Made by a program: the position numbers and the translations under genes. DNA of 64,000 nt from Branchiostoma floridae (taxonomy: Eukaryota; Chordata; Leptocardii; Amphioxiformes; Branchiostomatidae). Below the pieces are notes generated by a model, which worked only from the letters and a program-made list of their open reading frames with translations, searched no databases and was not told the DNA's origin. The stretch lies in NCBI RefSeq assembly GCF_000003815.2, contig NW_023365714.1, forward strand, positions 1-64,000, given 5' to 3'. Below are positions 1 to 64,000 of the stretch, one piece after another (position 1 is the first letter of the stretch; the number at the start of each line of letters is the position of its first letter).

Positions 1-99
1 GATAGGGCACAAGTCAGCGTAAATACCCAACAAAAGAACCGTCATGGGACATGACGTGTGCAGAGTTCAAAGTGCGCCTGTACTTCGCAACCAACAGGT

Positions 100-295
100 G
101 CTCACTTACCTGTAGCACGTGACCTCGATATTTTTAGCCTGGGTTTTTTTCTGAGTCACTTTTATTTTCGCGCTTTGCTTTCCTCTTTGTCGGAGTTTGG
201 CGATGTTGCCAGTTCAGACCGAACTTCCAGTCATACCTACTCAGCTACTGCTTAGCTTGTAGTCTGGAGCAGTGCTGATACTTCATACCTTTCAG
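100..295 (+). promoter_or_regulatory. Probable promoter and non-coding first exon of gene A (GTPase-kinase)
   Basis: The segment ends in a good splice donor (TTTCAG|GTAACA, exon end 295). It is clearly similar to 25390-25616, upstream of paralogous gene B: both share a 'CG.TATTTTTA.CCTG.GTTTTTT' block followed by 'GTTTGG.G.TGTT..CAGTTCAG'. Its last 35 bases also match 13935-13969. Conservation of this block before two paralogous genes suggests it holds the core promoter and 5' UTR exon. No TATA box was identified, and the transcription start is unknown. A short ORF covering 58-255 is probably incidental. Confidence 0.5.
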
Positions 296-2618
296 GTAAC
301 ATGTAACTGTTTATACAAATACCTACATGAGACTTCTACAGCATTTCCTGATCCGACGTTTCAAATTGGTTGCGGTAACGTTATTACTTTTAAAATTTGC
401 AGTTCCCGCAAATTGCTGTTTTCTGACTGTTTCAGTGGACACCTATGAGATTAATTTCTGACCTTTAATGTTCATAAAATGTTTAGAAAAAACTCACTTT
501 CTACCAGGCGACTCGGGTCGGAGAGGGAGAGATTTAAAACGGAAAAGAAACAGGTGTTTTCTTCTGACCAGAACACCGAAACTATAGAAGAAAGAGGTGA
601 AAGTGAAAATGGCTCAGAGAAATTATGTGCAACCGACGAGTAAAGACCTGTTCTTTTTCCGTTTAATTTTGGACCCTGGGCCCTATTGTCTGTACCTTGA
701 GTTCATGGTATGTTATAACGGCACGGCTTCGTCACTCGGTATTTTGTCACTTGCGTTCTTGTCTAACTTAATGAAACATCACCATTTCAACAGGCACATT
801 GGCGTTCTTCGCACCTGTTGCCGGCTGTTACCACAGCCATTCCTCTTTAAGGTAGCCAGGAGGTATGTCTGAGCAAGATTTCTTTCCGAAAAATAACCAT
901 CAATGTTAGTAGATAGGTACTTCTATTTTTATAAAAATAGAACACTTTGCCATCAAATGTTGTTTTTGTTGGCCAAATTTCAAGGTCAAAGTAGCTGTCT
1001 CAAATTACACAAAAATTTCAAACTCTTCACAGCTTTTCAAACTTGACATCATTGGATAGGTCTTAGTGAAAGAAATAGAATGGTTTTTATTGCGAAAAAA
1101 TCGGACATACCGTTAGAGAGTTATGGCCATCAACGGCCTAAAAATTACGCCATAATTTCTCCGGGTCAGCTAATTAAATATGCAAGATTACAATATCTCC
1201 ACAGTCATACAAGATACAAGAAAAAAACTTGGTATACTGGGGTTTTGTAACATGCTGAATTTAACTATGGCCATGAAATTTACATATCTAATTCATAAAT
1301 GATAAATAATCCTGAATAATTGAGTTCCAGGGGTAATAAAATATGAGTCAGCTAATTAAATATGCAAAAACACCATATTTTCCCTCTCCTTGAAGATACA
1401 AGAACAAAACTTGGTATACGGAGGTTTTAGCACATGCCGAATACAAATCTGACCTCAAAATATCATTTTGATTTTTTTATGATCTATAAAAATGGATTGT
1501 GTCACTACTACCACCACAATGTGATTATCGGAGCGACACGCCCCAAAAACTGTTCATCAAAATTAGTCAAAATGGATCTTATTTTGAAATATACCCTGTA
1601 AGGTAGAATGTCTCGCGCAGCCGCCTCGAAAGGGTGCTATTTAGTGCTCCCAATTGCTGGTAGCATAAGGGGTAATAAAAATTCGAGGAAAAAAATTCAT
1701 AAAAAATCAGCATTACACGATATGACAAAATCCACGCACAGATCTTTTTAAATGACCATTATATACATTACTGTAAAGTATCAACAACAATCGTCGAATT
1801 ACAAGCGGGGCAAAACACTTTTCTGGCATTTTTTCCCCAAATGGGCGTGGCCATATAGCTCTCTATGACATCATCATGACGTCATGCTAATTTGCATAAA
1901 TCACCTTTAGGCAATAAGGTACTTCCTATAAAAAACTTAAGACCCATGCATTATCCAAACATGATATTTTCATGACACCAAAAACACCCCCAAACGCCTC
2001 AGTTACCACTCTTTATGGCCTTAAGTAGAACACATCGCCTGCACTTTTTGCCACGAACTAGGACTTTGCTGATCAAGAAAGTGACTTGCCTCTATTAACA
2101 TTCTTGCTGGCCTGTAGAACGCGACTACCCTCTACCAGGCTCCGCGGATCAGTGGTCTAATAGTAGAAATTGGACAAATAGATTCACTACATTGCAGTAC
2201 GCTAGGGGAGTCGTTCGGGCAGGGGAGTTACAACGCTTCCTGTTCGGTACCCGTGTTTCAAATACTATCTGTTTTGCTTATTATAAATCATTATATATAA
2301 AGCACACTGTGACTAATCTGGTGCTCATGCAGGTGCAAAGCCGGAATGGGACAGTTCAATTTTTTTGCTTGTTTGTTTGCTTATGCAAATGTGGAAGTCA
2401 TTTGCCTGAAAATTACAAAATCCCTAATCATATTCAGTGAATATATATGATCAGTATATGAGGCCTCCAAACTCTGGTTTGGTAATGCAATGTAAAAGCT
2501 ATATATATATATTGTAAAGAACAAATTTTGCCATTGGGTTTCTTAGGGCTGTAAAAGTTGCAATGCTGTGATATGTTGTGAAGTTCTAAACATCTCACAA
2601 ATGATTTATGAATTGTAG
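296..2618 (+). other. First intron of gene A; includes a degenerate direct repeat
   Basis: No coding exon is seen here. A roughly 95-base block at 1164-1260 (starting GTCAGCTAATTAAATATGCA) recurs at 1346-1442, giving a 182-base direct repeat. The surrounding AT-rich sequence looks like old interspersed repeat. The acceptor for the first coding exon is TTGTAG|GTACAA at 2617-2618. Confidence 0.4.
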
Positions 2619-2627
2619 GTACAAACA

Positions 2628-5600
2628 ATGGCAGCGAGACCACGCCTCCCCACAGAGGAGGAGATAGACCAGATGAAGCCTCTTAAGTTAGCAAGGCTTC
2701 TCCTAGACTTTGGCATGACTGAGGATGAAACTGATAAGATGGAAAAAGAAGAGGCGAGGGCAGAACTGAAGAAGAGGATCAGGGATATGCGGGCAATGGC
2801 TGCAACAAGGAGACGTCCTGGACAGGTACGAATTAATAAATACCATTAACGTCTTATAATATGGAGTTCTCATGTTATCACTTTCCAATGTTGGGATACT
2901 CTTAGTCATGGACTTAAGTGTTGGAGTTGGTTGTGTCATGGAGTATTTCCGGTAAAGTCCACGGAAAACATACAACAATAATTACCTCCATAAATATTCA
3001 TGGAACTATATTTTCAGTAGCATTTGTCTTTGTGTCTGTCAACAAGATATCTCAAGAACGGCTGGGTGGATTTTTTTAAACTTGGTGTGTTGGTAGGGTG
3101 TGACGAAAGCTGGAAATTATAAGATTTTGGGCCCCCTAGTGGCTAATATCCCTTGGTACTGCAGTGGAATTTCCGGTTTTGATTCGCGTTCTAAACGAAC
3201 TATGGTCACGATTTTGGTGTGACAGATCTCTTGCGCTTGGGAAGAAGTGACGTGAGTTTGGGCCCTCTAGCAACTAGGCTTGGAATTGGAGGGGCATTTT
3301 TGTATAAAAAAAAACTTCCGAAGAGGATGACTCAAGAAAGGAATAACAGATTTTCAGGATTTTTGTACCTGGGTAGCTTTGACAAAGATGTACAAAATAA
3401 AATGGAAATTATGCAAATTAGGAGGTCATTTACATAATTAGTGAAAATATTCATTCATAGCAGTTTTTTCAATGTTTTTCTTGTCTCGGACATGACACGG
3501 TATTGGCATTTGAGGGGCAGGTAGCTTTCGACGTCAGGACAACGTGGGGCAAGATTCAGCCCCTAACATTGAATTTTGGAACTGCAGGGGCATTTTTGTC
3601 AAAACACTCCAAAGAGAATAATTGAAGAAATAAACGACGAATTTCCATTATTTGGGGTATGCAGGTAGCTTAGGCAAAGATGTACACAATAGTATGCATG
3701 TTATGCAAATGGTTACTTCATTTGCATAATGAATAAGGAACTTATATTATTCTATTGTTTTCCATAACTGAACTTAGATGCAACAGGTTTAATACCTGAC
3801 TGGTGGAACATAAACAGATACCAAACATGAAAATGAGGAACTGACTTGCATAATTAATGCAAAAATGGCAAAAGTGTTAAATGATAAATGATTTTTTTTT
3901 ATTTGTTACATGTGTAAACTAATCAAACATGAACACTACCATGCATAAATCATGTAAATGTGTATGTCATTTGTATAACATATACAAAAGCTCCAAATAT
4001 TTCATGGAGGTATGAGGTCGCCGAAGTCTAGTTGACAATGTAATTTGAATTCTTGATTAATTGATATTTTGGTAGAAAAAACACCGGTATCGATCAAAGA
4101 ATGCTATTGTTAGTATCATTCTGTCCATGTCGACATGTGAAATTCAATTTGTATTGCCCCTGTCTCTGTCAGCCGAGCTAGCCCTTTGCAATAGCCACAG
4201 GACAATAGATTTTTAAAAAAAGAATTAATGTCACACAGTGTCAGTCACATGGGGATGGCATCCAAATTTATACTCTCCAAGCAGAGGTTGGTGGGGAAAA
4301 TCGTGACCTTTTCCTTATATGCAGTCTTTTTCGATCAGCCTCCCCATGGTGGGGAGTACCAAATTCATACATTTGTCGTACATCTTCTTGGCCTTTGGTT
4401 TCCTCTGATTGCTTCCATGAGCATCATTGTATCAACCATGTGTAAGAACTTTTGATATCTTTGCCAGATTACAGAAATGTTGCAGCGAGCTATGTTTGAG
4501 AACAAAATGAAGCGTGGGCGCCTAACACAAATCTGCAGCTCAATCTTGGACTTTGTCGACTCCATGGATAATGACGACAAACAAAAGATGAGTGAAATCT
4601 TCGGTCAAGATCTTCGAGTAGTCTTGACAGATGTGTGGACATTTCTCCAAGACGACAACTGTCCCATCTTAGTCGTAGGTTAGTTAACGTTATGTTTCCC
4701 ATCCGACCTCTGGGCTTGTCTGAACAAAAAGTAAACATTGGCCAAAGACTAAAGTAGGATAAATATCAGAGGTATAGACCTGTGTAAAAAGAATCTTTGG
4801 AACAATAAATATGTGTGTGTGTAAGCAACATTGCCAGACGGGCACAATATTGTTGGTAAAATAAGACTATATGTATATAATCAGTAGTAATGGGATTATA
4901 TAAATCTTAAACGAGCTGGAAAAACACATTGTATGATTCTTATGGTAAAATTGTAAACTGCAGTGACTGTCACATTTTTCATATTCACAATTGGTTCACA
5001 AAGCCTTTTAACATTGATGATCATGACGTAGGTGACTCGAGTTGTCCAGTCTGATAACAGGGTATGTTCAGCACAGAGGGAAAGCGTGTAAGATAAGTAA
5101 TGAATAAAAATAAGAGGGAACGCTCACGGCATATCTACATTTCTTGATGGTGTAGGAGAGACCTCATCAGGGAAGAGCAGCCTCCTCAACTTGCTGCTGG
5201 GCGAGGACATCTTGCCGGTGTCCCATCTGGCCAGTACCTCTACCCTGTGCTTCGTCAGGCATGGTGAAGTGAAGAAAGCAACGATCTACCTAACAGAAGG
5301 CAACACTTCTAGTACTGCTGGCATTGATCTCCAAGATGCAGGCAGAGCAAAGGAGGAACTTGCTTCCTACGTGCACAGATGGGGAAATGAAGATGCCACT
5401 GGAGTCCAAAAAGTGGTCATAGAGTGGCCTCTTGAATCACTGCAGGTTTGTTTTTCTGTCGCTTTTGTTATTTGTCGTTATTCTGTGATTCTCACATGAT
5501 GATCAGACCTTTGCTGAGTTTGGTTCTGTAAATGGATTGTGTAATGTAATTATTAAAAAATCTCCCTTTCAGCCATACGTTACTAACCGCCCTGCTTTTC

Positions 5601-8600
5601 AGGATGGAATATGTCTTGTTGATGGCCCGGGGATTATGTCAACGCTACAGATGGATGAAGTTGTGGCGGGTGCGGTGTCTTCCACCTGTGCCTTTATCTA
5701 CATGATCAACAGCGCCATTCCCCTGAAACCAGCATCAAGCTTCAGTGCTGGTGGGGAAGGGATAGATGATCATACAGATGGGGTATGGAATCAAATTAAG
5801 AATGTGCTTTTTAGCCCAAACTGACTGCAAACAAATTCATAGAAATATATAAAATACTTCAATTATCTACTAATATCAGATTGTGCTTCATGTAACCTTA
5901 CATATTGAAATTAGATATAAAAGATTGGTATAGACAATAGACAATAAAAGCAAGGGGTTCTAGAGTCCATTATTTTAAGATATTTACAAGTTCAGGTTGC
6001 AGAGGCATATCTCACTCATCACTCACCCATACACTCACTCAATCGCCTTCACTCTACTCACACCCATTCACTTACTCATTTTCACATTAGGATATTGAGG
6101 AAATATAACATCTGGTCCAATGTCTACTTCCAGCTTTCCCGTCTGCTGAAGTTGTGCCAGAACCACAAATGGGGAGATGCATTCAACATGTCTCGGTTCG
6201 ACCTCAAATCCACAATGTTCGTCTGCAACAAGTGGGACAGTGTCAAGCAAGATGAGAGTGAAGTAGTGAAGAATGACTACTTAAAGAAACTTAAGGACCA
6301 CTTCCCAGAGCTGAGAGATGATCAAGTGTTCTTTCTCTCATGCAATAAGGTACGCAATAAAGCAAGCCAATTGAAGCGAATGTGCTTCCATCATTAACCC
6401 TATTCAGACGGGGGGGGGGGGGGGGGCTGGTGGCTTTTGAGGCTCGCGGCAACTTTGATGTCCTATAACGCCAGAACGGCTTACGCTAGCGCCACCAAAT
6501 TTAGTGAGTTTTCCTAAAATATTGTTGGCAACAAAACCGTTTGTTGACAGGCAGTTTTGCCAAAAAATCGCTAATTTCAGTTCTAACAATTTATTTTTCA
6601 CGTTTATTTGCTATATTACTGCTATTTTGTTACATAAATGAAATCTTATGTTATTTAGCATATCTTTCATAATTATAAATGCATAGATAATGCTAATTTG
6701 ATGACATCATCAGCCCCAAATCCAAGATGGTGGACCGTATGGCCAGATCAAGAATAACAAGCTAATTATCCCTTAAAATCTGTAACTACCTGGTATTTTT
6801 CATTAAAAAAACATCTAAATGAATGTATTTAGTCTATTTCTATTGCCTTTTGTGATTATTTGTTGCAAAAAAAGTATTTTAAAAAATTCAAGGTGGTGGA
6901 TGTAATATGGCGGAGCCCAACTGGTATCTTAAATGTGCATGACGTCATTTTAGGATGTCATTTTGACGTCAATGATGTTGCTATGTGGTTATAGTTGTTG
7001 ACTTGCATTCATGTCTAAAGTTCCCTCAGACAGGCCCAATGCTGTGTACTTGACTCAGGTGAAAATAGGGGCCTGACTTCGGTTAGGGACTTCTCCTCGG
7101 CCATGTCAAACTAGACATGGTTTGACTACAACAACAATTGTTTCATGGGAAAATGGCTCAAGTTTGCGGATGTATATATGTATGTGTTACAGTACACTTT
7201 GCTTGCAGGCTGTGAGTCCAGCTGGACAGCTGTCCCCAGAGTTTTCCAGGCTGTTGGACGGGTTGGACAAGCTGCTTCCACAGAGTCTTCAGCACAAACT
7301 GGAGCTGCAGTATCAGTCAGTAACTCAACTTGATTACCTCCATAAAATGCAATGGAGGTTATAGTTTCACTAGCGTTAAAATGTCTATCTGTGAACAAGA
7401 TAACTGAAGAACGGCTGGTTTCATACTTGGTGTGTTGGTGGGGTGCGACGAAAGCTAGAAATGATTAGATTTTGAGCCCCCTAGCAAAATTCCGGTTTTG
7501 CTTTCTCGTGCACTGAAAAGGCTATGGTCACGAATTTAAAGAATTAGAAAGCTCTTATGCTCAGGAATAAGTGACATAAGTTTTGGCCCCCTAGCGACTA
7601 GTTTTGGGATAGCAGGGGCATTTTTGTCAAAAACTTCTGAAGTGGATAACTCAAGAAGGGAACAACGAATTTTTATGTTTTTTGGTATGTAGGCATCTTA
7701 GACAATGTTGTGCAAAATGAAATACTGATTATGCAAAATAGGAGTACATTTGCATAATTTATGAGAATAATCTCTCATAGCAATTTTTTTAATGTATCTG
7801 TTGTCCCGGACAGGATATGGTCTTGACATTTTAGTGGTAGATAGCTTTCAGCGTCATGACAAAGTGGGGCGAGCTTTAGCCCTCTAAGATTTATTTTTGG
7901 AACTGCATGGGCATTTTTGTCAAGACATTCCAAAGAGGACTACTGCAGAAAGGACGGATTGACATCATTTTAGGCATGCGGGTAGCTTAGGCAAAGATGT
8001 TTATAATGATATACGTCATCATCATCAGCGCGGGCTGCTTGCCCGGACCAAGTCCACCCTCTCCTTCCAGACGTCTCTGTCCCCCATATCCGTGTTATGC
8101 AAATGAGGACTTAATTTGCATAATTAATGTGGAAATTGCATAATTCCATTGTTTTCAATAATTGGACTTCAATAAATGTAACACACATAAATTATGATAG
8201 ATGGAACATAAGCAGATACCAAATATGCTAATGAGGAACTGATTTGTGTAATATATGCAAAAATTGCAAAATCGCTGAATGGTTAATGATGGAAAATTTC
8301 ATACTTGTGACATGTGTATGTTAGTCAATGATGAACATCACCATGCATAAATCATGAAAATGTGCAAATCCTTTGCATAAAATTTTAAAAAGTATTTCAT
8401 GGAAGTATGAGATCGCCGAACTCTAGTTACAAAAGTTCTTGTAATCAGCAGCAGATGAAATTTGGGGCTAGAGATGCAATACGTAGCAATTTCAAATGAG
8501 GACATTTAGAACATTCATTAAATTTTCAGTGTTTGTATGATATCTATCTATTTAACAGACATGTATGGGAACTGCTGCAGAAGGCATCACAACTCATCAG

Positions 8601-11273
8601 GCTGAAACTGCACAGTGCGTATGGAACACAGACAGAAAGGACGGAGGCAAGGAAAGAAGCCCGGCGGCGTCTTACAAACTTCCACATTCATGCTCAGGAC
8701 GTCCTACAGAGTCTTAACCAAAGATTGACAGACACAAGGAGGGAAGCTGAGCACCACCGAAGGGCATGTCTTACAGATGAAGCTCTCAAGGATCGTGTCT
8801 ACAAGAAGATACTTAGTGTCTACAACAAGAAAGACTACCAACAGTTGTCTCAGGGCTACATTGGCACAGCACGGATGATAACAGCCATTGCTGATGAGGT
8901 TGAATCACAGTTGAAGAATAACACAAACTCAGCGTTCAACCGGTGCATCCGTGAAGCTGATATCAACCTAAAGGAAGAATTTGAAACAAGGTTCGGTGCC
9001 TTGTTGAAACAGCACAATAATGTGATTGAGGAAATGCTAAACTCTCCACAGCTTCCATCGCCATTTCGGCAACTTTATACGATTTTCAAGGAAACATGCT
9101 TCAAAATCTTAAGTATCTTTTCCAAGACCTATGCTCTGGCGAGAACCATTGACCCTACCCTCAGCAGTCAAATCTGGACAATGGTGGACCTTGCACAAAG
9201 TCTGGACGAGATATTGGTGAGCCCTGATAACAGGCCAGAATACATCAAGCTTTTAACCAAGAAGGTGTTTGCTGCGATGACAAAGACAGATGCCATCAAG
9301 TCAGCCGTGGAAAAACATCTGAAAGGAACAATTGACTACATGCAAGCATGCAAAGATGCTATTCCCAGACTCAAAGAAGTTGACGAGCAGATTCTTCAAG
9401 ATGCAGAAACAGAGACAAGAAGTGCAGCTGAAATAAGGACCATCTATGAACCGAGATTGGATAAAGTTACCGAGCTGGCCGAGAAGCTTTGTGGCTTCTA
9501 CACTACTGACATCAAAAAGCACGAGTTCGATCTTGCCATCGGGAAACCGTCCAGCTGGAAACCTCCCAAGGAAGGGGGGCAAGGCCGTGTGTACCGTGTT
9601 CAACTCAGCAAAGATGGAGGCACGTTCACGGCAGCTGTGAAGATCCCAAAAGAGCTTCCTGCTGGTGAGACCTATGCTAACTTTGTCAGGGAGGCAGAAA
9701 ACCTCAGGTAATTTAATACATGTACATGTACATCACTCATACGCACTTATCTATACTGTGGAGTGAGGTTTGTCAATAAGCCTGCATGTTGCTCCTATTT
9801 TCCAGTGCTTTTTGACCTTTTTGATCTGCACAAAGAAGCTGTCCAGTGGTCAGCTCCATGAATGACCGTGCCTTTCTTGGCTACTGAATATATTTCAGGA
9901 TGCTGAAGGGACAACATGTGGTGAAATGCTTCGGGACCTATAGAGGTGATGACGATGCTGAAGGCAACCCAACGCTGGGCTTGGTGATGGAGTACTGCCC
10001 CAAGACACTGGATGCTGAGATGTTTGGGGAAAGGTGAAGTTGACTTACATCTTTGTCACATGACTTGCTGATGACTTGTATTGAATGTAAGAAAGAATGA
10101 ATGTCACAAATTTAAAAGGTAGAAACTACAGGTTCAAATACAAAGACTGGGCTGTACCTAATCATATCTGATGATAATTCTATTTCCCAGTACAAATAAC
10201 CCAGCCTGGTGGGGAGATGACCCAGAGAAGCAGGCAGCAGCCTTCAGCTACACCCAGAACCTGGCAGTGCAGCTGTGTGAGGCGCTAAAGCACATCCATG
10301 ATGCTGGGTATATGCACAGGGACCTCAAACTTATCAACGTTCTGGTAAGTTAATATCCTCCTGAGGTACTGCAAACATTGAAATCTGTACTGGCAATCAA
10401 GGTCTCAGTGGACCCTCAAAAGTTTGAAACTGTATAGTCACAAACAATCTGTGGAGGCTAATAGACGTTTAACATTGACTATAGTGCAAGTTTGATGGGA
10501 GAGTGCCTATTTCTGTACCAACAACTACATTGAAGAATGTTAAAATCACATAAGCAGTGCAGGAGGGACTGTAAGCTAATTGCAGATGCAAGGTGCATCT
10601 CTATAAACATTCAAGTTGACTGCAATTGATCCATTTGTGCAGGTGTCATCGGAGGGAGTGGTAAAACTTGCAGATCTCGGCAGCTCAAAGGCAGAAAGGG
10701 CCTACGCCCAGACAAATGAGGGGACACCGCTCTACATGGCACCAGAAGTCTTGGCACAAAAGAAGTATGACAGAAGTGCAGACATCTACAGCCTTGGACT
10801 CATCCTGCTGGAGATGTGGTACGGACGGACCATATACTCTCCGGTACGTGTTTGTTTTCCACTTTTGTGCAATATATCTGGCAAAGGCATTAACGTTACA
10901 CTTTTTGGGCCAAAGTGTTCCAAAATCTATAAAGCAAGTTGAAATAATCATCAGAATTAAAACTGGATAATAATATTGGCTAACCAACTCGAAACCTGTT
11001 GAATTTTTACAGGTAGATAGAGTCTACGACTCTCAGTTGCAAACTGCCCTGCCACTCAATATGGACCAACAGCTTCCGCTGCCATCATGGGATGGAGCGC
11101 CCCCTATCCCTGAGTGGCGGAAGCTCATCAACGAGTGTCTGAGGAGGAACACAGAGAAACGTCCCACAGCAGAAGACTGCAGGGACAGAATAGCAGGGAT
11201 GTCACTGCAACCGGCACAGGGGGCTGTTGGGGCACGGGCGGCTGACGAGGTCAGGATTAACATCCAGGAGTAA
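2628..11273 (+). CDS. Gene A: dynamin-like GTPase fused to Ser/Thr protein kinase
   Basis: Eleven exons join in phase: 2628-2825, 4468-4678, 5156-5445, 5603-5782, 6134-6349, 7209-7315, 8559-9707, 9899-10033, 10191-10344, 10643-10843, 11013-11273 (3102 nt, 1033 aa). Residues 1-66 form a small charged helical, perhaps SAP-like, domain. The GTPase domain has a P-loop GETSSGKS (137-144) whose glycine codon is split by an intron, a STSTLC switch-I motif, DGPG (about 240-243) and NKWD (325-328). That pattern is typical of dynamin-family GTPases. A helical region (about 400-735) follows. The kinase has a glycine loop GGQGRV (about 740), Lys in AAVK (762), an HRDLKLIN catalytic loop (871-878), DLG in place of DFG (891-893) and GTPLYMAPE (907-915), so it is predicted active. 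Inference: GTP-driven oligomerisation may control the kinase. Substrate and location are unknown. All junctions are GT-AG and phases match gene B. Confidence 0.85.
2979..4034. repeat. Interspersed repeat R1, copy 1 (intron 2 of gene A)
   Basis: It begins near AATTACCTCCATAAATATTC and ends near GGTATGAGGTCGCCGAAGTC. The same order of landmarks occurs at 7333-8429 and, truncated, at about 30290-30785: 'AAGAACGGCTG', 'CTTGGTGTGTTGGT', 'TTTTGGGCCCCCTAG', 'GGGGCATTTTTGT' and a GCATAAATCATG-like stretch. 'TACCTCCAT' at the left end and its inverse near the right end suggest a foldback or DNA-transposon remnant. No coding capacity is visible. Confidence 0.6.
6350..7208 (+). other. Intron 5 of gene A with G-run and unclassified repeat
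   Basis: A run of about 16 G lies at 6411-6426. It is followed by 'ACTTTGATGTCCTATAACGCC' and AT-rich sequence with scattered GATGACATCAT and ATGACGTCAT motifs. Nothing coding is seen. The motifs resemble CRE-like palindromes, but in this repetitive context they carry little weight. Confidence 0.3.
7333..8429. repeat. Interspersed repeat R1, copy 2 (intron 6 of gene A)
   Basis: Same landmark order as the copy at 2979-4034. It starts 18 bases after the end of exon 6. Compared with 30498-30520 it carries an extra segment of about 75 bases at 8020-8093 (CATCATCATCAGCGCGGGCT...), so something has inserted into an older repeat. No ORF of note. Confidence 0.6.
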
Positions 11274-12830
11274 GCATGGGAACATCATAAACACAACATA
11301 CGATGATAAAGCTGTTCATCTGACTTTCCACTTGTTCTATATAGAATTGAGTACATTCCAGCCCATGCATGTAGATAAATTCAATTACAGGAGATAGCCT
11401 TACTGTGTGTACGTATAGGTAAATACATCAAAGAATGTTTAGACTTTAGAACCAGTAGTGTATGGTACCATGTTGATCTATTCATTATACTTGTATAGAG
11501 GTTAATTTGTTTGTTGTTTCCACTTGTCTGTTTGTATATATGCACTAGACCTTAAGAACGTTAAATTACTTTTGCTGTATCAACAAAGATTATTCAATGT
11601 ATGTGTTCGTATTTTGGAACAATCCTTGAAAGACTGTCGTTTGATGAAAAAATGTGAAAAGGGGCTTGACAATGTACATACAATGTAGTGTGTTAATTCT
11701 AATGGAACCAAGCAGAGTAAATTATAGGTTAAATCAGAGGCAAAGATCTTTATAAATAACATGTATAAATAAAACTTCAAATTTTGGAGTAGAATATTTT
11801 GTGCTAGGTTTTAGCTTTAATTCTCAATGTAACATAACAAATTCCTTCACTCTATGTGCCTATGTTAAAGATAGTTAGAATGGTACAAACCTACCTGTAT
11901 CACTGTGCTGTCAGCTGGAGATGTGGATATCCTCATTTGCTGCATTGTACTGAATGTTGTAAGTTTGCTGTAAATAAGTTTGTTCTTGGTTCCAACTGAG
12001 CATGCGCGTGAACTCATTACAGTGTGGTGCATTGTGGGTATCATGTCAAAGGTGAATGCCCCTGAGACTACGTCATTTCCACATGACTTATCTAACAAAT
12101 TGCAGGGTACAACCGCCATTCTGCTGCAAAGATGACATTATATATAATCCTGTATCAAGGAAACTCTTGGCATTTAAAACAAATCGTTTTAAATTAGTTA
12201 ATGTGTCAATTGATTTTAACTAGATAACTGCATTACAGTATTTGGCCGTGTATTCATGTAACTTAGCACCAGTGAGCTTCAGCTCTGCCTATGATGGCAT
12301 TTATAGTACATCATCATAATGTACATGTATATAGATGATGATGATATAGAATTGTATGCTTAATCTAGAAATGCTTTTTTTAGCAAAATTTTGTTCCAAG
12401 TCTTCATGAACGATGCATTATTCTGTCCTGTAGCAGCTTTTCATATCCCAGCAGGTTCTACTTAGTTCTTAACGTTAGTTCACCTTTATCCGAGGGGTAA
12501 CCTATATCCGTTGTATTTGAAAGCAGTGGATTTTGGTATGTCAAGTCGACGGACGGTATTTTTAAACTGTAAAAGTTTGAAGAAAATGCAACCTTTAAAC
12601 CACCGTCCGTAGACTTGACATTCCTCAATACCCTGTTTTTAAATACAATGGATATAAGGTTCCCCTCGGATAAAGGTGTACTAGCGTTAGATGTACTGTT
12701 AGCCAAGAAGAAAATATAGGCCTCTTTTGATTCTGCCTGTGGTAAACATATCGTGAGGAACTACATTGTGTCAGACTGTAACTAGCCAAACTAATGATGG
12801 TGGCTCAGATACGAATAAAACGTCAGAAGG
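11274..12830 (+). other. 3' UTR / 3' flank of gene A with candidate poly(A) signals
   Basis: AATAAA occurs at 11768-11773 and again near 12813-12818 (GAATAAAACGTCAGAAGG). The latter block corresponds to GAATAAAAAGGTGCGAAGGG near 41553 downstream of gene B. The block 'GTGGATATCCTCAT' (about 11921) also has a partner near 41143. The duplication therefore covered the 3' flank. Which signal is used cannot be told. Confidence 0.45.
12474..12689. mobile_element. MITE family B, copy 1
   Basis: Terminal inverted repeats: GTTAGTTCACCTTTATCCGA at the left and TCGGATAAAGGTGTACTAGC at the right, continuing inward as GGGGTAACCTATATCC / GGATATAAGGTTCCCC. Internal 'GTCAAGTCGACGGACGG' is also inverted. About 216 bp and non-coding. 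A second copy is at 33353-33572 and a half copy at about 18415-18455. Confidence 0.75.
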
Positions 12831-13799
12831 GAAAACTAGTTCTGTGCTGTTTCACACATAGAGTAAATTATGTAACTTTCACATCTGCACAAATCTTTGC
12901 TTTTTATAACATTTCCATGGTCTGAACTTTGGTCCAACGTTGCACAAAAGAGACATATAACGCTTGAATGTTAGGTCAGACCATGGCAAGTTCTTAGCAC
13001 TTTCTGAAAATGCCCAAACCTCTCTATCACAACGCGGAAGCCCATTGAAGCTCTAATATGCAGTGTACATGGGGCAACAACCCTGTGTGGTACTCTGGAT
13101 TGCTTGTGCATTTGAGAATTTAAGAAACGCAACAAGTCCTAAAGATTTAACGTTAACGTTAACGTTACATGGAGTTAGTCCGCCGGTTTCAAGGTGGAAG
13201 CAATGTCTGGCCGCCATGCTGCACCGTCTGTGTTAGGAGTCTGCATGGGGAAGTTCTCGATACCTTATTCAGTCCACCGACAACAGTACAATAAAACTGT
13301 GGATACTACAGGCCCATGGGTTACAGCATAGCACAATTCTATCATTAGCAACTTATAAATCAATTCAAAGTATTTTTCAGCCTCAAATTGCTCCGATCTT
13401 GAAACCGGCTTACTAACGCCAAATAACTGGTAAATAATTAGCATTTTCTTAAAATCATAAATGCATAAACAATGTACCCAGAGCGCCACACAAAGTTGTT
13501 GCCCCATGTACACTGCATATTACAGCCATTTGACGTTTGAGGTCATTTGAGGTGTTTAGGCAGACCCAGCAAGAACCTGCCAGACAGGTAAACGCAGGTG
13601 TCTACCTGACGCCATTCTGTCAGCGATTACCTGCCGTACATTCCACTTGATATAGTCCACTACTATTGTAGTAACTGAAATTGTTGTAATATAACGTGTA
13701 TGTGTAGTATTAGTATTAGACTGTAACTTTTGTTATCTATACATTGCAATACATTTTTACATGCAATTGTTGCGCAATAAATCATCGTCAGTTGTTACC

Positions 13800-13969
13800 G
13801 ATGTGTAGTTGTGGGAAAAGTTCAAAGGGCCTGGTGAGGGCTCATGGGTATTGACTGTTAGGGCGGGGCTCTTCGCATTTTTCGGAGGTGTTCAGACAAG
13901 ACAAGACCTGCCGGTTTGATTCTGCAGTCCTGACCTGAGCAGCACTGACGGCACTTCCTCACTTTTCAG
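13800..13969 (+). promoter_or_regulatory. Orphan promoter/first-exon copy of the GTPase-kinase type
   Basis: The last part (GAGCAGCACTGACGGCACTT ... TTTTCAG|GTAAC, donor after 13969) closely matches the end of gene A's first exon (GAGCAGTGCTGATACTTCAT ... CTTTCAG|GTAAC, donor after 295). Upstream 'TTTTCGGAGGTGTTCAGAC' matches 'TTTGGAGGTGTTCACAC' at gene B. No GTPase-kinase coding exon follows before gene B at 26143. It may be an alternative promoter of gene B, the leader of the EF-hand gene, or a relic of a third copy. Confidence 0.5.
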
Positions 13970-13999
13970 GTAACGTCAAGTTCACGTTTACTAACTGCG

Positions 14000-14199
14000 T
14001 GGTCACATAGGTCGTGCGATCGTCTTACGATCGCTAACTTTGGGCATTTTGGAGGACAATCATGTATATCTGAAAAGTTCAACTGTGTTGGTACACAAAA
14101 TGCTGTTTTGGATCTATGTTGGTGGTTGGTTCTGTCACGACCTGCTTGAAAATCCCATGGCATCAAAATCGTACGACGATCGCACGACCTATGTGACCG
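14000..14199. mobile_element. Small foldback element with 24-bp arms
   Basis: GGTCACATAGGTCGTGCGAT at 14001 is the exact inverse of the sequence ending at 14198, and the arms extend about 24 bp (through CGTC/GACG). The middle of about 150 bp is non-coding. It lies 30 bp downstream of the orphan first-exon donor. Confidence 0.7.
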
Positions 14200-14825
14200 A
14201 TTCCTTTTAAGTCTCTACCAGACTGACTACGCTGGAAAGTACGCACTGTAACTTGCCAGTTTACATTCGTTCGGCATGTCACGGTATGTGTGTTTTTAGG
14301 TTAACATCATAACCCATCTCTTATAATTTAATGTGCTCTATCAAAGACATGAACTTTCGGGCCCCTGACGGGTCAGTTGTTGAGTTGGTCTCCTATAAAG
14401 CTATAAGGCTCACGCTCATCGCTAGGGCGTGGTTATATGGCCGACATCAGCTCAACAGACTAGGTCACCACATTCCGCCGTATTCGGGAGGGAAGTATGA
14501 ATATGAAGTTTGGCACACATTCTCATATCATACCATGGCTGTTAAAACTGTATAACAGATCGACACGTATGGGTGAAACTCCCATAAACCTGGCCTTCGT
14601 TGTCAGGATTGTTTCCTACAATGAACAGTTTGCTGGGGAAACATTTTAGACGGTTCTGTTCCAATGCACTCAAGCTGAACACATTTGAACATCCGCCATA
14701 GTGGTGGCGTTGTTTGTAATATATGTGTGTATCGCGTGAATTCTTCTTTGTTCATTGCAGACGTTTCGTCATCTTTAATTACGGTCTATATATCAACTGT
14801 TCCTATAGAAACGGCTACTAGTTAG

Positions 14826-15204
14826 GTGAGTGAGTCAGAAGTAAGGGACGGAGGGAGAGAGGGTGGGAGGTAGGGAGCGATTCGGTGGGAGAGTGAGTGA
14901 GTGGGTGAGTAAGTGATTGAGTGAGTGATTGAGTGAGTGAGTGAGTGAGAGAGTGAGTGAGTGTGTGAGTGAGTGAGTGAGTGAGTGAGTGAGTGTGTGA
15001 GTGAGTGAGTGAGTGTGTAAGTGAGTGAGTGAGTGAGTGATTGAGTGAGTGAGTGAGAGAGAGAGAGAGTGAGTGAGTGAGTGTGTGTGAGTGAGTGAGT
15101 GTGTGTGTGTGTGTGAGTGAGTGAGTGAGTGAGAGAGAGAGAGAGTGAGAGTGAGTGAGAGTGAGCGTGAGTGAGAGTGAGATTGAGTGAGAGTAAGTGA
15201 GTGA
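14826..15204. repeat. Microsatellite, (GAGT)n with GAGA and GTGT interruptions
   Basis: About 380 bp of imperfect GAGT/GTGA repeat with patches of (GA)n and (GT)n. No coding meaning is seen. Confidence 0.95.
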
Positions 15205-15614
15205 TATTATAACGCTTGGAGCGGTCTTGGGCAGTGCTAAGACTTGACTTAGACTTTCTGTCAGCTTGTCAAACTATCAGGTACATACATGTATTTATGT
15301 TTTGGTAACCCTTCTGGCTGGCTAGGGAGAATATTGTGTGAGGGGAGTTTGCCCACCAGAGGGTTTTCTGTCCGCTCAGTTTAATACTTCCAAAGTCAAG
15401 GAGCATGTTACCCTTCCACGTGCCGACTCTGCTGGCAAATTAGACTTCATCTCATCCCATTGTGGCCGAGTTCTACTGTCGGTACCCCACAGGAAGGCCT
15501 GATACAGGCTACGGTCATGTTTCAGATTGTTCAGAAAGGCAGCAGCAATACGCGGCAGGGTGTTGCGTGAAATTCCTTGTCCTGAATCTGGGCACGGGTC
15601 TAGAGTTGAAGGTA

Positions 15615-16076
15615 GTCTCCAAGCAGACTCTACGGTGCCCTTAAAAATAATTATCAAAGCCTGGCCAATGGATTCCCCCCCCCCAAAGGGGACTCAACTG
15701 GGCCCCCCCGCCCTGCCGCCCGGGCCCCCCCTCGTTTCTTTTTCTTCACGCCCTGTCGGTCCCCCTTGCGACGCAAAATTCACCTTCCCCCCGCTCCCCC
15801 CCGGCNNNNNNNNNNNNNNNNNNNNNNNNNNNNNNNNNNNNNNNNNNNNNNNNNNNNNNNNNNNNNNNNNNNNNNNNNNNNNNNNNNNNNNNNNNNNNNN
15901 NNNNNNNNNNNNNNNNNNNNNNNNNNNNNNNNNNNNNNNNNNNNNNNNNNNNNNNNNNNNNNNNNNNNNNNNNNNNNNNNNNNNNNNNNNNNNNNNNNNN
16001 NNNNNNNNNNNNNNNNNNNNNNNNNCTGGCCAGCTTTGATACTATTTCTAAGGCACCGTAGGGTCTGCTTGGAGAC
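15615..16076. mobile_element. MITE family C, copy 1, containing an assembly gap
   Basis: Left end TA|GTCTCCAAGCAGACTCTA and right end GGGTCTGCTTGGAGAC|TA are inverted and flanked by TA. Inside, 'TCAAAGCCTGGCCA' on the left and 'TGGCCAGCTTTGATACTA' on the right are also inverse. The gap 15806-16025 lies within it, beside a C-rich stretch (15676-15805). Confidence 0.75.
15806..16025. other. Assembly gap
   Basis: 220 N. Apparent reading frames spanning it are artefacts. Confidence 1.
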
Positions 16077-16097
16077 TAAGTTGAAGGTGCCATTATA

Positions 16098-16320
16098 CCC
16101 CTGTCACATTTCGCGAAAATCGATCGGGCGACGAGTCTGCGGCAATCGCCCGAGCCTCGCTTATAGTAATAACTTTATTGCACAACAATTATACAAGGTA
16201 AAAAGTATGGCTTATATGTGACACGGACGGTTTAGGAGAAAAATACGCGCAACCCTCTGTCGATCTTGGCTGACTTTCCTGCTATACGCCCGAAGATCGT
16301 GGATAATAATGTGACAGGGG
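16098..16320. mobile_element. Small TA-flanked foldback element, 223 bp
   Basis: TA|CCCCTGTCACATT at the left is inverse to AATGTGACAGGGG|TA at the right. It starts 22 bp after the end of the family C element just upstream, so two mobile elements are packed together. The following 16323-16700 is CpG-rich, non-coding and unexplained. Confidence 0.75.
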
Positions 16321-16701
16321 TAATATGACGTATGTTTTGGTCGAACGTTACCTCGCGACGTTGGACTCTAAAGCTAAGGACACAACCCTCCGTACGTTCA
16401 ATTTGTCCGTACATTTTTTGGGGGGGGCACGTCCGCCTCGTATTTCTGTAAACGTTCAGGCTGTACAGGGCAGGCGCGTCGCCCGTACTGGCACGTACGG
16501 GGGGCGAATCCGCAGCCCGATGGCACTCAAAGTTTTGCCTGCACGTAAAGTTCTACGGCGTGTCTGCGTGCTCCAAAATCCGTCGGATTTCCTACGAGTT
16601 CGTACGGAGGCGGTACTGACCACTTACGAATCCCAAAAGAGTGCCCACGTTTTGGCACGCAGACAGCACGCAGTTGCAAGTACGGCGGGTTGTGCCCTTA
16701 G

Positions 16702-16740
16702 CTTAAGCAAGGAGGTGTTTTTTAACCTCCTTGGCTTAAG
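16702..16740. repeat. Short hairpin CTTAAGCAAGGAGGT / ACCTCCTTGGCTTAAG
   Basis: Inverted arms of about 15 bp around a T-rich loop. The AAGGAGGTT core with inverse AACCTCCTT recurs as a tighter hairpin at 20892-20918. Confidence 0.7.
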
Positions 16741-16967
16741 TTAACGCCATTGATCCATCCCCCGGGGACGCGATTATGTCAGTCTTTATTGTTGTGTTAA
16801 ATAGGATGTCAAGCTTTATTCTATAGCCTCATTGTGTTGTTGCCATACAAACATGTGCAATTATGGTGCAATAAATTTCTACAAAGCTTATGCATTATTG
16901 AACTTCTCACGGCCGTTTCCCGGGAGACTGGCCCGCACGACACACGGGAGGGTTTTGTGAAGGGCTA

Positions 16968-17136
16968 ATCTCCAAGCAGATCCTACGGTAGCATAAGATA
17001 GCATCAAAAGCTGGCAGAAGAGTGAAGCCGGCCTAGGAGTGTGTTTCGCTACATGGCAAATAGACACCTCTTGGCTGACTACACTCCTTGGCCAGTTAGG
17101 TACTATTTTATGCCATTGTAGGAGCTGCTTGGAGAT
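16968..17136. mobile_element. MITE family C, copy 2
   Basis: TA|ATCTCCAAGCAGATCCTACG at the left and GTAGGAGCTGCTTGGAGAT|TA at the right; 169 bp; non-coding. Internal 'ATCAAAAGCTGG' is shared with the copies at 19252 and 53628. Confidence 0.85.
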
Positions 17137-18400
17137 TATGAGGGGCGGCGAGTCGTAAATTGTTCACAGTTCTATCCACACGATTAGAGGCTAGAGTAGC
17201 CTGTTCTATGTAACTTCATCAAGTAGAAGATGAACGACATTTTATCTTTGACTGTAGATTGTATCATGATAAACTAAAAAAGCTGTGGATGGATTGGCAT
17301 GAAACTTGGTAAGTCAATAGAGAAATATAAAGCTTAGCGCTCATATAATACCATGGTTATTAATGCCCAAAAGCTGACCCTTCCATGGACGGATTAGTTC
17401 GTCACCAGGAATTTTGCTGTTAAGGTTGTTTGCCAATCAGATCTGAGTTTCTAGTCTGTAACGTTAGAACACAAACTCTCCGGTCCGAGAGGCCAGCAGT
17501 GTTGTAGCTGTATAGAAGCGTGATTAACGCAGTGCTACATAGTTTCATCAGGTCGAAAAATTAGATGAACATAACCTTCTTCGGTACAAACCGTGAAAGG
17601 GAGTTTGCCGTGAAAGGCAAACCTCCCTTCCTCGGCAAACTCCTTTTCCCGGCACAAGAGAACCTAGCCAACGGTGAAAATCGCGAACCAACGACCCCCC
17701 CCCCAATAAAAAACAGCCCTGTTCGAAGACTGCAACGGAGTATAATGCTCAATGGCGCCAAGGAGAGGTTACTTAATTGTGGTCACAAATACCTAACGTT
17801 ATATCGTGACTTCCTTCATCTCCCTTTTTACGTTAAAGAGGGTAAAACCTTAGTAAGAACTACATCTGATGACCTTCGGTCCTTCTATAATAGTTATTTA
17901 GCTAGATTGAAAAAAAGGATGAAAATTTGCATCATCATGTTAAACTGTGACTCATACAAAAGCTGTGATGCGTATCTATCGCCACACCCATATAATTAGA
18001 GGTTAAACTTTGACATGGCAATTGTTCAGCTCACAACAGGATTACAGTCGAACCGCAGGTCACCCTAGAACGCGTTATTCACGTAGATACGGCTTTTGTC
18101 GCTAACCAATTTGACCCCGTTATATTGGTGTAAACAACTGCCTGTCACTGTGCAGCAAAAGCAAAGCCTGTAGATGTAAAAAGTATAAACATTATGCAGA
18201 TCTGAGGTATTTTCCTGCACGACAGGTAGTTGTGTATACCCCATGTAGAGGGGTCAAACAAGGACAAGCCTTGATCAGGTGCACGACCTATCTAAAGGCT
18301 GCGCAGAACGGATGCGCATAGAGCTCAACAGACAGGTTAGACGTCATTTCGTACAGAAGTAGAAAATACTGAAATCCCTGTACGGTGACTTGATATCCCA
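17137..18400. other. Intergenic sequence upstream of the EF-hand gene
   Basis: Apart from a family F MITE fragment at 17588-17733 nothing recognisable is seen. The apparent 144-aa ORF at 17565-17999 runs through that MITE and has no family signature, so it is not called as a gene. Confidence 0.4.
17588..17733. mobile_element. MITE family F, partial copy
   Basis: Carries GAAAGGGAGTTTGCCG, 'AGAGAACCTAGCCAACG', a CCCCC run, AATAAAA and 'CTGTTCGAAGACTGCAAC'. The same blocks in the same order form the right half of the complete element at 21663-21912. Confidence 0.6.
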
Positions 18401-18414
18401 GAATACAGTTTTTG

Positions 18415-18455
18415 AAAACAATGGATATAGGTTATCCCTCTGATAGATGTGAACG
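18415..18455. mobile_element. MITE family B, half copy
   Basis: ACAATGGATATAGGTTATCC ... TCTGATAGATGTGAACGAGCG matches one end of the family B elements at 12474 and 33353. The opposite end is not evident. Confidence 0.4.
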
Positions 18456-18883
18456 AGCGCTACATCTAATTTTTTTAAAATTACTAGAAAGCCAGTGCTG
18501 AACGATATAAGCGTACCTGCTCCTGACACACCTTTTAAAAAGAGCACTCATAGTGTCTTTCAAAAGACCGCACGTCAAGTTACCATGTAACGAAACGAAT
18601 ACAACAAGACCGTGTTTTCGCATTTAATACGTCGACGTTAGGCGAACTTCAACGTATCTGACAGCAATCACCCCGAAGAGTCATAAATAAATGAAATAAA
18701 CATGAATAAATAAAACGAACGTTTCCACGAGAGAACCACGGAGTCAATGAAAAATAAACAAACAAACAAACAAACGCTGGACCCGTGGTTACAGCTTGAC
18801 CCAATCAAACACAACTTGCACTTACGTACACCATTCAAAGGAACAGCCATTCACTGCCCGTTACTCCTTATTCCCAGCGCACC

Positions 18884-21614
18884 ATGGCATCCTCCAAGGT
18901 TTCCAAAGTCTTTGCCGAGTACGACAGGAACGGAGACGGCACCATCGACGCTCGCGAGATCCAGGCAGCCCTAAAATCACTGGACCTGAACCCGTCGCAG
19001 CGGTTTGTCGAGGTAAGGATATTATCATGATTATATGGATGACATCTTCTGGGAACCCCAAAACTGATGCGAGCGTGCGAACAAAAAAGCTTTGGCAAAG
19101 AAAAATAACAAAATAGTTGCCTTTATTAATATTATGGCACAAGTGGTGAGTAGCCGTCATCACGACTCGAGTTTCAAACAATGAGACAGCTCTAAACTAT
19201 GGCAGATTTGTGTAAAACAATTGAGAACTTAAATTTGGGGTATATTTACTAATCTCCAAGCAGATCCTATGATAGCATAAGATAGCATATATACACATTA
19301 TGTAGTATCAAAAGCTGGTAGAGGAGTGGAGCCGGCCTAGGAGTATGTTTCGCTACCGGGGAGCACACTACTANNNNNNNNNNNNNNNNNNNNNNNNNNN
19401 NNNNNNNNNNNNNNNNNNNNNNNNNNNNNNNNNNNNNNNNNNNNNNNNNNNNNNNNNNNNNNNNNNNNNNNNNNNNNNNNNNNNNNNNNNNNNNNNNNNN
19501 NNNNNNNNNNNNNNNNNNNNNNNNNNNNNNNNNNNNNNNNNNNNNNNNNNNNNNNNNNNNNNNNNNNNNNNNNNNNNNNNNNNNNNNNNNNNNNNNNNNN
19601 NNNNNNNNNNNNNNNNNNNNNNNNNNNNNNNNNNNNNNNNNNNNNNNNNNNNNNNNNNNNNNNNNNNNNNNNNNNNNNNNNNNNNNNNNNNNNNNNNNNN
19701 NNNNNNNNNNNNNNNNNNNNNNNNNNNNNNNNNNNNNNNNNNNNNNNNNNNNNNNNNNNNNNNNNNNNNNNNNNNNNNNNNNNNNNNNNNNNNNNNNNNN
19801 NNNNNNNNNNNNNNNNNNNNNNNNNNNNNNNNNNNNNNNNNNNNNNNNNNNNNNNNNNNNNNNNNNNNNNNNNNNNNNNNNNNNNNNNNNNNNNNNNNNN
19901 NNNNNNNNNNNNNNNNNNNNNNNNNNNNNNNNNNNNNNNNNNNNNNNNNNNNNNNNNNNNNNNNNNNNNNNNNNNNNNNNNNNNNNNNNNNNNNNNNNNN
20001 NNNNNNNNNNNNNNNNNNNNNNNNNNNNNNNNNNNNNNNNNNNNNNNNNNNNNNNNNNNNNNNNNNNNNNNNNNNNNNNNNNNNNNNNNNNNNNNNNNNN
20101 NNNNNNNNNNNNNNNNNNNNNNNNNNNNNNNNNNNNNNNNNNNNNNNNNNNNNNNNNNNNNNNNNNNNNNNNNNNNNNNNNNNNNNNNNNNNNNNNNNNN
20201 NNNNNNNNNNNNNNNNNNNNNNNNNNNNNNNNNNNNNNNNNNNNNNNNNNNNNNNNNNNNNNNNNNNNNNNNNNNNNNNNNNNNNNNNNNNNNNNNNNNN
20301 NNNNNNNNNNNNNNNNNNNGAGATTATATATTCACCACGGTATAGCAGGATATTCCATATCTAGTGTAGCTTTGCTTTAACTGATTTCTGCGGGTCGTTT
20401 GTTCCAGCGCGTGCAAAGCAAAGCTGACGCGAACGGTGATGGGAAGGTGACGAAGGAGGAGTTCGGCCGAGTCGTCGCCATCTTTGAAGAGATCAAGGAA
20501 CTCAGGAAAGTCTTTCAGGAAAATGACCAGGTCAGTTTTCGTCCCTTGGACTGTCATTGGGCTTGTTGTTACAGAAGTAAATTGCAGCACATTAAGGCCC
20601 CTTCACACGAGAATCGGAATGAGCCGGAATGTCGTAAGAATAAAATTCTTTGTATATTCCTGGGAATTCGCGTACTCTAGAAATTCTCTCTGCATTCCAG
20701 ATATTTGTGTCTATTCTTGTGGCCGTCCCGAATATTTTTGTCATGCTCAACACTTTCGAGGTGCGTTGAACAGTACGGAATGTGTCCCGTTTTGGCCACG
20801 CTATAAATCAAAGTGTTCAAGATGGAGAAATATCGAACGGCATTCAAAGTGTATTCTAACTATTCTAACCGTGTAGTTTGACCGCATTCTAAACAAGGAG
20901 GTTAAAAACCTCCTTGTTCTAAGGTATTCCAACATTATTCGAAACAGTCTGAAGTCATTCGATGAACCGGCCGACTACAAGAATGAACAGAATTACTGTA
21001 AATGCATTTAAGTTCGCAGGGATTTACTTTCGTTGTAGCGGGAAAATGAAATGTTCGCGGTGGTTTTAACTTCGCGGTAGCGCCCTAGACTGTAGTCAAA
21101 AACTATAATGGAAAAATGTTCGCGGTGGGTTTAAGTTCGCGTTGAAGTAGCCACCGCGAAAACCGCGAATATAAAACCACCGCGAACATGTATCTGGAAT
21201 GCTATTTAGGATAGAAGCACGTATGGGATGCAGACTATCCCAAAAACGGTTCTGGGATAGAAGCACATCTGGGGTAGACGCACATTTGGGATAGAATCAC
21301 ATCTGGTATGCAGACCTGTCCCGGATGTGCTCCATCCCAAACACGCTTCTGGGATAGAAGCATTTCTGGGATATAAGCATATCTGGGATAGAGGCACATC
21401 TGGGATGTAACAACCTCTCGCCATTTTCCAGGACGCCAGTGGCGGCATGTCATTTGAGGAGATGAAGAAGAAGGCCGTGACCTTCTACACCACCCACGGG
21501 GACAAGTACGGCGGGGGGCGGGCCATGCAGGTCATGAACCACTACGCTGGCGACAAGAGCAAGCAGATGAGCGTGGACCAGTTCCTGGACATCATGTTCA
21601 AGGACTCGTTCTAG
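18884..21614 (+). CDS. EF-hand calcium-binding protein, calmodulin-like size
   Basis: Three phase-0 exons: 18884-19012, 20408-20530 and 21432-21614 (435 nt, 144 aa). The start ATG sits in an ACCATGG context. Loop 1 is DRNGDGTIDARE and loop 2 is DANGDGKVTKEE, both canonical 12-residue EF loops. Loop 3 (DQDASGGMSFEE) is made by joining exons 2 and 3 and looks functional. The fourth loop (around AGDKSKQMSVDQ) lacks most ligands and is probably silent. Length and four-hand layout fit the calmodulin/troponin-C/calcium-vector-protein group, but the orthologue cannot be named by eye. Intron 1 contains a 946-bp gap, so an extra small exon cannot be excluded, though the phases and EF spacing fit without one. 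A CCAAT-like box lies near 18801. It is presumably a cytosolic calcium sensor or buffer. Confidence 0.8.
19252..20324. mobile_element. MITE family C, copy 3, interrupted by an assembly gap
   Basis: Left end TA|ATCTCCAAGCAGATCCTAT and right end ..GAGAT|TA fit the family. The gap (19374-20319) covers most of it, so its true length is unknown. It lies in intron 1 of the EF-hand gene. Confidence 0.6.
19374..20319. other. Assembly gap
   Basis: 946 N in intron 1 of the EF-hand gene. Gaps at 15806 and here both fall inside family C MITEs, suggesting that hairpin or near-identical copies defeated assembly. Confidence 1.
20892..20918. repeat. Perfect short hairpin AACAAGGAGGTT...AACCTCCTTGTT
   Basis: 12-bp perfect arms around AAA in intron 2 of the EF-hand gene. 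The same core occurs at 16702-16740. The surrounding 20597-20990 begins AAGGCCCCTTCACACGA, a typical DNA-transposon end, but no partner end was found. Confidence 0.75.
20994..21190. mobile_element. MITE family D, copy 1
   Basis: Starts TACTGTAAATGCATTTAAG and is built of inverted and direct copies of TTCGCGGTGG / CCACCGCGAA. The complete copy at 52142-52353 shares both ends, and a half copy is at 58948-59012. About 200 bp, non-coding, in intron 2 of the EF-hand gene. Confidence 0.7.
21200..21415. repeat. Degenerate minisatellite, unit about 20 bp (TCTGGGATAGAAGCACATC)
   Basis: About ten imperfect units such as CTGGGATAGAAGCACAT, TTGGGATAGAATCACATC and CTGGGATATAAGCATAT. It ends 16 bp before the exon 3 acceptor. 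The minus-strand reading frames across it are low-complexity by-products. Confidence 0.8.
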
Positions 21615-22490
21615 TCAGGGTCTCAGGCCGGATGTCTCCGTGGAGGGGCTGGTGTAGGCTTCGTTGCAGACTTCCAGCGGGGCTAGCTTTTTTTAGGGGG
21701 GGGGGGCAGTTTGCAATTTCAACGTTGGCTAGGTTCTCTTATGCCGGGAAAGGGAGTTTACCGAGGAAGGGAGTCGTGGAAAGAAGTTCGTCTCGACACG
21801 CGTGACAAACTCCCTTTCCCGACTTAAGAGAACCTAGCCAACGTTAAATGATCGCGAACCAGTGCGTACCCCCTCCCTGAAATAAAAGCCAGCCCCGCTC
21901 GAAGCCTGCAACCGAGGCTAGGGCTTATGGCCCCCACATGTTGAGAAAACAATCAAGAATCTGTAGACCCATTTAATACTGTGGTTGGTGATTTCAGCAG
22001 CTTTCGATATAGGCTTTGAGCAGTTTTACATTACAGTTTTTTTCTAGAGTGATCCAATACCTGCGATGATGAATGATGACCGTTAAAGTAGCTAAAATTA
22101 AGTCACCGTAAACAATTTAAGAATTGCAATATTGAGGCAGGCGATTTAACTGCATGGAGCTAGCATTGTCGTATTGTGTCGCCACATCACCATAATGGTA
22201 GCTAGTTCACGTTGAAACTAAGTCCACTAAGGCCACGTAGGGTTTTACTGTAAAACGAGAAATATTTGCGGTGGTTTTAAGGCACCTTTCCTAGTTTATA
22301 TGAATTGTTCATTATTCTGTCTGTAGTACTCTATAAGTAGAGGTTTGTGCGTGTGACGTGTTTTGGGCATTTTTGTCTAGTTTTCTATTTTGTAACACCG
22401 TTTTCTTCATGTCTGCTGCTCGTAGTGAATACTTACCCAAAGATGTGTTCAACTGGACGAAGTAGAATAAAACTTCACATCGCAGGTTCA
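21615..22490 (+). other. 3' UTR of the EF-hand gene
   Basis: AATAAA at 22466-22471 (GTAGAATAAAACTTCACATC) is the best poly(A) signal. An earlier AATAAA lies inside the MITE near 21882 and could give a shorter UTR. Confidence 0.5.
21663..21912. mobile_element. MITE family F, complete copy in the 3' UTR of the EF-hand gene
   Basis: Ends GTTGCAGACTTCCAGCGGGG and (inverse of the right end) GTTGCAGGCTTCGAGCGGGG. Inner arms AACGTTGGCTAGGTTCTCTT / AAGAGAACCTAGCCAACGTT are also inverse. 250 bp. It begins 49 bp after the stop codon, so mature mRNA probably carries this long hairpin. Confidence 0.75.
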
Positions 22491-22612
22491 GTGTGGGCTG
22501 TCATGATTCAATTATCCTAGAAAATACCTTTAGTATATACTTGAATATCTATAGAAGAAATCCTTAACTCCCTGTAGTCGCCTAGCATAGTAATGTGTGG
22601 CACAATCGGTAA

Positions 22613-22839
22613 GATCTGAAAATAGTTTCATCAGGTTGGTAGAATAGAGGATATAGGAGAATTCTTTTTTTACACAACCAGAGGGTACTTACATAGCTTA
22701 CGTTTCGATGTCTCTCAGACACCTTCCTCAGAGCTTCTAACTGGAGTTCTGCTTCTCACCCAGATTGTTTTCTCACCGCAAAAGCGTCACCTACATCGGC
22801 TACATATAGCGGTTGTGTACAAAGAATTCTCCTATATCC
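22613..22839. mobile_element. Foldback repeat family N, copy 1
   Basis: GGATATAGGAGAATTCTTT at 22649 is inverse to AAAGAATTCTCCTATATCC ending at 22839, and ACACAACC / GGTTGTGT are also inverse. The block 'GTTTCGATGTCTCTCAGACA' recurs at about 54185, and 'TTTCATCAGGTT' plus a 'GTTTCGATG' block near 61236-61330. Confidence 0.7.
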
Positions 22840-22844
22840 AATCG

Positions 22845-22965
22845 CTAAGATGTTTGACCCAGACCCCAGGGGTAACGGGTTCAAAACCGCTGTCGTGCCA
22901 CCGATATTGTGCCCTTGGGAAAGGCACTTTACACCACTTTCCTCACTTCACTCAGGTGAAAATGA
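22845..22965 (+). mobile_element. tRNA-derived SINE fragment
   Basis: GGTTCAAAACCGC resembles a pol III B box. It is followed by TGTGCCCTTGGGAAAGGCAC, a body identical to that in the SINE at 59681-59869. The 5' A-box part is poor. Confidence 0.55.
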
Positions 22966-23615
22966 GTACAAAGACATGTATAGGACGTACTGGACAACAT
23001 TGACCGTTACCAGCACCTAGCGGCTCGTACAAACAATATGTAAGAGAAGCCACCATAGCTACATGACTTAACTTTGAAGGCAACCTGAGCAATATTAGAG
23101 CGTTACTAATAAATGGAACAATCTGGATAAGGCAATCTGTATGAAATTGATATCTAGTATTGCACTGTATTCCCACATTTACAACATTATTTCAAACTTC
23201 GAACGGTTAAAAATGGCGCAGAAACACTAGGATTCCCTAAAGTAATGTAACCCACAAATATCAGACTTCATGGCGTCTTCGCGACACGCCGGCATCGAAT
23301 AATTGCCCATTGAATGTTGGTATGGTTACCAGTACAGTAGAGCGTACAACCGTTAACGAACAAACGCCCCCTGAAGTAGCCGTCCAGCATAACGTACCGG
23401 GCAACGGGCAGAGTTGGCCAGATCGATTTGCAACGGGCCTGATACCACCCTATTTACCATCAAGTTGATAAGACGCTCATTTGGCCCCCCTGCAAGTGTG
23501 ACGATACTACTCCTTCATTTACTTTTCTGAGATACCAGCATCGTTCTTCAGAAAGAAAAGTCGGAGTTGAAAGTCCGATGTTAAGTTTTATTGGAGCTTT
23601 CTACAAGCGTGCCTT

Positions 23616-24849
23616 AAGGCCCCCTCTCACTTGACGTGCGGCACGCTTGCGGCATTGCTGCGTTCGTTCACTGCGGCACTGTTGTGTTAATTTCGCCGAT
23701 TTTGTCTTGCACTCACACTGACGTGCGGCACTGTTGCGTTTCTAAACTAAATGAACATGTTATTGGCAATTGCAGCGTTGTCAATTTATGAAAAATCACT
23801 GTAAAATGATGAGAATGCCCAAAAATGAGATTTATAATGAAAAGATTTCCCTTATGATAATGAATTATATGATACATATGCTATAAATAACCTTGAACGA
23901 CTTTTACTGCAAAGGAAATGACCAAAATGAACGGACACGAACCATATACCAGATTTGAATCGATGTGTACGTTTTGCACCATGTAACGTTATGTGTAATT
24001 ATGTATGTTAATATGTTTATTCAAGGTTTATTCACCAATTTTGCAAATTTTTAAAATGAAAAGGCTTGATATTTCATACTTATTTTGTATGACGCGGAGT
24101 ATTTTCATTGTCGGCGGATGGCTTGCCAGCCTATTGATGTCTAAGTCTATCATATTTGTAAAAAGTGAGAAAAATTTGGCCCATCGGTTTGAATGACTGC
24201 AATTTTGTATTTTATCGGCGGCAGGCTACCAGCAATGATTAGCTTGTAACGTTATAACGCAAACGCAAACTCGTTATCATCCAACATAAATAATTTCTTT
24301 TTGAACGTTGTACGATAATCTTTTTCTCTACATCCGTAGGTTAATCGATAAACCAGTTACTTATTTTTTGTTTTCAAGTATAAAATACTGACCTACTTCC
24401 AATTAAATAAATCAAAAGATGTATTTTTAAGTTAACTCTGAATACGGATACAAGGTAAGTTTTGTGGAATTCGCAGTGTTTTTACTGGATCGAAAACCAC
24501 TGTAAATTATTAGAAATGCATCTAAAATAGTTTTTCGGTGATAAAAGGATGTTTCTTGGTGTAAAATAGGCAAAATATATCCTTGATACTGTTTGGGGCA
24601 TGGTGGCGGCACTGTTGCGGCATTGTTGGGGCACCGTTGGGGCACCGTTGCGGCACTGTTGCGGCATCTTGCCACTTGCGTTATTTTTAAACTTTTTAAA
24701 AAACGTCGCGCTTGCAAGCGGCACTTCTAGGTTTGCTTGCGGCACCTCTAGGTTTACTTGCGGCACCTCTAGGTTCCGTGGGGGTACATCTGCGTTTTCG
24801 AACGCAGCAATGCCGCAAGCGTGCCGCACGTCTAGTGAGAGGGGGCCTT
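23616..24849. mobile_element. Non-autonomous DNA transposon, 1.23 kb, with ~50-bp terminal inverted repeats
   Basis: Left end AAGGCCCCCTCTCACTTGAC and right end (inverse) AAGGCCCCCTCTCACTAGAC. The match continues through GTGCGGCACGCTTGCGGCAT and GCTGCGTTCG. No transposase frame exists inside. Short ORFs at 24427-24872 lie in GCGGCACTGTTGCGGC and TTGCGGCACCTCTAGGTT sub-repeats. No unambiguous target duplication. Confidence 0.8.
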
Positions 24850-25389
24850 TATCCTGCAGACACTCCGGATAGACTGACTCTAAAACTTAGCTTCAACTGC
24901 GTCAATATCTTGGGTCAACCTTGCCCTAATTTTTTTAAACTAAACGTTTACAACTTTGAACATGTGGTTGCCCAGAATATAACGGTGTTATCCTTAAACG
25001 GCCTGGACAGATATCTGCACTTTAGCTCATCCCCCTTGAGCCCCCAAAGAGGTCTGTAGCTATTACTTTAATGTCTCTGAAGTTGAGCGACCTTGTCCTT
25101 CCGTTCACCTCCACAACGTTAAGATAAAGGCATTAAATCTGTCAATCATTACCAGGTGACACAATAACACTCAGGAAAGAATGGCATTTTCTATATGTAC
25201 ATGTTGAATGGCATGGAGAATTATGGAAAAACACGTATTACAGGTGTGTACTATGATTCTGAGGTTTTCACTCGGAAACTTTTAATGCGCATTTACCAGT
25301 CAAATCTCCACCGCTCTATGGTACAATTACATATACCTGACCATAGGTCATGACGTGGTAAGTTTAAAGTCTCTCCGTTATCAGCCGAC
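24850..25389. other. Intergenic sequence between the transposon and gene B promoter
   Basis: Nothing recognisable as a gene or repeat. Confidence 0.3.
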
Positions 25390-25616
25390 AGGTGTTGATT
25401 TTGGCGGTAGCGCGTGATCTGTGCATGACTGATCGCTATTTTTAACCTGTGTTTTTTCATGACTCATTTTCATTATCGCACTTATACTGTGGAGTTTGGA
25501 GGTGTTCACACAGTTCAGGCAAAACTTTTAGTAAACCCGGACCGTTCTTGGTCCAGCTCTGGCCGGGACAGCCTGGGGCTGGGAACAGACCCATACGTAT
25601 CTCCTGAAACTGCTCG
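25390..25616 (+). promoter_or_regulatory. Probable promoter and non-coding first exon of gene B
   Basis: Homologous to 100-295 upstream of gene A (CAGGTG..., GC.CGTGA, CGCTATTTTTAACCTGTG, GTTTGGAGGTGTTCACAC). Candidate donor CTGCTCG|GTAAGT, exon end 25616. The coding exon acceptor is probably TTGATCCAG|CCATGG at 26139-26140. Confidence 0.5.
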
Positions 25617-26142
25617 GTAAGTCACTTTTTCCACTTTATGGGAAGTGTCCTATCGGGGTAGGGATCGTAGAATTCGACAAAAGGGGAATAATTGACCAGT
25701 AGAATGAGTCCACGGGAAGTTTAACATTTCTCCTTCGGATTCAGTCAACCCCATAGCAGCCCAACTCTCCTGGAAAATTATTCTCAGCGTAGTCCGTCTA
25801 GATCCGACGGAAAGTAAGCACCGGAAAATTATCATGCCAACCAGAAAACGCTAAAACCACATAGGTAACTTTAACCCCTTTCCATGAACGATCAAATATT
25901 TCAGATCAACGTATTTCACAGCTGTTTTACGTCTAATGTGTTTAGTGTTTCGCCCCAGTGTATTCCAACCATTAGATCAAGGGCAAAGCTTAGATTACTC
26001 GCTTAACGGTATTCCGGTATTAAAAGTTTCGACAGCGGCGCACTCAAAGTGCGTTCGAATGATTCTATGAAAGCGAGTGGGATACCGTGAAACGTTGTCT
26101 CGTAGCAAGTATGACATACATATCGATACTGTTGATCCAGCC

Positions 26143-29100
26143 ATGGAGGGTCCACCTGCCCTGCCAACAGAGGAAGAGGTGGAAGGGATGACGTTTGGGA
26201 TGATTGTGGAGAAACTGAAGGCCCTTGGCATTCACACTGCGGACCTAGAGGAGAAAAAAGATGCAAAGGAGCGTCTTCTGAAGACCATTAAGGAGGTCCA
26301 TGACAACATTGCAACTCGAAGACAGCCCGGAAAGGTATGTGTGCGACATTGTAAGCAAGTGAAGTTTAACACCCTCGTTAACCTCCGATCGCGACCCAAC
26401 CTGACTTTTGCTGGGCCCGACCGCAAAAGTGCCAGCCGAGCCATGCCCCGCGAAAAAGGGAAATCTGGAAGAGTTATTTGGTATTTTAGGCTGTGTATAC
26501 GTACAAAGTCTGCGCTATTGTTTATTGTTTTTTTTTCTTTATTGAAATACGTGTAAGAATACAAATAAACGGACGTGGACTAAGTGACGGCGGACTCAAG
26601 TTACATTCAACTTATATTAACGCCGCCACTTATACAAGAATGAAAATAATAANNNNNNNNNNNNNNNNNNNNNNNNNNNNNNNNNNNNNNNNNNNNNNNN
26701 NNNNNNNNNNNNNNNNNNNNNNNNNNNNNNNNNNNNNNNNNNNNNNNNNNNNNNNNNNNNNNNNNNNNNNNNNNNNNNNNNNNNNNNNNNNNNNNNNNNN
26801 NNNNNNNNNNNNNNNNNNNNNNNNNNNNNNNNNNNNNNNNNNNNNNNNNNNNNNNNNNNNNNNNNNNNNNNNNNNNNNNNNNNNNNNNNNNNNNNNNNNN
26901 NNNNNNNNNNNNNNNNNNNNNNNNNNNNNNNNNNNNNNNNNNNNNNNNNNNNNNNNNNNNNNNNNNNNNNNNNNNNNNNNNNNNNNNNNNNNNNNNNNNN
27001 NNNNNNNNNNNNNNNNNNNNNNNNNNNNNNNNNNNNNNNNNNNNNNNNNNNNNNNNNNNNNNNNNNNNNNNNNNNNNNNNNNNNNNNNNNNNNNNNNNNN
27101 NNNNNNNNNNNNNNNNNNNGCTGAATTTGGGAGGGCGTATCGTTTTAAAAAGATGTTCTCGAAATTTCGAGAAATCGAGTGCACGAAGAGTTAAGTCCAA
27201 GTTGTTCCAAGCAGTGATGGAATATGGAGTAAAGGACTTTCCAAAGCGGTCAGTCGAAAATTTAATAGGTCTCAAGTTTCTGCTGTTTCTCAAATCATAA
27301 TTACATATCACCGTAATTGCATAAGGAAGTAAAGTGGTAAGGTATTCACGAGTCAGTCCGTTAACAATATTGTGAAATAGTAATAGGCGGTGAATATGAC
27401 GCCTGTCGGACAATGACTCCCAGCCGAGTTCTTTACGAGTGGCAGAATATGATGACCCTTTTATTGCACCGGTTACAATGAGGGAGCAGTGATACTGAAT
27501 TCTTTCGACGAGATTTGATTCCTCAATTGTGCACCCGTGCCAAACAATGTCAGCATATTCTAACAATGAACAATCAACATTCCTGGCAATGTGACCGCCG
27601 ACTCTCTCTTCATCGCCAACCACATAAACCAACAGTTTGCTGCTGTGGCTCAAGGTCGACCTTGCCTAGACCCGACACTACTGCCAGCGTACATGCCATG
27701 CAGAGCCCCACCGCCAGAGGTCTTCCCCTGGGACGTTTACAACATTTTGAGAAAACTGAAAGTGGGGAAAGCTCCCGGTCCTGACCAACTGAGTTCCCGA
27801 GTCCTGCGAGAGTTTGCCTGTGAGTTTAGTACACCTCTCGCAGACATTCTCAACGCATCACTGAAGGAAGGGTACGTGCCACAACAGTGGAAGGACGCGA
27901 TAGTAGTCCCGCTGCCAAAGTCACAGCCACCATCAATCAGTAAACTGCGTCCGGTGTCCTTGACCTCACAGCTTGCCAAAGTTGCTGAGACTTTTGTATC
28001 TAAGTGGCTTCTACGGGACATCCGACCGTCGCTTGACCCTCAGCAATACGGAAGTCTTAAGGGGCGATCAACCGCACAGTATCTTGTCAGTTTGCTAGAC
28101 TACGTGACCAAGGAATCCGACAAACTGGGAAACATTACGACCATGGTCATGACGGATTTCTCAAAAGCGTTCGACAGAATCGATCATACCGTAGCGATAA
28201 ATAAGTTGTTAAAGCTTGGAGCGTCACCTTGTCTAATTCCATGGATCAGTAACTTTCTCTCCAACCGACGTCAGCGAGTGCGGTACGACAGCTTACTCTC
28301 GGACTGGGAAAGTCTGTCATATTCAGTACCTCAAGGTACACTTCTTGGTCCGATTATATTTCTGGCCGTCTTTGACGACGCACTGAGAGAAGCACTGGTA
28401 CAAGAATGGAAGTTCGTTGATGACCTCTCTATGGCTGAGCCGCGCCATCACAGTGAACCTTCCATCTTACAGAGTGAGCTTGACACGTTTAGTGACTGGG
28501 CCAAACTAAACCACATGCTCCTCAATGCGGAAAAGTGTAAGGTCATGGTTTTCTGTTGGATGAAAGTGCCCCCCAGTCCACCTGTCCTCAAAATTGATGG
28601 AACACAGCTGGAAATAGTACCTGTTACTTGTCTACTTGGCGTGTGGCTTCAAGCGAACTTGAAATGGTCAGTACAAGTGGACAAAATGCTATCAAAAGCG
28701 AATGGCAGGCTGTTCATGTTAAGAAAAGTAAAACGCTTTAACCTCCCAACCGATGACCTTGTTCAAGTTTACACATCCTATGTACGTCCAGTGGTAGAGT
28801 ATTGTGCTCCAGTGTGGCACCCTGGGCTGACGTCATCACAAACTGTACGTCTGGAAAGAGTCCAGAAAAGAGCACTGTGGACTATCCTCGGGGAACATTA
28901 CATAGACTACGAGACTGCGCTTCTGACCACAAACCTTCAGACACTTGAAAAAAGATGGATTGACTTGTGCTTGAAATTCGCCAAGAAGCTCGACCCCTCA
29001 TTGCTCCCGCCAAGGGCTGGCGAGATTCACGGTAGATCCACGAGAAACTCGGACTTGTTCAAAACAGTAAGANNNNNNNNNNNNNNNNNNNNNNNNNNNN

Positions 29101-32100
29101 NNNNNNNNNNNNNNNNNNNNNNNNNNNNNNNNNNNNNNNNNNNNNNNNNNNNNNNNNNNNNNNNNNNNNNNNATTCATCAGATAGTCTTTAACTCGATGT
29201 ATTAAGGATTTGATGGAAAAAAACCGTGCATTTCAGCCAATTGGCTGCCAAATGTTTTTACTGAAGTTGTGTTGTGCAACGAATAAACCATTCATTCATT
29301 CATTCATTCATTCATTCATTCATTCATTCAACGTATAAAGGACTTGTATATTTTTTCTAGAACCTGACGGGATAATTTGAATTTTAAAACACTAAATAAT
29401 TGGACACTTTTAGAGGCTTTGGTGACAATGCTTTCAATGTGTTGATGCCAAGACATATTGGAGCTAAAAGTAACCCCAATATGCTTGTGACTAGAAACTG
29501 ACTTTATCATGGTTTTATTAAGAAAAAGAGGGGGATGGACCGGATAAATTCTTTTGGAGGTAAAGCACATTTCTTCAGTTTTAGCAGGGTTTAGTTCCAT
29601 TAACCAATTGGTGGACCATAAATGAATCTTTTCCAAATCTGAATTAAGCGAAAGTGCGTCGTTAATTGGGTTATCAATAACTTGGAGCAGAGAGCTATCA
29701 TCAGCAAATAGCATAGGCTGGGAGGCAAGTCCTTCAACAATATCGTTAATGTAAACTAAAAAAAGTAAGGGGCCCAGAATAGAACCCTGGGGGACGCCGG
29801 CAGAAATGCCGCACCAGTTTGACGACTGGCCGTCGATAACGACACGTTGAAATCGATTTTGGAGGTAACTATATAACCAATTTATAAGCCGCCGAATCTG
29901 TGATGGGCTCCGAGCAGGGAGACTCCACAGAAGAAACCGACAGCGACCAAAGTGGTTCCGAGAGTGATACAGGGACAGATGTGTCCTCCGGGACGGTATC
30001 ATCTGATGATAGTGAACACACCGGCTACGACAGCGGCTACCACAGCGGTGACAGGAGGAGTGGACACTCTATCGAGACTGGACCATCGCACTACCTCACC
30101 AGCCAAGCGATGTTCCTCAACGTGTCATCAAACAGACGAAGCGTGCTGGCAAAAAGTTTTATCTAATAGAGTTCGCTGCATTGCCTCGTTACAGTAATGA
30201 GATTGTACACAGCAAGAACTGGGTGCCAGAACAGACATTGATGAAAAAATATTGTTACCTCGTCCTGAAGTAATGTGTGTGTGTGTGTAAACAAAATAAC
30301 TCATGAACGGTTGAGTGGATTGGTTTCATACTTGGTGTGTTGGTAGTGTGTGATGAAAGCTGGAAATGATTAGATTTTGGGCCCCCTAGCGGCTCCCCTT
30401 GGTACTGCAGCGCAACTTCCGGTTTTGCTATCTTGGTGTTCTGAACATGCTATGGTCACGATTTTTTTACAAAGATAGCTTGGGCAAAGATGTTCATAAT
30501 GATATGCATTTTATGCAAATGAGGACTTAATTTGCATTATCAATGAGGGAATTGTATAATTCCATTGTTTGCAATAGCTGGACTTCAATAAATGTAACAC
30601 TTGTAAATTGTGATAGGTGGAATATAAGCAGATACCAAATATGGTAATGAGGAACTTATTTGCATAATTTATGTAAAAATTGCAAAACGACTTTATGATT
30701 AATGATGGGAATTTTGTTATTGTGACATGTGTACCTTAGTCAATGATGAACAACACCATGCAAAAATTACAAAAAGCCCGATAAAAACGACAACAACAAA
30801 AAAAATAGCTGGAACTTATCCTCTGCTTGGAGAGTAACCACTAAAATCAGAATAGCACAGACCATGGAGGGAAGACCAGACCCCCCAGGGAGGAGTGATC
30901 ATGAATACAGTAACAGTAAATGTTTGAAAAAGTTAGACATGCCAAGACTGCAATGTTTTGAATATTTCATGTGGAAAATTTGGTTTCAAAATGCAATCTG
31001 TAAATCTTCTTACAAATGTAACCTCATGTACTAAAGAACAAATGTGAATTTTTAGAAATTCCACAAAGGAATTCACACGTACAGTACCAAGGGATCTATG
31101 TGTCATACAGAAGTTTGCAAGTTTGGGTAGGCTATAGAAAGATAACATTAATGACCCACCTGTTCCTCGGTGTATATGGTCCTTTTCTATAACCACCTCA
31201 TAAATAGACTGGTTAGAGGTGGTTATACCAGGCGTTATGACACCATATACACCTCGAGGGGGGTCGTTAACCCTTTATCAACCACTGGAGGTACAAAGTC
31301 TAATGTCACCACCAATTAGAGGGATTTATGATTAGCTGGTGACAAAGGAAGGGTGATGCCTTTTAAAGAAAATGGCATAACGTTACATGTAATTGCAGAA
31401 TCTGGAACATAATTGTCTTTTTGTTTAGATACTTTTTAGATCTGTTAAATTTTGTTAGCTTCAGCTAATCTAATCTAGATGAAACCACAGATATGGTAAA
31501 CTAGAGCAGTCAACATCTCAGCACACTAATGGAAATAGCTGTATATCATATTACACTTCACTCATGTATATTTTGCCACAGACTTCATGCTGCATGTACA
31601 ATGTACATGTAAAAGTATTGATTGAAAACATGATTTTCTGACTCCTGTCTTGGTCTCCTGTTCTGGCCAGATTACAAAGACATTGCAGCAAGCTATCTCT
31701 GAGAACAAGAAGAAGCGGGAAGGTCTAACGCAAATCTGCAACTCAATATTGGAGTTTGTTGACTCCATGGAGGATGATGACAAACAAAAGATGGAAGAAT
31801 TGTTTGGTCAAGATCTCGAGCTCCAAGTGATCTTGGAAAATGTGCGGACATTTCTACAGAACGACGACTGCCCCATCTTAGTTGTAGGTGAGTAATTAAC
31901 AACTTTAGGGGGGAACCCAACTCCAGAAACTTGTGTTCTGTCTCTTTGTGTTTTCTTTTTTCTTGATAAAAAACTAATGATATGTATTGTATTAATTTGG
32001 CACATTGAGTTTGGACTAGGTGTCATTATCATTATAACGTTTTACACATCTGGGCTTTTTCTGATAACCCCTGAGTATCCTGATGTCACTGCATCCAAAT

Positions 32101-35100
32101 GTATTGATGATGTTCATGTATCTATAGGAGAGACTTCTTCAGGGAAAAGTACCCTTCTCAACTTGCTGCTAGGGGAGGGCATCTTACCAGTATCCAATTT
32201 GGCCTGTACATCTACCCTGTGCTACATCAGGTATGGTGAAGTAAAGAGGGCAACGGTCTACCTGAAAACTACAGCTAAAGCTACAGCAACAGCTAGCACC
32301 AGCCAGCACACAATGGATTTCAAAGATGAAGACAAGGCAAAGGAGAAACTTGCTTCCTACCTGCGCAGTTGGGAAAGAAAAGATACAACTGAAGATTCAA
32401 CTGAAGATTCAACTGAAGAAACAACTGAAGAAACAACTGAAGAAACAACTGAAGATACAACTGAAGAAACAACTGAAGAAACAACTGAAGAAACAACTGA
32501 AGAAACAACTGAAGATACAACTGAAGAAACAACTGAAGAAACAACTGAAGATACAACTGAAGAAACAACTGAAGAAACAACTGAAGAAACAACTGAAGAT
32601 ACAACTGAAGAAACAACTGAAGATACAACTGAAGAAACAACTGAAGAAACAACTGAAGATACAACTGAAGAAACAACTGAAGTCCAAAAAGTGATCATAG
32701 AGTGGCCTGTTGAAGCTCTTACGGTCCGACTGAGTGCTTTTAATGCTTTCCTGTCATCATTGCTGTAATGTTATTCCCTGAATATTTCATCTGCTTGGTA
32801 ATCATCAATGGATAGGGAAGTTTTTCACACAGCCATAATCATTCTTACCTTGCACTGTGTCGGTAGTATGTCAAACCAGAGCTGTAATATACATGTGGGT
32901 CCCAGGCACTGAAGAATGATCAGTATTGTTCTGAGCTAGGACTGCTGACACACTGAAAAGTAAGTATAATTGTGGCTGTGATAGAATTACACTAAATTAA
33001 ATCCAGATGTTCTCATATGGATGCCAAGTTGCATTTTTTAAAATCCTTTTCAATATGCTATAATTAGTATTACATTACAATAACCTGCATATACCTATAG
33101 CTAAGCAATATTGCTTGCACACTTTGATATATAAACTATTTTTCAGGGTGGGATATGTCTGGTTGATGGCCCTGGTATCAAGGAAACTGAAGAGATGGAT
33201 GAAGTTGTGGCGGGTGCCTTATCATCCACCTGTGCCTTCATCTATGTGATCAACAGTGCCATTCCCATGAAAAAGGCTTCAAAGTTAGTAAGAGGCGGTA
33301 GCATGGAGCATGGAGATGGGGTTTGTACAGTGACTTGTCATCTCCATGAATTAATGCTAGTTCACCTTTATCCGAGGGTAACCTATATCCGTTGTTTGTA
33401 AGAAATAAAGAGTATTTAGGGATATGAAGTAAACTAAAGGTGGTTTCAAATAGGAACATTTTGAAAATATTGCAAATTTGAAACCACAGTCCGCAGACTT
33501 AATGCTCCTAAATGTGCTGTTTTAAAGACAACGGATAAAGGTCACCCCACGGATAAAGGTGAACTGGCGTTATATAGTTTTGCTGAGTGTGCGTGCGTGC
33601 GTGCGTGCGTGCCAGTGTGTAGTTCCGGCACAGTATCTACAGAACATATTCAATTTGATTAAGATGTTTTGTACAGTGGTAGGTGCTGTTGGCTTTTGTA
33701 TTTGTGTTTTGCACTAAGTCAAGATCCTCTTGATGGATTGTTATGGAATTTTGTATGTTTGTTGGTATTGACATATAAACATGACACTCATTTAGACACT
33801 TATTCAGACAAAGACAATCTAGGGCCCCAAATCAGCTTTTTCAGCTGCAGGTACCGCAGCATTATAGGCTAGCATGTAACAAGAATTTTATGATCCTAAA
33901 AGTCATCATAATTGTAGCAACAAAATCTATGGCCATAAAATGATGATGATTGTCCACTGTTGTTGATTGTACAGCTTTTGCGGATTTTGTAGGTGAATTT
34001 CAAAGTGTGAATAGAGTCCATTCCAAGTCACCATGAGGGGTTTTAGGTGATATTTGTAATTAGTCTGAATTATTTTGAATAAAAGAATATCTGAATATAA
34101 AGAGTCACAATAATTAAATTCTTTTAAAAAAATTGCCCATTGAACCATTTACAAAAAATGGTAGAAAATGGTAAATAATGGTAGAATGCTGTTATCATTA
34201 TTTAGAAACCATTAGAAGTATCCAATTCCACACCATGAATATTTACAAAGTTTTACAAGACCATTTACAAAGTTTTACAAGACCAGAGAAATATTTATAA
34301 AGTTGAAACAGTGTTAAAAAAAAATTTCTGAAGTATCAAATGTCCCAGACATAGAATGACAAAACTTTAAAATTAATTCTAAACAATGGCAACAAACATT
34401 CGCACAGTGTCTTGGAATGGACTCTAGTTCCTTCATGGCCAGAGATTTCCCCACTAAAAGAGGCCAATATTACACCGGAGTCAAACACCCAAGATAAACA
34501 ATCCATGGTCTTTACATATACAAAATCATTTGATCAGTATTGATTTTCCATCTTCAGCTTTCCTATCTGCTGACGTTGTGCCAGAACCACAAACGGGGAA
34601 AGGTGTTTGACCTGGAATCCACCATGTTCGTCTGCAACAAGTGGGACGTTGTTGACCAGAATGAGCGAGCAGTGGTGAAGAAAGACTACTTAAAGAAACT
34701 TAAGGACCACTTCCCAGAGCTGAGAGATGATCAAGTGTTCTTTCTCTCATGTAAACAGGTACTACTCATCTTACAGGGTACATACAAAATGTAAATGCTT
34801 TGTTTTGTACTTTGTAATTGGAAGGAGACTCAGAGCATACAAACTTGCAATTGCAATAATATTACACTTCCATAATCCCTCTGTGCAATCCTAGCTCACA
34901 ATTCTTATATTTGGTTGTGATCATGACAGGATTGGCAAATGATAAAAAAGTGCATAAAAGACATAATAACACTAAGAAATGTGGTCTTTTGGGTAACATA
35001 GAGTCATTCAAGTAATTTAATCTTAAAATTTTAATGTCTGCCCTCCGGTCCAAATACTTATGTGTACTCATATGTATTCAAATATGTGTACTCATCTAAT

Positions 35101-38100
35101 GTGACTTATCTTTATTATTTGCAGGCTGTTGGTCCAACAGGAAAGCTATCTCCAGAGTTCGACAGGCTGCTGGACGGGTTGGACAAGCTGCTTCCACAGA
35201 GTCTGCAGCACAAACTGGAGCTGCAGTATCAGTGAGTTAATCATGATATTCAAACTGAAAGTGTACTTTTACCTTTAAAATTAATGGATCAGATATAAAA
35301 TGTTGAGTGAGATTCATTCAGTCTGAAACTGTCTCACATTACCTCCTACACTGTCCCCTGTACTGTGATCTCCGCCATAACCTCACATCCACCGTCCAAC
35401 ACCTCTTACAACAACAACCTACCGTGCCCCTCCTACTCCAGGGATCCACAGCTCATAACCTCTCCACAAACAAACAAGTGTCCGATGCACTACATTCTTA
35501 CATTGTATCAACTAAAAGACTCCAGCTGCGCCAACCTTCTACTAATTAACCACTGATAGCTATTTGCTCTGATTTTAATTGTATTATTTTCATTGTATCA
35601 TTATAATGATGATGATGTTGTATTATTATTATGATGTATTACTATTATTGTATTGTATTATGTATGTGCCTTAATGTGTATGCTGCACAACATCAGCATA
35701 TTGCTGCCTGGTGCAGCATACTGTATTGTCTAATGTTGCAATTTGAATAAAGTCCAAAGTTCATTCAATCTCTACTAACAGTAATTCTGCAAAACATCAC
35801 AATACATGAAGATGACAAAGGAGAAATTGGAAATCCAGGGGAATTCAGAATTCCAATCTCGCCTAGGAGGTTCCAGAATTCTCCTAGGACAGATTGGAAT
35901 TCTATACTACTCACTAGTTAATGCATAATACTTAAATATGTTCTGTATACTACTGAGACTAGTGTGCTGTATACTACTCGTGCAGTGTACATGTTGTATA
36001 GCAGTATCTTAATCTACTGCTGAATTTCAACAAGCTAAACAACAATTTTTTTCTGGCAAAACATTTAAGCCAATTTCATATGAAGAAACTGGCAAAAAAC
36101 AAGGCTAACTGGAAAAAAGAGAACATTGAGTCACTAACTCATAATGGTCGTATGCAAATGTCAGCAATATGTTAATCAGCGACATTTACATACGACCATT
36201 ATAAGTTAGTGACTTGATACATAAGAGCTCATTTCCCTCCCCCAAGCCAGTTCCAAATTGGATAAATTGACAGAATAAAGTATAAACAGTACTTATTAGC
36301 AAGACTATAGGTACTAAAACATAAAGAGACTCACCTAGAATAGTTTGAAATGCAGGCTTATTGTTTATTGACTCCTTTAGTTGTTGACAGCTTATAACTG
36401 CAACATCTACTCAACGCTTAACGTATGGCAGAATTGATTGGCTAGTGACAAAGAATGGGTAATGCCTTTCAGATAATATGAAAATAGAGCTACTAATTTT
36501 TACATAATTGTCGTTCTGTTTAGATGCATTTGTTATATGTGGCAAAAGTTGTGAAATCATTGAGACTATTTTCCCCAACAATTTCACCTTATCTGGATTT
36601 CTCCTGGTAGAATCAACAATTGTCTTCAAGTTGGTAGAATTCCAATCTTTGCTAGGAGACATAATGGAATTCCAATCTCCACTATTACGAGAATTCTGAA
36701 TTCCCCTGGATTCCAATCTCCCCTGTGACATAAACAATGATTGATTGTTACCATCATGATGTGACCTGTACTTAGCCCACTGTGGGGCAAAAATGTGCAA
36801 TAAAGGTCTTCATTCATTCATTGAATTGATTTCATTGAGACCGTCTGGCCATAATGCCGGTGCAATGTGCTCTGTCATCACTGAACAGTAAATGAGGCCA
36901 TTTAACAAACTACATATGGTAATACCAGAGTATGTCTAAGACAAAATTACAACAAATCCCCAAAAAACAACATGATTTCAGTGAATAGGTATTGTAAATG
37001 TTACAAAGACTATCATGTATTTTTCCACCATTCATCATTATGACAATGTCATTTGGAAGTGAGTAACTCATTAAAAGTAACAACTTCAAGCAGCAAAGGA
37101 TTCATTTATTCTGCTCTTAGGCCACACCAATTCTACTTGTTGTTTCTCGGATTATTTTCAGAAAAAAATTGGGTCGGTCGGTCGGTCGAAAAAAAAAAAA
37201 AACTTTTCAAAAAGTCGGGGGTAGGAAAGATCGAACAAGAAAACCTAAACTTTCAACATTTAGGGGGTCCCTGGTAGCAAAGTCCAAAGTTTGAAGAAGA
37301 ATGATAAATGTACCGTCCAAAATAGGCACGTACAGCTACTGGTATTTGAGGCCCATAGTTAATGTGAGAAAGGAGAGGCAGTGAAATTTTGTCAACACGA
37401 GGTGTGGACATCTATTTGAATTTTTTTTTTCAAATCGGAAAAAATAGGGTCGGTAAATCCGAGAAACAACAAATGAAATTGGCATGGCCTTAAAATAGAA
37501 TAATCTCATTTTAACAGGCATGTGGGAGTTGTGCTGCAGAAGGCAAGGCAGTACATCAGGCTGAAACTGCATTGTGCTTTTAATAATGGAACAAAGGAAG
37601 AAAGACAGGAGGCAAAGGAAAAAGCAAAGAGTCGCCTTGAAAAGTTCAATCAGATTGCAGAGCAAGTCAAAAGGACTCAAGGCGAAATGTTGAAAGCTGC
37701 CAGGAGGGAAGCTGAGGGCCTTCTCAGGGTGTTCTTTCAGGATGAGTCTGTCAAGGACAGTGTCTTGAGCAAGATAATGCATTCAGATGACTTCCAAGAG
37801 GTGGACAATAGTGAGGTATGTTCCACAGGGCTGATAACAGCCATTGCTGATGAGATTGAGTCACAGCTGGAGAATAACCCAAGAGCCTCAGCCTTCAACC
37901 AGTGCATCCATGATGCGGACATCCGACTCAAGGAAGAGTTCAAGACAAAGTTTGGTGCCTTGTTGAAACAGCAAGACAATGTGATTGATGAAGTGCTGAA
38001 CCTCCCACCCAAGCACTCAAAACTTAAGCGTCTCAGGAAGTTTTTCAATGACATCATCTTCCGAGCTGCAAGTGTCTTTTCTTCGGAACCCTACATGTCT

Positions 38101-40634
38101 GCGCTGGACAGGATCATTGACCACGGTTATGCCATCGGGGCTCTGCTGAACTTAGCCATGAAGGGAACTCTACTAAAGATGGCAGAAAGTCCAGACAACA
38201 GGGACAAATACATCAGTCACTTTGTCAACCAGGTCTTTGGTGCAATGGTAAAGGATATAGCCCTCAAGACAGTCGTGATAAAACACTTCGAAGGACTTAT
38301 CGATTTTCACAACTCATGCAAAGATGCTGTCCCCAAGCTTCAACGTCGTGTTCAGAAACTCATCCAAGACGCTGCATCAGAGAAAAGAAGTAAAGAAAAA
38401 ATAAAGAAAATCTATGAACCAAAATCTCAAGAGGTTTGCCGACTGGCTGAGGTCTTTTATGACTTCTACATCAACAACATCAAGAAACACGAGTTTGACA
38501 TGACGAATCTATCCCATTGCTGTAACAGTTTTCAGAATGCTGGATCATACGGACATGTGCACAAAGTGGAAGTCAGCAAAGATGGAGTCACGTTCACGGC
38601 AGCTGTAAAGATCCTACACCGTGAGACTACAGTGACTGAAGACTTTGTTCGAGAAGCAGAAAACCTCAGGTGATAACATATAAATTTAAATGTTTTTATG
38701 CCCTTGTCTTAAAAGACTTGTTTTAGGTCCATATATTAAGACCAACATCTCCAATTAGGATTTAGGGTTTTATCAAATCAAATTAGCTTCACGTTAATTT
38801 ATCAATGTGTTGGGGAATAATTCAGTTAACAATGAAGGATATCCTATGACCAACACAAAGACTTGGACCTCCCAAATGTTTGTACTGTGCAACAACTGAC
38901 GGTCTTCATTTCCTTCACAGTAGAAAATTTTTGGGAAGTCCAAGTCTTATGTTGGCATTGGCGATAAAATACCCTTCATCTTTTAATGAATTCTGTCAAC
39001 ACAATTAAACTTGAAGCAATTTTTTACTTCAGAGGTACAAGAATTGGATTTCAAAAAGTAAATGATACCCTTATCAGAGGCATGTAGTTGATTGATCTTT
39101 ATTTGGCTTTTTCAAGGGCTGCCAAATGACATAATATTAGCAAAAATGAATGGGCAGATCTTGAACCTAGACCTCAGGACAAACCCTGTTTGCAAATGAT
39201 GTTCTCATAGTAAATATGATATAACAACTGCATACTCTGACATAATATTCAACGTTGGTTTCAGGGAGCTGGGAGGACAGCACATTGTCAAATACTATGG
39301 AACAGTGTTTGGCAAAGACAAAGCAGGAAAGCAGACCCTGGGGTTGGTGATGGAGTACTGCCCGAGCACACTTGAGGCAAAGATTGAGTAAGCTGGCCAG
39401 CAAACCTTATTATGTTTCCAATGGAAATTATCTTGTTTTCCTTGTGCCTTTTGGCCTGTTCTTGTCCATCCAATGAAAAGAGAGTAGTAGACTAGCTTTC
39501 TGATTGCACATTCAAAAAGGGTGGGATCAAAATCAAGTTTGTTTGTGCCAAGATTTTTTACTTTTACTTGTGATTTCTGCCTGTCAGGATGTTTGCCATT
39601 AGTGCAGTAGTCTCTGGTACATGTATATATAAATTACATCTGATGTCATTTCTATTTCCCAGAGAAAAAAGCCCAGCCTGGTGGGGTTCTGACCCAGAGA
39701 AGCAGGCAGCAGCCTTCAGCTACACCCAGAACCTGGCAGTACAGCTGTGTGAGGGGCTCAAGCACATCCATGGTGAAGGGTACATCCACAGGGACCTCAA
39801 ACTCAGCAATGTTCTGGTATGTTTGTTTGCAGAATATTGAGACTAGTTTTGAGCTGAGTTTTAATGCATTTACCTTATCACTGTCATGGGACTTTCAAAA
39901 TGAAATCTAAAAAGATTTAAAAATGTACAATGTCATGAACATCATTGTGCACAGATCAGGTCAACTGATCTCTCAAAGTAACAAGGATTCAATGTACCCA
40001 TTAGTGGAAGACTAAATTCCTGGTGATGATGTTGAAACTGCAACTTCAAATATGTTGATTCCATTGATCCTTTTATTCAGGTAACAGAAAAAGGAGTGGT
40101 CAAACTTGCTGATCTCGGAAGTACAAAGCGAGAAAGGAACTACGCACAGTCTCTGGAAGGGACCCCCCTCTATACGGCACCTGAAGTAAAGGCACAGAAG
40201 AAGTACGACAAGAGTGCAGACATCTACAGCCTGGGCCTCATCCTGCTAGAGATGTGGTACGGACGGACCATATACTGCAAGGTATGTGTTTGCTTTCCAC
40301 GTCTGTTTAGGAATATCTGGATTTGCCAGATTGCTGGTAGTTTCCTAGAAAAGTAATCAGATTTGAATGGTTGGTCAACTGAAATATTCCAAACCTTTTT
40401 GAATTTCTGCAGGAAGAGCCGGGCTACGACTCACAGTTGCAAAAGGCCCTGCCACTCAACGTCGGCAAAAAACTTCCGCTGCCATCATGGGATGGAGGAG
40501 CGCCCCCCATCCTTGAGTGGCGGAAGCTCATCAACGACTGTCTGAGGAGGAACCCAGGCCTTCGTCCCACAGCAGAAAACTGCAGGGACAGGATAGCGGG
40601 GATGTCACTGCTAGAGGTTGGGATATCAGTGTAG
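26143..40634 (+). CDS. Gene B: dynamin-like GTPase fused to Ser/Thr protein kinase, paralogue of gene A
   Basis: Eleven exons with the same order and phases as gene A: 26143-26334, 31671-31887, 32128-32723, 33147-33320, 34558-34758, 35125-35231, 37518-38669, 39265-39387, 39663-39816, 40081-40281, 40413-40634 (3339 nt, 1112 aa). The start at 26143 aligns MEGPPALPTEEE with gene A's MAARPRLPTEEE. GTPase motifs: GETSSGKS (137-144), STSTLC, DGPG (342-345), NKWD (420-423). Kinase motifs: AGSYGHV glycine loop, AAVK, HRDLKLSN (963-970), DLG (983-985), GTPLYTAPE. Residues 223-322 are 25 four-residue TTEE/TTED units absent from gene A. The exon 3 donor is weak (ACG|GTCCGA). Intron 1 (5.3 kb) holds nested LINEs and a gap. 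Function is unknown; the architecture suggests membrane- or GTP-regulated kinase signalling. Confidence 0.83.
26653..27119. other. Assembly gap
   Basis: 467 N within LINE A. Confidence 1.
27572..29329 (+). mobile_element. LINE B: 5'-truncated non-LTR retrotransposon inserted into LINE A
   Basis: A frame open from about 27591 to the gap at 29073 encodes reverse transcriptase: APGPDQLSSRVL, LRPVSLTSQLAKV, TDFSKAFDRIDH, VPQGTLLGP and the catalytic site FVDD (in place of the usual YADD/FADD). A C-terminal PVVEYCAPVWHPGLT block follows. The 3' end has AATAAA at 29283 followed by (ATTC)n, the microsatellite tail usual for CR1/L2-type elements. No endonuclease domain is present. The flanks share only AAC (27569-27571 and 29330-29332), a possible very short target duplication. 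Confidence 0.85.
29073..29172. other. Assembly gap, standard 100 N
   Basis: Exactly 100 N inside LINE B, so the real gap size is unknown. Confidence 1.
29897..30272 (+). pseudogene. Coding-like fragment: acidic Ser-rich segment then a basic/aromatic segment in another frame
   Basis: From 29903 the frame reads MGSEQGDSTEETDSDQSG and stays highly acidic and Ser/Gly rich to about 30085. From about 30100 the +1-shifted frame reads KRAGKKFYLIEFAALPRYS, then NWVPEQTLMKKYCYLVLK and a stop at 30270-30272. Codon-like quality in two adjoining frames suggests a frameshifted fragment of a longer ORF, possibly a retroelement. The family is not recognised. It begins where LINE A is truncated. Confidence 0.35.
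30290..30785. repeat. Interspersed repeat R1, copy 3 (truncated)
   Basis: Shares 'CTTGGTGTGTTGGTAGTGTG', 'TTTTGGGCCCCCTAGCGGC' and the GCATAATTTATG-like AT-rich right half with the copies at 2979 and 7333. A middle part of roughly 400 bp is missing. Confidence 0.6.
31148..31270. mobile_element. Small foldback element
   Basis: AATGACCCACCTGTTCCTCG GTGTATATGG and TATAACCACCTC at the left are mirrored by GAGGTGGTTATA, CCATATACACCTCGAGG and GGGTCGTT at the right. About 120 bp, in intron 1 of gene B. Confidence 0.65.
32385..32684 (+). repeat. Coding minisatellite, 25 units of 12 bp (ACAACTGAAGAA)
   Basis: It lies inside exon 3 of gene B and encodes 25 TTEE, TTED or STED tetrapeptides in frame. 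Every unit is 12 bp, so the frame is kept. It sits between switch I and the DGPG motif, where gene A has only WGNEDATG. Long ORFs on the other frames and strand are by-products of the repeat. Confidence 0.95.
33353..33572. mobile_element. MITE family B, copy 2
   Basis: AATGCTAGTTCACCTTTATC at the left; GGATAAAGGTGAACTGGCGT at the right; internal CCTATATCCGTTGT / ACAACGGATA inverse pair. Inserted 33 bp after exon 4 of gene B. Confidence 0.75.
33600..34013 (+). other. Intron 4 of gene B, remaining part
   Basis: A short (GCGT)n run at 33590-33612. Otherwise nothing recognisable. Confidence 0.3.
34014..34424. mobile_element. MITE family E, copy 1
   Basis: TA|GAGTCCATTCCAAGTCACCA at the left and GTGTCTTGGAATGGACTC|TA at the right; 411 bp. 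Subterminal 'TTTACAAAAAATGGTAGAAA' and neighbours are shared almost base for base with the copy at 62429-63118. Confidence 0.85.
35310..35770 (+). mobile_element. 3' end of a non-LTR retrotransposon
   Basis: Encodes ETVSHYLLHCPLYCDLRHN, a Cys/His motif typical of LINE C-termini, then a stop near 35547. After an AT-rich UTR comes AATAAAG near 35745. Only the last 75 codons remain. Plus strand, intron 6 of gene B, 80 bp after exon 6. Confidence 0.65.
35814..36729. mobile_element. Foldback element about 0.9 kb
   Basis: Left end ACAAAGGAGAAATTGGAAAT then CCAGGGGAATTCAGAATTC; right end is the inverse (GAATTCTGAATTCCCCTGG ATTCCAATCTCCCCTGTGAC). Further 'CCAATCTCGCCTAGGAG' / 'CCAATCTTTGCTAGGAG' units lie inside. 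It contains the palindrome at 36130-36213 and a block near 36450 similar to 31340-31435. Confidence 0.7.
36130..36213. repeat. Near-perfect palindrome, 33-bp arms
   Basis: GTCACTAACTCATAATGGTC ... GCAAATGTC faces GACATTTAC ... GACCATTATAAGTTAGTGAC across an 18-bp spacer. Nested inside the 35814-36729 foldback. Confidence 0.85.
36730..37517 (+). other. Remainder of intron 6 of gene B with LINE tail
   Basis: GTGCAATAAAGGTCTTCATT then (CATT)n at 36796-36822 looks like the 3' tail of a CR1/L2-type element. GTCGGTCGGTCG and an A-run lie near 37173-37202. No exon seen. Confidence 0.4.
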
Positions 40635-41900
40635 GCACATTATGAACATATTGCCAGATGGTGTTTTTGAAATTCTGAGGTTGTATTACACTGGCTAAGG
40701 CCAGCTTTATATTGAGAACTGTCACGTGATGCTTTGCTACAGTGACGGCTATCTTTAGACACATATTCAGAAGCATAGTGGGCCGCTCATGGCGCAAAAT
40801 ACTACTATTGCATGCAAATCAAAATGCCACATACCTAAATACCATTGATTTTTTAAATGGTTACTACCTGCATTTTCCTTTGTGTTAATGTTAACCGTTA
40901 TGTGTTAACCTTCAACCATAGCCAGTATAAAGCTCGCCTAAGAAATGTAATCAGAGGTACAAAAAATGTAAACAAGCATCATTGTATTAATTATTAGACA
41001 TAATCTTTGGAGTGGAGTACTTGCTAGCTACATCTTCAATGCTACAGTGTGTACATTGATTGTGCTTAATATGTGCCTAAGGTGAAATAATCAGAATGTT
41101 ACATACCTGTTATCAATGATGTCATCTGCATAATGTAGGTGTGGATATCCTCATCTGCCCTTTGTACATACTGCAATTGCAAATGATGCATTCACATGCT
41201 GGTTACCTCTTTCTAGCTTGAAGTCCAGTTTAGATAGCGGATGCAGTCTGAAAGCTTCTCACCAAGCAACTTCAGAATTCTAGTCATGTATAACAGTTAA
41301 ATTCTCTGTATCCAATAAGTCTTGTTACATTTAGTCCACTTCCTCTGAGAGAGAATACTATGTTTGGGATAGCAATTGTTAGCGGTGATGCCTAGCTGAA
41401 GAGTGGAATAGAACCTGAGTCAGACCCTGATGTGACATACAGTCACCTAATTGTTCAGTGATAATTCAACAAAGTGTTATTGAGAAACTACATGTAATTA
41501 TGTAGGGTTTAAGTCATACAATTGCTACACAGCAAATTGTGGCATATCATATGAATAAAAAGGTGCGAAGGGAAAAATATTGTCTGTGGTTGTAGACTTC
41601 TTTAGCACATACTACTGGTAGTACATACTACAATTATGTCTCTTTTCACATCTGCTTGTATCTTTGTCAAGATATTTCAATGGATATTTCTGAACTTTGG
41701 TCCAATATAAGCAGCAAAGCATCATACCTCTGTAAACCCATGTTAACCTCTAAGTATTGAAGCTATGACCAATTAATTAACAAAATATGTCAACTCATTA
41801 TGCAATTTAACCAGTACTGATTAGTAATACTGTCTTTGTCATAAAAAAAAAAAAACTAAAAAAAACTACAGAGGCAACTAATGGAAACAAATTGCACATA
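40635..41900 (+). other. 3' UTR / 3' flank of gene B
   Basis: Candidate poly(A) signal AATAAA near 41553. Several blocks match the gene A 3' flank: 'GTGGATATCCTCAT' at 41143, 'GAATAAAAAGGTGCGAAGGG' at 41552 and 'CTGAACTTTGGTCCAA' at 41689 (with 12926). The duplication therefore reaches at least to about 12.94 / 41.7 kb. Confidence 0.45.
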
Positions 41901-44900
41901 CACTCTTGGATTTTCCAGCTGTATTTATTCTGAATTATTCACGTACATCGCTGACATCAAATTTACTGAACAAGACTTCTCCATAATAATAGTACACAAA
42001 AACATGTCATAATAATAACTCTGCATCAAGCAGTAGATAATCCACCATAAATTTCACAGAAAATGGTTGATAATAATCATATTACGCTTCCTTGGGTATC
42101 AAAATACCAAAACTGCTGATTTTCTACTCACTGTTCTATTCTTCCATCGTCATGGAAACAGCCGACCACGCCCCTAACTGGTTAGCAGCCATGTTGGATT
42201 CACAAAGCATGCTGGTTACTAACAGGTGGCCACCATATTGGGAAGTTCAGAAGGTCAAGGACAAGTGCAGGTCAAGGGCAACATACCTCATGAGGGAGTC
42301 AAAGTTTTCATTAATTTTTACCAAGAAATGTTGTAGAAAATGCAATTTTGCATTAAGCTAGAAAAACTGTAGATTTGGCGAAATTTGTCCATTTTAATAC
42401 TAAGGAAATTAAGGTCACGTAATGATCATATGATTGGACCCTAAAACTTTCCCATCTTGGTTTGGTCCATGCAAATACAAGGTTATACACAGCTTCATCT
42501 TGTGCCACGTTATATCAGCAGTTTCCAAGACCAGTCATTATGTCGGGTCTGAGCCGGTTCCACTCATTTTTCCATCTTGTCGTTTTCTTATCATTCCTGT
42601 GCCTGAAGACATTGTTTCCAAAAGAGTTAACACACAATCCATGTAATAAACTCTCATCATTCAGCTGGCTACCCTAAGACTGATACATAGTCTATGTCAC
42701 TTTACCATACACATGGACTATATTAGTCTTCAGAACAGTGGACTCGAGGAAAATATCTAAATAACGAACCGAAAACTGTGACAAGAAGTGACTAGATACA
42801 AATGCTACGTGGTGCAATTGTACTACAGAAAAAGGCTGCTGAAAGTATGTATAAGTACCAACCAACTACTGTGCTCAAATATGAACAACAAAAACCTTCC
42901 AAATAAATCATCTGATGGCAAACATAACATTGAATTTCTTCCAACCACAAAACTGACCACCTCAGCGCTCTTTTAAGCACAGATTTACGTGAAAAATAAC
43001 TGATAAATATTTCATAAAGTTATCAAACTGGGCAGTCAGCAATGCCTGTGTCACTGTGCTTTGCAACAGTTTTTACACCTAAGTGATCAAACAATAGCAG
43101 GATGGCACCAAAAATCAAAACAGATGCCTTCATCTTGCCGATGCCTGCAAGTTTGCAGTGATATCACACAAACACCAGGCACTGTGCTTTGCTGAAGGGG
43201 CCACCACAGAGGGGCTTTCACGTCTGTGGCGGTGGATAGAACACAAGGGCAGAGGAAGGTCGGGATGTATTTTAGAAGACTGCAGTGAGAAACACTTGTA
43301 AGAGGAGCAAGCTCGGTAAAAAGCACTGTGTTAAAAGAAAAGTTGTTCCCAAAAGGCACTAAGCGACAGTCACAAGCAGCAAGCGTCCAAAAGGCACCTA
43401 TTCTAAACATTTTCCTGGTGAAATTGTGGAATAGAAGACACACATTTGCTTATTTAGACACAAGCTCCACCTAGAGGACTGAGTCAGAACTGCAGCTTGC
43501 AAAGACATTATGTGGCAGCCCAGACGAGTGTTTGATTGGTCACAAATGGTCAGCTGACCTGAATACAACATCAAATTTGGCCTTGAGAAGAAAACATGAT
43601 TGTCGAGAAACTGTTTCCTGTTGAAAAATGATCTGAAACTTGTAGATTTGGTCACAAAAACAATAACATCGACATAACTTTCTCTCCCTTTGTTCGTAAT
43701 ATTCCATGACACCTGCAGCAGAATCCCCCATACATACCCTCCAACTTAAACAGCGAAAAAAACGTTACAATTCTGGTATGCGAAAAAACAAGACTTTTAC
43801 AACAGAACTTACGTAGTTATCATTCCTCTGCTAAAGTAGATTCACATGAAACAACTGATAAGGCATCACAAATATTCTTTATAAAGTTCTGCAACTTCTC
43901 ACAAATACAGTCAGAACAGGTCAGCTGGAATCAGTCTGGGCTGGGAGGTTTTGCTGGTTGTTTTTCTATCTTTAATCCAGTCATGATTTTGTGTAGTAAA
44001 TGTTTTGATCCCTGAATTAGGTTGATTTTGTGAGTGATGACTTTGATGATTATTGCTTGCACACAAGTTTTGTTTTCATTAATTCTTTAAGTTTATTTTT
44101 CTGCGTTGACTTTCCTGAAACTTTAATCCTGCAAATGATCCTGAGTTCGAAGTGACCACGTGTTTATCATTCATAGGAGACACCAAAGCAAGCTGAGGTC
44201 TTCATCGCTATACGAAGAATGAACACTGCAGCTAAAGCTTATTGTTTTGCGCCAGTGAAAGAAACAGTTTTGATGCAGCTGATCTTATTCAGCAGAATTT
44301 TCCTGAGTTTTCCTGACAGGAATTCCGTCAATCCTGGAATTTTTATGCAGAGCAAATTTACAGCCTTCCTGAATCCATAATGATATGGAAAGAACCAGAT
44401 TTTTTCAGACTTTCCAGATTTTTTCTTCAAATTTTGCCGGAAATCCGCATCACTTGTCAAGTACACAGTTACAAATACCCTGTTGTACATTTTTAACCAG
44501 AAAAAGATCACGATTCACAGTACGATGACCTTGATGAATACTGTGTGACCTTGTCTTCATTTGACCTTCGATAACAATATGAATGACCTTGAACACTTCT
44601 ATGAGAAGCGGCCATGTTGTTTCCCTCCCAGCCCAGACTGACACATATAAACATGTAGACATAGGAAAATACTTCAGTCTTATGATATGATATTTTTAGG
44701 CTCTTCTCGCAGCCTACAATCTTCCCAAAAGGTCTGAACCTGGGTGGAACTTATTCCTATAGAGCACATCCTGACCACCCCCATTTCAGCTATTCATTGG
44801 GTCATTCCCCCTTCCAATCATACAAATTTTGGGCACAACCATTACACAATAGGGGTGGCCTACATTAATAGCAACTCTTGGAGCCTCTAGCCTAAAATCA

Positions 44901-45424
44901 TTTTTCCCTAAAACTTGACAGTTAAGTTATTTACTGTTCTTTTCTAAGCACTTTCTCATAAACTCCCGTCCTGTCAATCAAACTCTTCTCAGTCTCTGAT
45001 TGGACAAGGGTGACCTTTGACACCTTCCCACCTCAGTGGACATTCCAAAAGCCAAAAAAATCAAATATTTCTGTCCAAGACAAGTTAATTTTTCAGAACT
45101 TCTCTTAACCCTTGCTTGAGCCATCTGACATGTCAAGGACAGGTCAAAAGTCAGGTCACAGGTCAGTTTTACAGGTCACAGGTCACCTGGCCCAAACCAG
45201 ATCCTAACAAATGGCTTGTTATATCATGTGCCATGCAGGGCTGCCAACTAAAGGTGGCAGAGAACATTATTTTCATGGCTAAAACATCAGGTGCCTTTTT
45301 CAGTATCAAAACCTTTCCTCAATGCCAACTTCCTGACAACTTATCAATGAAAACATCTACAACAGGCATCGAAGTTGCCTCTAATACTTTCCAAAAACAT
45401 CAAATCTTCCAATTTTGGATCAGA
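41901..45424 (-). other. Sequence between gene B and BAK; possible BAK 3' UTR
   Basis: No exon-like ORF is convincing on either strand. AATAAA on the minus strand occurs near 41927 and 44094. If the nearer signal is used, BAK would have a 3' UTR of about 2 kb. Short ORFs at 42092-43731 show no family motif. Confidence 0.3.
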
Positions 45425-45626
45425 ATACAGTCAAGCCTGTACAAGTGACCATTTGGCAAATGCGACCACTTTTTGCTGGTCCCTTACATAATTTTCCCTA
45501 CCAACATCTGTGTCCTGTAGTATAGACTACATTGTATTGGTCCAAAGTGGTCTTGTTGGGCAGGTTTGACATATACCTTTGATTGTATTGGTCCTGTATG
45601 GGCTTCATGTGCAGGTTTGACTGTAT
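45425..45626. mobile_element. MITE family U, copy 1
   Basis: TA|CAGTCAAGCCTGTACAAGTG at the left and GCAGGTTTGACTG|TA at the right. A copy of the same form lies at about 47509-47755 in a BAK intron. Confidence 0.6.
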
Positions 45627-46037
45627 ACCATACTTCGACTATTTCCTCCCTGTTTCCTGCCCAAACCCCAGTTAACAGTCCTGCAAGTCTGCCCTCCCAG
45701 CACCAGCCAAACTAGCCTCTACCTCGGCTATCATACAACACCCCTCCCTCAACATAGCACAACCCAAAAACTTGGTCCATAAAATACCAGCAGCCGTGTC
45801 CCCTCCTTCACCAAAGTGGCATCATCCAAACCTCACAACCCCCAGCTAAACGTAGAACCTACCACTTCAGTTACGGGGTGAATCACAAATTGATCAATAT
45901 GGTACAGAGAATACATGTATCTATCCTGGCATCCCTACAACTGAAGTGGTATTATCCTAAGTATGATCAGCCTGCCTGAATTTCAGACTGTACCATTCCT
46001 GACGTGGGGAGGTTCGAGAGGGCACCTGCTGGTGGTT

Positions 46038-49000
46038 CTATGACCGTCTGAAGAGCCACACGGCGGCGATGACTGTAACTGCAGCGACCACGAAGACTGT
46101 GCCCAGCGCCTGGAAACCCTCGTTCAGTGTGTAGCTCAGGACGCCTCTCTGGGGGAACACAAAACATGAAAAATTTCCTTCAAAACTTTTCAATATTTTA
46201 GCAGCTAGCAATTTCATTGACAAGGAGTTATAGTTTTCTTTATGAAAATAGAATATTCATACAAATAGATCCCAGAATTAAGTTTGTGCACGATAGATAA
46301 AAATTAATTAAAAAACACCCCTGTACATCAAGTGAAACAGTCTAAAATCTGACAACCATGACTGGAACAGCCAACAATTTGGAACAGCCCATTTCATCAC
46401 CAGGGGGGTATTCACCCATCCGCCGTGCTCGGCTATCACCTGGCTATTTGAGAGACCTGGCTATGAGATATATGTACCAAGACCCCTATTCATCAAGTGG
46501 AACAGTCTAAAATCTGACAACCTCGGCAGAATTCTGACAGGATTTGGAAGAGCCCATTTCATCAGCAGGGGGTATTTTGCTATCTCTGTTATATGCTATC
46601 TGACCCTTACCTCTTCCCTCACGACCTCAATGAAAAGCAGTCTGCAGGCCGATTTGAGCTTCTCATGAATAAATAAAGTTTCACACAAACAAACAAACAA
46701 ACAAACAAACTCACCCATCCGCCGTGCTCGGCGATCCACCTGGCTATCCGCTCGGAGACGATGAACTTGACGACATACTTGATGATCTGCCGCACGAAGT
46801 CCGGGATTCCCCGCTCGAGCACGTCCACCGCCATCCGATACCCGAAACACAGCAGCGCAACTATCCTGCCCCAGTTGATGCCGTCTCGGAATAACCTACA
46901 AACAAAACTTACTGTTAAACTCATGTTACATGGGCACTCGTGTTACACAATCTTTCACAGTAGAGCCACTATCCTGCCCCAGTTGATGCCGTCTCGGAAT
47001 AACCTACAGGAAGGGGAAACATACGGTAAAATCCACTAGCACTAGCCTGTGTTACACAATCTTTCACAGCAGCGCAACTATCCTGCCCCAGTTGATGCCG
47101 TCTCGGAATAACCTGCCAACAAAACTTACTGTTAGATCCCTTTATCAAAGTTTATGTCACATGAGCCTATGCTACATTATCTCTCACAGCAGTGCACCTA
47201 TTCTGCCCACGTTGATTCGCTCTTGGAATGACCTACATATGGGTGAGGGGTAGCTTGATAAGATCTCACTTATAGTTATAGCAGCCCGCCCAACATCCTA
47301 CCAGCCTTATAGAAGGGGAAAGTTCCAGCCCTGGACAGCAGAGTTTGTGTTACGCAGACTAGGCCATGAGAAAAACCTGCTGTGAAATCCCTCAATGTTA
47401 CATGGGCACATCTGTGTCATACATGTCGGTCAGTTCAGTTCATACAGTTTATACCATGCAATCATTCGTTTGAACCTTTGGTTATTATTTTAGAAAACTT
47501 TGCTACTATAACAGTTAAACCTGTACTACTGAGCACATTCATACATGGCCAATGTGACCACTTTTAACATACATTAACGTGTCTTTAATGACCAGTCATA
47601 GACCATTCATGAGAACTCCGATCAGTAATGCTGGACAGAAACGAGTGGAGACACAGGTGTCACCTCCAAGAGGATGAACTGAACTGAACTGAACATAGAC
47701 CAGATTTTATATCCGTCCCATGAGTGTTTTTTTTCTTGGTTAGGTTTGATTGTATCTATGAATAGCAGTTAAGCTTGAATATAAATAGGGCTACCACAAA
47801 GCATGTGACCTTGACTGACCTTCGAGCGACACCAGCGAATGCCTCGTACGCGGTGGACGGGGTGACTCGCAGCGTCTTGATCATGGCCTTGAACTCGCTC
47901 TCGTAGCGGGTCTCGATTTCGTCTCCGATCATCGCCAGCTTCCGCCCAACCTCGCTCTCACGGCTGGGGAACGGCATCATGGGAAATGTCATTCATACAC
48001 ATAGATTCAAAGCAGGGCATGATGGGAAATGTCACAGTTAGATTCAGATCAAAGCATGATGGAAAATGTCACACATAGATTCAACTGTCAGAAAACTTCC
48101 TGTACACCATACCGTACATACGTACATATCGCATTACCTGAGCGGGTTGATATCAGGCGTGAGTTCGGGCATGGACGGCGTACACTCCCCGACCTGAGCT
48201 TCCCACACCTGTTCATAAACCATACCCGTACATATCACATTACCTGTACGCCATACCGTACATACTGTACATACCGCCATACCATACATACTGTACACAC
48301 CGTACATATCGTCCTTACCTGAGTGGGTTGATATCCGGCGTGAGTTCTGGCATGGACGGCGTACACTCCCCGACCTGAGCCTCCCGCGCCTGTTCGTACG
48401 CCATACCGTACATACCGTACATATCGTCCTTACCTTAGCGGGTTGATATCCGGCGTGAGTTCGGGCATGGACGGCGTACACTCCCCGACTTGAGCCTCCC
48501 GCACCTGTTCATAAACCATACCCGTACATACCGACATACCGTACATACTGTATATACCGTACATATCGCATTACCTTAGCGGGTTGATATCAGGCGTGAG
48601 TTCGGGCATGGACGGCGTACACTCCCCGACTTGAGCCTCCCGCACCTGTTCATAAACCATACCCGTACATACCGACATACCGTACATACTGTATATACCG
48701 TACATATCGCATTACCTTAGCGGGTTGATATCCGGCGTGAGTTCGGGCATGGACGGCGTACACTCCCCGACTTGAGCCTCCCGCACCTGTTCATAAACCA
48801 TACCCGTACATACCGACATACCGTACATACTGTATATACCGTACATATCGCATTACCTTAGCGGGTTGATATCCGGCGTGAGTTCGGGCATGGACGGCGT
48901 ACACTCCCCGACCTGAGCCTCCCGCGCCTGTTCCCGCTGGTGTCTCTGGAACAGGAAGTCGCGGACGACGCTCTCCGTCTGCGCCGCTACGTTTTCCTCC

Positions 49001-49923
49001 GTCTCCTGTGGGGAGCGCACGAGCGGCTCTTCTGCCTGCTGCTGCTCCTCCCCCCGGGAGGCTGCAGGCTGTTGTGTTTGCTGTTCCTCCTCCCTCTGGG
49101 GTTCCTCCTCGCCCCCCAGCCCGGGGATGTCTGTCAGGATGTTCTGGTCTGAACCTACGTAGAAAAAATTTACAGGATTTTGGCAATCTTTGTACAGCAG
49201 AATTTGGGTACCAGGCTGAATAAAAGTTCTTTAACAAGACCTATGCGGCTCCAGGAGTCATACTAAGGGACGACTGCAGCGTGAAAGATGTTGGTAGCTT
49301 GAGGAATGAGTCCTATCTAACATTTGTACAGCAGAATTGTTTGGATTTTTTTCTGTAAGATGTGTACTTGTATCAAAATGCAGTCAAGCTCATCCTAGTA
49401 CTATAGTAGACAATTTCAGTCTCAGTCTTTCTGTCAAAATCAATTATCATATATTAGTATGTAATTTGTTTTCCCTGATAGGGAAAAATAAAAAGTTTTC
49501 TTTCTTCTTTTCAACAGTTTATGTGGCACACTGGTACACCTCGTAACTTGACAATGATGATTAAAAATGCATTCATCATCATTGCTTTTGCCAGTTCTTT
49601 CTGCGTACAAAAGTAAAACAAACATATTAATGACGAAATCATCGACAAGAGAACTGGAACCCACCATATAAGAAGTGCCCGGGTGCCGTTGACCCATGCC
49701 CATTGCCATGGTGATCTATGTTACCATGGTGATCGAGGTTGCCATGGTGATCCATGATGCCATGGTGATCGGTGTTGCCGTGCTGGTAACCATGGTGAGC
49801 GGGGGCATGGTGGTCGGCGGGCGTGGCCACGTGGTGACCGGGGGGGACGATGTGGTGTCCGGTTCCCGGCGCCGGTTCTGTGGCTGGCGGGTCCTTCTTC
49901 TCCTCAGACTGTGTCTCAGACAT
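46038..49923 (-). CDS. BAK1: BAK-like pro-apoptotic BCL-2 family protein
   Basis: Five minus-strand coding exons join in phase: 49923-49665, 49154-48857, 47963-47820, 46895-46715, 46148-46038 (993 nt, 330 aa). BH3 is VGRKLAMIGDEIETRYESEF, very close to vertebrate BAK. BH1 is LFRDGINWGRIVALLCFGYR and BH2 ends WIAEHGGW. The last exon encodes a hydrophobic tail (ALGTVFVVAAVTVIAAVWLF) ending RRS, a tail anchor for the outer mitochondrial membrane. A pre-BH3 helix (RDFLFQRHQREQ) also fits BAK. BAK oligomerises to permeabilise the mitochondrial outer membrane. At 330 aa it is longer than vertebrate BAK (about 211), because of an 86-residue N-terminus with repeated DHHGN units and an acidic Gln/Glu segment. 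Exon ends are echoed repeatedly in the introns. Confidence 0.92.
46400..46560 (-). repeat. Partial copy of the 3' end and donor of the BH1/BH2 exon
   Basis: CACCCATCCGCCGTGCTCGG at 46410 repeats the exon end and splice donor found at 46712-46731. It is flanked by a direct repeat of 'AGTCTAAAATCTGACAACC' (about 46340 and 46504). It sits in the last intron of BAK. Confidence 0.7.
46620..46712 (+). mobile_element. Retroelement 3' tail ending at a BAK splice donor
   Basis: GGCCGATTTGAGCTTCTCAT then AATAAATAAAG and (CAAA)n. The same tail occurs at 59524-59585. The (CAAA)n run touches the donor of the BH1/BH2 exon: ACTCAC|CCA on the plus strand, exon end 46715. Confidence 0.6.
46955..47240 (-). 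repeat. Three partial copies of the acceptor side of the BH1 exon
   Basis: CTGCCCCAGTTGATGCCGTC followed by TCGGAATAACCT, the first ~35 bp of the BH1 exon plus acceptor, recurs near 46973, 47082 and (diverged) 47199. The real exon is at 46866-46895. Spacing is about 110 bp and the units share 'TTACACAATCTTTCACAG'. Confidence 0.85.
47509..47755. mobile_element. MITE family U, copy 2
   Basis: TA|ACAGTTAAACCTGTACTACT at the left and TAGGTTTGATTG|TA at the right, matching the ends at 45425-45626. In the intron between the BH3 and BH1 exons. Confidence 0.5.
48131..48934 (-). repeat. Tandem array of six copies of a BAK exon 3' end plus donor
   Basis: The last ~78 bp of BAK coding exon 2 (encoding about VGECTPSMPELTPDINPL) with its donor and 45-60 bp of intron recurs with donors near 48137, 48319, 48432, 48574, 48716 and 48857. 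The last is the real exon. Most units are about 142 bp. Each copy keeps a GT donor (AAG|GTAATG or CAG|GTAAGG). Spacers contain ACCGTACATA sub-repeats. Confidence 0.92.
49690..49810 (-). repeat. Coding repeat for DHHGN units in the BAK N-terminus
   Basis: GATCACCATGGCAAC-type units of 18 bp encode NTDHHG, IMDHHG, NLDHHG and NIDHHG in frame. The His-rich tract covers roughly residues 25-75 and could bind metal or respond to pH. Vertebrate BAK lacks it. Confidence 0.85.
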
Positions 49924-50960
49924 GGCGGGGATTTCTTAAGGTGTTCTGTAGGGAAGGAAGTGAAAGTGAGAAACTTCTTCTCCTCAGACTGTGTCTCAGA
50001 CATGGCGGGGATTTCTTAAGGTGTTCTGTAGGGAAGGAAGTGAAAGTGAGAAACTTCTTCTCCTCAGACTGTGTCTCAGACATGGCGGGACGTCTTAAGA
50101 TGTTCTGAAGGAAGGAGGTAAGATTAAGGAACTGTAGCTACATTTGTATAGGTTATCTACTGTTTTTCTCCTCGGACTGTGTCTCAGACATGGCGGGGAT
50201 TTCTTAAGGTGTTCTGAAGGGAAGAAAGTGAAAGTGAGAATCTTCTTCTCCTCAGATTGTGTCTCAGACATGGTGGGGAAGTCTCAAGACGTTCTGAAGG
50301 AAGGAGGTAAGATTAAAGAACTGTAGACATTTGTATAGGTTATCTACTGTTCTTCTCCTCGGACTGTGTCTCAGACATGGCGGGGAAGTCTTAAGACGTT
50401 CTGAAGGGAAGAATGTGAAAGTGAGAATCTTCTTCTCTTCAAACCGTGTCTCAGACATGGCAGGGACGTGTTAAGGTGTTCTGAAGGGAAGAAAGTGAAA
50501 GTGAGAATCTTCTCCTCAGACTGTGTCTCAGAAATGGCGGGATTTCTTAAGACGTTCTGTACGGAAGAAAGTGAAAGTGAGAATTATCTTCTCCTCAGAC
50601 TGTGTCTCAGACATGGCGGGGAAGTCTCAAGACGTTCTGAAGGAAGGAGGTAAGATTAAAGAACTGTAGTTATGGGTTATCTACCGTTCTTCTGTGTCTC
50701 AGACATGGCGGGATGTCTCAAGACGTTCTGAAGGAAGGAGGTAAGATTAAAGAACTGTAGTTATGGGTTATCTACTGTTCTTCTGTGTCTCAGACATTGT
50801 GGGGAAGTCTCAAGACGTTCTAAAGAAAGGAGGTAAGATTAAAGAACTGTAGTTATGGGTTATCTACTGTTCTTCTGTGTCTCAGACATGGTGGGGAAGT
50901 CTCAAGACGTTCTGAAGGAAGGAGGTAAGATTAAAGAACAGTAGTTACATTTGTACTGTT
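49924..50960 (-). repeat. Tandem array of the BAK translation-start segment (about 11 extra copies)
   Basis: The real exon has acceptor CCCTACAG|AACACC (exon start 49945), a 22-nt leader and ATG at 49923 followed by MSETQSEEKK. Upstream, the block GTGTCTCAGACATGGCGGG with its neighbouring acceptor recurs near 49990, 50068, 50178, 50260, 50365, 50450, 50523, 50600, 50694, 50787 and 50878, spaced 76-110 bp. Most keep both ATG and acceptor; the unit at 50523 has lost the ATG. The first extra ATG (50003) is 80 nt upstream and out of frame. Confidence 0.9.
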
Positions 50961-51716
50961 CTTCTCTTTCGGGGACACCTTAAGGTGTTCAGAAGGAAGA
51001 CAATAAGAAAGAACTGAAGTCATGAAAACTTACACCAGTGATCAGAACCACCTTTAGTATATCTGTGACTAGTCTCATCAGGTTGGTACGTCAATGGTTG
51101 TGTAAAAGAGTCTCTTTATTCAATATCCTTTATAAGCAAAGACAACTATCTCCACATTTGCCAACATCCTGCAAACTGTAATATTTCCATAACAACCCAG
51201 CTGAAGCCATATTTACATCAAACAAACCAATTACTGATACATAATATCCAAATTTACATTTCTGGCCAGAAACTTATTTGTATCCTCATAACTGCAACAC
51301 TGATACATAAACATTAAACATTAAAGTCTTTGATATAAATTATAACCCAATTTGCTACAATATAGGTTCTGAAGTTCAAGTTCATCCCAGCTGCCCAGGC
51401 TTCAGTAAACCCACACGACCTAACGTGACTCACGCAATCATGGTGGTATCGGGTTACACTCATGGGGACAGGTGCAGAAGTTACGCTTCAATTGGAAACA
51501 AAATTTTATCTTGACATGAATTTTCATGGTCAAATATCAATCAAAGAGCAAAACATGCGGACAGAAAATGGCAGTTTAAACTGAATACATAAATAATGTA
51601 TATTCAAGAAAAAAAATTCAATTCATACGTTACTAAAATTCTTGTCAAACAAAACAGTTTGCTAAAAATATCCCAGTTTTGAGCAGAACCTCAGGTAGGA
51701 TTTCCTGGAAACCAGG

Positions 51717-51845
51717 CACAACAAAAATGTACCTCCGCAACGGTCCCTGGATAGTTGCAACAAAATGTACCTCCGCAATGGTCCCTGGATATTCATGTAA
51801 CAAAACTGCACCTCCGCAATGGTCCCTGAACAGTAGTTGTAACAA
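51717..51845. repeat. Minisatellite, about three 45-bp units (CCTCCGCAATGGTCCCTG)
   Basis: CACCTCCGCAATGGTCCCTG-type units at 51731, 51769 and 51811, each followed by an AACAAAA-like stretch. Overlapping ORFs on both strands are by-products. Confidence 0.8.
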
Positions 51846-52141
51846 AGGGAGCCAACATTTGCTCCCAATTTGAATCCAAATTGCTACACAGAATTGTGAA
51901 CATGATTTTAAAATAGGCTTGTATTGTAATCACCAGTTCTGAAGCTTCATTCAAGGCACTCCACAGTATGTTAGACGGTGTGACAATAACGTTATCACCC
52001 TGGGTTCAATGGCCCCCAGCTTACAGTTTGTACTACCCTGACCTTGGCCTCCTGACACCGACACACCTCAGAAATACATTTTTTTGTATCTTCTTCTCAG
52101 AACCCATACATATGTATGTTCACATGTCTGTGGTCCTGGGC

Positions 52142-52353
52142 TACTGTAAATGCAGAAATGTTCGCAGTGGTTTTATGTTCCCGGTTTTCGCGGTGGCCGC
52201 TTCACTGCGAACTTAAAACCACTGCGACCATTTTTCCATGGCAGTAAGAGAATACAGTGCATGGTGATACTGCGTAATTAAAACCAACGCGAACACTCCA
52301 TTTTTACGCTACCATGAAAGTAAATCCCCACAAACTTAAATGCATTTACAGTA
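52142..52353. mobile_element. MITE family D, copy 2 (complete)
   Basis: TACTGTAAATGCAGAAATGT at the left and ACTTAAATGCATTTACAGTA at the right, an inverse pair ending in TA. The body is made of TTCGCGGTGG-like inverse units. Confidence 0.85.
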
Positions 52354-52419
52354 ACTCGGTAACTGTCTATCTGGAGTCGTAAAATATCCTATGCCTGGAC
52401 TGGTTAGTAAAACAAACAT

Positions 52420-52545
52420 CAAACCCATTAACCAGATAGCTAATCCATTAACCTGATATTAACCAGACAGCTGACACATTAACCTTACAGCTAACCCATT
52501 AACCTGGCAGCTAACTCATTAACCTGGTAGCTAACCCATCATTGT
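52420..52545. repeat. Minisatellite, unit about 22 bp (CATTAACCTGGCAGCTAACC)
   Basis: About five to six imperfect units. No coding potential. Confidence 0.8.
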
Positions 52546-53627
52546 ACTTGAAGTTGACAGATCAGAGTCATCGGTAAGTTTTCTACATAATAGAATTTAG
52601 CAGAACACTTTGCAAATAATTCTTACTTCTAGTTCTAGTGTTTTCTGAAAACAGAAAAATACTACTTCAAATTCAAGTTCTTTCATGTGGTAGCAGAATT
52701 GGTGAGAACCCCTGACTATGCTACCCCTGCCCACAATGTGTGGGTGGTTGCAAACACTGACCTTTGTCTGATCCACACAGAATCAGCTGGCTTTTAATGG
52801 ATAAGCTGTCCTGATCCCACCTGACAGGTGAAACCTACATGTCTAACAACACTGTTAGAAACACGGACATACAGGACTGGTACCGGCTGACGCACTTTTG
52901 TTTGATCAATTATGTGGGAGGTTTTTACGCGAGATTATCAACGAGCGGAGACCCTTTACCAAAGCTTTGGATAATCATATAATATAAAGGTTAGAAGAGT
53001 TCGATGACATTACAAAATCAGCATTAAAAAAAAGCTGCAAAAGTTAGGGCTGGTGTCTCTAGGACTCGTCCCTCCGTCCTGTGATGGAAATTTCGTGGAA
53101 AACGTTTCCCCGTTTATCCAAAAAATCTGTGAACTTCAACATGAGTTGACAGCATATATTTTGGCAATAAAATCTTACTAATGTCAGGCAGGGTGGACAT
53201 GTTGACGTCTTCTGACAACAGACAAATTGTTACAATGTACGTTCAATTAAGCACAAACTCTTTCACTTCCAAAAACAAAACTGAAAACAAAGACTGACGG
53301 TGAGACCTACATTTACATCATACAGGAGAACTGCTAGAAACAAAGAAAGGTATTTCACACTAACAGCACCAATTTCACAAAAACAGACCTACGTACCTGC
53401 TTATGATAATATGATGGTGTTATATTCTCTTATCAATTCTCTAAGTACAGTAACTGGAACGACAAACTGAACCTGAAGTGTTTTGTCTATAATTATGGAA
53501 ATGTAACAATGCAGGAAACACCCTTGAGTCACATAAACAAACGATGGCCGCCGTGAGTCAACAGAAGTTGTTTACATAAACAATGACATCATCGGGAACT
53601 GGCTCTGACTCAAAACATTTCCCCTGA

Positions 53628-53798
53628 ACTACAAGCAGATCCTACGGTGGCAAATTTGATAGTATGCTCCTATCAAAAGCTAGCAAAGGAGTGTAGCCAG
53701 CCTTGGAGAGTGAATCGTCAGCCAAAGGCTACTCCTAGGCCAGCTACACTTCTTTGCTTTTGATACTACCTTATGCCACCGTAGGATCTGCTTGGAGA
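53628..53798. mobile_element. MITE family C, copy 4
   Basis: Left CTACAAGCAGATCCTACGGT and right ACCGTAGGATCTGCTTGGAG AT|TA; inner ATCAAAAGCTAGCAAAGGAG faces TCTTTGCTTTTGAT. 171 bp, complete. Confidence 0.85.
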
Positions 53799-54110
53799 TT
53801 ATAAACTTGATATATATAGCATCAGCTCCACAGGCCCAAGATGTAACTCCTTATCAGTGAAAGTGGCCTCCAAGTTTCTAAGACTCGTGCCCATCAATGC
53901 CTAATTTCTTAAGAAGTAAGACCACTTGGCACCTGTGAACCCCTGATTGCCCACTTGAGTGCTGCATGTATGCAGAGCTGGTTACTATGAAATTCTAGAG
54001 ACTGCCTCGGTGGCCTTTGTTCACCACATCTTATTATAGAAAATATAGAAATATAATAATGATATGGAGTGGCCCATTAAACCACCTTTTTATACTTCCG
54101 AAAATAGTTA

Positions 54111-54255
54111 TATCAGGTTGGTAGAATATAGGATATAGGAGAATTCTTTCTACACAACCAGTAGGTACTTACATTTCGTGATGTTTCGATGTCTCTCAGA
54201 CACCTTCGTCAGAGCTTCTAAAAAAACACACACAAAGAATTCTCCTGTATCCTCC
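54111..54255. mobile_element. Foldback repeat family N, copy 2
   Basis: GGATATAGGAGAATTCTTT at the left and AAAGAATTCTCCTGTATCC at the right, with GTTTCGATGTCTCTCAGACA inside, as at 22613-22839. Confidence 0.7.
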
Positions 54256-55339
54256 TTTTGTCAGTTTTGTGTCAATGAGCTGTAGTTAGATTCTGTCCCT
54301 TCAGAACTGAAAACCTCTCCAGTAGCGCACTAGTCAGGTGAGTCACAACAGCCGGGAATCAAACCCTCCACTTTCAGCAAATTCAGGTCCTGATAGTGAC
54401 ACATACCATGATGTATGGCATAGTTACAGAATTTGTCATTGTTACCAATACTTTGGTACTAAGAATAGCGCACTAGTCAGGTTAAGTTACAACCCTTGAA
54501 ATCTTGAAAAACGGCTCAGGCCGAATGATGTATCAAGGCTAAATAAAGGTTGAAAAAAAAAAAACAGTCGAGAATCAAACCCTCAACTTCCAGGTCCTGA
54601 CCATATACCATGATGTACAGCACAGTTGCAGAATTTGTCATCGTTACCAATTTACTAAGAACAACCTTCATAATCAGACTGGTCAGTGTTAGGAAATAAA
54701 GGTTGCATCATCAGCCACGAACCTTGACCTTTGACCCCTATGACATCGTCTGGGAGCCATGCAGACACTGATGTCATCCAGTAAAACTTCCACTTATTTA
54801 TTATTTGTTTACCACTGAACTGAAGTGGAGTAAACAAACCACATTAACATATTATTATCTCTGGCATCCGAGTAGAACACGTATAACTGTGAGTGGAAAA
54901 TAATCATTTCAAACTTTATTCAGTACACAATGAATACACTCATGATCATGCTGTAGTCATCATTATCATTATGTTGTTAGTTACTTGTTACCAGTAGAGA
55001 GTCTGCATGGGGGGGCATGACACTACTTTTTGCTAAATTCAGAACCCCTGGCTACACATTACCCTAAAATCAAGGAAAATTTGTTCGCCTCATTACTAAT
55101 CGCATGTGTTCTGTCATGTGTAATTACATGATCAGGACTGAAGGACTCACCGGAAGGTTTGAGTCGTGACAAGTCAACTTTGGCCTGACCTCATCACAAA
55201 TGGTATTACTTATATAACATTTTCATACTCATAGCGGCGGAAAGGATTGCTTTTAATCCAATCTGCAGTGCTGTACGTATGTACCATATCATATAATAGA
55301 TGTAGGTTTCTGCTATTTTTTACCTTCGCCAGAAGGTTG

Positions 55340-55398
55340 TATTTTGAGCGTGTCTGTTTGTCTGTCTGTCTGTCTGTCAGACAGACACGCTCAAAATA
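55340..55398. repeat. Inverted repeat around (CTGT)n
   Basis: TATTTTGAGCGTGTCTGT and ACAGACACGCTCAAAATA are exact inverses separated by TTGTCTGTCTGTCTGTCTGTC-like sequence. Confidence 0.85.
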
Positions 55399-55539
55399 TA
55401 CTCGTTTGCTGTTTTTGCTATAAGCTGCATGTGTGAACAGGGGAGATGAGTGAAATAGAAAAAGAAATACTTTAATTTGGTTTCTAACAATTTGTAATAG
55501 ATGCATGGTAAATAACATTGTGCCTACCCTGGATCATTT

Positions 55540-55820
55540 TTAATAATAATAAATAATAATAATCATCTGGTGTATTTTGCCAGCCAGTAGGTACCCAAAG
55601 TATGAGTAATGAGGCTGTTTAACGTGGTCAAGGCACCTCCTCGAGCACGGGACCCCCGTTTTACGTCCCTCCCGGAAGACGATTTCGTGGAAAACTTCGT
55701 GAGGCTACAGCAATCCGGACGTCCTTGGTTGGTCCCCCATCCAAGCACTATCCGGACCGCGCGTTGCTTAACTTCCGAGATCGAGGGATCGGGTGTACCA
55801 ACGCGCCACACGGCCGTAGC
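55540..55820 (-). mobile_element. 5S-rRNA-derived SINE
   Basis: Reading down from 55820 on the minus strand, GCTACGGCCGTGTGGCGCG starts like 5S rRNA. CGATCTCGGAAGTTAAGCAA and ATAGTGCTTGGATGGGGGAC correspond to the internal pol III promoter region of 5S (known from 5S genes). The 5S 3' end is replaced by an unrelated body (GAGGGACGTAAAACGGGGGT...), followed by an (ATT)n-type tail near 55540-55565. This fits a SINE3-like element. Confidence 0.8.
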
Positions 55821-57287
55821 ATTTCCAACAAAATTGCAAGACGTTCTTTTTTCCTGTGATTCTATTTTTCTAAACAATGTTCTACTAACAAAAATAGTAA
55901 CATCATTAAACATGAATCCTTGGGACATCCATGAAACCAATGTATCAAGTTGAAAATTCGTACTTTCCCAGAACTACCGTATAGTGGAATTTGTTATCAC
56001 CAAGTACAGTAGGGGGCATTATGCATCAGCATCTTCTCTGGATAGTTTTTAAGTACGCTTGCAGATAGATGTGCAACAGCTAGGTGTGACGGGTCGTTCG
56101 GTCTAATATATATAATATATGATGAGGCGTTGAAATGACTAAACTAACTGGACATTGTGGGCAATTTACACACACGGTTTCCATTTTTATACATGCACTA
56201 AATGTAGCATGATAATTCACCAGAAAGCGAGAGTATACCAACTAATTACCAAACAATCTGCATGAAATTGAGATCTTACCGTATCATATACTAATAGTAA
56301 AAATTCGAGAAAAAAAAATGATAATCGTAATCGTCATTTCATTCTAACATCAGGATTAACACTAATATGACTAAACCAGCCGTAAATTTAATAATGATGT
56401 CCACTTCTCACCACAATTATCCCGTAATTATCTCGTTAATGTGAACAGTTTTACATGTATTTAATAGCCTAAGGATGAACATGAGATTACTGTAAACGCA
56501 CTTACTTTTGGGATGTTTTATTTCACTGTGCAAGTGAAAATGAGGTTTCTGGAGTGTTCTAAAAACACGCTTGAAAAATATTCTGTGGTTCAGTATTTGG
56601 TACCAAAAACTTATCTGTGCTGTCATGATTTCACAGTATGAAAACACAAGCAAAACCACTACAAAAATTCTAACATTGACAGTATGCATCTAACAGCTGA
56701 CTATCTGCACATAGCTGTGATTATCACTTGTTGATGTCATGAATTTCTGACGTTTTCACAGATTATCACAAACATTATCAAGTCTAGACCTGCCCACAAA
56801 AATAACAAACAACACATTATTCTGTAAGAACACTTCTCTGGAAATTTCCAAGGGTTTAGGCTCCCAAGAAAACGACGTTTCACCGACACAAGAAAATGAA
56901 AATAAAATTTTGCAGTCTTTATCCTGACGCTAAACGTCATCATAAAATCACTTACACAACCAAAATATTATCATGTTTTTCAACATTCAGCGGCAAAATC
57001 AGCCACAATTTTTACACAGAATTGTGGACTTCAGAGTTGTACAAGTAAGTGAAGGAAAACGGAAACATTTATCACCTAGAAGTTTGTAAAAACCCGATTT
57101 TCCAGAATTTTAACAACCTGTCCCGAATGTTGGGCGGCGTTTTTCAGCTTCATGCAAGGTTTGCTGTTTTGCAACACACAAAAAAATCTGCGGCCCAAAA
57201 AGTTGATTTCTGAACCGAATCTGGCTTCAAATCGCAGTCAGAATAACCACAGAGCTACCCTATAGTATAGCACATGTCCGTACATAC

Positions 57288-57440
57288 CTGAGTATCTGTA
57301 GTTTCTCTGGAAAGCGGAGATTTTCGGCAGAATTTGCGGCGCGACCGGCGACAAGAACGTCTCCAGACAGACTCTGTTTGCAATATGGCGGAAATATGAC
57401 GTCATGCATCCGCGACGCTGTAGCGTAGCGGCACCTAGCG
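57288..57440 (-). promoter_or_regulatory. Probable BAK non-coding first exon and promoter
   Basis: On the minus strand an exon ends in a strong donor (ATACTCAG|GTATGT, exon end 57288). The 57300-57430 region is the most CpG-rich in the neighbourhood and contains ATGACGTCAT, a perfect CRE/ATF palindrome, at about 57396. The start site is unknown. The link to the ATG exon at 49945 is inferred from strand and spacing. Confidence 0.5.
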
Positions 57441-57799
57441 GGGATTAGGTAAACTGCAGTAAAAATCAACACCTGGAGAAAAGTGCTCAACAGTGTGTTC
57501 ATGTTGGCTAGACAAAAGCTTCCTACAACGATATTTGAAGAAAATTAAAATGCTTTTATGATTAATGGTTAACGTTGCGTTACGTAAAGCATTCAGTGTT
57601 ATACACGACGACCTCATGCGGTCATTAGATGCACTGCAGCCTCTTCACTCAACTGTCAAACCTGAGCAAAAACAGGCAGAAAGTGATACTACTCTTGGGG
57701 ATACTAGTCATTGTTTCAGTCACTTTCCTACTGCTGCTTGATTTTAAATTTCCGAGTGTTTTTGGTCTTTTTTTTTTAAATTTCTAACACGCACTATTT

Positions 57800-57973
57800 T
57801 GTAGCCAACTCCCCGCGGCCTTTACGTCGCGGATGGATACATTACCACAACCCTCGTGTTGTTCAGGCGGGAGTTTTGTCAGTTTGAGCTGGAGACTTTG
57901 ACAGCTTTTCTTGATCTTCGTCTGGCCCCGGTGTGGCGGTTAGAGGCTTTGTTTTCTCCACAATAACCTGCAG
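57800..57973 (+). promoter_or_regulatory. Probable promoter and non-coding first exon of the zinc-finger gene
   Basis: Ends in a strong donor (ACCTGCAG|GTACGT, exon end 57973). The acceptor GTTGCAG|AAGC at 59931-59932 lies 22 bp before the ATG. GC-rich CCCCGCGGCCTTTACGTCGC sits at 57812. It is head-to-head with the BAK first exon, with roughly 400 bp between the likely starts. A similar sequence occurs downstream at 61020-61110. Confidence 0.5.
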
Positions 57974-58081
57974 GTACGTATGTACTGTCTAAAAGTGTCG
58001 ATTCAAGTCGAGGGTTGGCCCAGAAAAATGCCCCCCCCCCTCCCAGATGTGAATCGGCCACAGACATTGTACGTGTAGACA

Positions 58082-58163
58082 TAGCCGGGGCGACTAGAAA
58101 CGAAAAACTTATTTAATTTTAATATAATATACATAAGTTTTTCGTTTCTAGTCGCCCCGGCTA
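58082..58163. mobile_element. 82-bp perfect-palindrome MITE with 9-bp target duplication
   Basis: 30-bp perfect arms: TAGCCGGGGCGACTAGAAAC ... and its exact inverse ending CCCCGGCTA. The loop is 22 bp, A/T only apart from one C. It is flanked by GTGTAGACA at 58073-58081 and again at 58164-58172. It lies in the zinc-finger gene's first intron. Confidence 0.9.
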
Positions 58164-58947
58164 GTGTAGACACAGTGGTCTTGTAACCACGTGTTACTCA
58201 GCACCAAGAGTTAGAGACCACGTCTAGCGTTGTGATGGACGTAAAACGAGGACAGCAACAACTGTTTTGTCAAGGACATTATTAAATGTCAACGAAAATG
58301 ATCATCATCGATTCATAGTTTACCCCTTCCGTCCCAAAAATGACTTGAAACTATTGACAATGCATGCAATTGTGTTAAGCATTAAGCTAAATAAAATGAC
58401 ATGTTAAACAAGAAAATTTAACAACATGTTGTTGTTGTTGTTGTCTCTATTATCCGCTTGTTTCGTCGGAAGATGGTCACATGTGCTATGGCTATGGGCT
58501 CCCAAACAATGAGTGGGATGGACGCTTTGTTGTTGCTGTTGTCCTCGTTTAAACGTCTATTATTTCGCTAGACGTGGCCTCTTGGTGCTGAGTAACACAT
58601 GGTTCGCTTTTGAGTCAAAAGTCTCTCTTGGTATTTAACTCTAGGTTCTTTGTGCTTGAGAGTTGCTGGAGGAGTTTCTAGGACGCTGTAGACAGACCTG
58701 ATCCTCACACAAAGTGGAGACAAGGTTGATGCTTGCTTGCTTGCTGGGTGCAAATGAGTCAATTAGCTGTGTTATTTTCTATAGAAGCTAATGTTTTGTT
58801 GTAACTTGTGGGGGTGGGAGGGCTAGATCCCAAGTGCCTGAAAGCTTGATACGATGGCGGCCCCCATTCCTGTTGAGGGGATGGGATTGTATATTCGCTC
58901 ATATGAAACGCACAAGAGGCACAGGTAGAACAGAAAGAAACAATATA

Positions 58948-59012
58948 CTGTAAATGCAGAAATGTTCGCGATGGATTAATGTTTGCAGTTTTCGCGATGA
59001 CCAAAAATTTTC
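58948..59012. mobile_element. MITE family D, half copy
   Basis: TACTGTAAATGCAGAAATGT then TTCGCGATGG. Only the left half resembles 52142-52353. Confidence 0.6.
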
Positions 59013-59035
59013 TATTATGGTACCGGTATTAGACA

Positions 59036-59167
59036 TGTGTAACAGTGGGGGGTTCAAGTAGCGCCAACTGACCATGCCAAACGCCTGTCGTAAATGATTG
59101 AGCCAAAAGCCTGACAGGCGTTTGGCATGGTCAGTTGGTGCTACTTGAACCCCCACTGTTACACATA
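59036..59167. mobile_element. Long hairpin element, ~54-bp arms
   Basis: ATGTGTAACAGTGGGGGGTT ... CAAACGCCTGTC faces GACAGGCGTTTGGCATGGTC ... CTGTTACACAT with only one or two differences (GCGCC/GGTGC, six against five G) and a 23-bp spacer. Confidence 0.85.
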
Positions 59168-59244
59168 TATTGCGGATGCTACCTGAAACGTCTGACTGTT
59201 TCCAAAATCATGTCCAGTTGCTGGAGTAGCTTCTTTTTGGCATA

Positions 59245-59285
59245 TGTTATTACCTGGATGCTGCACCATGTACCAGGTAATAACA
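59245..59285. repeat. Short perfect hairpin TGTTATTACCTGG / CCAGGTAATAACA
   Basis: 13-bp exact arms around a 15-bp loop, between two larger foldback elements. Confidence 0.85.
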
Positions 59286-59340
59286 TCTCTGTACCTCTGT
59301 TGTGTGTTATATTTTATTTGAACCATACCTCCCTCATGAC

Positions 59341-59501
59341 TAGGGATGTGTACCGGTACAGTACCGGTACAATCAATTAGGTACAGATACAAAAATATCG
59401 GAACCTTGGTATACCAGTACTGGACCTGTATCTAATTAGTGCAAGCCAGGCAGGATAACAGGTCAGGGGATGGCTAACGTGGGTTTAGGTACGCATCCCT
59501 A
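59341..59501. mobile_element. hAT-like MITE, 161 bp, with 8-bp target duplication
   Basis: Ends TAGGGATGTGTACC and GGTACGCATCCCTA are inverse with one mismatch. Flanks are CTCATGAC (59333-59340) and CTCATGAG (59502-59509), 7 of 8 identical. An 8-bp duplication with short terminal repeats is usual for hAT elements. Confidence 0.75.
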
Positions 59502-59523
59502 CTCATGAGTCATGACCTTAGTG

Positions 59524-59590
59524 AAAAGTGGCTTGTAGGCCGATTTGAGCTTCTCATAAATAAATAAAGGTTCAAACAAAGAAACAAAAC
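59524..59590 (+). mobile_element. Retroelement 3' tail
   Basis: GGCCGATTTGAGCTTCTCAT, AATAAATAAAGG and an AACAAAG-type tail, as at 46620-46712. Confidence 0.6.
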
Positions 59591-59680
59591 CTTAATCGAT
59601 GACTCCACCAACTTGGCCATTTGTTCATTCCTTTATTGCACTGGTAATTATGATGAGGATGGTAATTAAGATTCCATCAG

Positions 59681-59869
59681 CGGGACCGCGTGGCGCAATC
59701 GGCAGCACGTTTGACTCAGGTCCAGAAGGTCCTGAGTTCAAACCCCGACGTGTCACCGATCATGTGCCCTTGGGAAAGGCACTTTACACGACTCTCCTAT
59801 ATAGGCTACAAAAGTCTTCAGCAAGTTGAAGTTGGTAGCCTCAAAAACAGAAGAAAAAAAAAAAAAAAG
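59681..59869 (+). mobile_element. tRNA-derived SINE
   Basis: CGTGGCGCAATCGGCAGCA resembles a pol III A box and GAGTTCAAACCCCGACG a B box. Then comes GTGCCCTTGGGAAAGGCAC, shared with 22845-22965, and a poly(A) tail (about 59851-59868). The head does not fold into a complete tRNA, so this is a retroposon rather than a tRNA gene. Confidence 0.85.
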
Positions 59870-59954
59870 ATGGGTCGCTCACAATAGGCACTAAAGCAAA
59901 CTAATAAATCTTATTTCATCTGTTTGTTGCAGAAGCAAAGTAGGTGCTGTTACC

Positions 59955-60974
59955 ATGGCAACAGATGTCTCTGATGACATTGGAAGAGGTTTAGAAGGGG
60001 AGTCTGCTGGCGGGCTAGCGGCATCTAGACCCTACAGGTGTGAGGAGTGCAGCAGGCAGTTCAGTCGGCTGAGTCATCAGAAGACACACATGCGGACTCA
60101 CACAGGGGAGAAACCCTACAGGTGTGAGGAGTGCAGCAAACAGTTCAGTGACCAGAGTACCCTAAGGAAACACAAGCACACTCACACAGGTGAGAAACCC
60201 TACAAGTGTGAGGAGTGCAGCAAGCAGTTTAGTCGGCTGAGTAATCTGAAGACTCACATGCGCACTCACACAGGTGAGAAACCCTACAAGTGTGAGCAGT
60301 GCAACAAACAGTTCAGTCGGCTGAGTCATCAGAAGACACACATGCGGACTCACACAGGGGAGAAACCCTACAGATGTGAGGAGTGCAGCAAGCAGTTTAG
60401 TCGACTGAGTCATCTAAAGACTCACATGCATACGCACACAGGGGAGAAACCCTACAGATGTGAGGAGTGCAACAAACAGTTCAGCCAGCTGAGTCATCTA
60501 AAGGCTCACGTACGGACTCACACAGGGGAGAAACCCTACAGATGTGAGGGGTGTAAAAGACAGTTCAGTCAGCTGAGTGCCCTGAAGACTCACATGCGGA
60601 CTCATACAGGTGAGAAACCCTACAGATGTGAGGAGTGCAGCAAACAGTTCAGTCAGCTGAGTCATCTAAAGGTTCATGTACGGACTCACACAGGGGAGAA
60701 ACCCTACAGATGTGAGGTGTGCAGCAAGCAGTTCAGTGAGCTGAGTGATCTGAGGAAACATATTCGCACTCACACGGGGGAGAAACCCTACAGATGTGAG
60801 AAATGCAGCAAAAAGTTCCGTGACACGGGTAGCCTAACGAAACACAAGCGGACTCACACAGGGGAGAAACCCTACAAATGTGAGGAGTGCAGCAGGCAGT
60901 TCACTGTTCAGTCAGCTGGGTCATCTGAAGAGACACATGCAAACTTACTCTGGGCACAAACGTCAGTTGTATAA
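59955..60974 (+). CDS. C2H2 zinc-finger protein, ten intact fingers
   Basis: Single coding exon, 339 aa. The ATG at 59955 (ACCATGG context) lies 22 bp after a good acceptor. Residues about 26-305 are ten consecutive fingers of the form Y-x-C-E-x-C-x-x-x-F-(12-residue helix)-H-x-x-x-H linked by TGEKP, so sequence-specific DNA binding in the nucleus is expected. There is no recognisable KRAB, BTB or SCAN domain before the fingers. Helix residues vary little (RLSHQKT, RLSHLKT, QLSHLKA), pointing to recent finger duplication. An eleventh finger begins [10 protein letters not shown], but a 7-bp insertion (TTCACTG, about 60900-60906) shifts the frame, removes its His pair and gives the tail [14 protein letters not shown]. 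Confidence 0.92.
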
Positions 60975-61019
60975 GGAGTCGGCATGCCGCAAGCTCTGAG
61001 CGACAGCAAATACACATCC

Positions 61020-61110
61020 TATTTTGTAGCAAACGGGCCTTGAGTCGCGGATTGACAGCACAACCCGCATGTTGTTCAAGAGGGAATGCAGCAAGAGAGA
61101 CAGAAAACAG
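61020..61110 (+). other. Decayed copy of the zinc-finger promoter/first exon
   Basis: TTTTGTAGCAAACGGGCCTT GAGTCGCGGATTGACA...ATGTTGTTCA parallels TTTTGTAGCCAACTCCCCGC GGCCTTTACGTCGCGGATGG...GTGTTGTTCA at 57799-57865. The order and spacing are kept, but no donor was identified. Confidence 0.5.
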
Positions 61111-61811
61111 GTCATGTAAGAGAGACATGTGAAAGAGACTTATTTGTATGCAATGTTTTAGGGGAGAAAAGAAATAGAAGTGATGGTCAAAAAGACACGA
61201 ATGATGAACTTAAACACGGTTACATGCGTGAATAGTTTCATCAGGTTAGTATGTCACTAAATAAAGAGCTTTTTTTCACAGCAGTTACTTTATTTCTTCT
61301 GACGTTTCGATGACTGTCACCTTCATCAGAGCAATTGACGGTTCACTGCAGTAACAATGTGAACCAGTCAGAACCAGTCAGAACTGCCCTGAGGAAGGTG
61401 ACAGACAGTCATCAGAGCAAAAGTGGGAATAAAACGAAAGTTGTGTAAAAAGAGTAGAAAGTCACTTACTCTATTAGCAACTCAAAAATGATGTAGTACT
61501 AGTAATTAGTAATACGGATCGTTTGTATTGGTTAATGAGGTACAGCATTCCGCCAGCTGAGTGGGCTTGGTAAAGGTTTGTATGTAGATGAACCTTTGGT
61601 TAGAATTTTTGTAACGTTTCTTGATGATTAGCTCTGTAACCATGAACCATGGCATAGATTATTGCTTATTTGATAACGAATGGTGAAACTGATTCATTGT
61701 ACTTTCACTATGTGGATTATTTTGTAATACTTTATCCCTTTCAAAGTTTGTCAATAGTCTAACTATTCTTAAAAATTTCTTATTAGGTTTCATTATTATG
61801 ATTAAATTTCA

Positions 61812-61866
<55 letters not shown>

Positions 61867-62428
61867 TTACTTATACATCCATCCATATATATAATCCATC
61901 CATATATATATGGGTATATACAGATATATTACTGTTCAGATCTGTTTCAGCTTAAAGTTTGTTGTGAGAGTTTAGATTTGAAACAGTAGATGTAGACATG
62001 TAGCAAAGTCAATTCAAAGTTATTTTTAGAAACTGAATGTACAATCACCAATAGCAACATAAATGTACATGTATCCCAGATTTGATACCATTGAAACCAA
62101 GAAATGTTAGTTGTGGCCCACAGGACTGTCTAGTTTTCCTTCCCATTCATGGTTAAAATCTGTCTTTTTGTTTCTTCAGTCTATGAAAATATAGTTTCTT
62201 CAGTTTCATGTCATGAAAGTCAGGTTTTTTGAGACCGATGAGGTGTACTTTTTGCCCCTCCCAACAAACAGATTTGTGGGACGGAGGGATGGGACTGAAG
62301 ACAGCCCTGCTCGTGGAGTATTTCTGTTTGTTTATGATTGAATTTGCTGATGTACTAGTAGGGAGACATTTATGACTTTTGGTTTACATAGTTCTGTTCA
62401 AGTGTAACTTTATTTTGAAATAAAGTTA
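61111..62428. other. 3' flank of the zinc-finger gene
   Basis: A family N-like block (AATAGTTTCATCAGGTTAGT; ACGTTTCGATGACTGTCACC) lies at 61231-61400, and an (AT)n run at 61808-61865. AATAAAG occurs near 61259 and 62418. Otherwise nothing coding. Confidence 0.4.
61808..61865. repeat. (AT)n microsatellite
   Basis: About 29 AT dinucleotides. Confidence 0.98.
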
Positions 62429-63118
62429 GAGTCCATTCCAAGACACCATGAGGGTTTTTAGGCGATATTTATAATTAGTCTGAATTATTTTGAATAAAAG
62501 AATATCTGAGCCACAATAATTAAATTATTTTAAAAAAATTGACTGAGAAAGTACTCATATATTTGAATTCCTTTGAATATTTTAGAAACATTTTGAAAGT
62601 AACTGTACAAAAATATCTTTATTTGGAATAATTGTGAAACCTCTGTGTGATTATTTCACATTTACAAATATTTACAAAAAATGGTAAACCTCGCCAAATG
62701 GTTAAATTAGTTTATTGCCCCCATAAAAGTAAGCCCTATTGTTGTATCTGTATATTTTTAGATTTCACTGCTGGGTGGATCCTTTGTGGTGGGCCATTGT
62801 TGCATGGCACCCAACCATACTTTGCAAGGATGTGTGAATTGCTATCTTCCCAGCCCACTGAACCATTTACAAAAAATGGTAGAAAATGGTAAATAATGGT
62901 AGAATGCTGTTATCATTATTTAGAAACCATTAGAAGTATCCAATTCCACACCATGAATATTTCCAAAGTTTTACAGGACCAGGGAAATATTTATAAAGTT
63001 GAAACAGTGTTACAAATATTTCTGAAGTATCAAATGTCCTAGACATATAATTACAAAACTTTAAAATCAATTCTAAACAATGGCCACAAACATCCGCATG
63101 GTGTCTTGGAATGGACTC
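62429..63118. mobile_element. MITE family E, copy 2 (longer form)
   Basis: TA|GAGTCCATTCCAAGACACCA at the left and GTGTCTTGGAATGGACTC|TA at the right; 690 bp. It shares both ends with 34014-34424 but keeps about 280 bp of interior that copy 1 lacks (roughly 62546-62865). No transposase frame. Confidence 0.85.
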
Positions 63119-63136
63119 TACTAGTTTGATGTCCTT

Positions 63137-63526
63137 TTGTCTGTCATTCATTGTATACGTCACCTGAGTCAGGGTTGCCAGAGAGAGGCAGTTTTGGAAA
63201 CGAAACAAAGGAAGAAGAAAAGTGGAGAGGGAATGAATACCGGTGAAGTGCTTACTCGATGTCTGATTATGGGATACGATTCAATTGAACTTGTCTTTGA
63301 GCAGCTGTGTGTCAAAATAGGAGAAATCTACAATTTCAGACACGTTCAAAGATGTACAGAAAATTTAACTGAACATCAAATAAAACTGCTGAGCCACAGA
63401 CAAAATCTAGAGAAAGAAGTTGTAACATTTTTTCGTTCTTTGAAGATGTTAATCACGGAGTCGGGGGGAGGGGGGGAGATGATCTACGCATGTCACGGAT
63501 CTAGTCTCGTGCTCTTGCGAGGATAG
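63137..63526 (+). CDS. Unrecognised ORF, 129 aa, weak
   Basis: No family is recognised. Residues about 30-110 (MNTGEVLTRCLIMGYDSIEL ... ENLTEHQIKLLSHRQNLEKE) look like a plausible soluble helical protein, which is unusual for this AT-rich region. The part before residue 33 is less convincing. It starts 19 bp after a MITE. It could be a single-exon gene, one exon of a gene running off the window, or chance. Confidence 0.25.
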   Translation: MSVIHCIRHLSQGCQREAVLETKQRKKKSGEGMNTGEVLTRCLIMGYDSIELVFEQLCVKIGEIYNFRHVQRCTENLTEHQIKLLSHRQNLEKEVVTFFRSLKMLITESGGGGEMIYACHGSSLVLLRG

Positions 63527-64000
63527 GTCACTCAGTGTGAACAAGAGTGTTACTGCAAGACACGAAAATGTGGAGGTTTGTAGCTTGTGGAAGATCTAGA
63601 ATTTTGTAGTAGATCTTTTGTTCGGACTTTAAGGTCCTCTGGTTACCTATCACATTGAGCTCATAAGAAAACAACATGAGTATCTACATGCACTATGATT
63701 TTTTTTTAGTATCAATAATATAACAATCAATGAAACTATATCAAAATATCTTCATTATATCTTATTCTATCATCTATATACTACTTAGATCATCCTCCAG
63801 AATATGAAGCCAAGTATTTCTGCATGGGTTTAAAAAAAATTATTTTTCTGCATCTGTCATAGAAAAGTCTCTGGTCTCAGGTAAACATTAAACAAATGAA
63901 TAAGAAAATTGTATCTTTTCGCCATTAAAACGTTGCCTACAGTAACTTGCATAATCTATATATGATAATACAACTTAAACTCAAGGTGTCACAAATATGG
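63527..64000. other. Window end, AT-rich, nothing recognised
   Basis: No gene, repeat family or structured element seen. Confidence 0.3.

Follow-up and report, generated by a model that had tools for sequence, protein, structure and literature searches.

Two neighbouring genes of the amphioxus Branchiostoma floridae each encode, within one predicted protein, a dynamin-like GTPase, a stalk and a complete protein kinase domain. Both genes lie in a 64,000-nucleotide stretch of the genome (hereafter, the window; C156:1-64000), and fusions of the same order recur at other loci of this genome. We are nearly certain that this family of one-protein fusions is real.

Structure and integrity of the two fusion genes

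We rebuilt the exon chain of each gene in the window. Gene 1 (2628-11273, + strand) comprises 11 exons, 3102 nt in total, and encodes 1033 amino acids. An N-terminal leader with the start codon (exon 1, 2628-2825) and a lead-in to the G domain (exon 2, 4468-4678) are followed by the P-loop GETSSGKS and the switch-I motif TSTLC (exon 3, 5156-5445), by DGPG, the G3 motif (exon 4, 5603-5782), by NKWD, the G4 motif (exon 5, 6134-6349), and by the end of the G domain (exon 6, 7209-7315). Exon 7 (8559-9707) contains the stalk and the kinase N-lobe, with the glycine loop at 9577 and the lysine motif at 9631. The remaining exons encode the kinase: a putative hinge region (exon 8, 9899-10033), the catalytic loop HRDLKLINVL (exon 9, 10191-10344), ADLG and APE (exon 10, 10643-10843), and the C-lobe with the stop codon (exon 11, 11013-11273).

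Gene 2 (26143-40634, + strand) also has 11 exons (3339 nt, 1112 amino acids). Its leader is homologous to that of gene 1 (exon 1, 26143-26334) and precedes exon 2 (31671-31887), exon 3 with the P-loop, switch I and an in-frame minisatellite (32128-32723), exon 4 with DGPG (33147-33320), exon 5 with NKWD (34558-34758) and exon 6 (35125-35231). Stalk and kinase N-lobe again share exon 7 (37518-38669; glycine loop at 38542, lysine motif at 38599), after which come exon 8 (39265-39387), exon 9 with HRDLKLSNVL (39663-39816), exon 10 with ADLG and APE (40081-40281) and exon 11 with the C-lobe and the stop codon (40413-40634). The minisatellite (32380-32682) consists of 25.2 copies of a 12-bp unit coding for EETT or EDTT; it adds approximately 100 residues to the G domain of gene 2, between switch I and G3, and is absent from gene 1.

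A preliminary description of this DNA had given the span of the pair as 2628..40634, which is exact: 2628 is the first base of the ATG of gene 1, and 40634 the last base of the stop codon of gene 2. Its central claim, that each gene carries both the GTPase and the kinase motifs in one in-phase chain, is borne out, the sole difference being CTSTLC in gene 2 for STSTLC. All introns of both genes are GT-AG, their phases are consistent and no internal stop occurs; frame breaks, which had been named as evidence against the fusion, are likewise absent from the 1033 and 1112 codons. The term "tandem pair" suits the two genes as neighbours on the same strand, but they stand approximately 14.9 kb apart, with an EF-hand exon (20381-20680, +) in the gap. 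The two proteins match in 484 of 803 aligned columns (60%) over their larger part and in 120 of 220 (55%) over their N-terminal part.

Exon 7 is the key to the fusion. In both genes it encodes some 320 stalk residues and, after them, the glycine loop and catalytic lysine of the kinase. Since the end of the stalk and the kinase N-lobe share one exon, the stalk-kinase junction is no product of stitching or of an erroneous gene model. The open frames that hold this exon are 403 and 389 amino acids long in genes 1 and 2, respectively; as a chance control, the window was shuffled 50 times by single bases, and the longest open reading frame never exceeded 210 amino acids (mean 150). That exon 6 joins exon 7 is predicted on a twofold basis, splice phase and recurrence at other loci. 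Least certain is the link between exons 1 and 2 of gene 2, which lie approximately 5.3 kb apart, because two reverse-transcriptase open reading frames and two runs of N (26653-27119 and 29073-29172) separate them; splicing across this intron is presumed. The reverse-transcriptase frames match RVT_1 and occupy 27570-29192 (+) and 29328-30068 (-).

The GTPase half and the stalk

Both genes contain GETSSGKS (G1), TSTLC (G2), DGPG (G3) and NKWD (G4). Searching Pfam with hmmscan, we found Dynamin_N at residues 133-271 of protein 1 (E 6.6e-19, 69 bits) and at residues 133-380 of protein 2 (E 1.2e-17, 64.9 bits), well over the cut-off of 27 bits. Against the PDB, protein 1 alone matched the bacterial dynamin-like protein 2j68 first (E 2.5e-13). 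A GTPase profile built from five family rows matched the same structure at E 1.5e-26, mitofusin-2 (6jfk) at 1.4e-11 and, over profile positions 49-545, the GTP-binding protein 5owv_C at 4.2e-8. Among the best 60 of the 103 matches, classical dynamins gave only P-loop-sized alignments, with the dynamin-1-like protein at E 0.04 or worse. Judged by these matches, the GTPase belongs, among solved structures, with the bacterial dynamin-like/mitofusin branch. The designation "dynamin-type GTPase" given earlier is therefore apt at the level of Dynamin_N, but the closest solved structures are those of this branch. In NCBIfam, the model of the bacterial dynamin DynA matched the G domain at 46.5 bits against a cut-off of 1600, and all 23 families listed for gene 1 scored below their own cut-offs.

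The stalk is less easily placed. We folded exon 7 alone and with its paralogue; the models show helices over residues 2-319 or 2-322 at low confidence (mean pLDDT 43.9 and 45.4) and were too poor for a fold search. With a profile of the stalk alone, no PDB dynamin was matched at E 10. Maximal Kyte-Doolittle means along the stalk are 0.82 for gene 1, 1.19 for gene 2 and 1.03 for a relative at C156:793k; those at C223 (1.67) and C156:842k (1.54) are intermediate. Two more distant members contain strongly hydrophobic 19-mers, C10:14.254M with 2.25 at stalk residue 199 and C1:16.48M with 2.38 at residue 189. The matching places of these two segments are as would be expected of a membrane-touching tip. 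Membrane insertion is unsupported for the window genes, because neither has a strongly hydrophobic stalk segment.

The kinase half

The glycine loop reads GGQGRV in gene 1 and GSYGHV in gene 2, and AAVKI, HRDLK..N, ADLG and APE occur in both. Pkinase was matched at residues 739-1003 of protein 1 (E 8.8e-42, 143.7 bits) and at residues 838-1096 of protein 2 (E 4.1e-41, 141.6 bits; hmmscan against Pfam, cut-off 31.7 bits). Both domains are complete, with the lysine, the HRD aspartate and the DFG-type aspartate retained. We did not adopt a kinase class from the best PDB match (Nek7, followed by MST-type kinases), as such matches are too generic. An 18-row kinase tree, which leaves out C1:16.48M (a row lacking one exon), placed the seven family kinases on one side of a 100/99 branch.

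A family of GTPase-kinase fusions in the B. floridae genome

We searched the whole genome (513,431,437 bases in 431 contigs). Protein 1 yielded at least 45 matches and a C10 relative at least 50, counts that include the window genes and some ordinary kinases; Dynamin_N was matched 33 times in all. At 10 loci, the two of the window included, we examined the whole exon chain, and 7 of these have P-loop, stalk and kinase exons following one another in this order on one strand: gene 1, gene 2, C156:793k, C156:850k, C223, C10:14.254M and C1:16.48M. At C156:850k, the stalk exon is interrupted by a run of N, and we located no NKWD exon. C156:864-877k has GTPase and kinase exons in order, and C156:842k has the rest of the chain, with the position of the P-loop falling at a run of N. 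At C10:14.300M, the GTPase exons are accompanied by only a weak kinase remnant, and GTPase exons are also present at two loci outside these 10, C2:751k and C1:16.495M. Seven loci beyond the window, on C156, C223, C10 and C1, have GTPase exons followed by kinase exons on one strand, as the window genes do. The end of the stalk and the kinase N-lobe lie in one frame at C10:14.254M, C223, C156:793k, 842k and 850k and C1:16.48M, as in the window genes. Exon identities across the loci that share the fusion order range from approximately 22% upward.

In one member the kinase appears to be dead. The relative at C223:91501-99500 keeps the GTPase motifs GETSSGKS, DSPG and NKWD, and in its kinase AVLII stands at the lysine motif, HGD replaces HRD and TEVG takes the place of the DFG-type motif, with the catalytic-loop aspartate and asparagine retained. 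It is likely a pseudokinase fusion, and kinase output may therefore be dispensable in some copies.

We also scanned prokaryotic and viral contigs. Of 47 candidate stretches, the prokaryotic scan retained a single locus, where 33 residues matched in Desulfobotulus; the viral scan retained none of 115. Both scans see close motif matches only and are thus silent on age and origin. Among the titles and abstract openings listed in our literature search, none gave an account of an intact dynamin-like GTPase-kinase fusion; lancelet annotations may carry automatic names.

Selection and possible gene conversion

The dN/dS ratio between the paralogues, put forward in the preliminary description as a check, is approximately 0.43 overall (dS 0.66, dN 0.29; Nei-Gojobori, 1000 aligned codons). 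By part, dS and dN are 0.50 and 0.19 in the GTPase, 0.77 and 0.39 in the stalk, and 0.53 and 0.19 in the kinase, which gives ratios of approximately 0.38 for the GTPase and 0.36 for the kinase. By this measure, purifying selection acts on both halves.

Per exon, dS ranges from 0.23 (exon 9) and 0.28 (exon 5) up to 1.5-1.6 (exons 8 and 1), values that are noisy for short exons. It is lower in exons 5, 6, 9 and 11 (0.23-0.39) than in exons 1, 7 and 8 (0.84-1.64). This several-fold spread suggests local gene conversion, and the persistence of the two paralogues is for that reason not fully independent evidence. The earlier argument, that persistence of both catalytic centres in two diverged genes reflects selection on the fusion, consequently stands in part: the centres are intact and under purifying selection, but the C223 relative has lost kinase residues and the paralogues are not fully independent. 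Elsewhere on the contig, at the locus C156:874561-877764, an exon 1 (C156:876061-876264) is 81-82% identical to exon 1 of gene 1. It is nearer to gene 1 than the first exon of gene 2 is, hinting at exon-level mixing among copies.

A possible link to DSTYK

The preliminary description knew of no standard animal family with this domain order, a statement that is probably wrong. DSTYK is also named RIPK5 or Dusty protein kinase. In the human protein, the kinase domain is C-terminal and the N-terminus resembles a broken P-loop; the human sequence used here is provisional. A homologue of the DSTYK N-terminus is present in this genome at C5:29542491-29543684, where two stretches share 43% and 47% identity with the provisional human DSTYK; it is absent from the genome's Dynamin_N matches. 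The locus C5:29541901-29550017 holds the N-terminal exons of DSTYK, which contain an SNRHSGPSN-type repeat in frame. Kinase exons of DSTYK were recognised neither in the genome search nor in the 6.3 kb from the locus to the contig end.

The GTPase part of the family aligns with DSTYK as with a decayed GTPase. The five-row family profile matched amphioxus plus provisional human DSTYK at E 7e-5 (score 44.3; 200 column shuffles gave at most 25.6) and the genomic DSTYK alone at E 0.0059 (score 29.9). Using the GTPase part of eight family rows, the match was E 1.8e-5 with provisional human DSTYK included (score 41.4; 150 shuffles, at most 24.5) and E 0.0016 with the genomic sequence alone (score 28.8; 150 shuffles, at most 20.8). 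The corresponding hhalign probabilities were 63 and 78 for both DSTYK sequences; with only the genomic one they were 6 and 16. The match begins at the P-loop and spans approximately 115 columns; at the P-loop site, DSTYK reads GQSCDAKA in the genome and GQDCNVKC in the provisional human sequence, whereas the window genes keep GETSSGKS. By their motifs, DSTYK and the C223 member show opposite decay, the P-loop being ruined in the former and kinase residues lost in the latter.

Other comparisons lent no support. The stalk regions of the family and DSTYK could not be aligned (score 17.1 at E 0.19, against up to 21.0 in 100 shuffles), and the DSTYK rows matched no GTPase in the PDB and no Dynamin_N in Pfam. 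The 18-row kinase tree, in which DSTYK was represented by the provisional human kinase only, left it unplaced, on a branch of 1.53 outside the family. Raw kinase similarity is no guide here, because the provisional DSTYK kinase matches the family kinases at 67-81 bits and the best other lancelet kinase at 91. Overall, the link of DSTYK to the window family is plausible but unproven.

Published work places DSTYK on late endosomes and lysosomes, which fuse upon its overexpression (PMC6981171), associates its loss with fragmented notochord vacuoles (PMC7012607), and describes phosphorylation of STING by DSTYK at late endosomes (PMC11933320). The word "dynamin" was not found in these three texts, and "GTPase" was found a single time, in the title of a reference.

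Comparison with known systems

The bacterial dynamin-like protein (2j68/2w6d) and the mitofusins are the best solved relatives of the GTPase and resemble the window genes in the G1-G4 motifs and perhaps in a helical region after the G domain, predicted at low confidence. In genes 1 and 2 the stalk contains no strongly hydrophobic segment, in contrast to two more distant members of the family; the bacterial protein and the mitofusins are not known to carry a kinase. Classical dynamins and Drp1 share the dynamin superfamily with the window genes but, among the best 60 of the 103 matches, align over the P-loop only. DSTYK has the same order of a GTPase-like N-terminal stretch, a middle region and a C-terminal kinase, and its GTPase-like part aligns remotely; it differs in its destroyed P-loop, in an unalignable stalk and in a kinase that does not group with the family. 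LRRK1 and LRRK2, of the Roco proteins, are described as having a GTPase, a dimerisation region and a kinase in one chain (PMC9573974). In this they offer a comparison of how the window genes may work, but the GTPase of the latter is Dynamin_N, and no Roc, COR or LRR match was found in Pfam at E 0.1.

Proposed mechanism and alternative explanations

The explanation that we consider best, and to which we give about an even chance, is an expanded family of GTPase-stalk-kinase paralogues with an assembly-controlled kinase. GTP-bound heads would pair, and the stalks would come together, either at a membrane or as a scaffold in the cytosol. This assembly would gather the kinase domains for trans-phosphorylation of their activation loops, a mark that would report that the assembly has formed, and GTP hydrolysis would reset it. 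That GTP-driven assembly controls the kinase, much as LRRK-type proteins couple a GTPase to a kinase, we rate slightly below even. If it does, these proteins would link the state of a membrane or polymer to phosphorylation signalling within one molecule, in an LRRK2-like manner without Roc.

Clustered copies, possible gene conversion among exons, the repeat insert of gene 2 and the loss of kinase residues in a relative fit a fast-evolving family that senses stress or defence better than a housekeeping one; a role in defence is nevertheless doubtful. Similarly speculative is the proposal that kinases attached to assembling GTPases form an old family in animals and are switched on by GTP-dependent polymerisation. 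The window genes would have retained both activities, human DSTYK would be a surviving vertebrate member whose dead GTPase still acts as an endolysosomal membrane module, and members such as C223 would have kept the GTPase and lost the kinase.

How the fusion arose and what its GTPase half does could be read in two other ways, each of which we consider a real possibility that falls somewhat short of even. According to one, DSTYK and the window genes descend from a common GTPase-kinase ancestor; DSTYK lost nucleotide binding, the window genes kept both activities, and the main task of the GTPase half is to bring the kinase to endolysosomal membranes. The DSTYK homologue at C5, a profile match that starts at the P-loop and exceeds all shuffled controls, and the reported presence of DSTYK on late endosomes and lysosomes, which it fuses when overexpressed (PMC6981171), agree with such descent. 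It is weakened by the hhalign probabilities (only 63 and 78, and 6 and 16 with the genomic sequence alone), the unalignable stalks, a kinase tree that leaves DSTYK outside the family, the lack of GTPase and Dynamin_N matches for the DSTYK rows in the PDB and Pfam, the provisional human letters, and the DSTYK kinase exons that went unrecognised. The other holds that a dynamin-like GTPase became fused to an unrelated kinase a single time in this lineage and that duplication followed, the likeness to DSTYK being due only to shared P-loop ancestry. The family kinases indeed group alone in the 18-row tree, the DSTYK match covers only approximately 115 columns, and domain shuffling has been reported in amphioxus (PMC2575513). 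Such shuffling has been disputed, however, as being partly annotation error (PMC4967905), and a separate origin leaves DSTYK with the same domain order and with a match that beats shuffled controls.

Both remaining explanations are very improbable. Two adjacent genes might have been stitched together by our reading: lancelet gene models reportedly often contain errors of this kind (PMC4967905), and the link between exons 6 and 7 is drawn from splice phase and recurrence. Against this, stalk and kinase share one exon, the phases agree and the order recurs at other loci. Decaying pseudogenes would account for the retroelement frames and the minisatellite within gene 2 and for the lost kinase residues of a relative, but not for 1033 and 1112 codons without a stop or frame break at a dN/dS of 0.43. 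We largely reject both on the open frames, the shared exon 7 and the dN/dS ratio.

The assembly-controlled kinase remains our preferred reading. The possible link to DSTYK, for its part, offers a concrete hypothesis, open to experiment, on what the N-terminal half of this kinase, which is tied to human disease, might be.

Downstream of the fusion genes, the window also contains a 359-amino-acid frame (59895-60974, +) with apparent tandem C2H2 zinc fingers, joined by TGEKPY linkers that we take to be a sign of this class.
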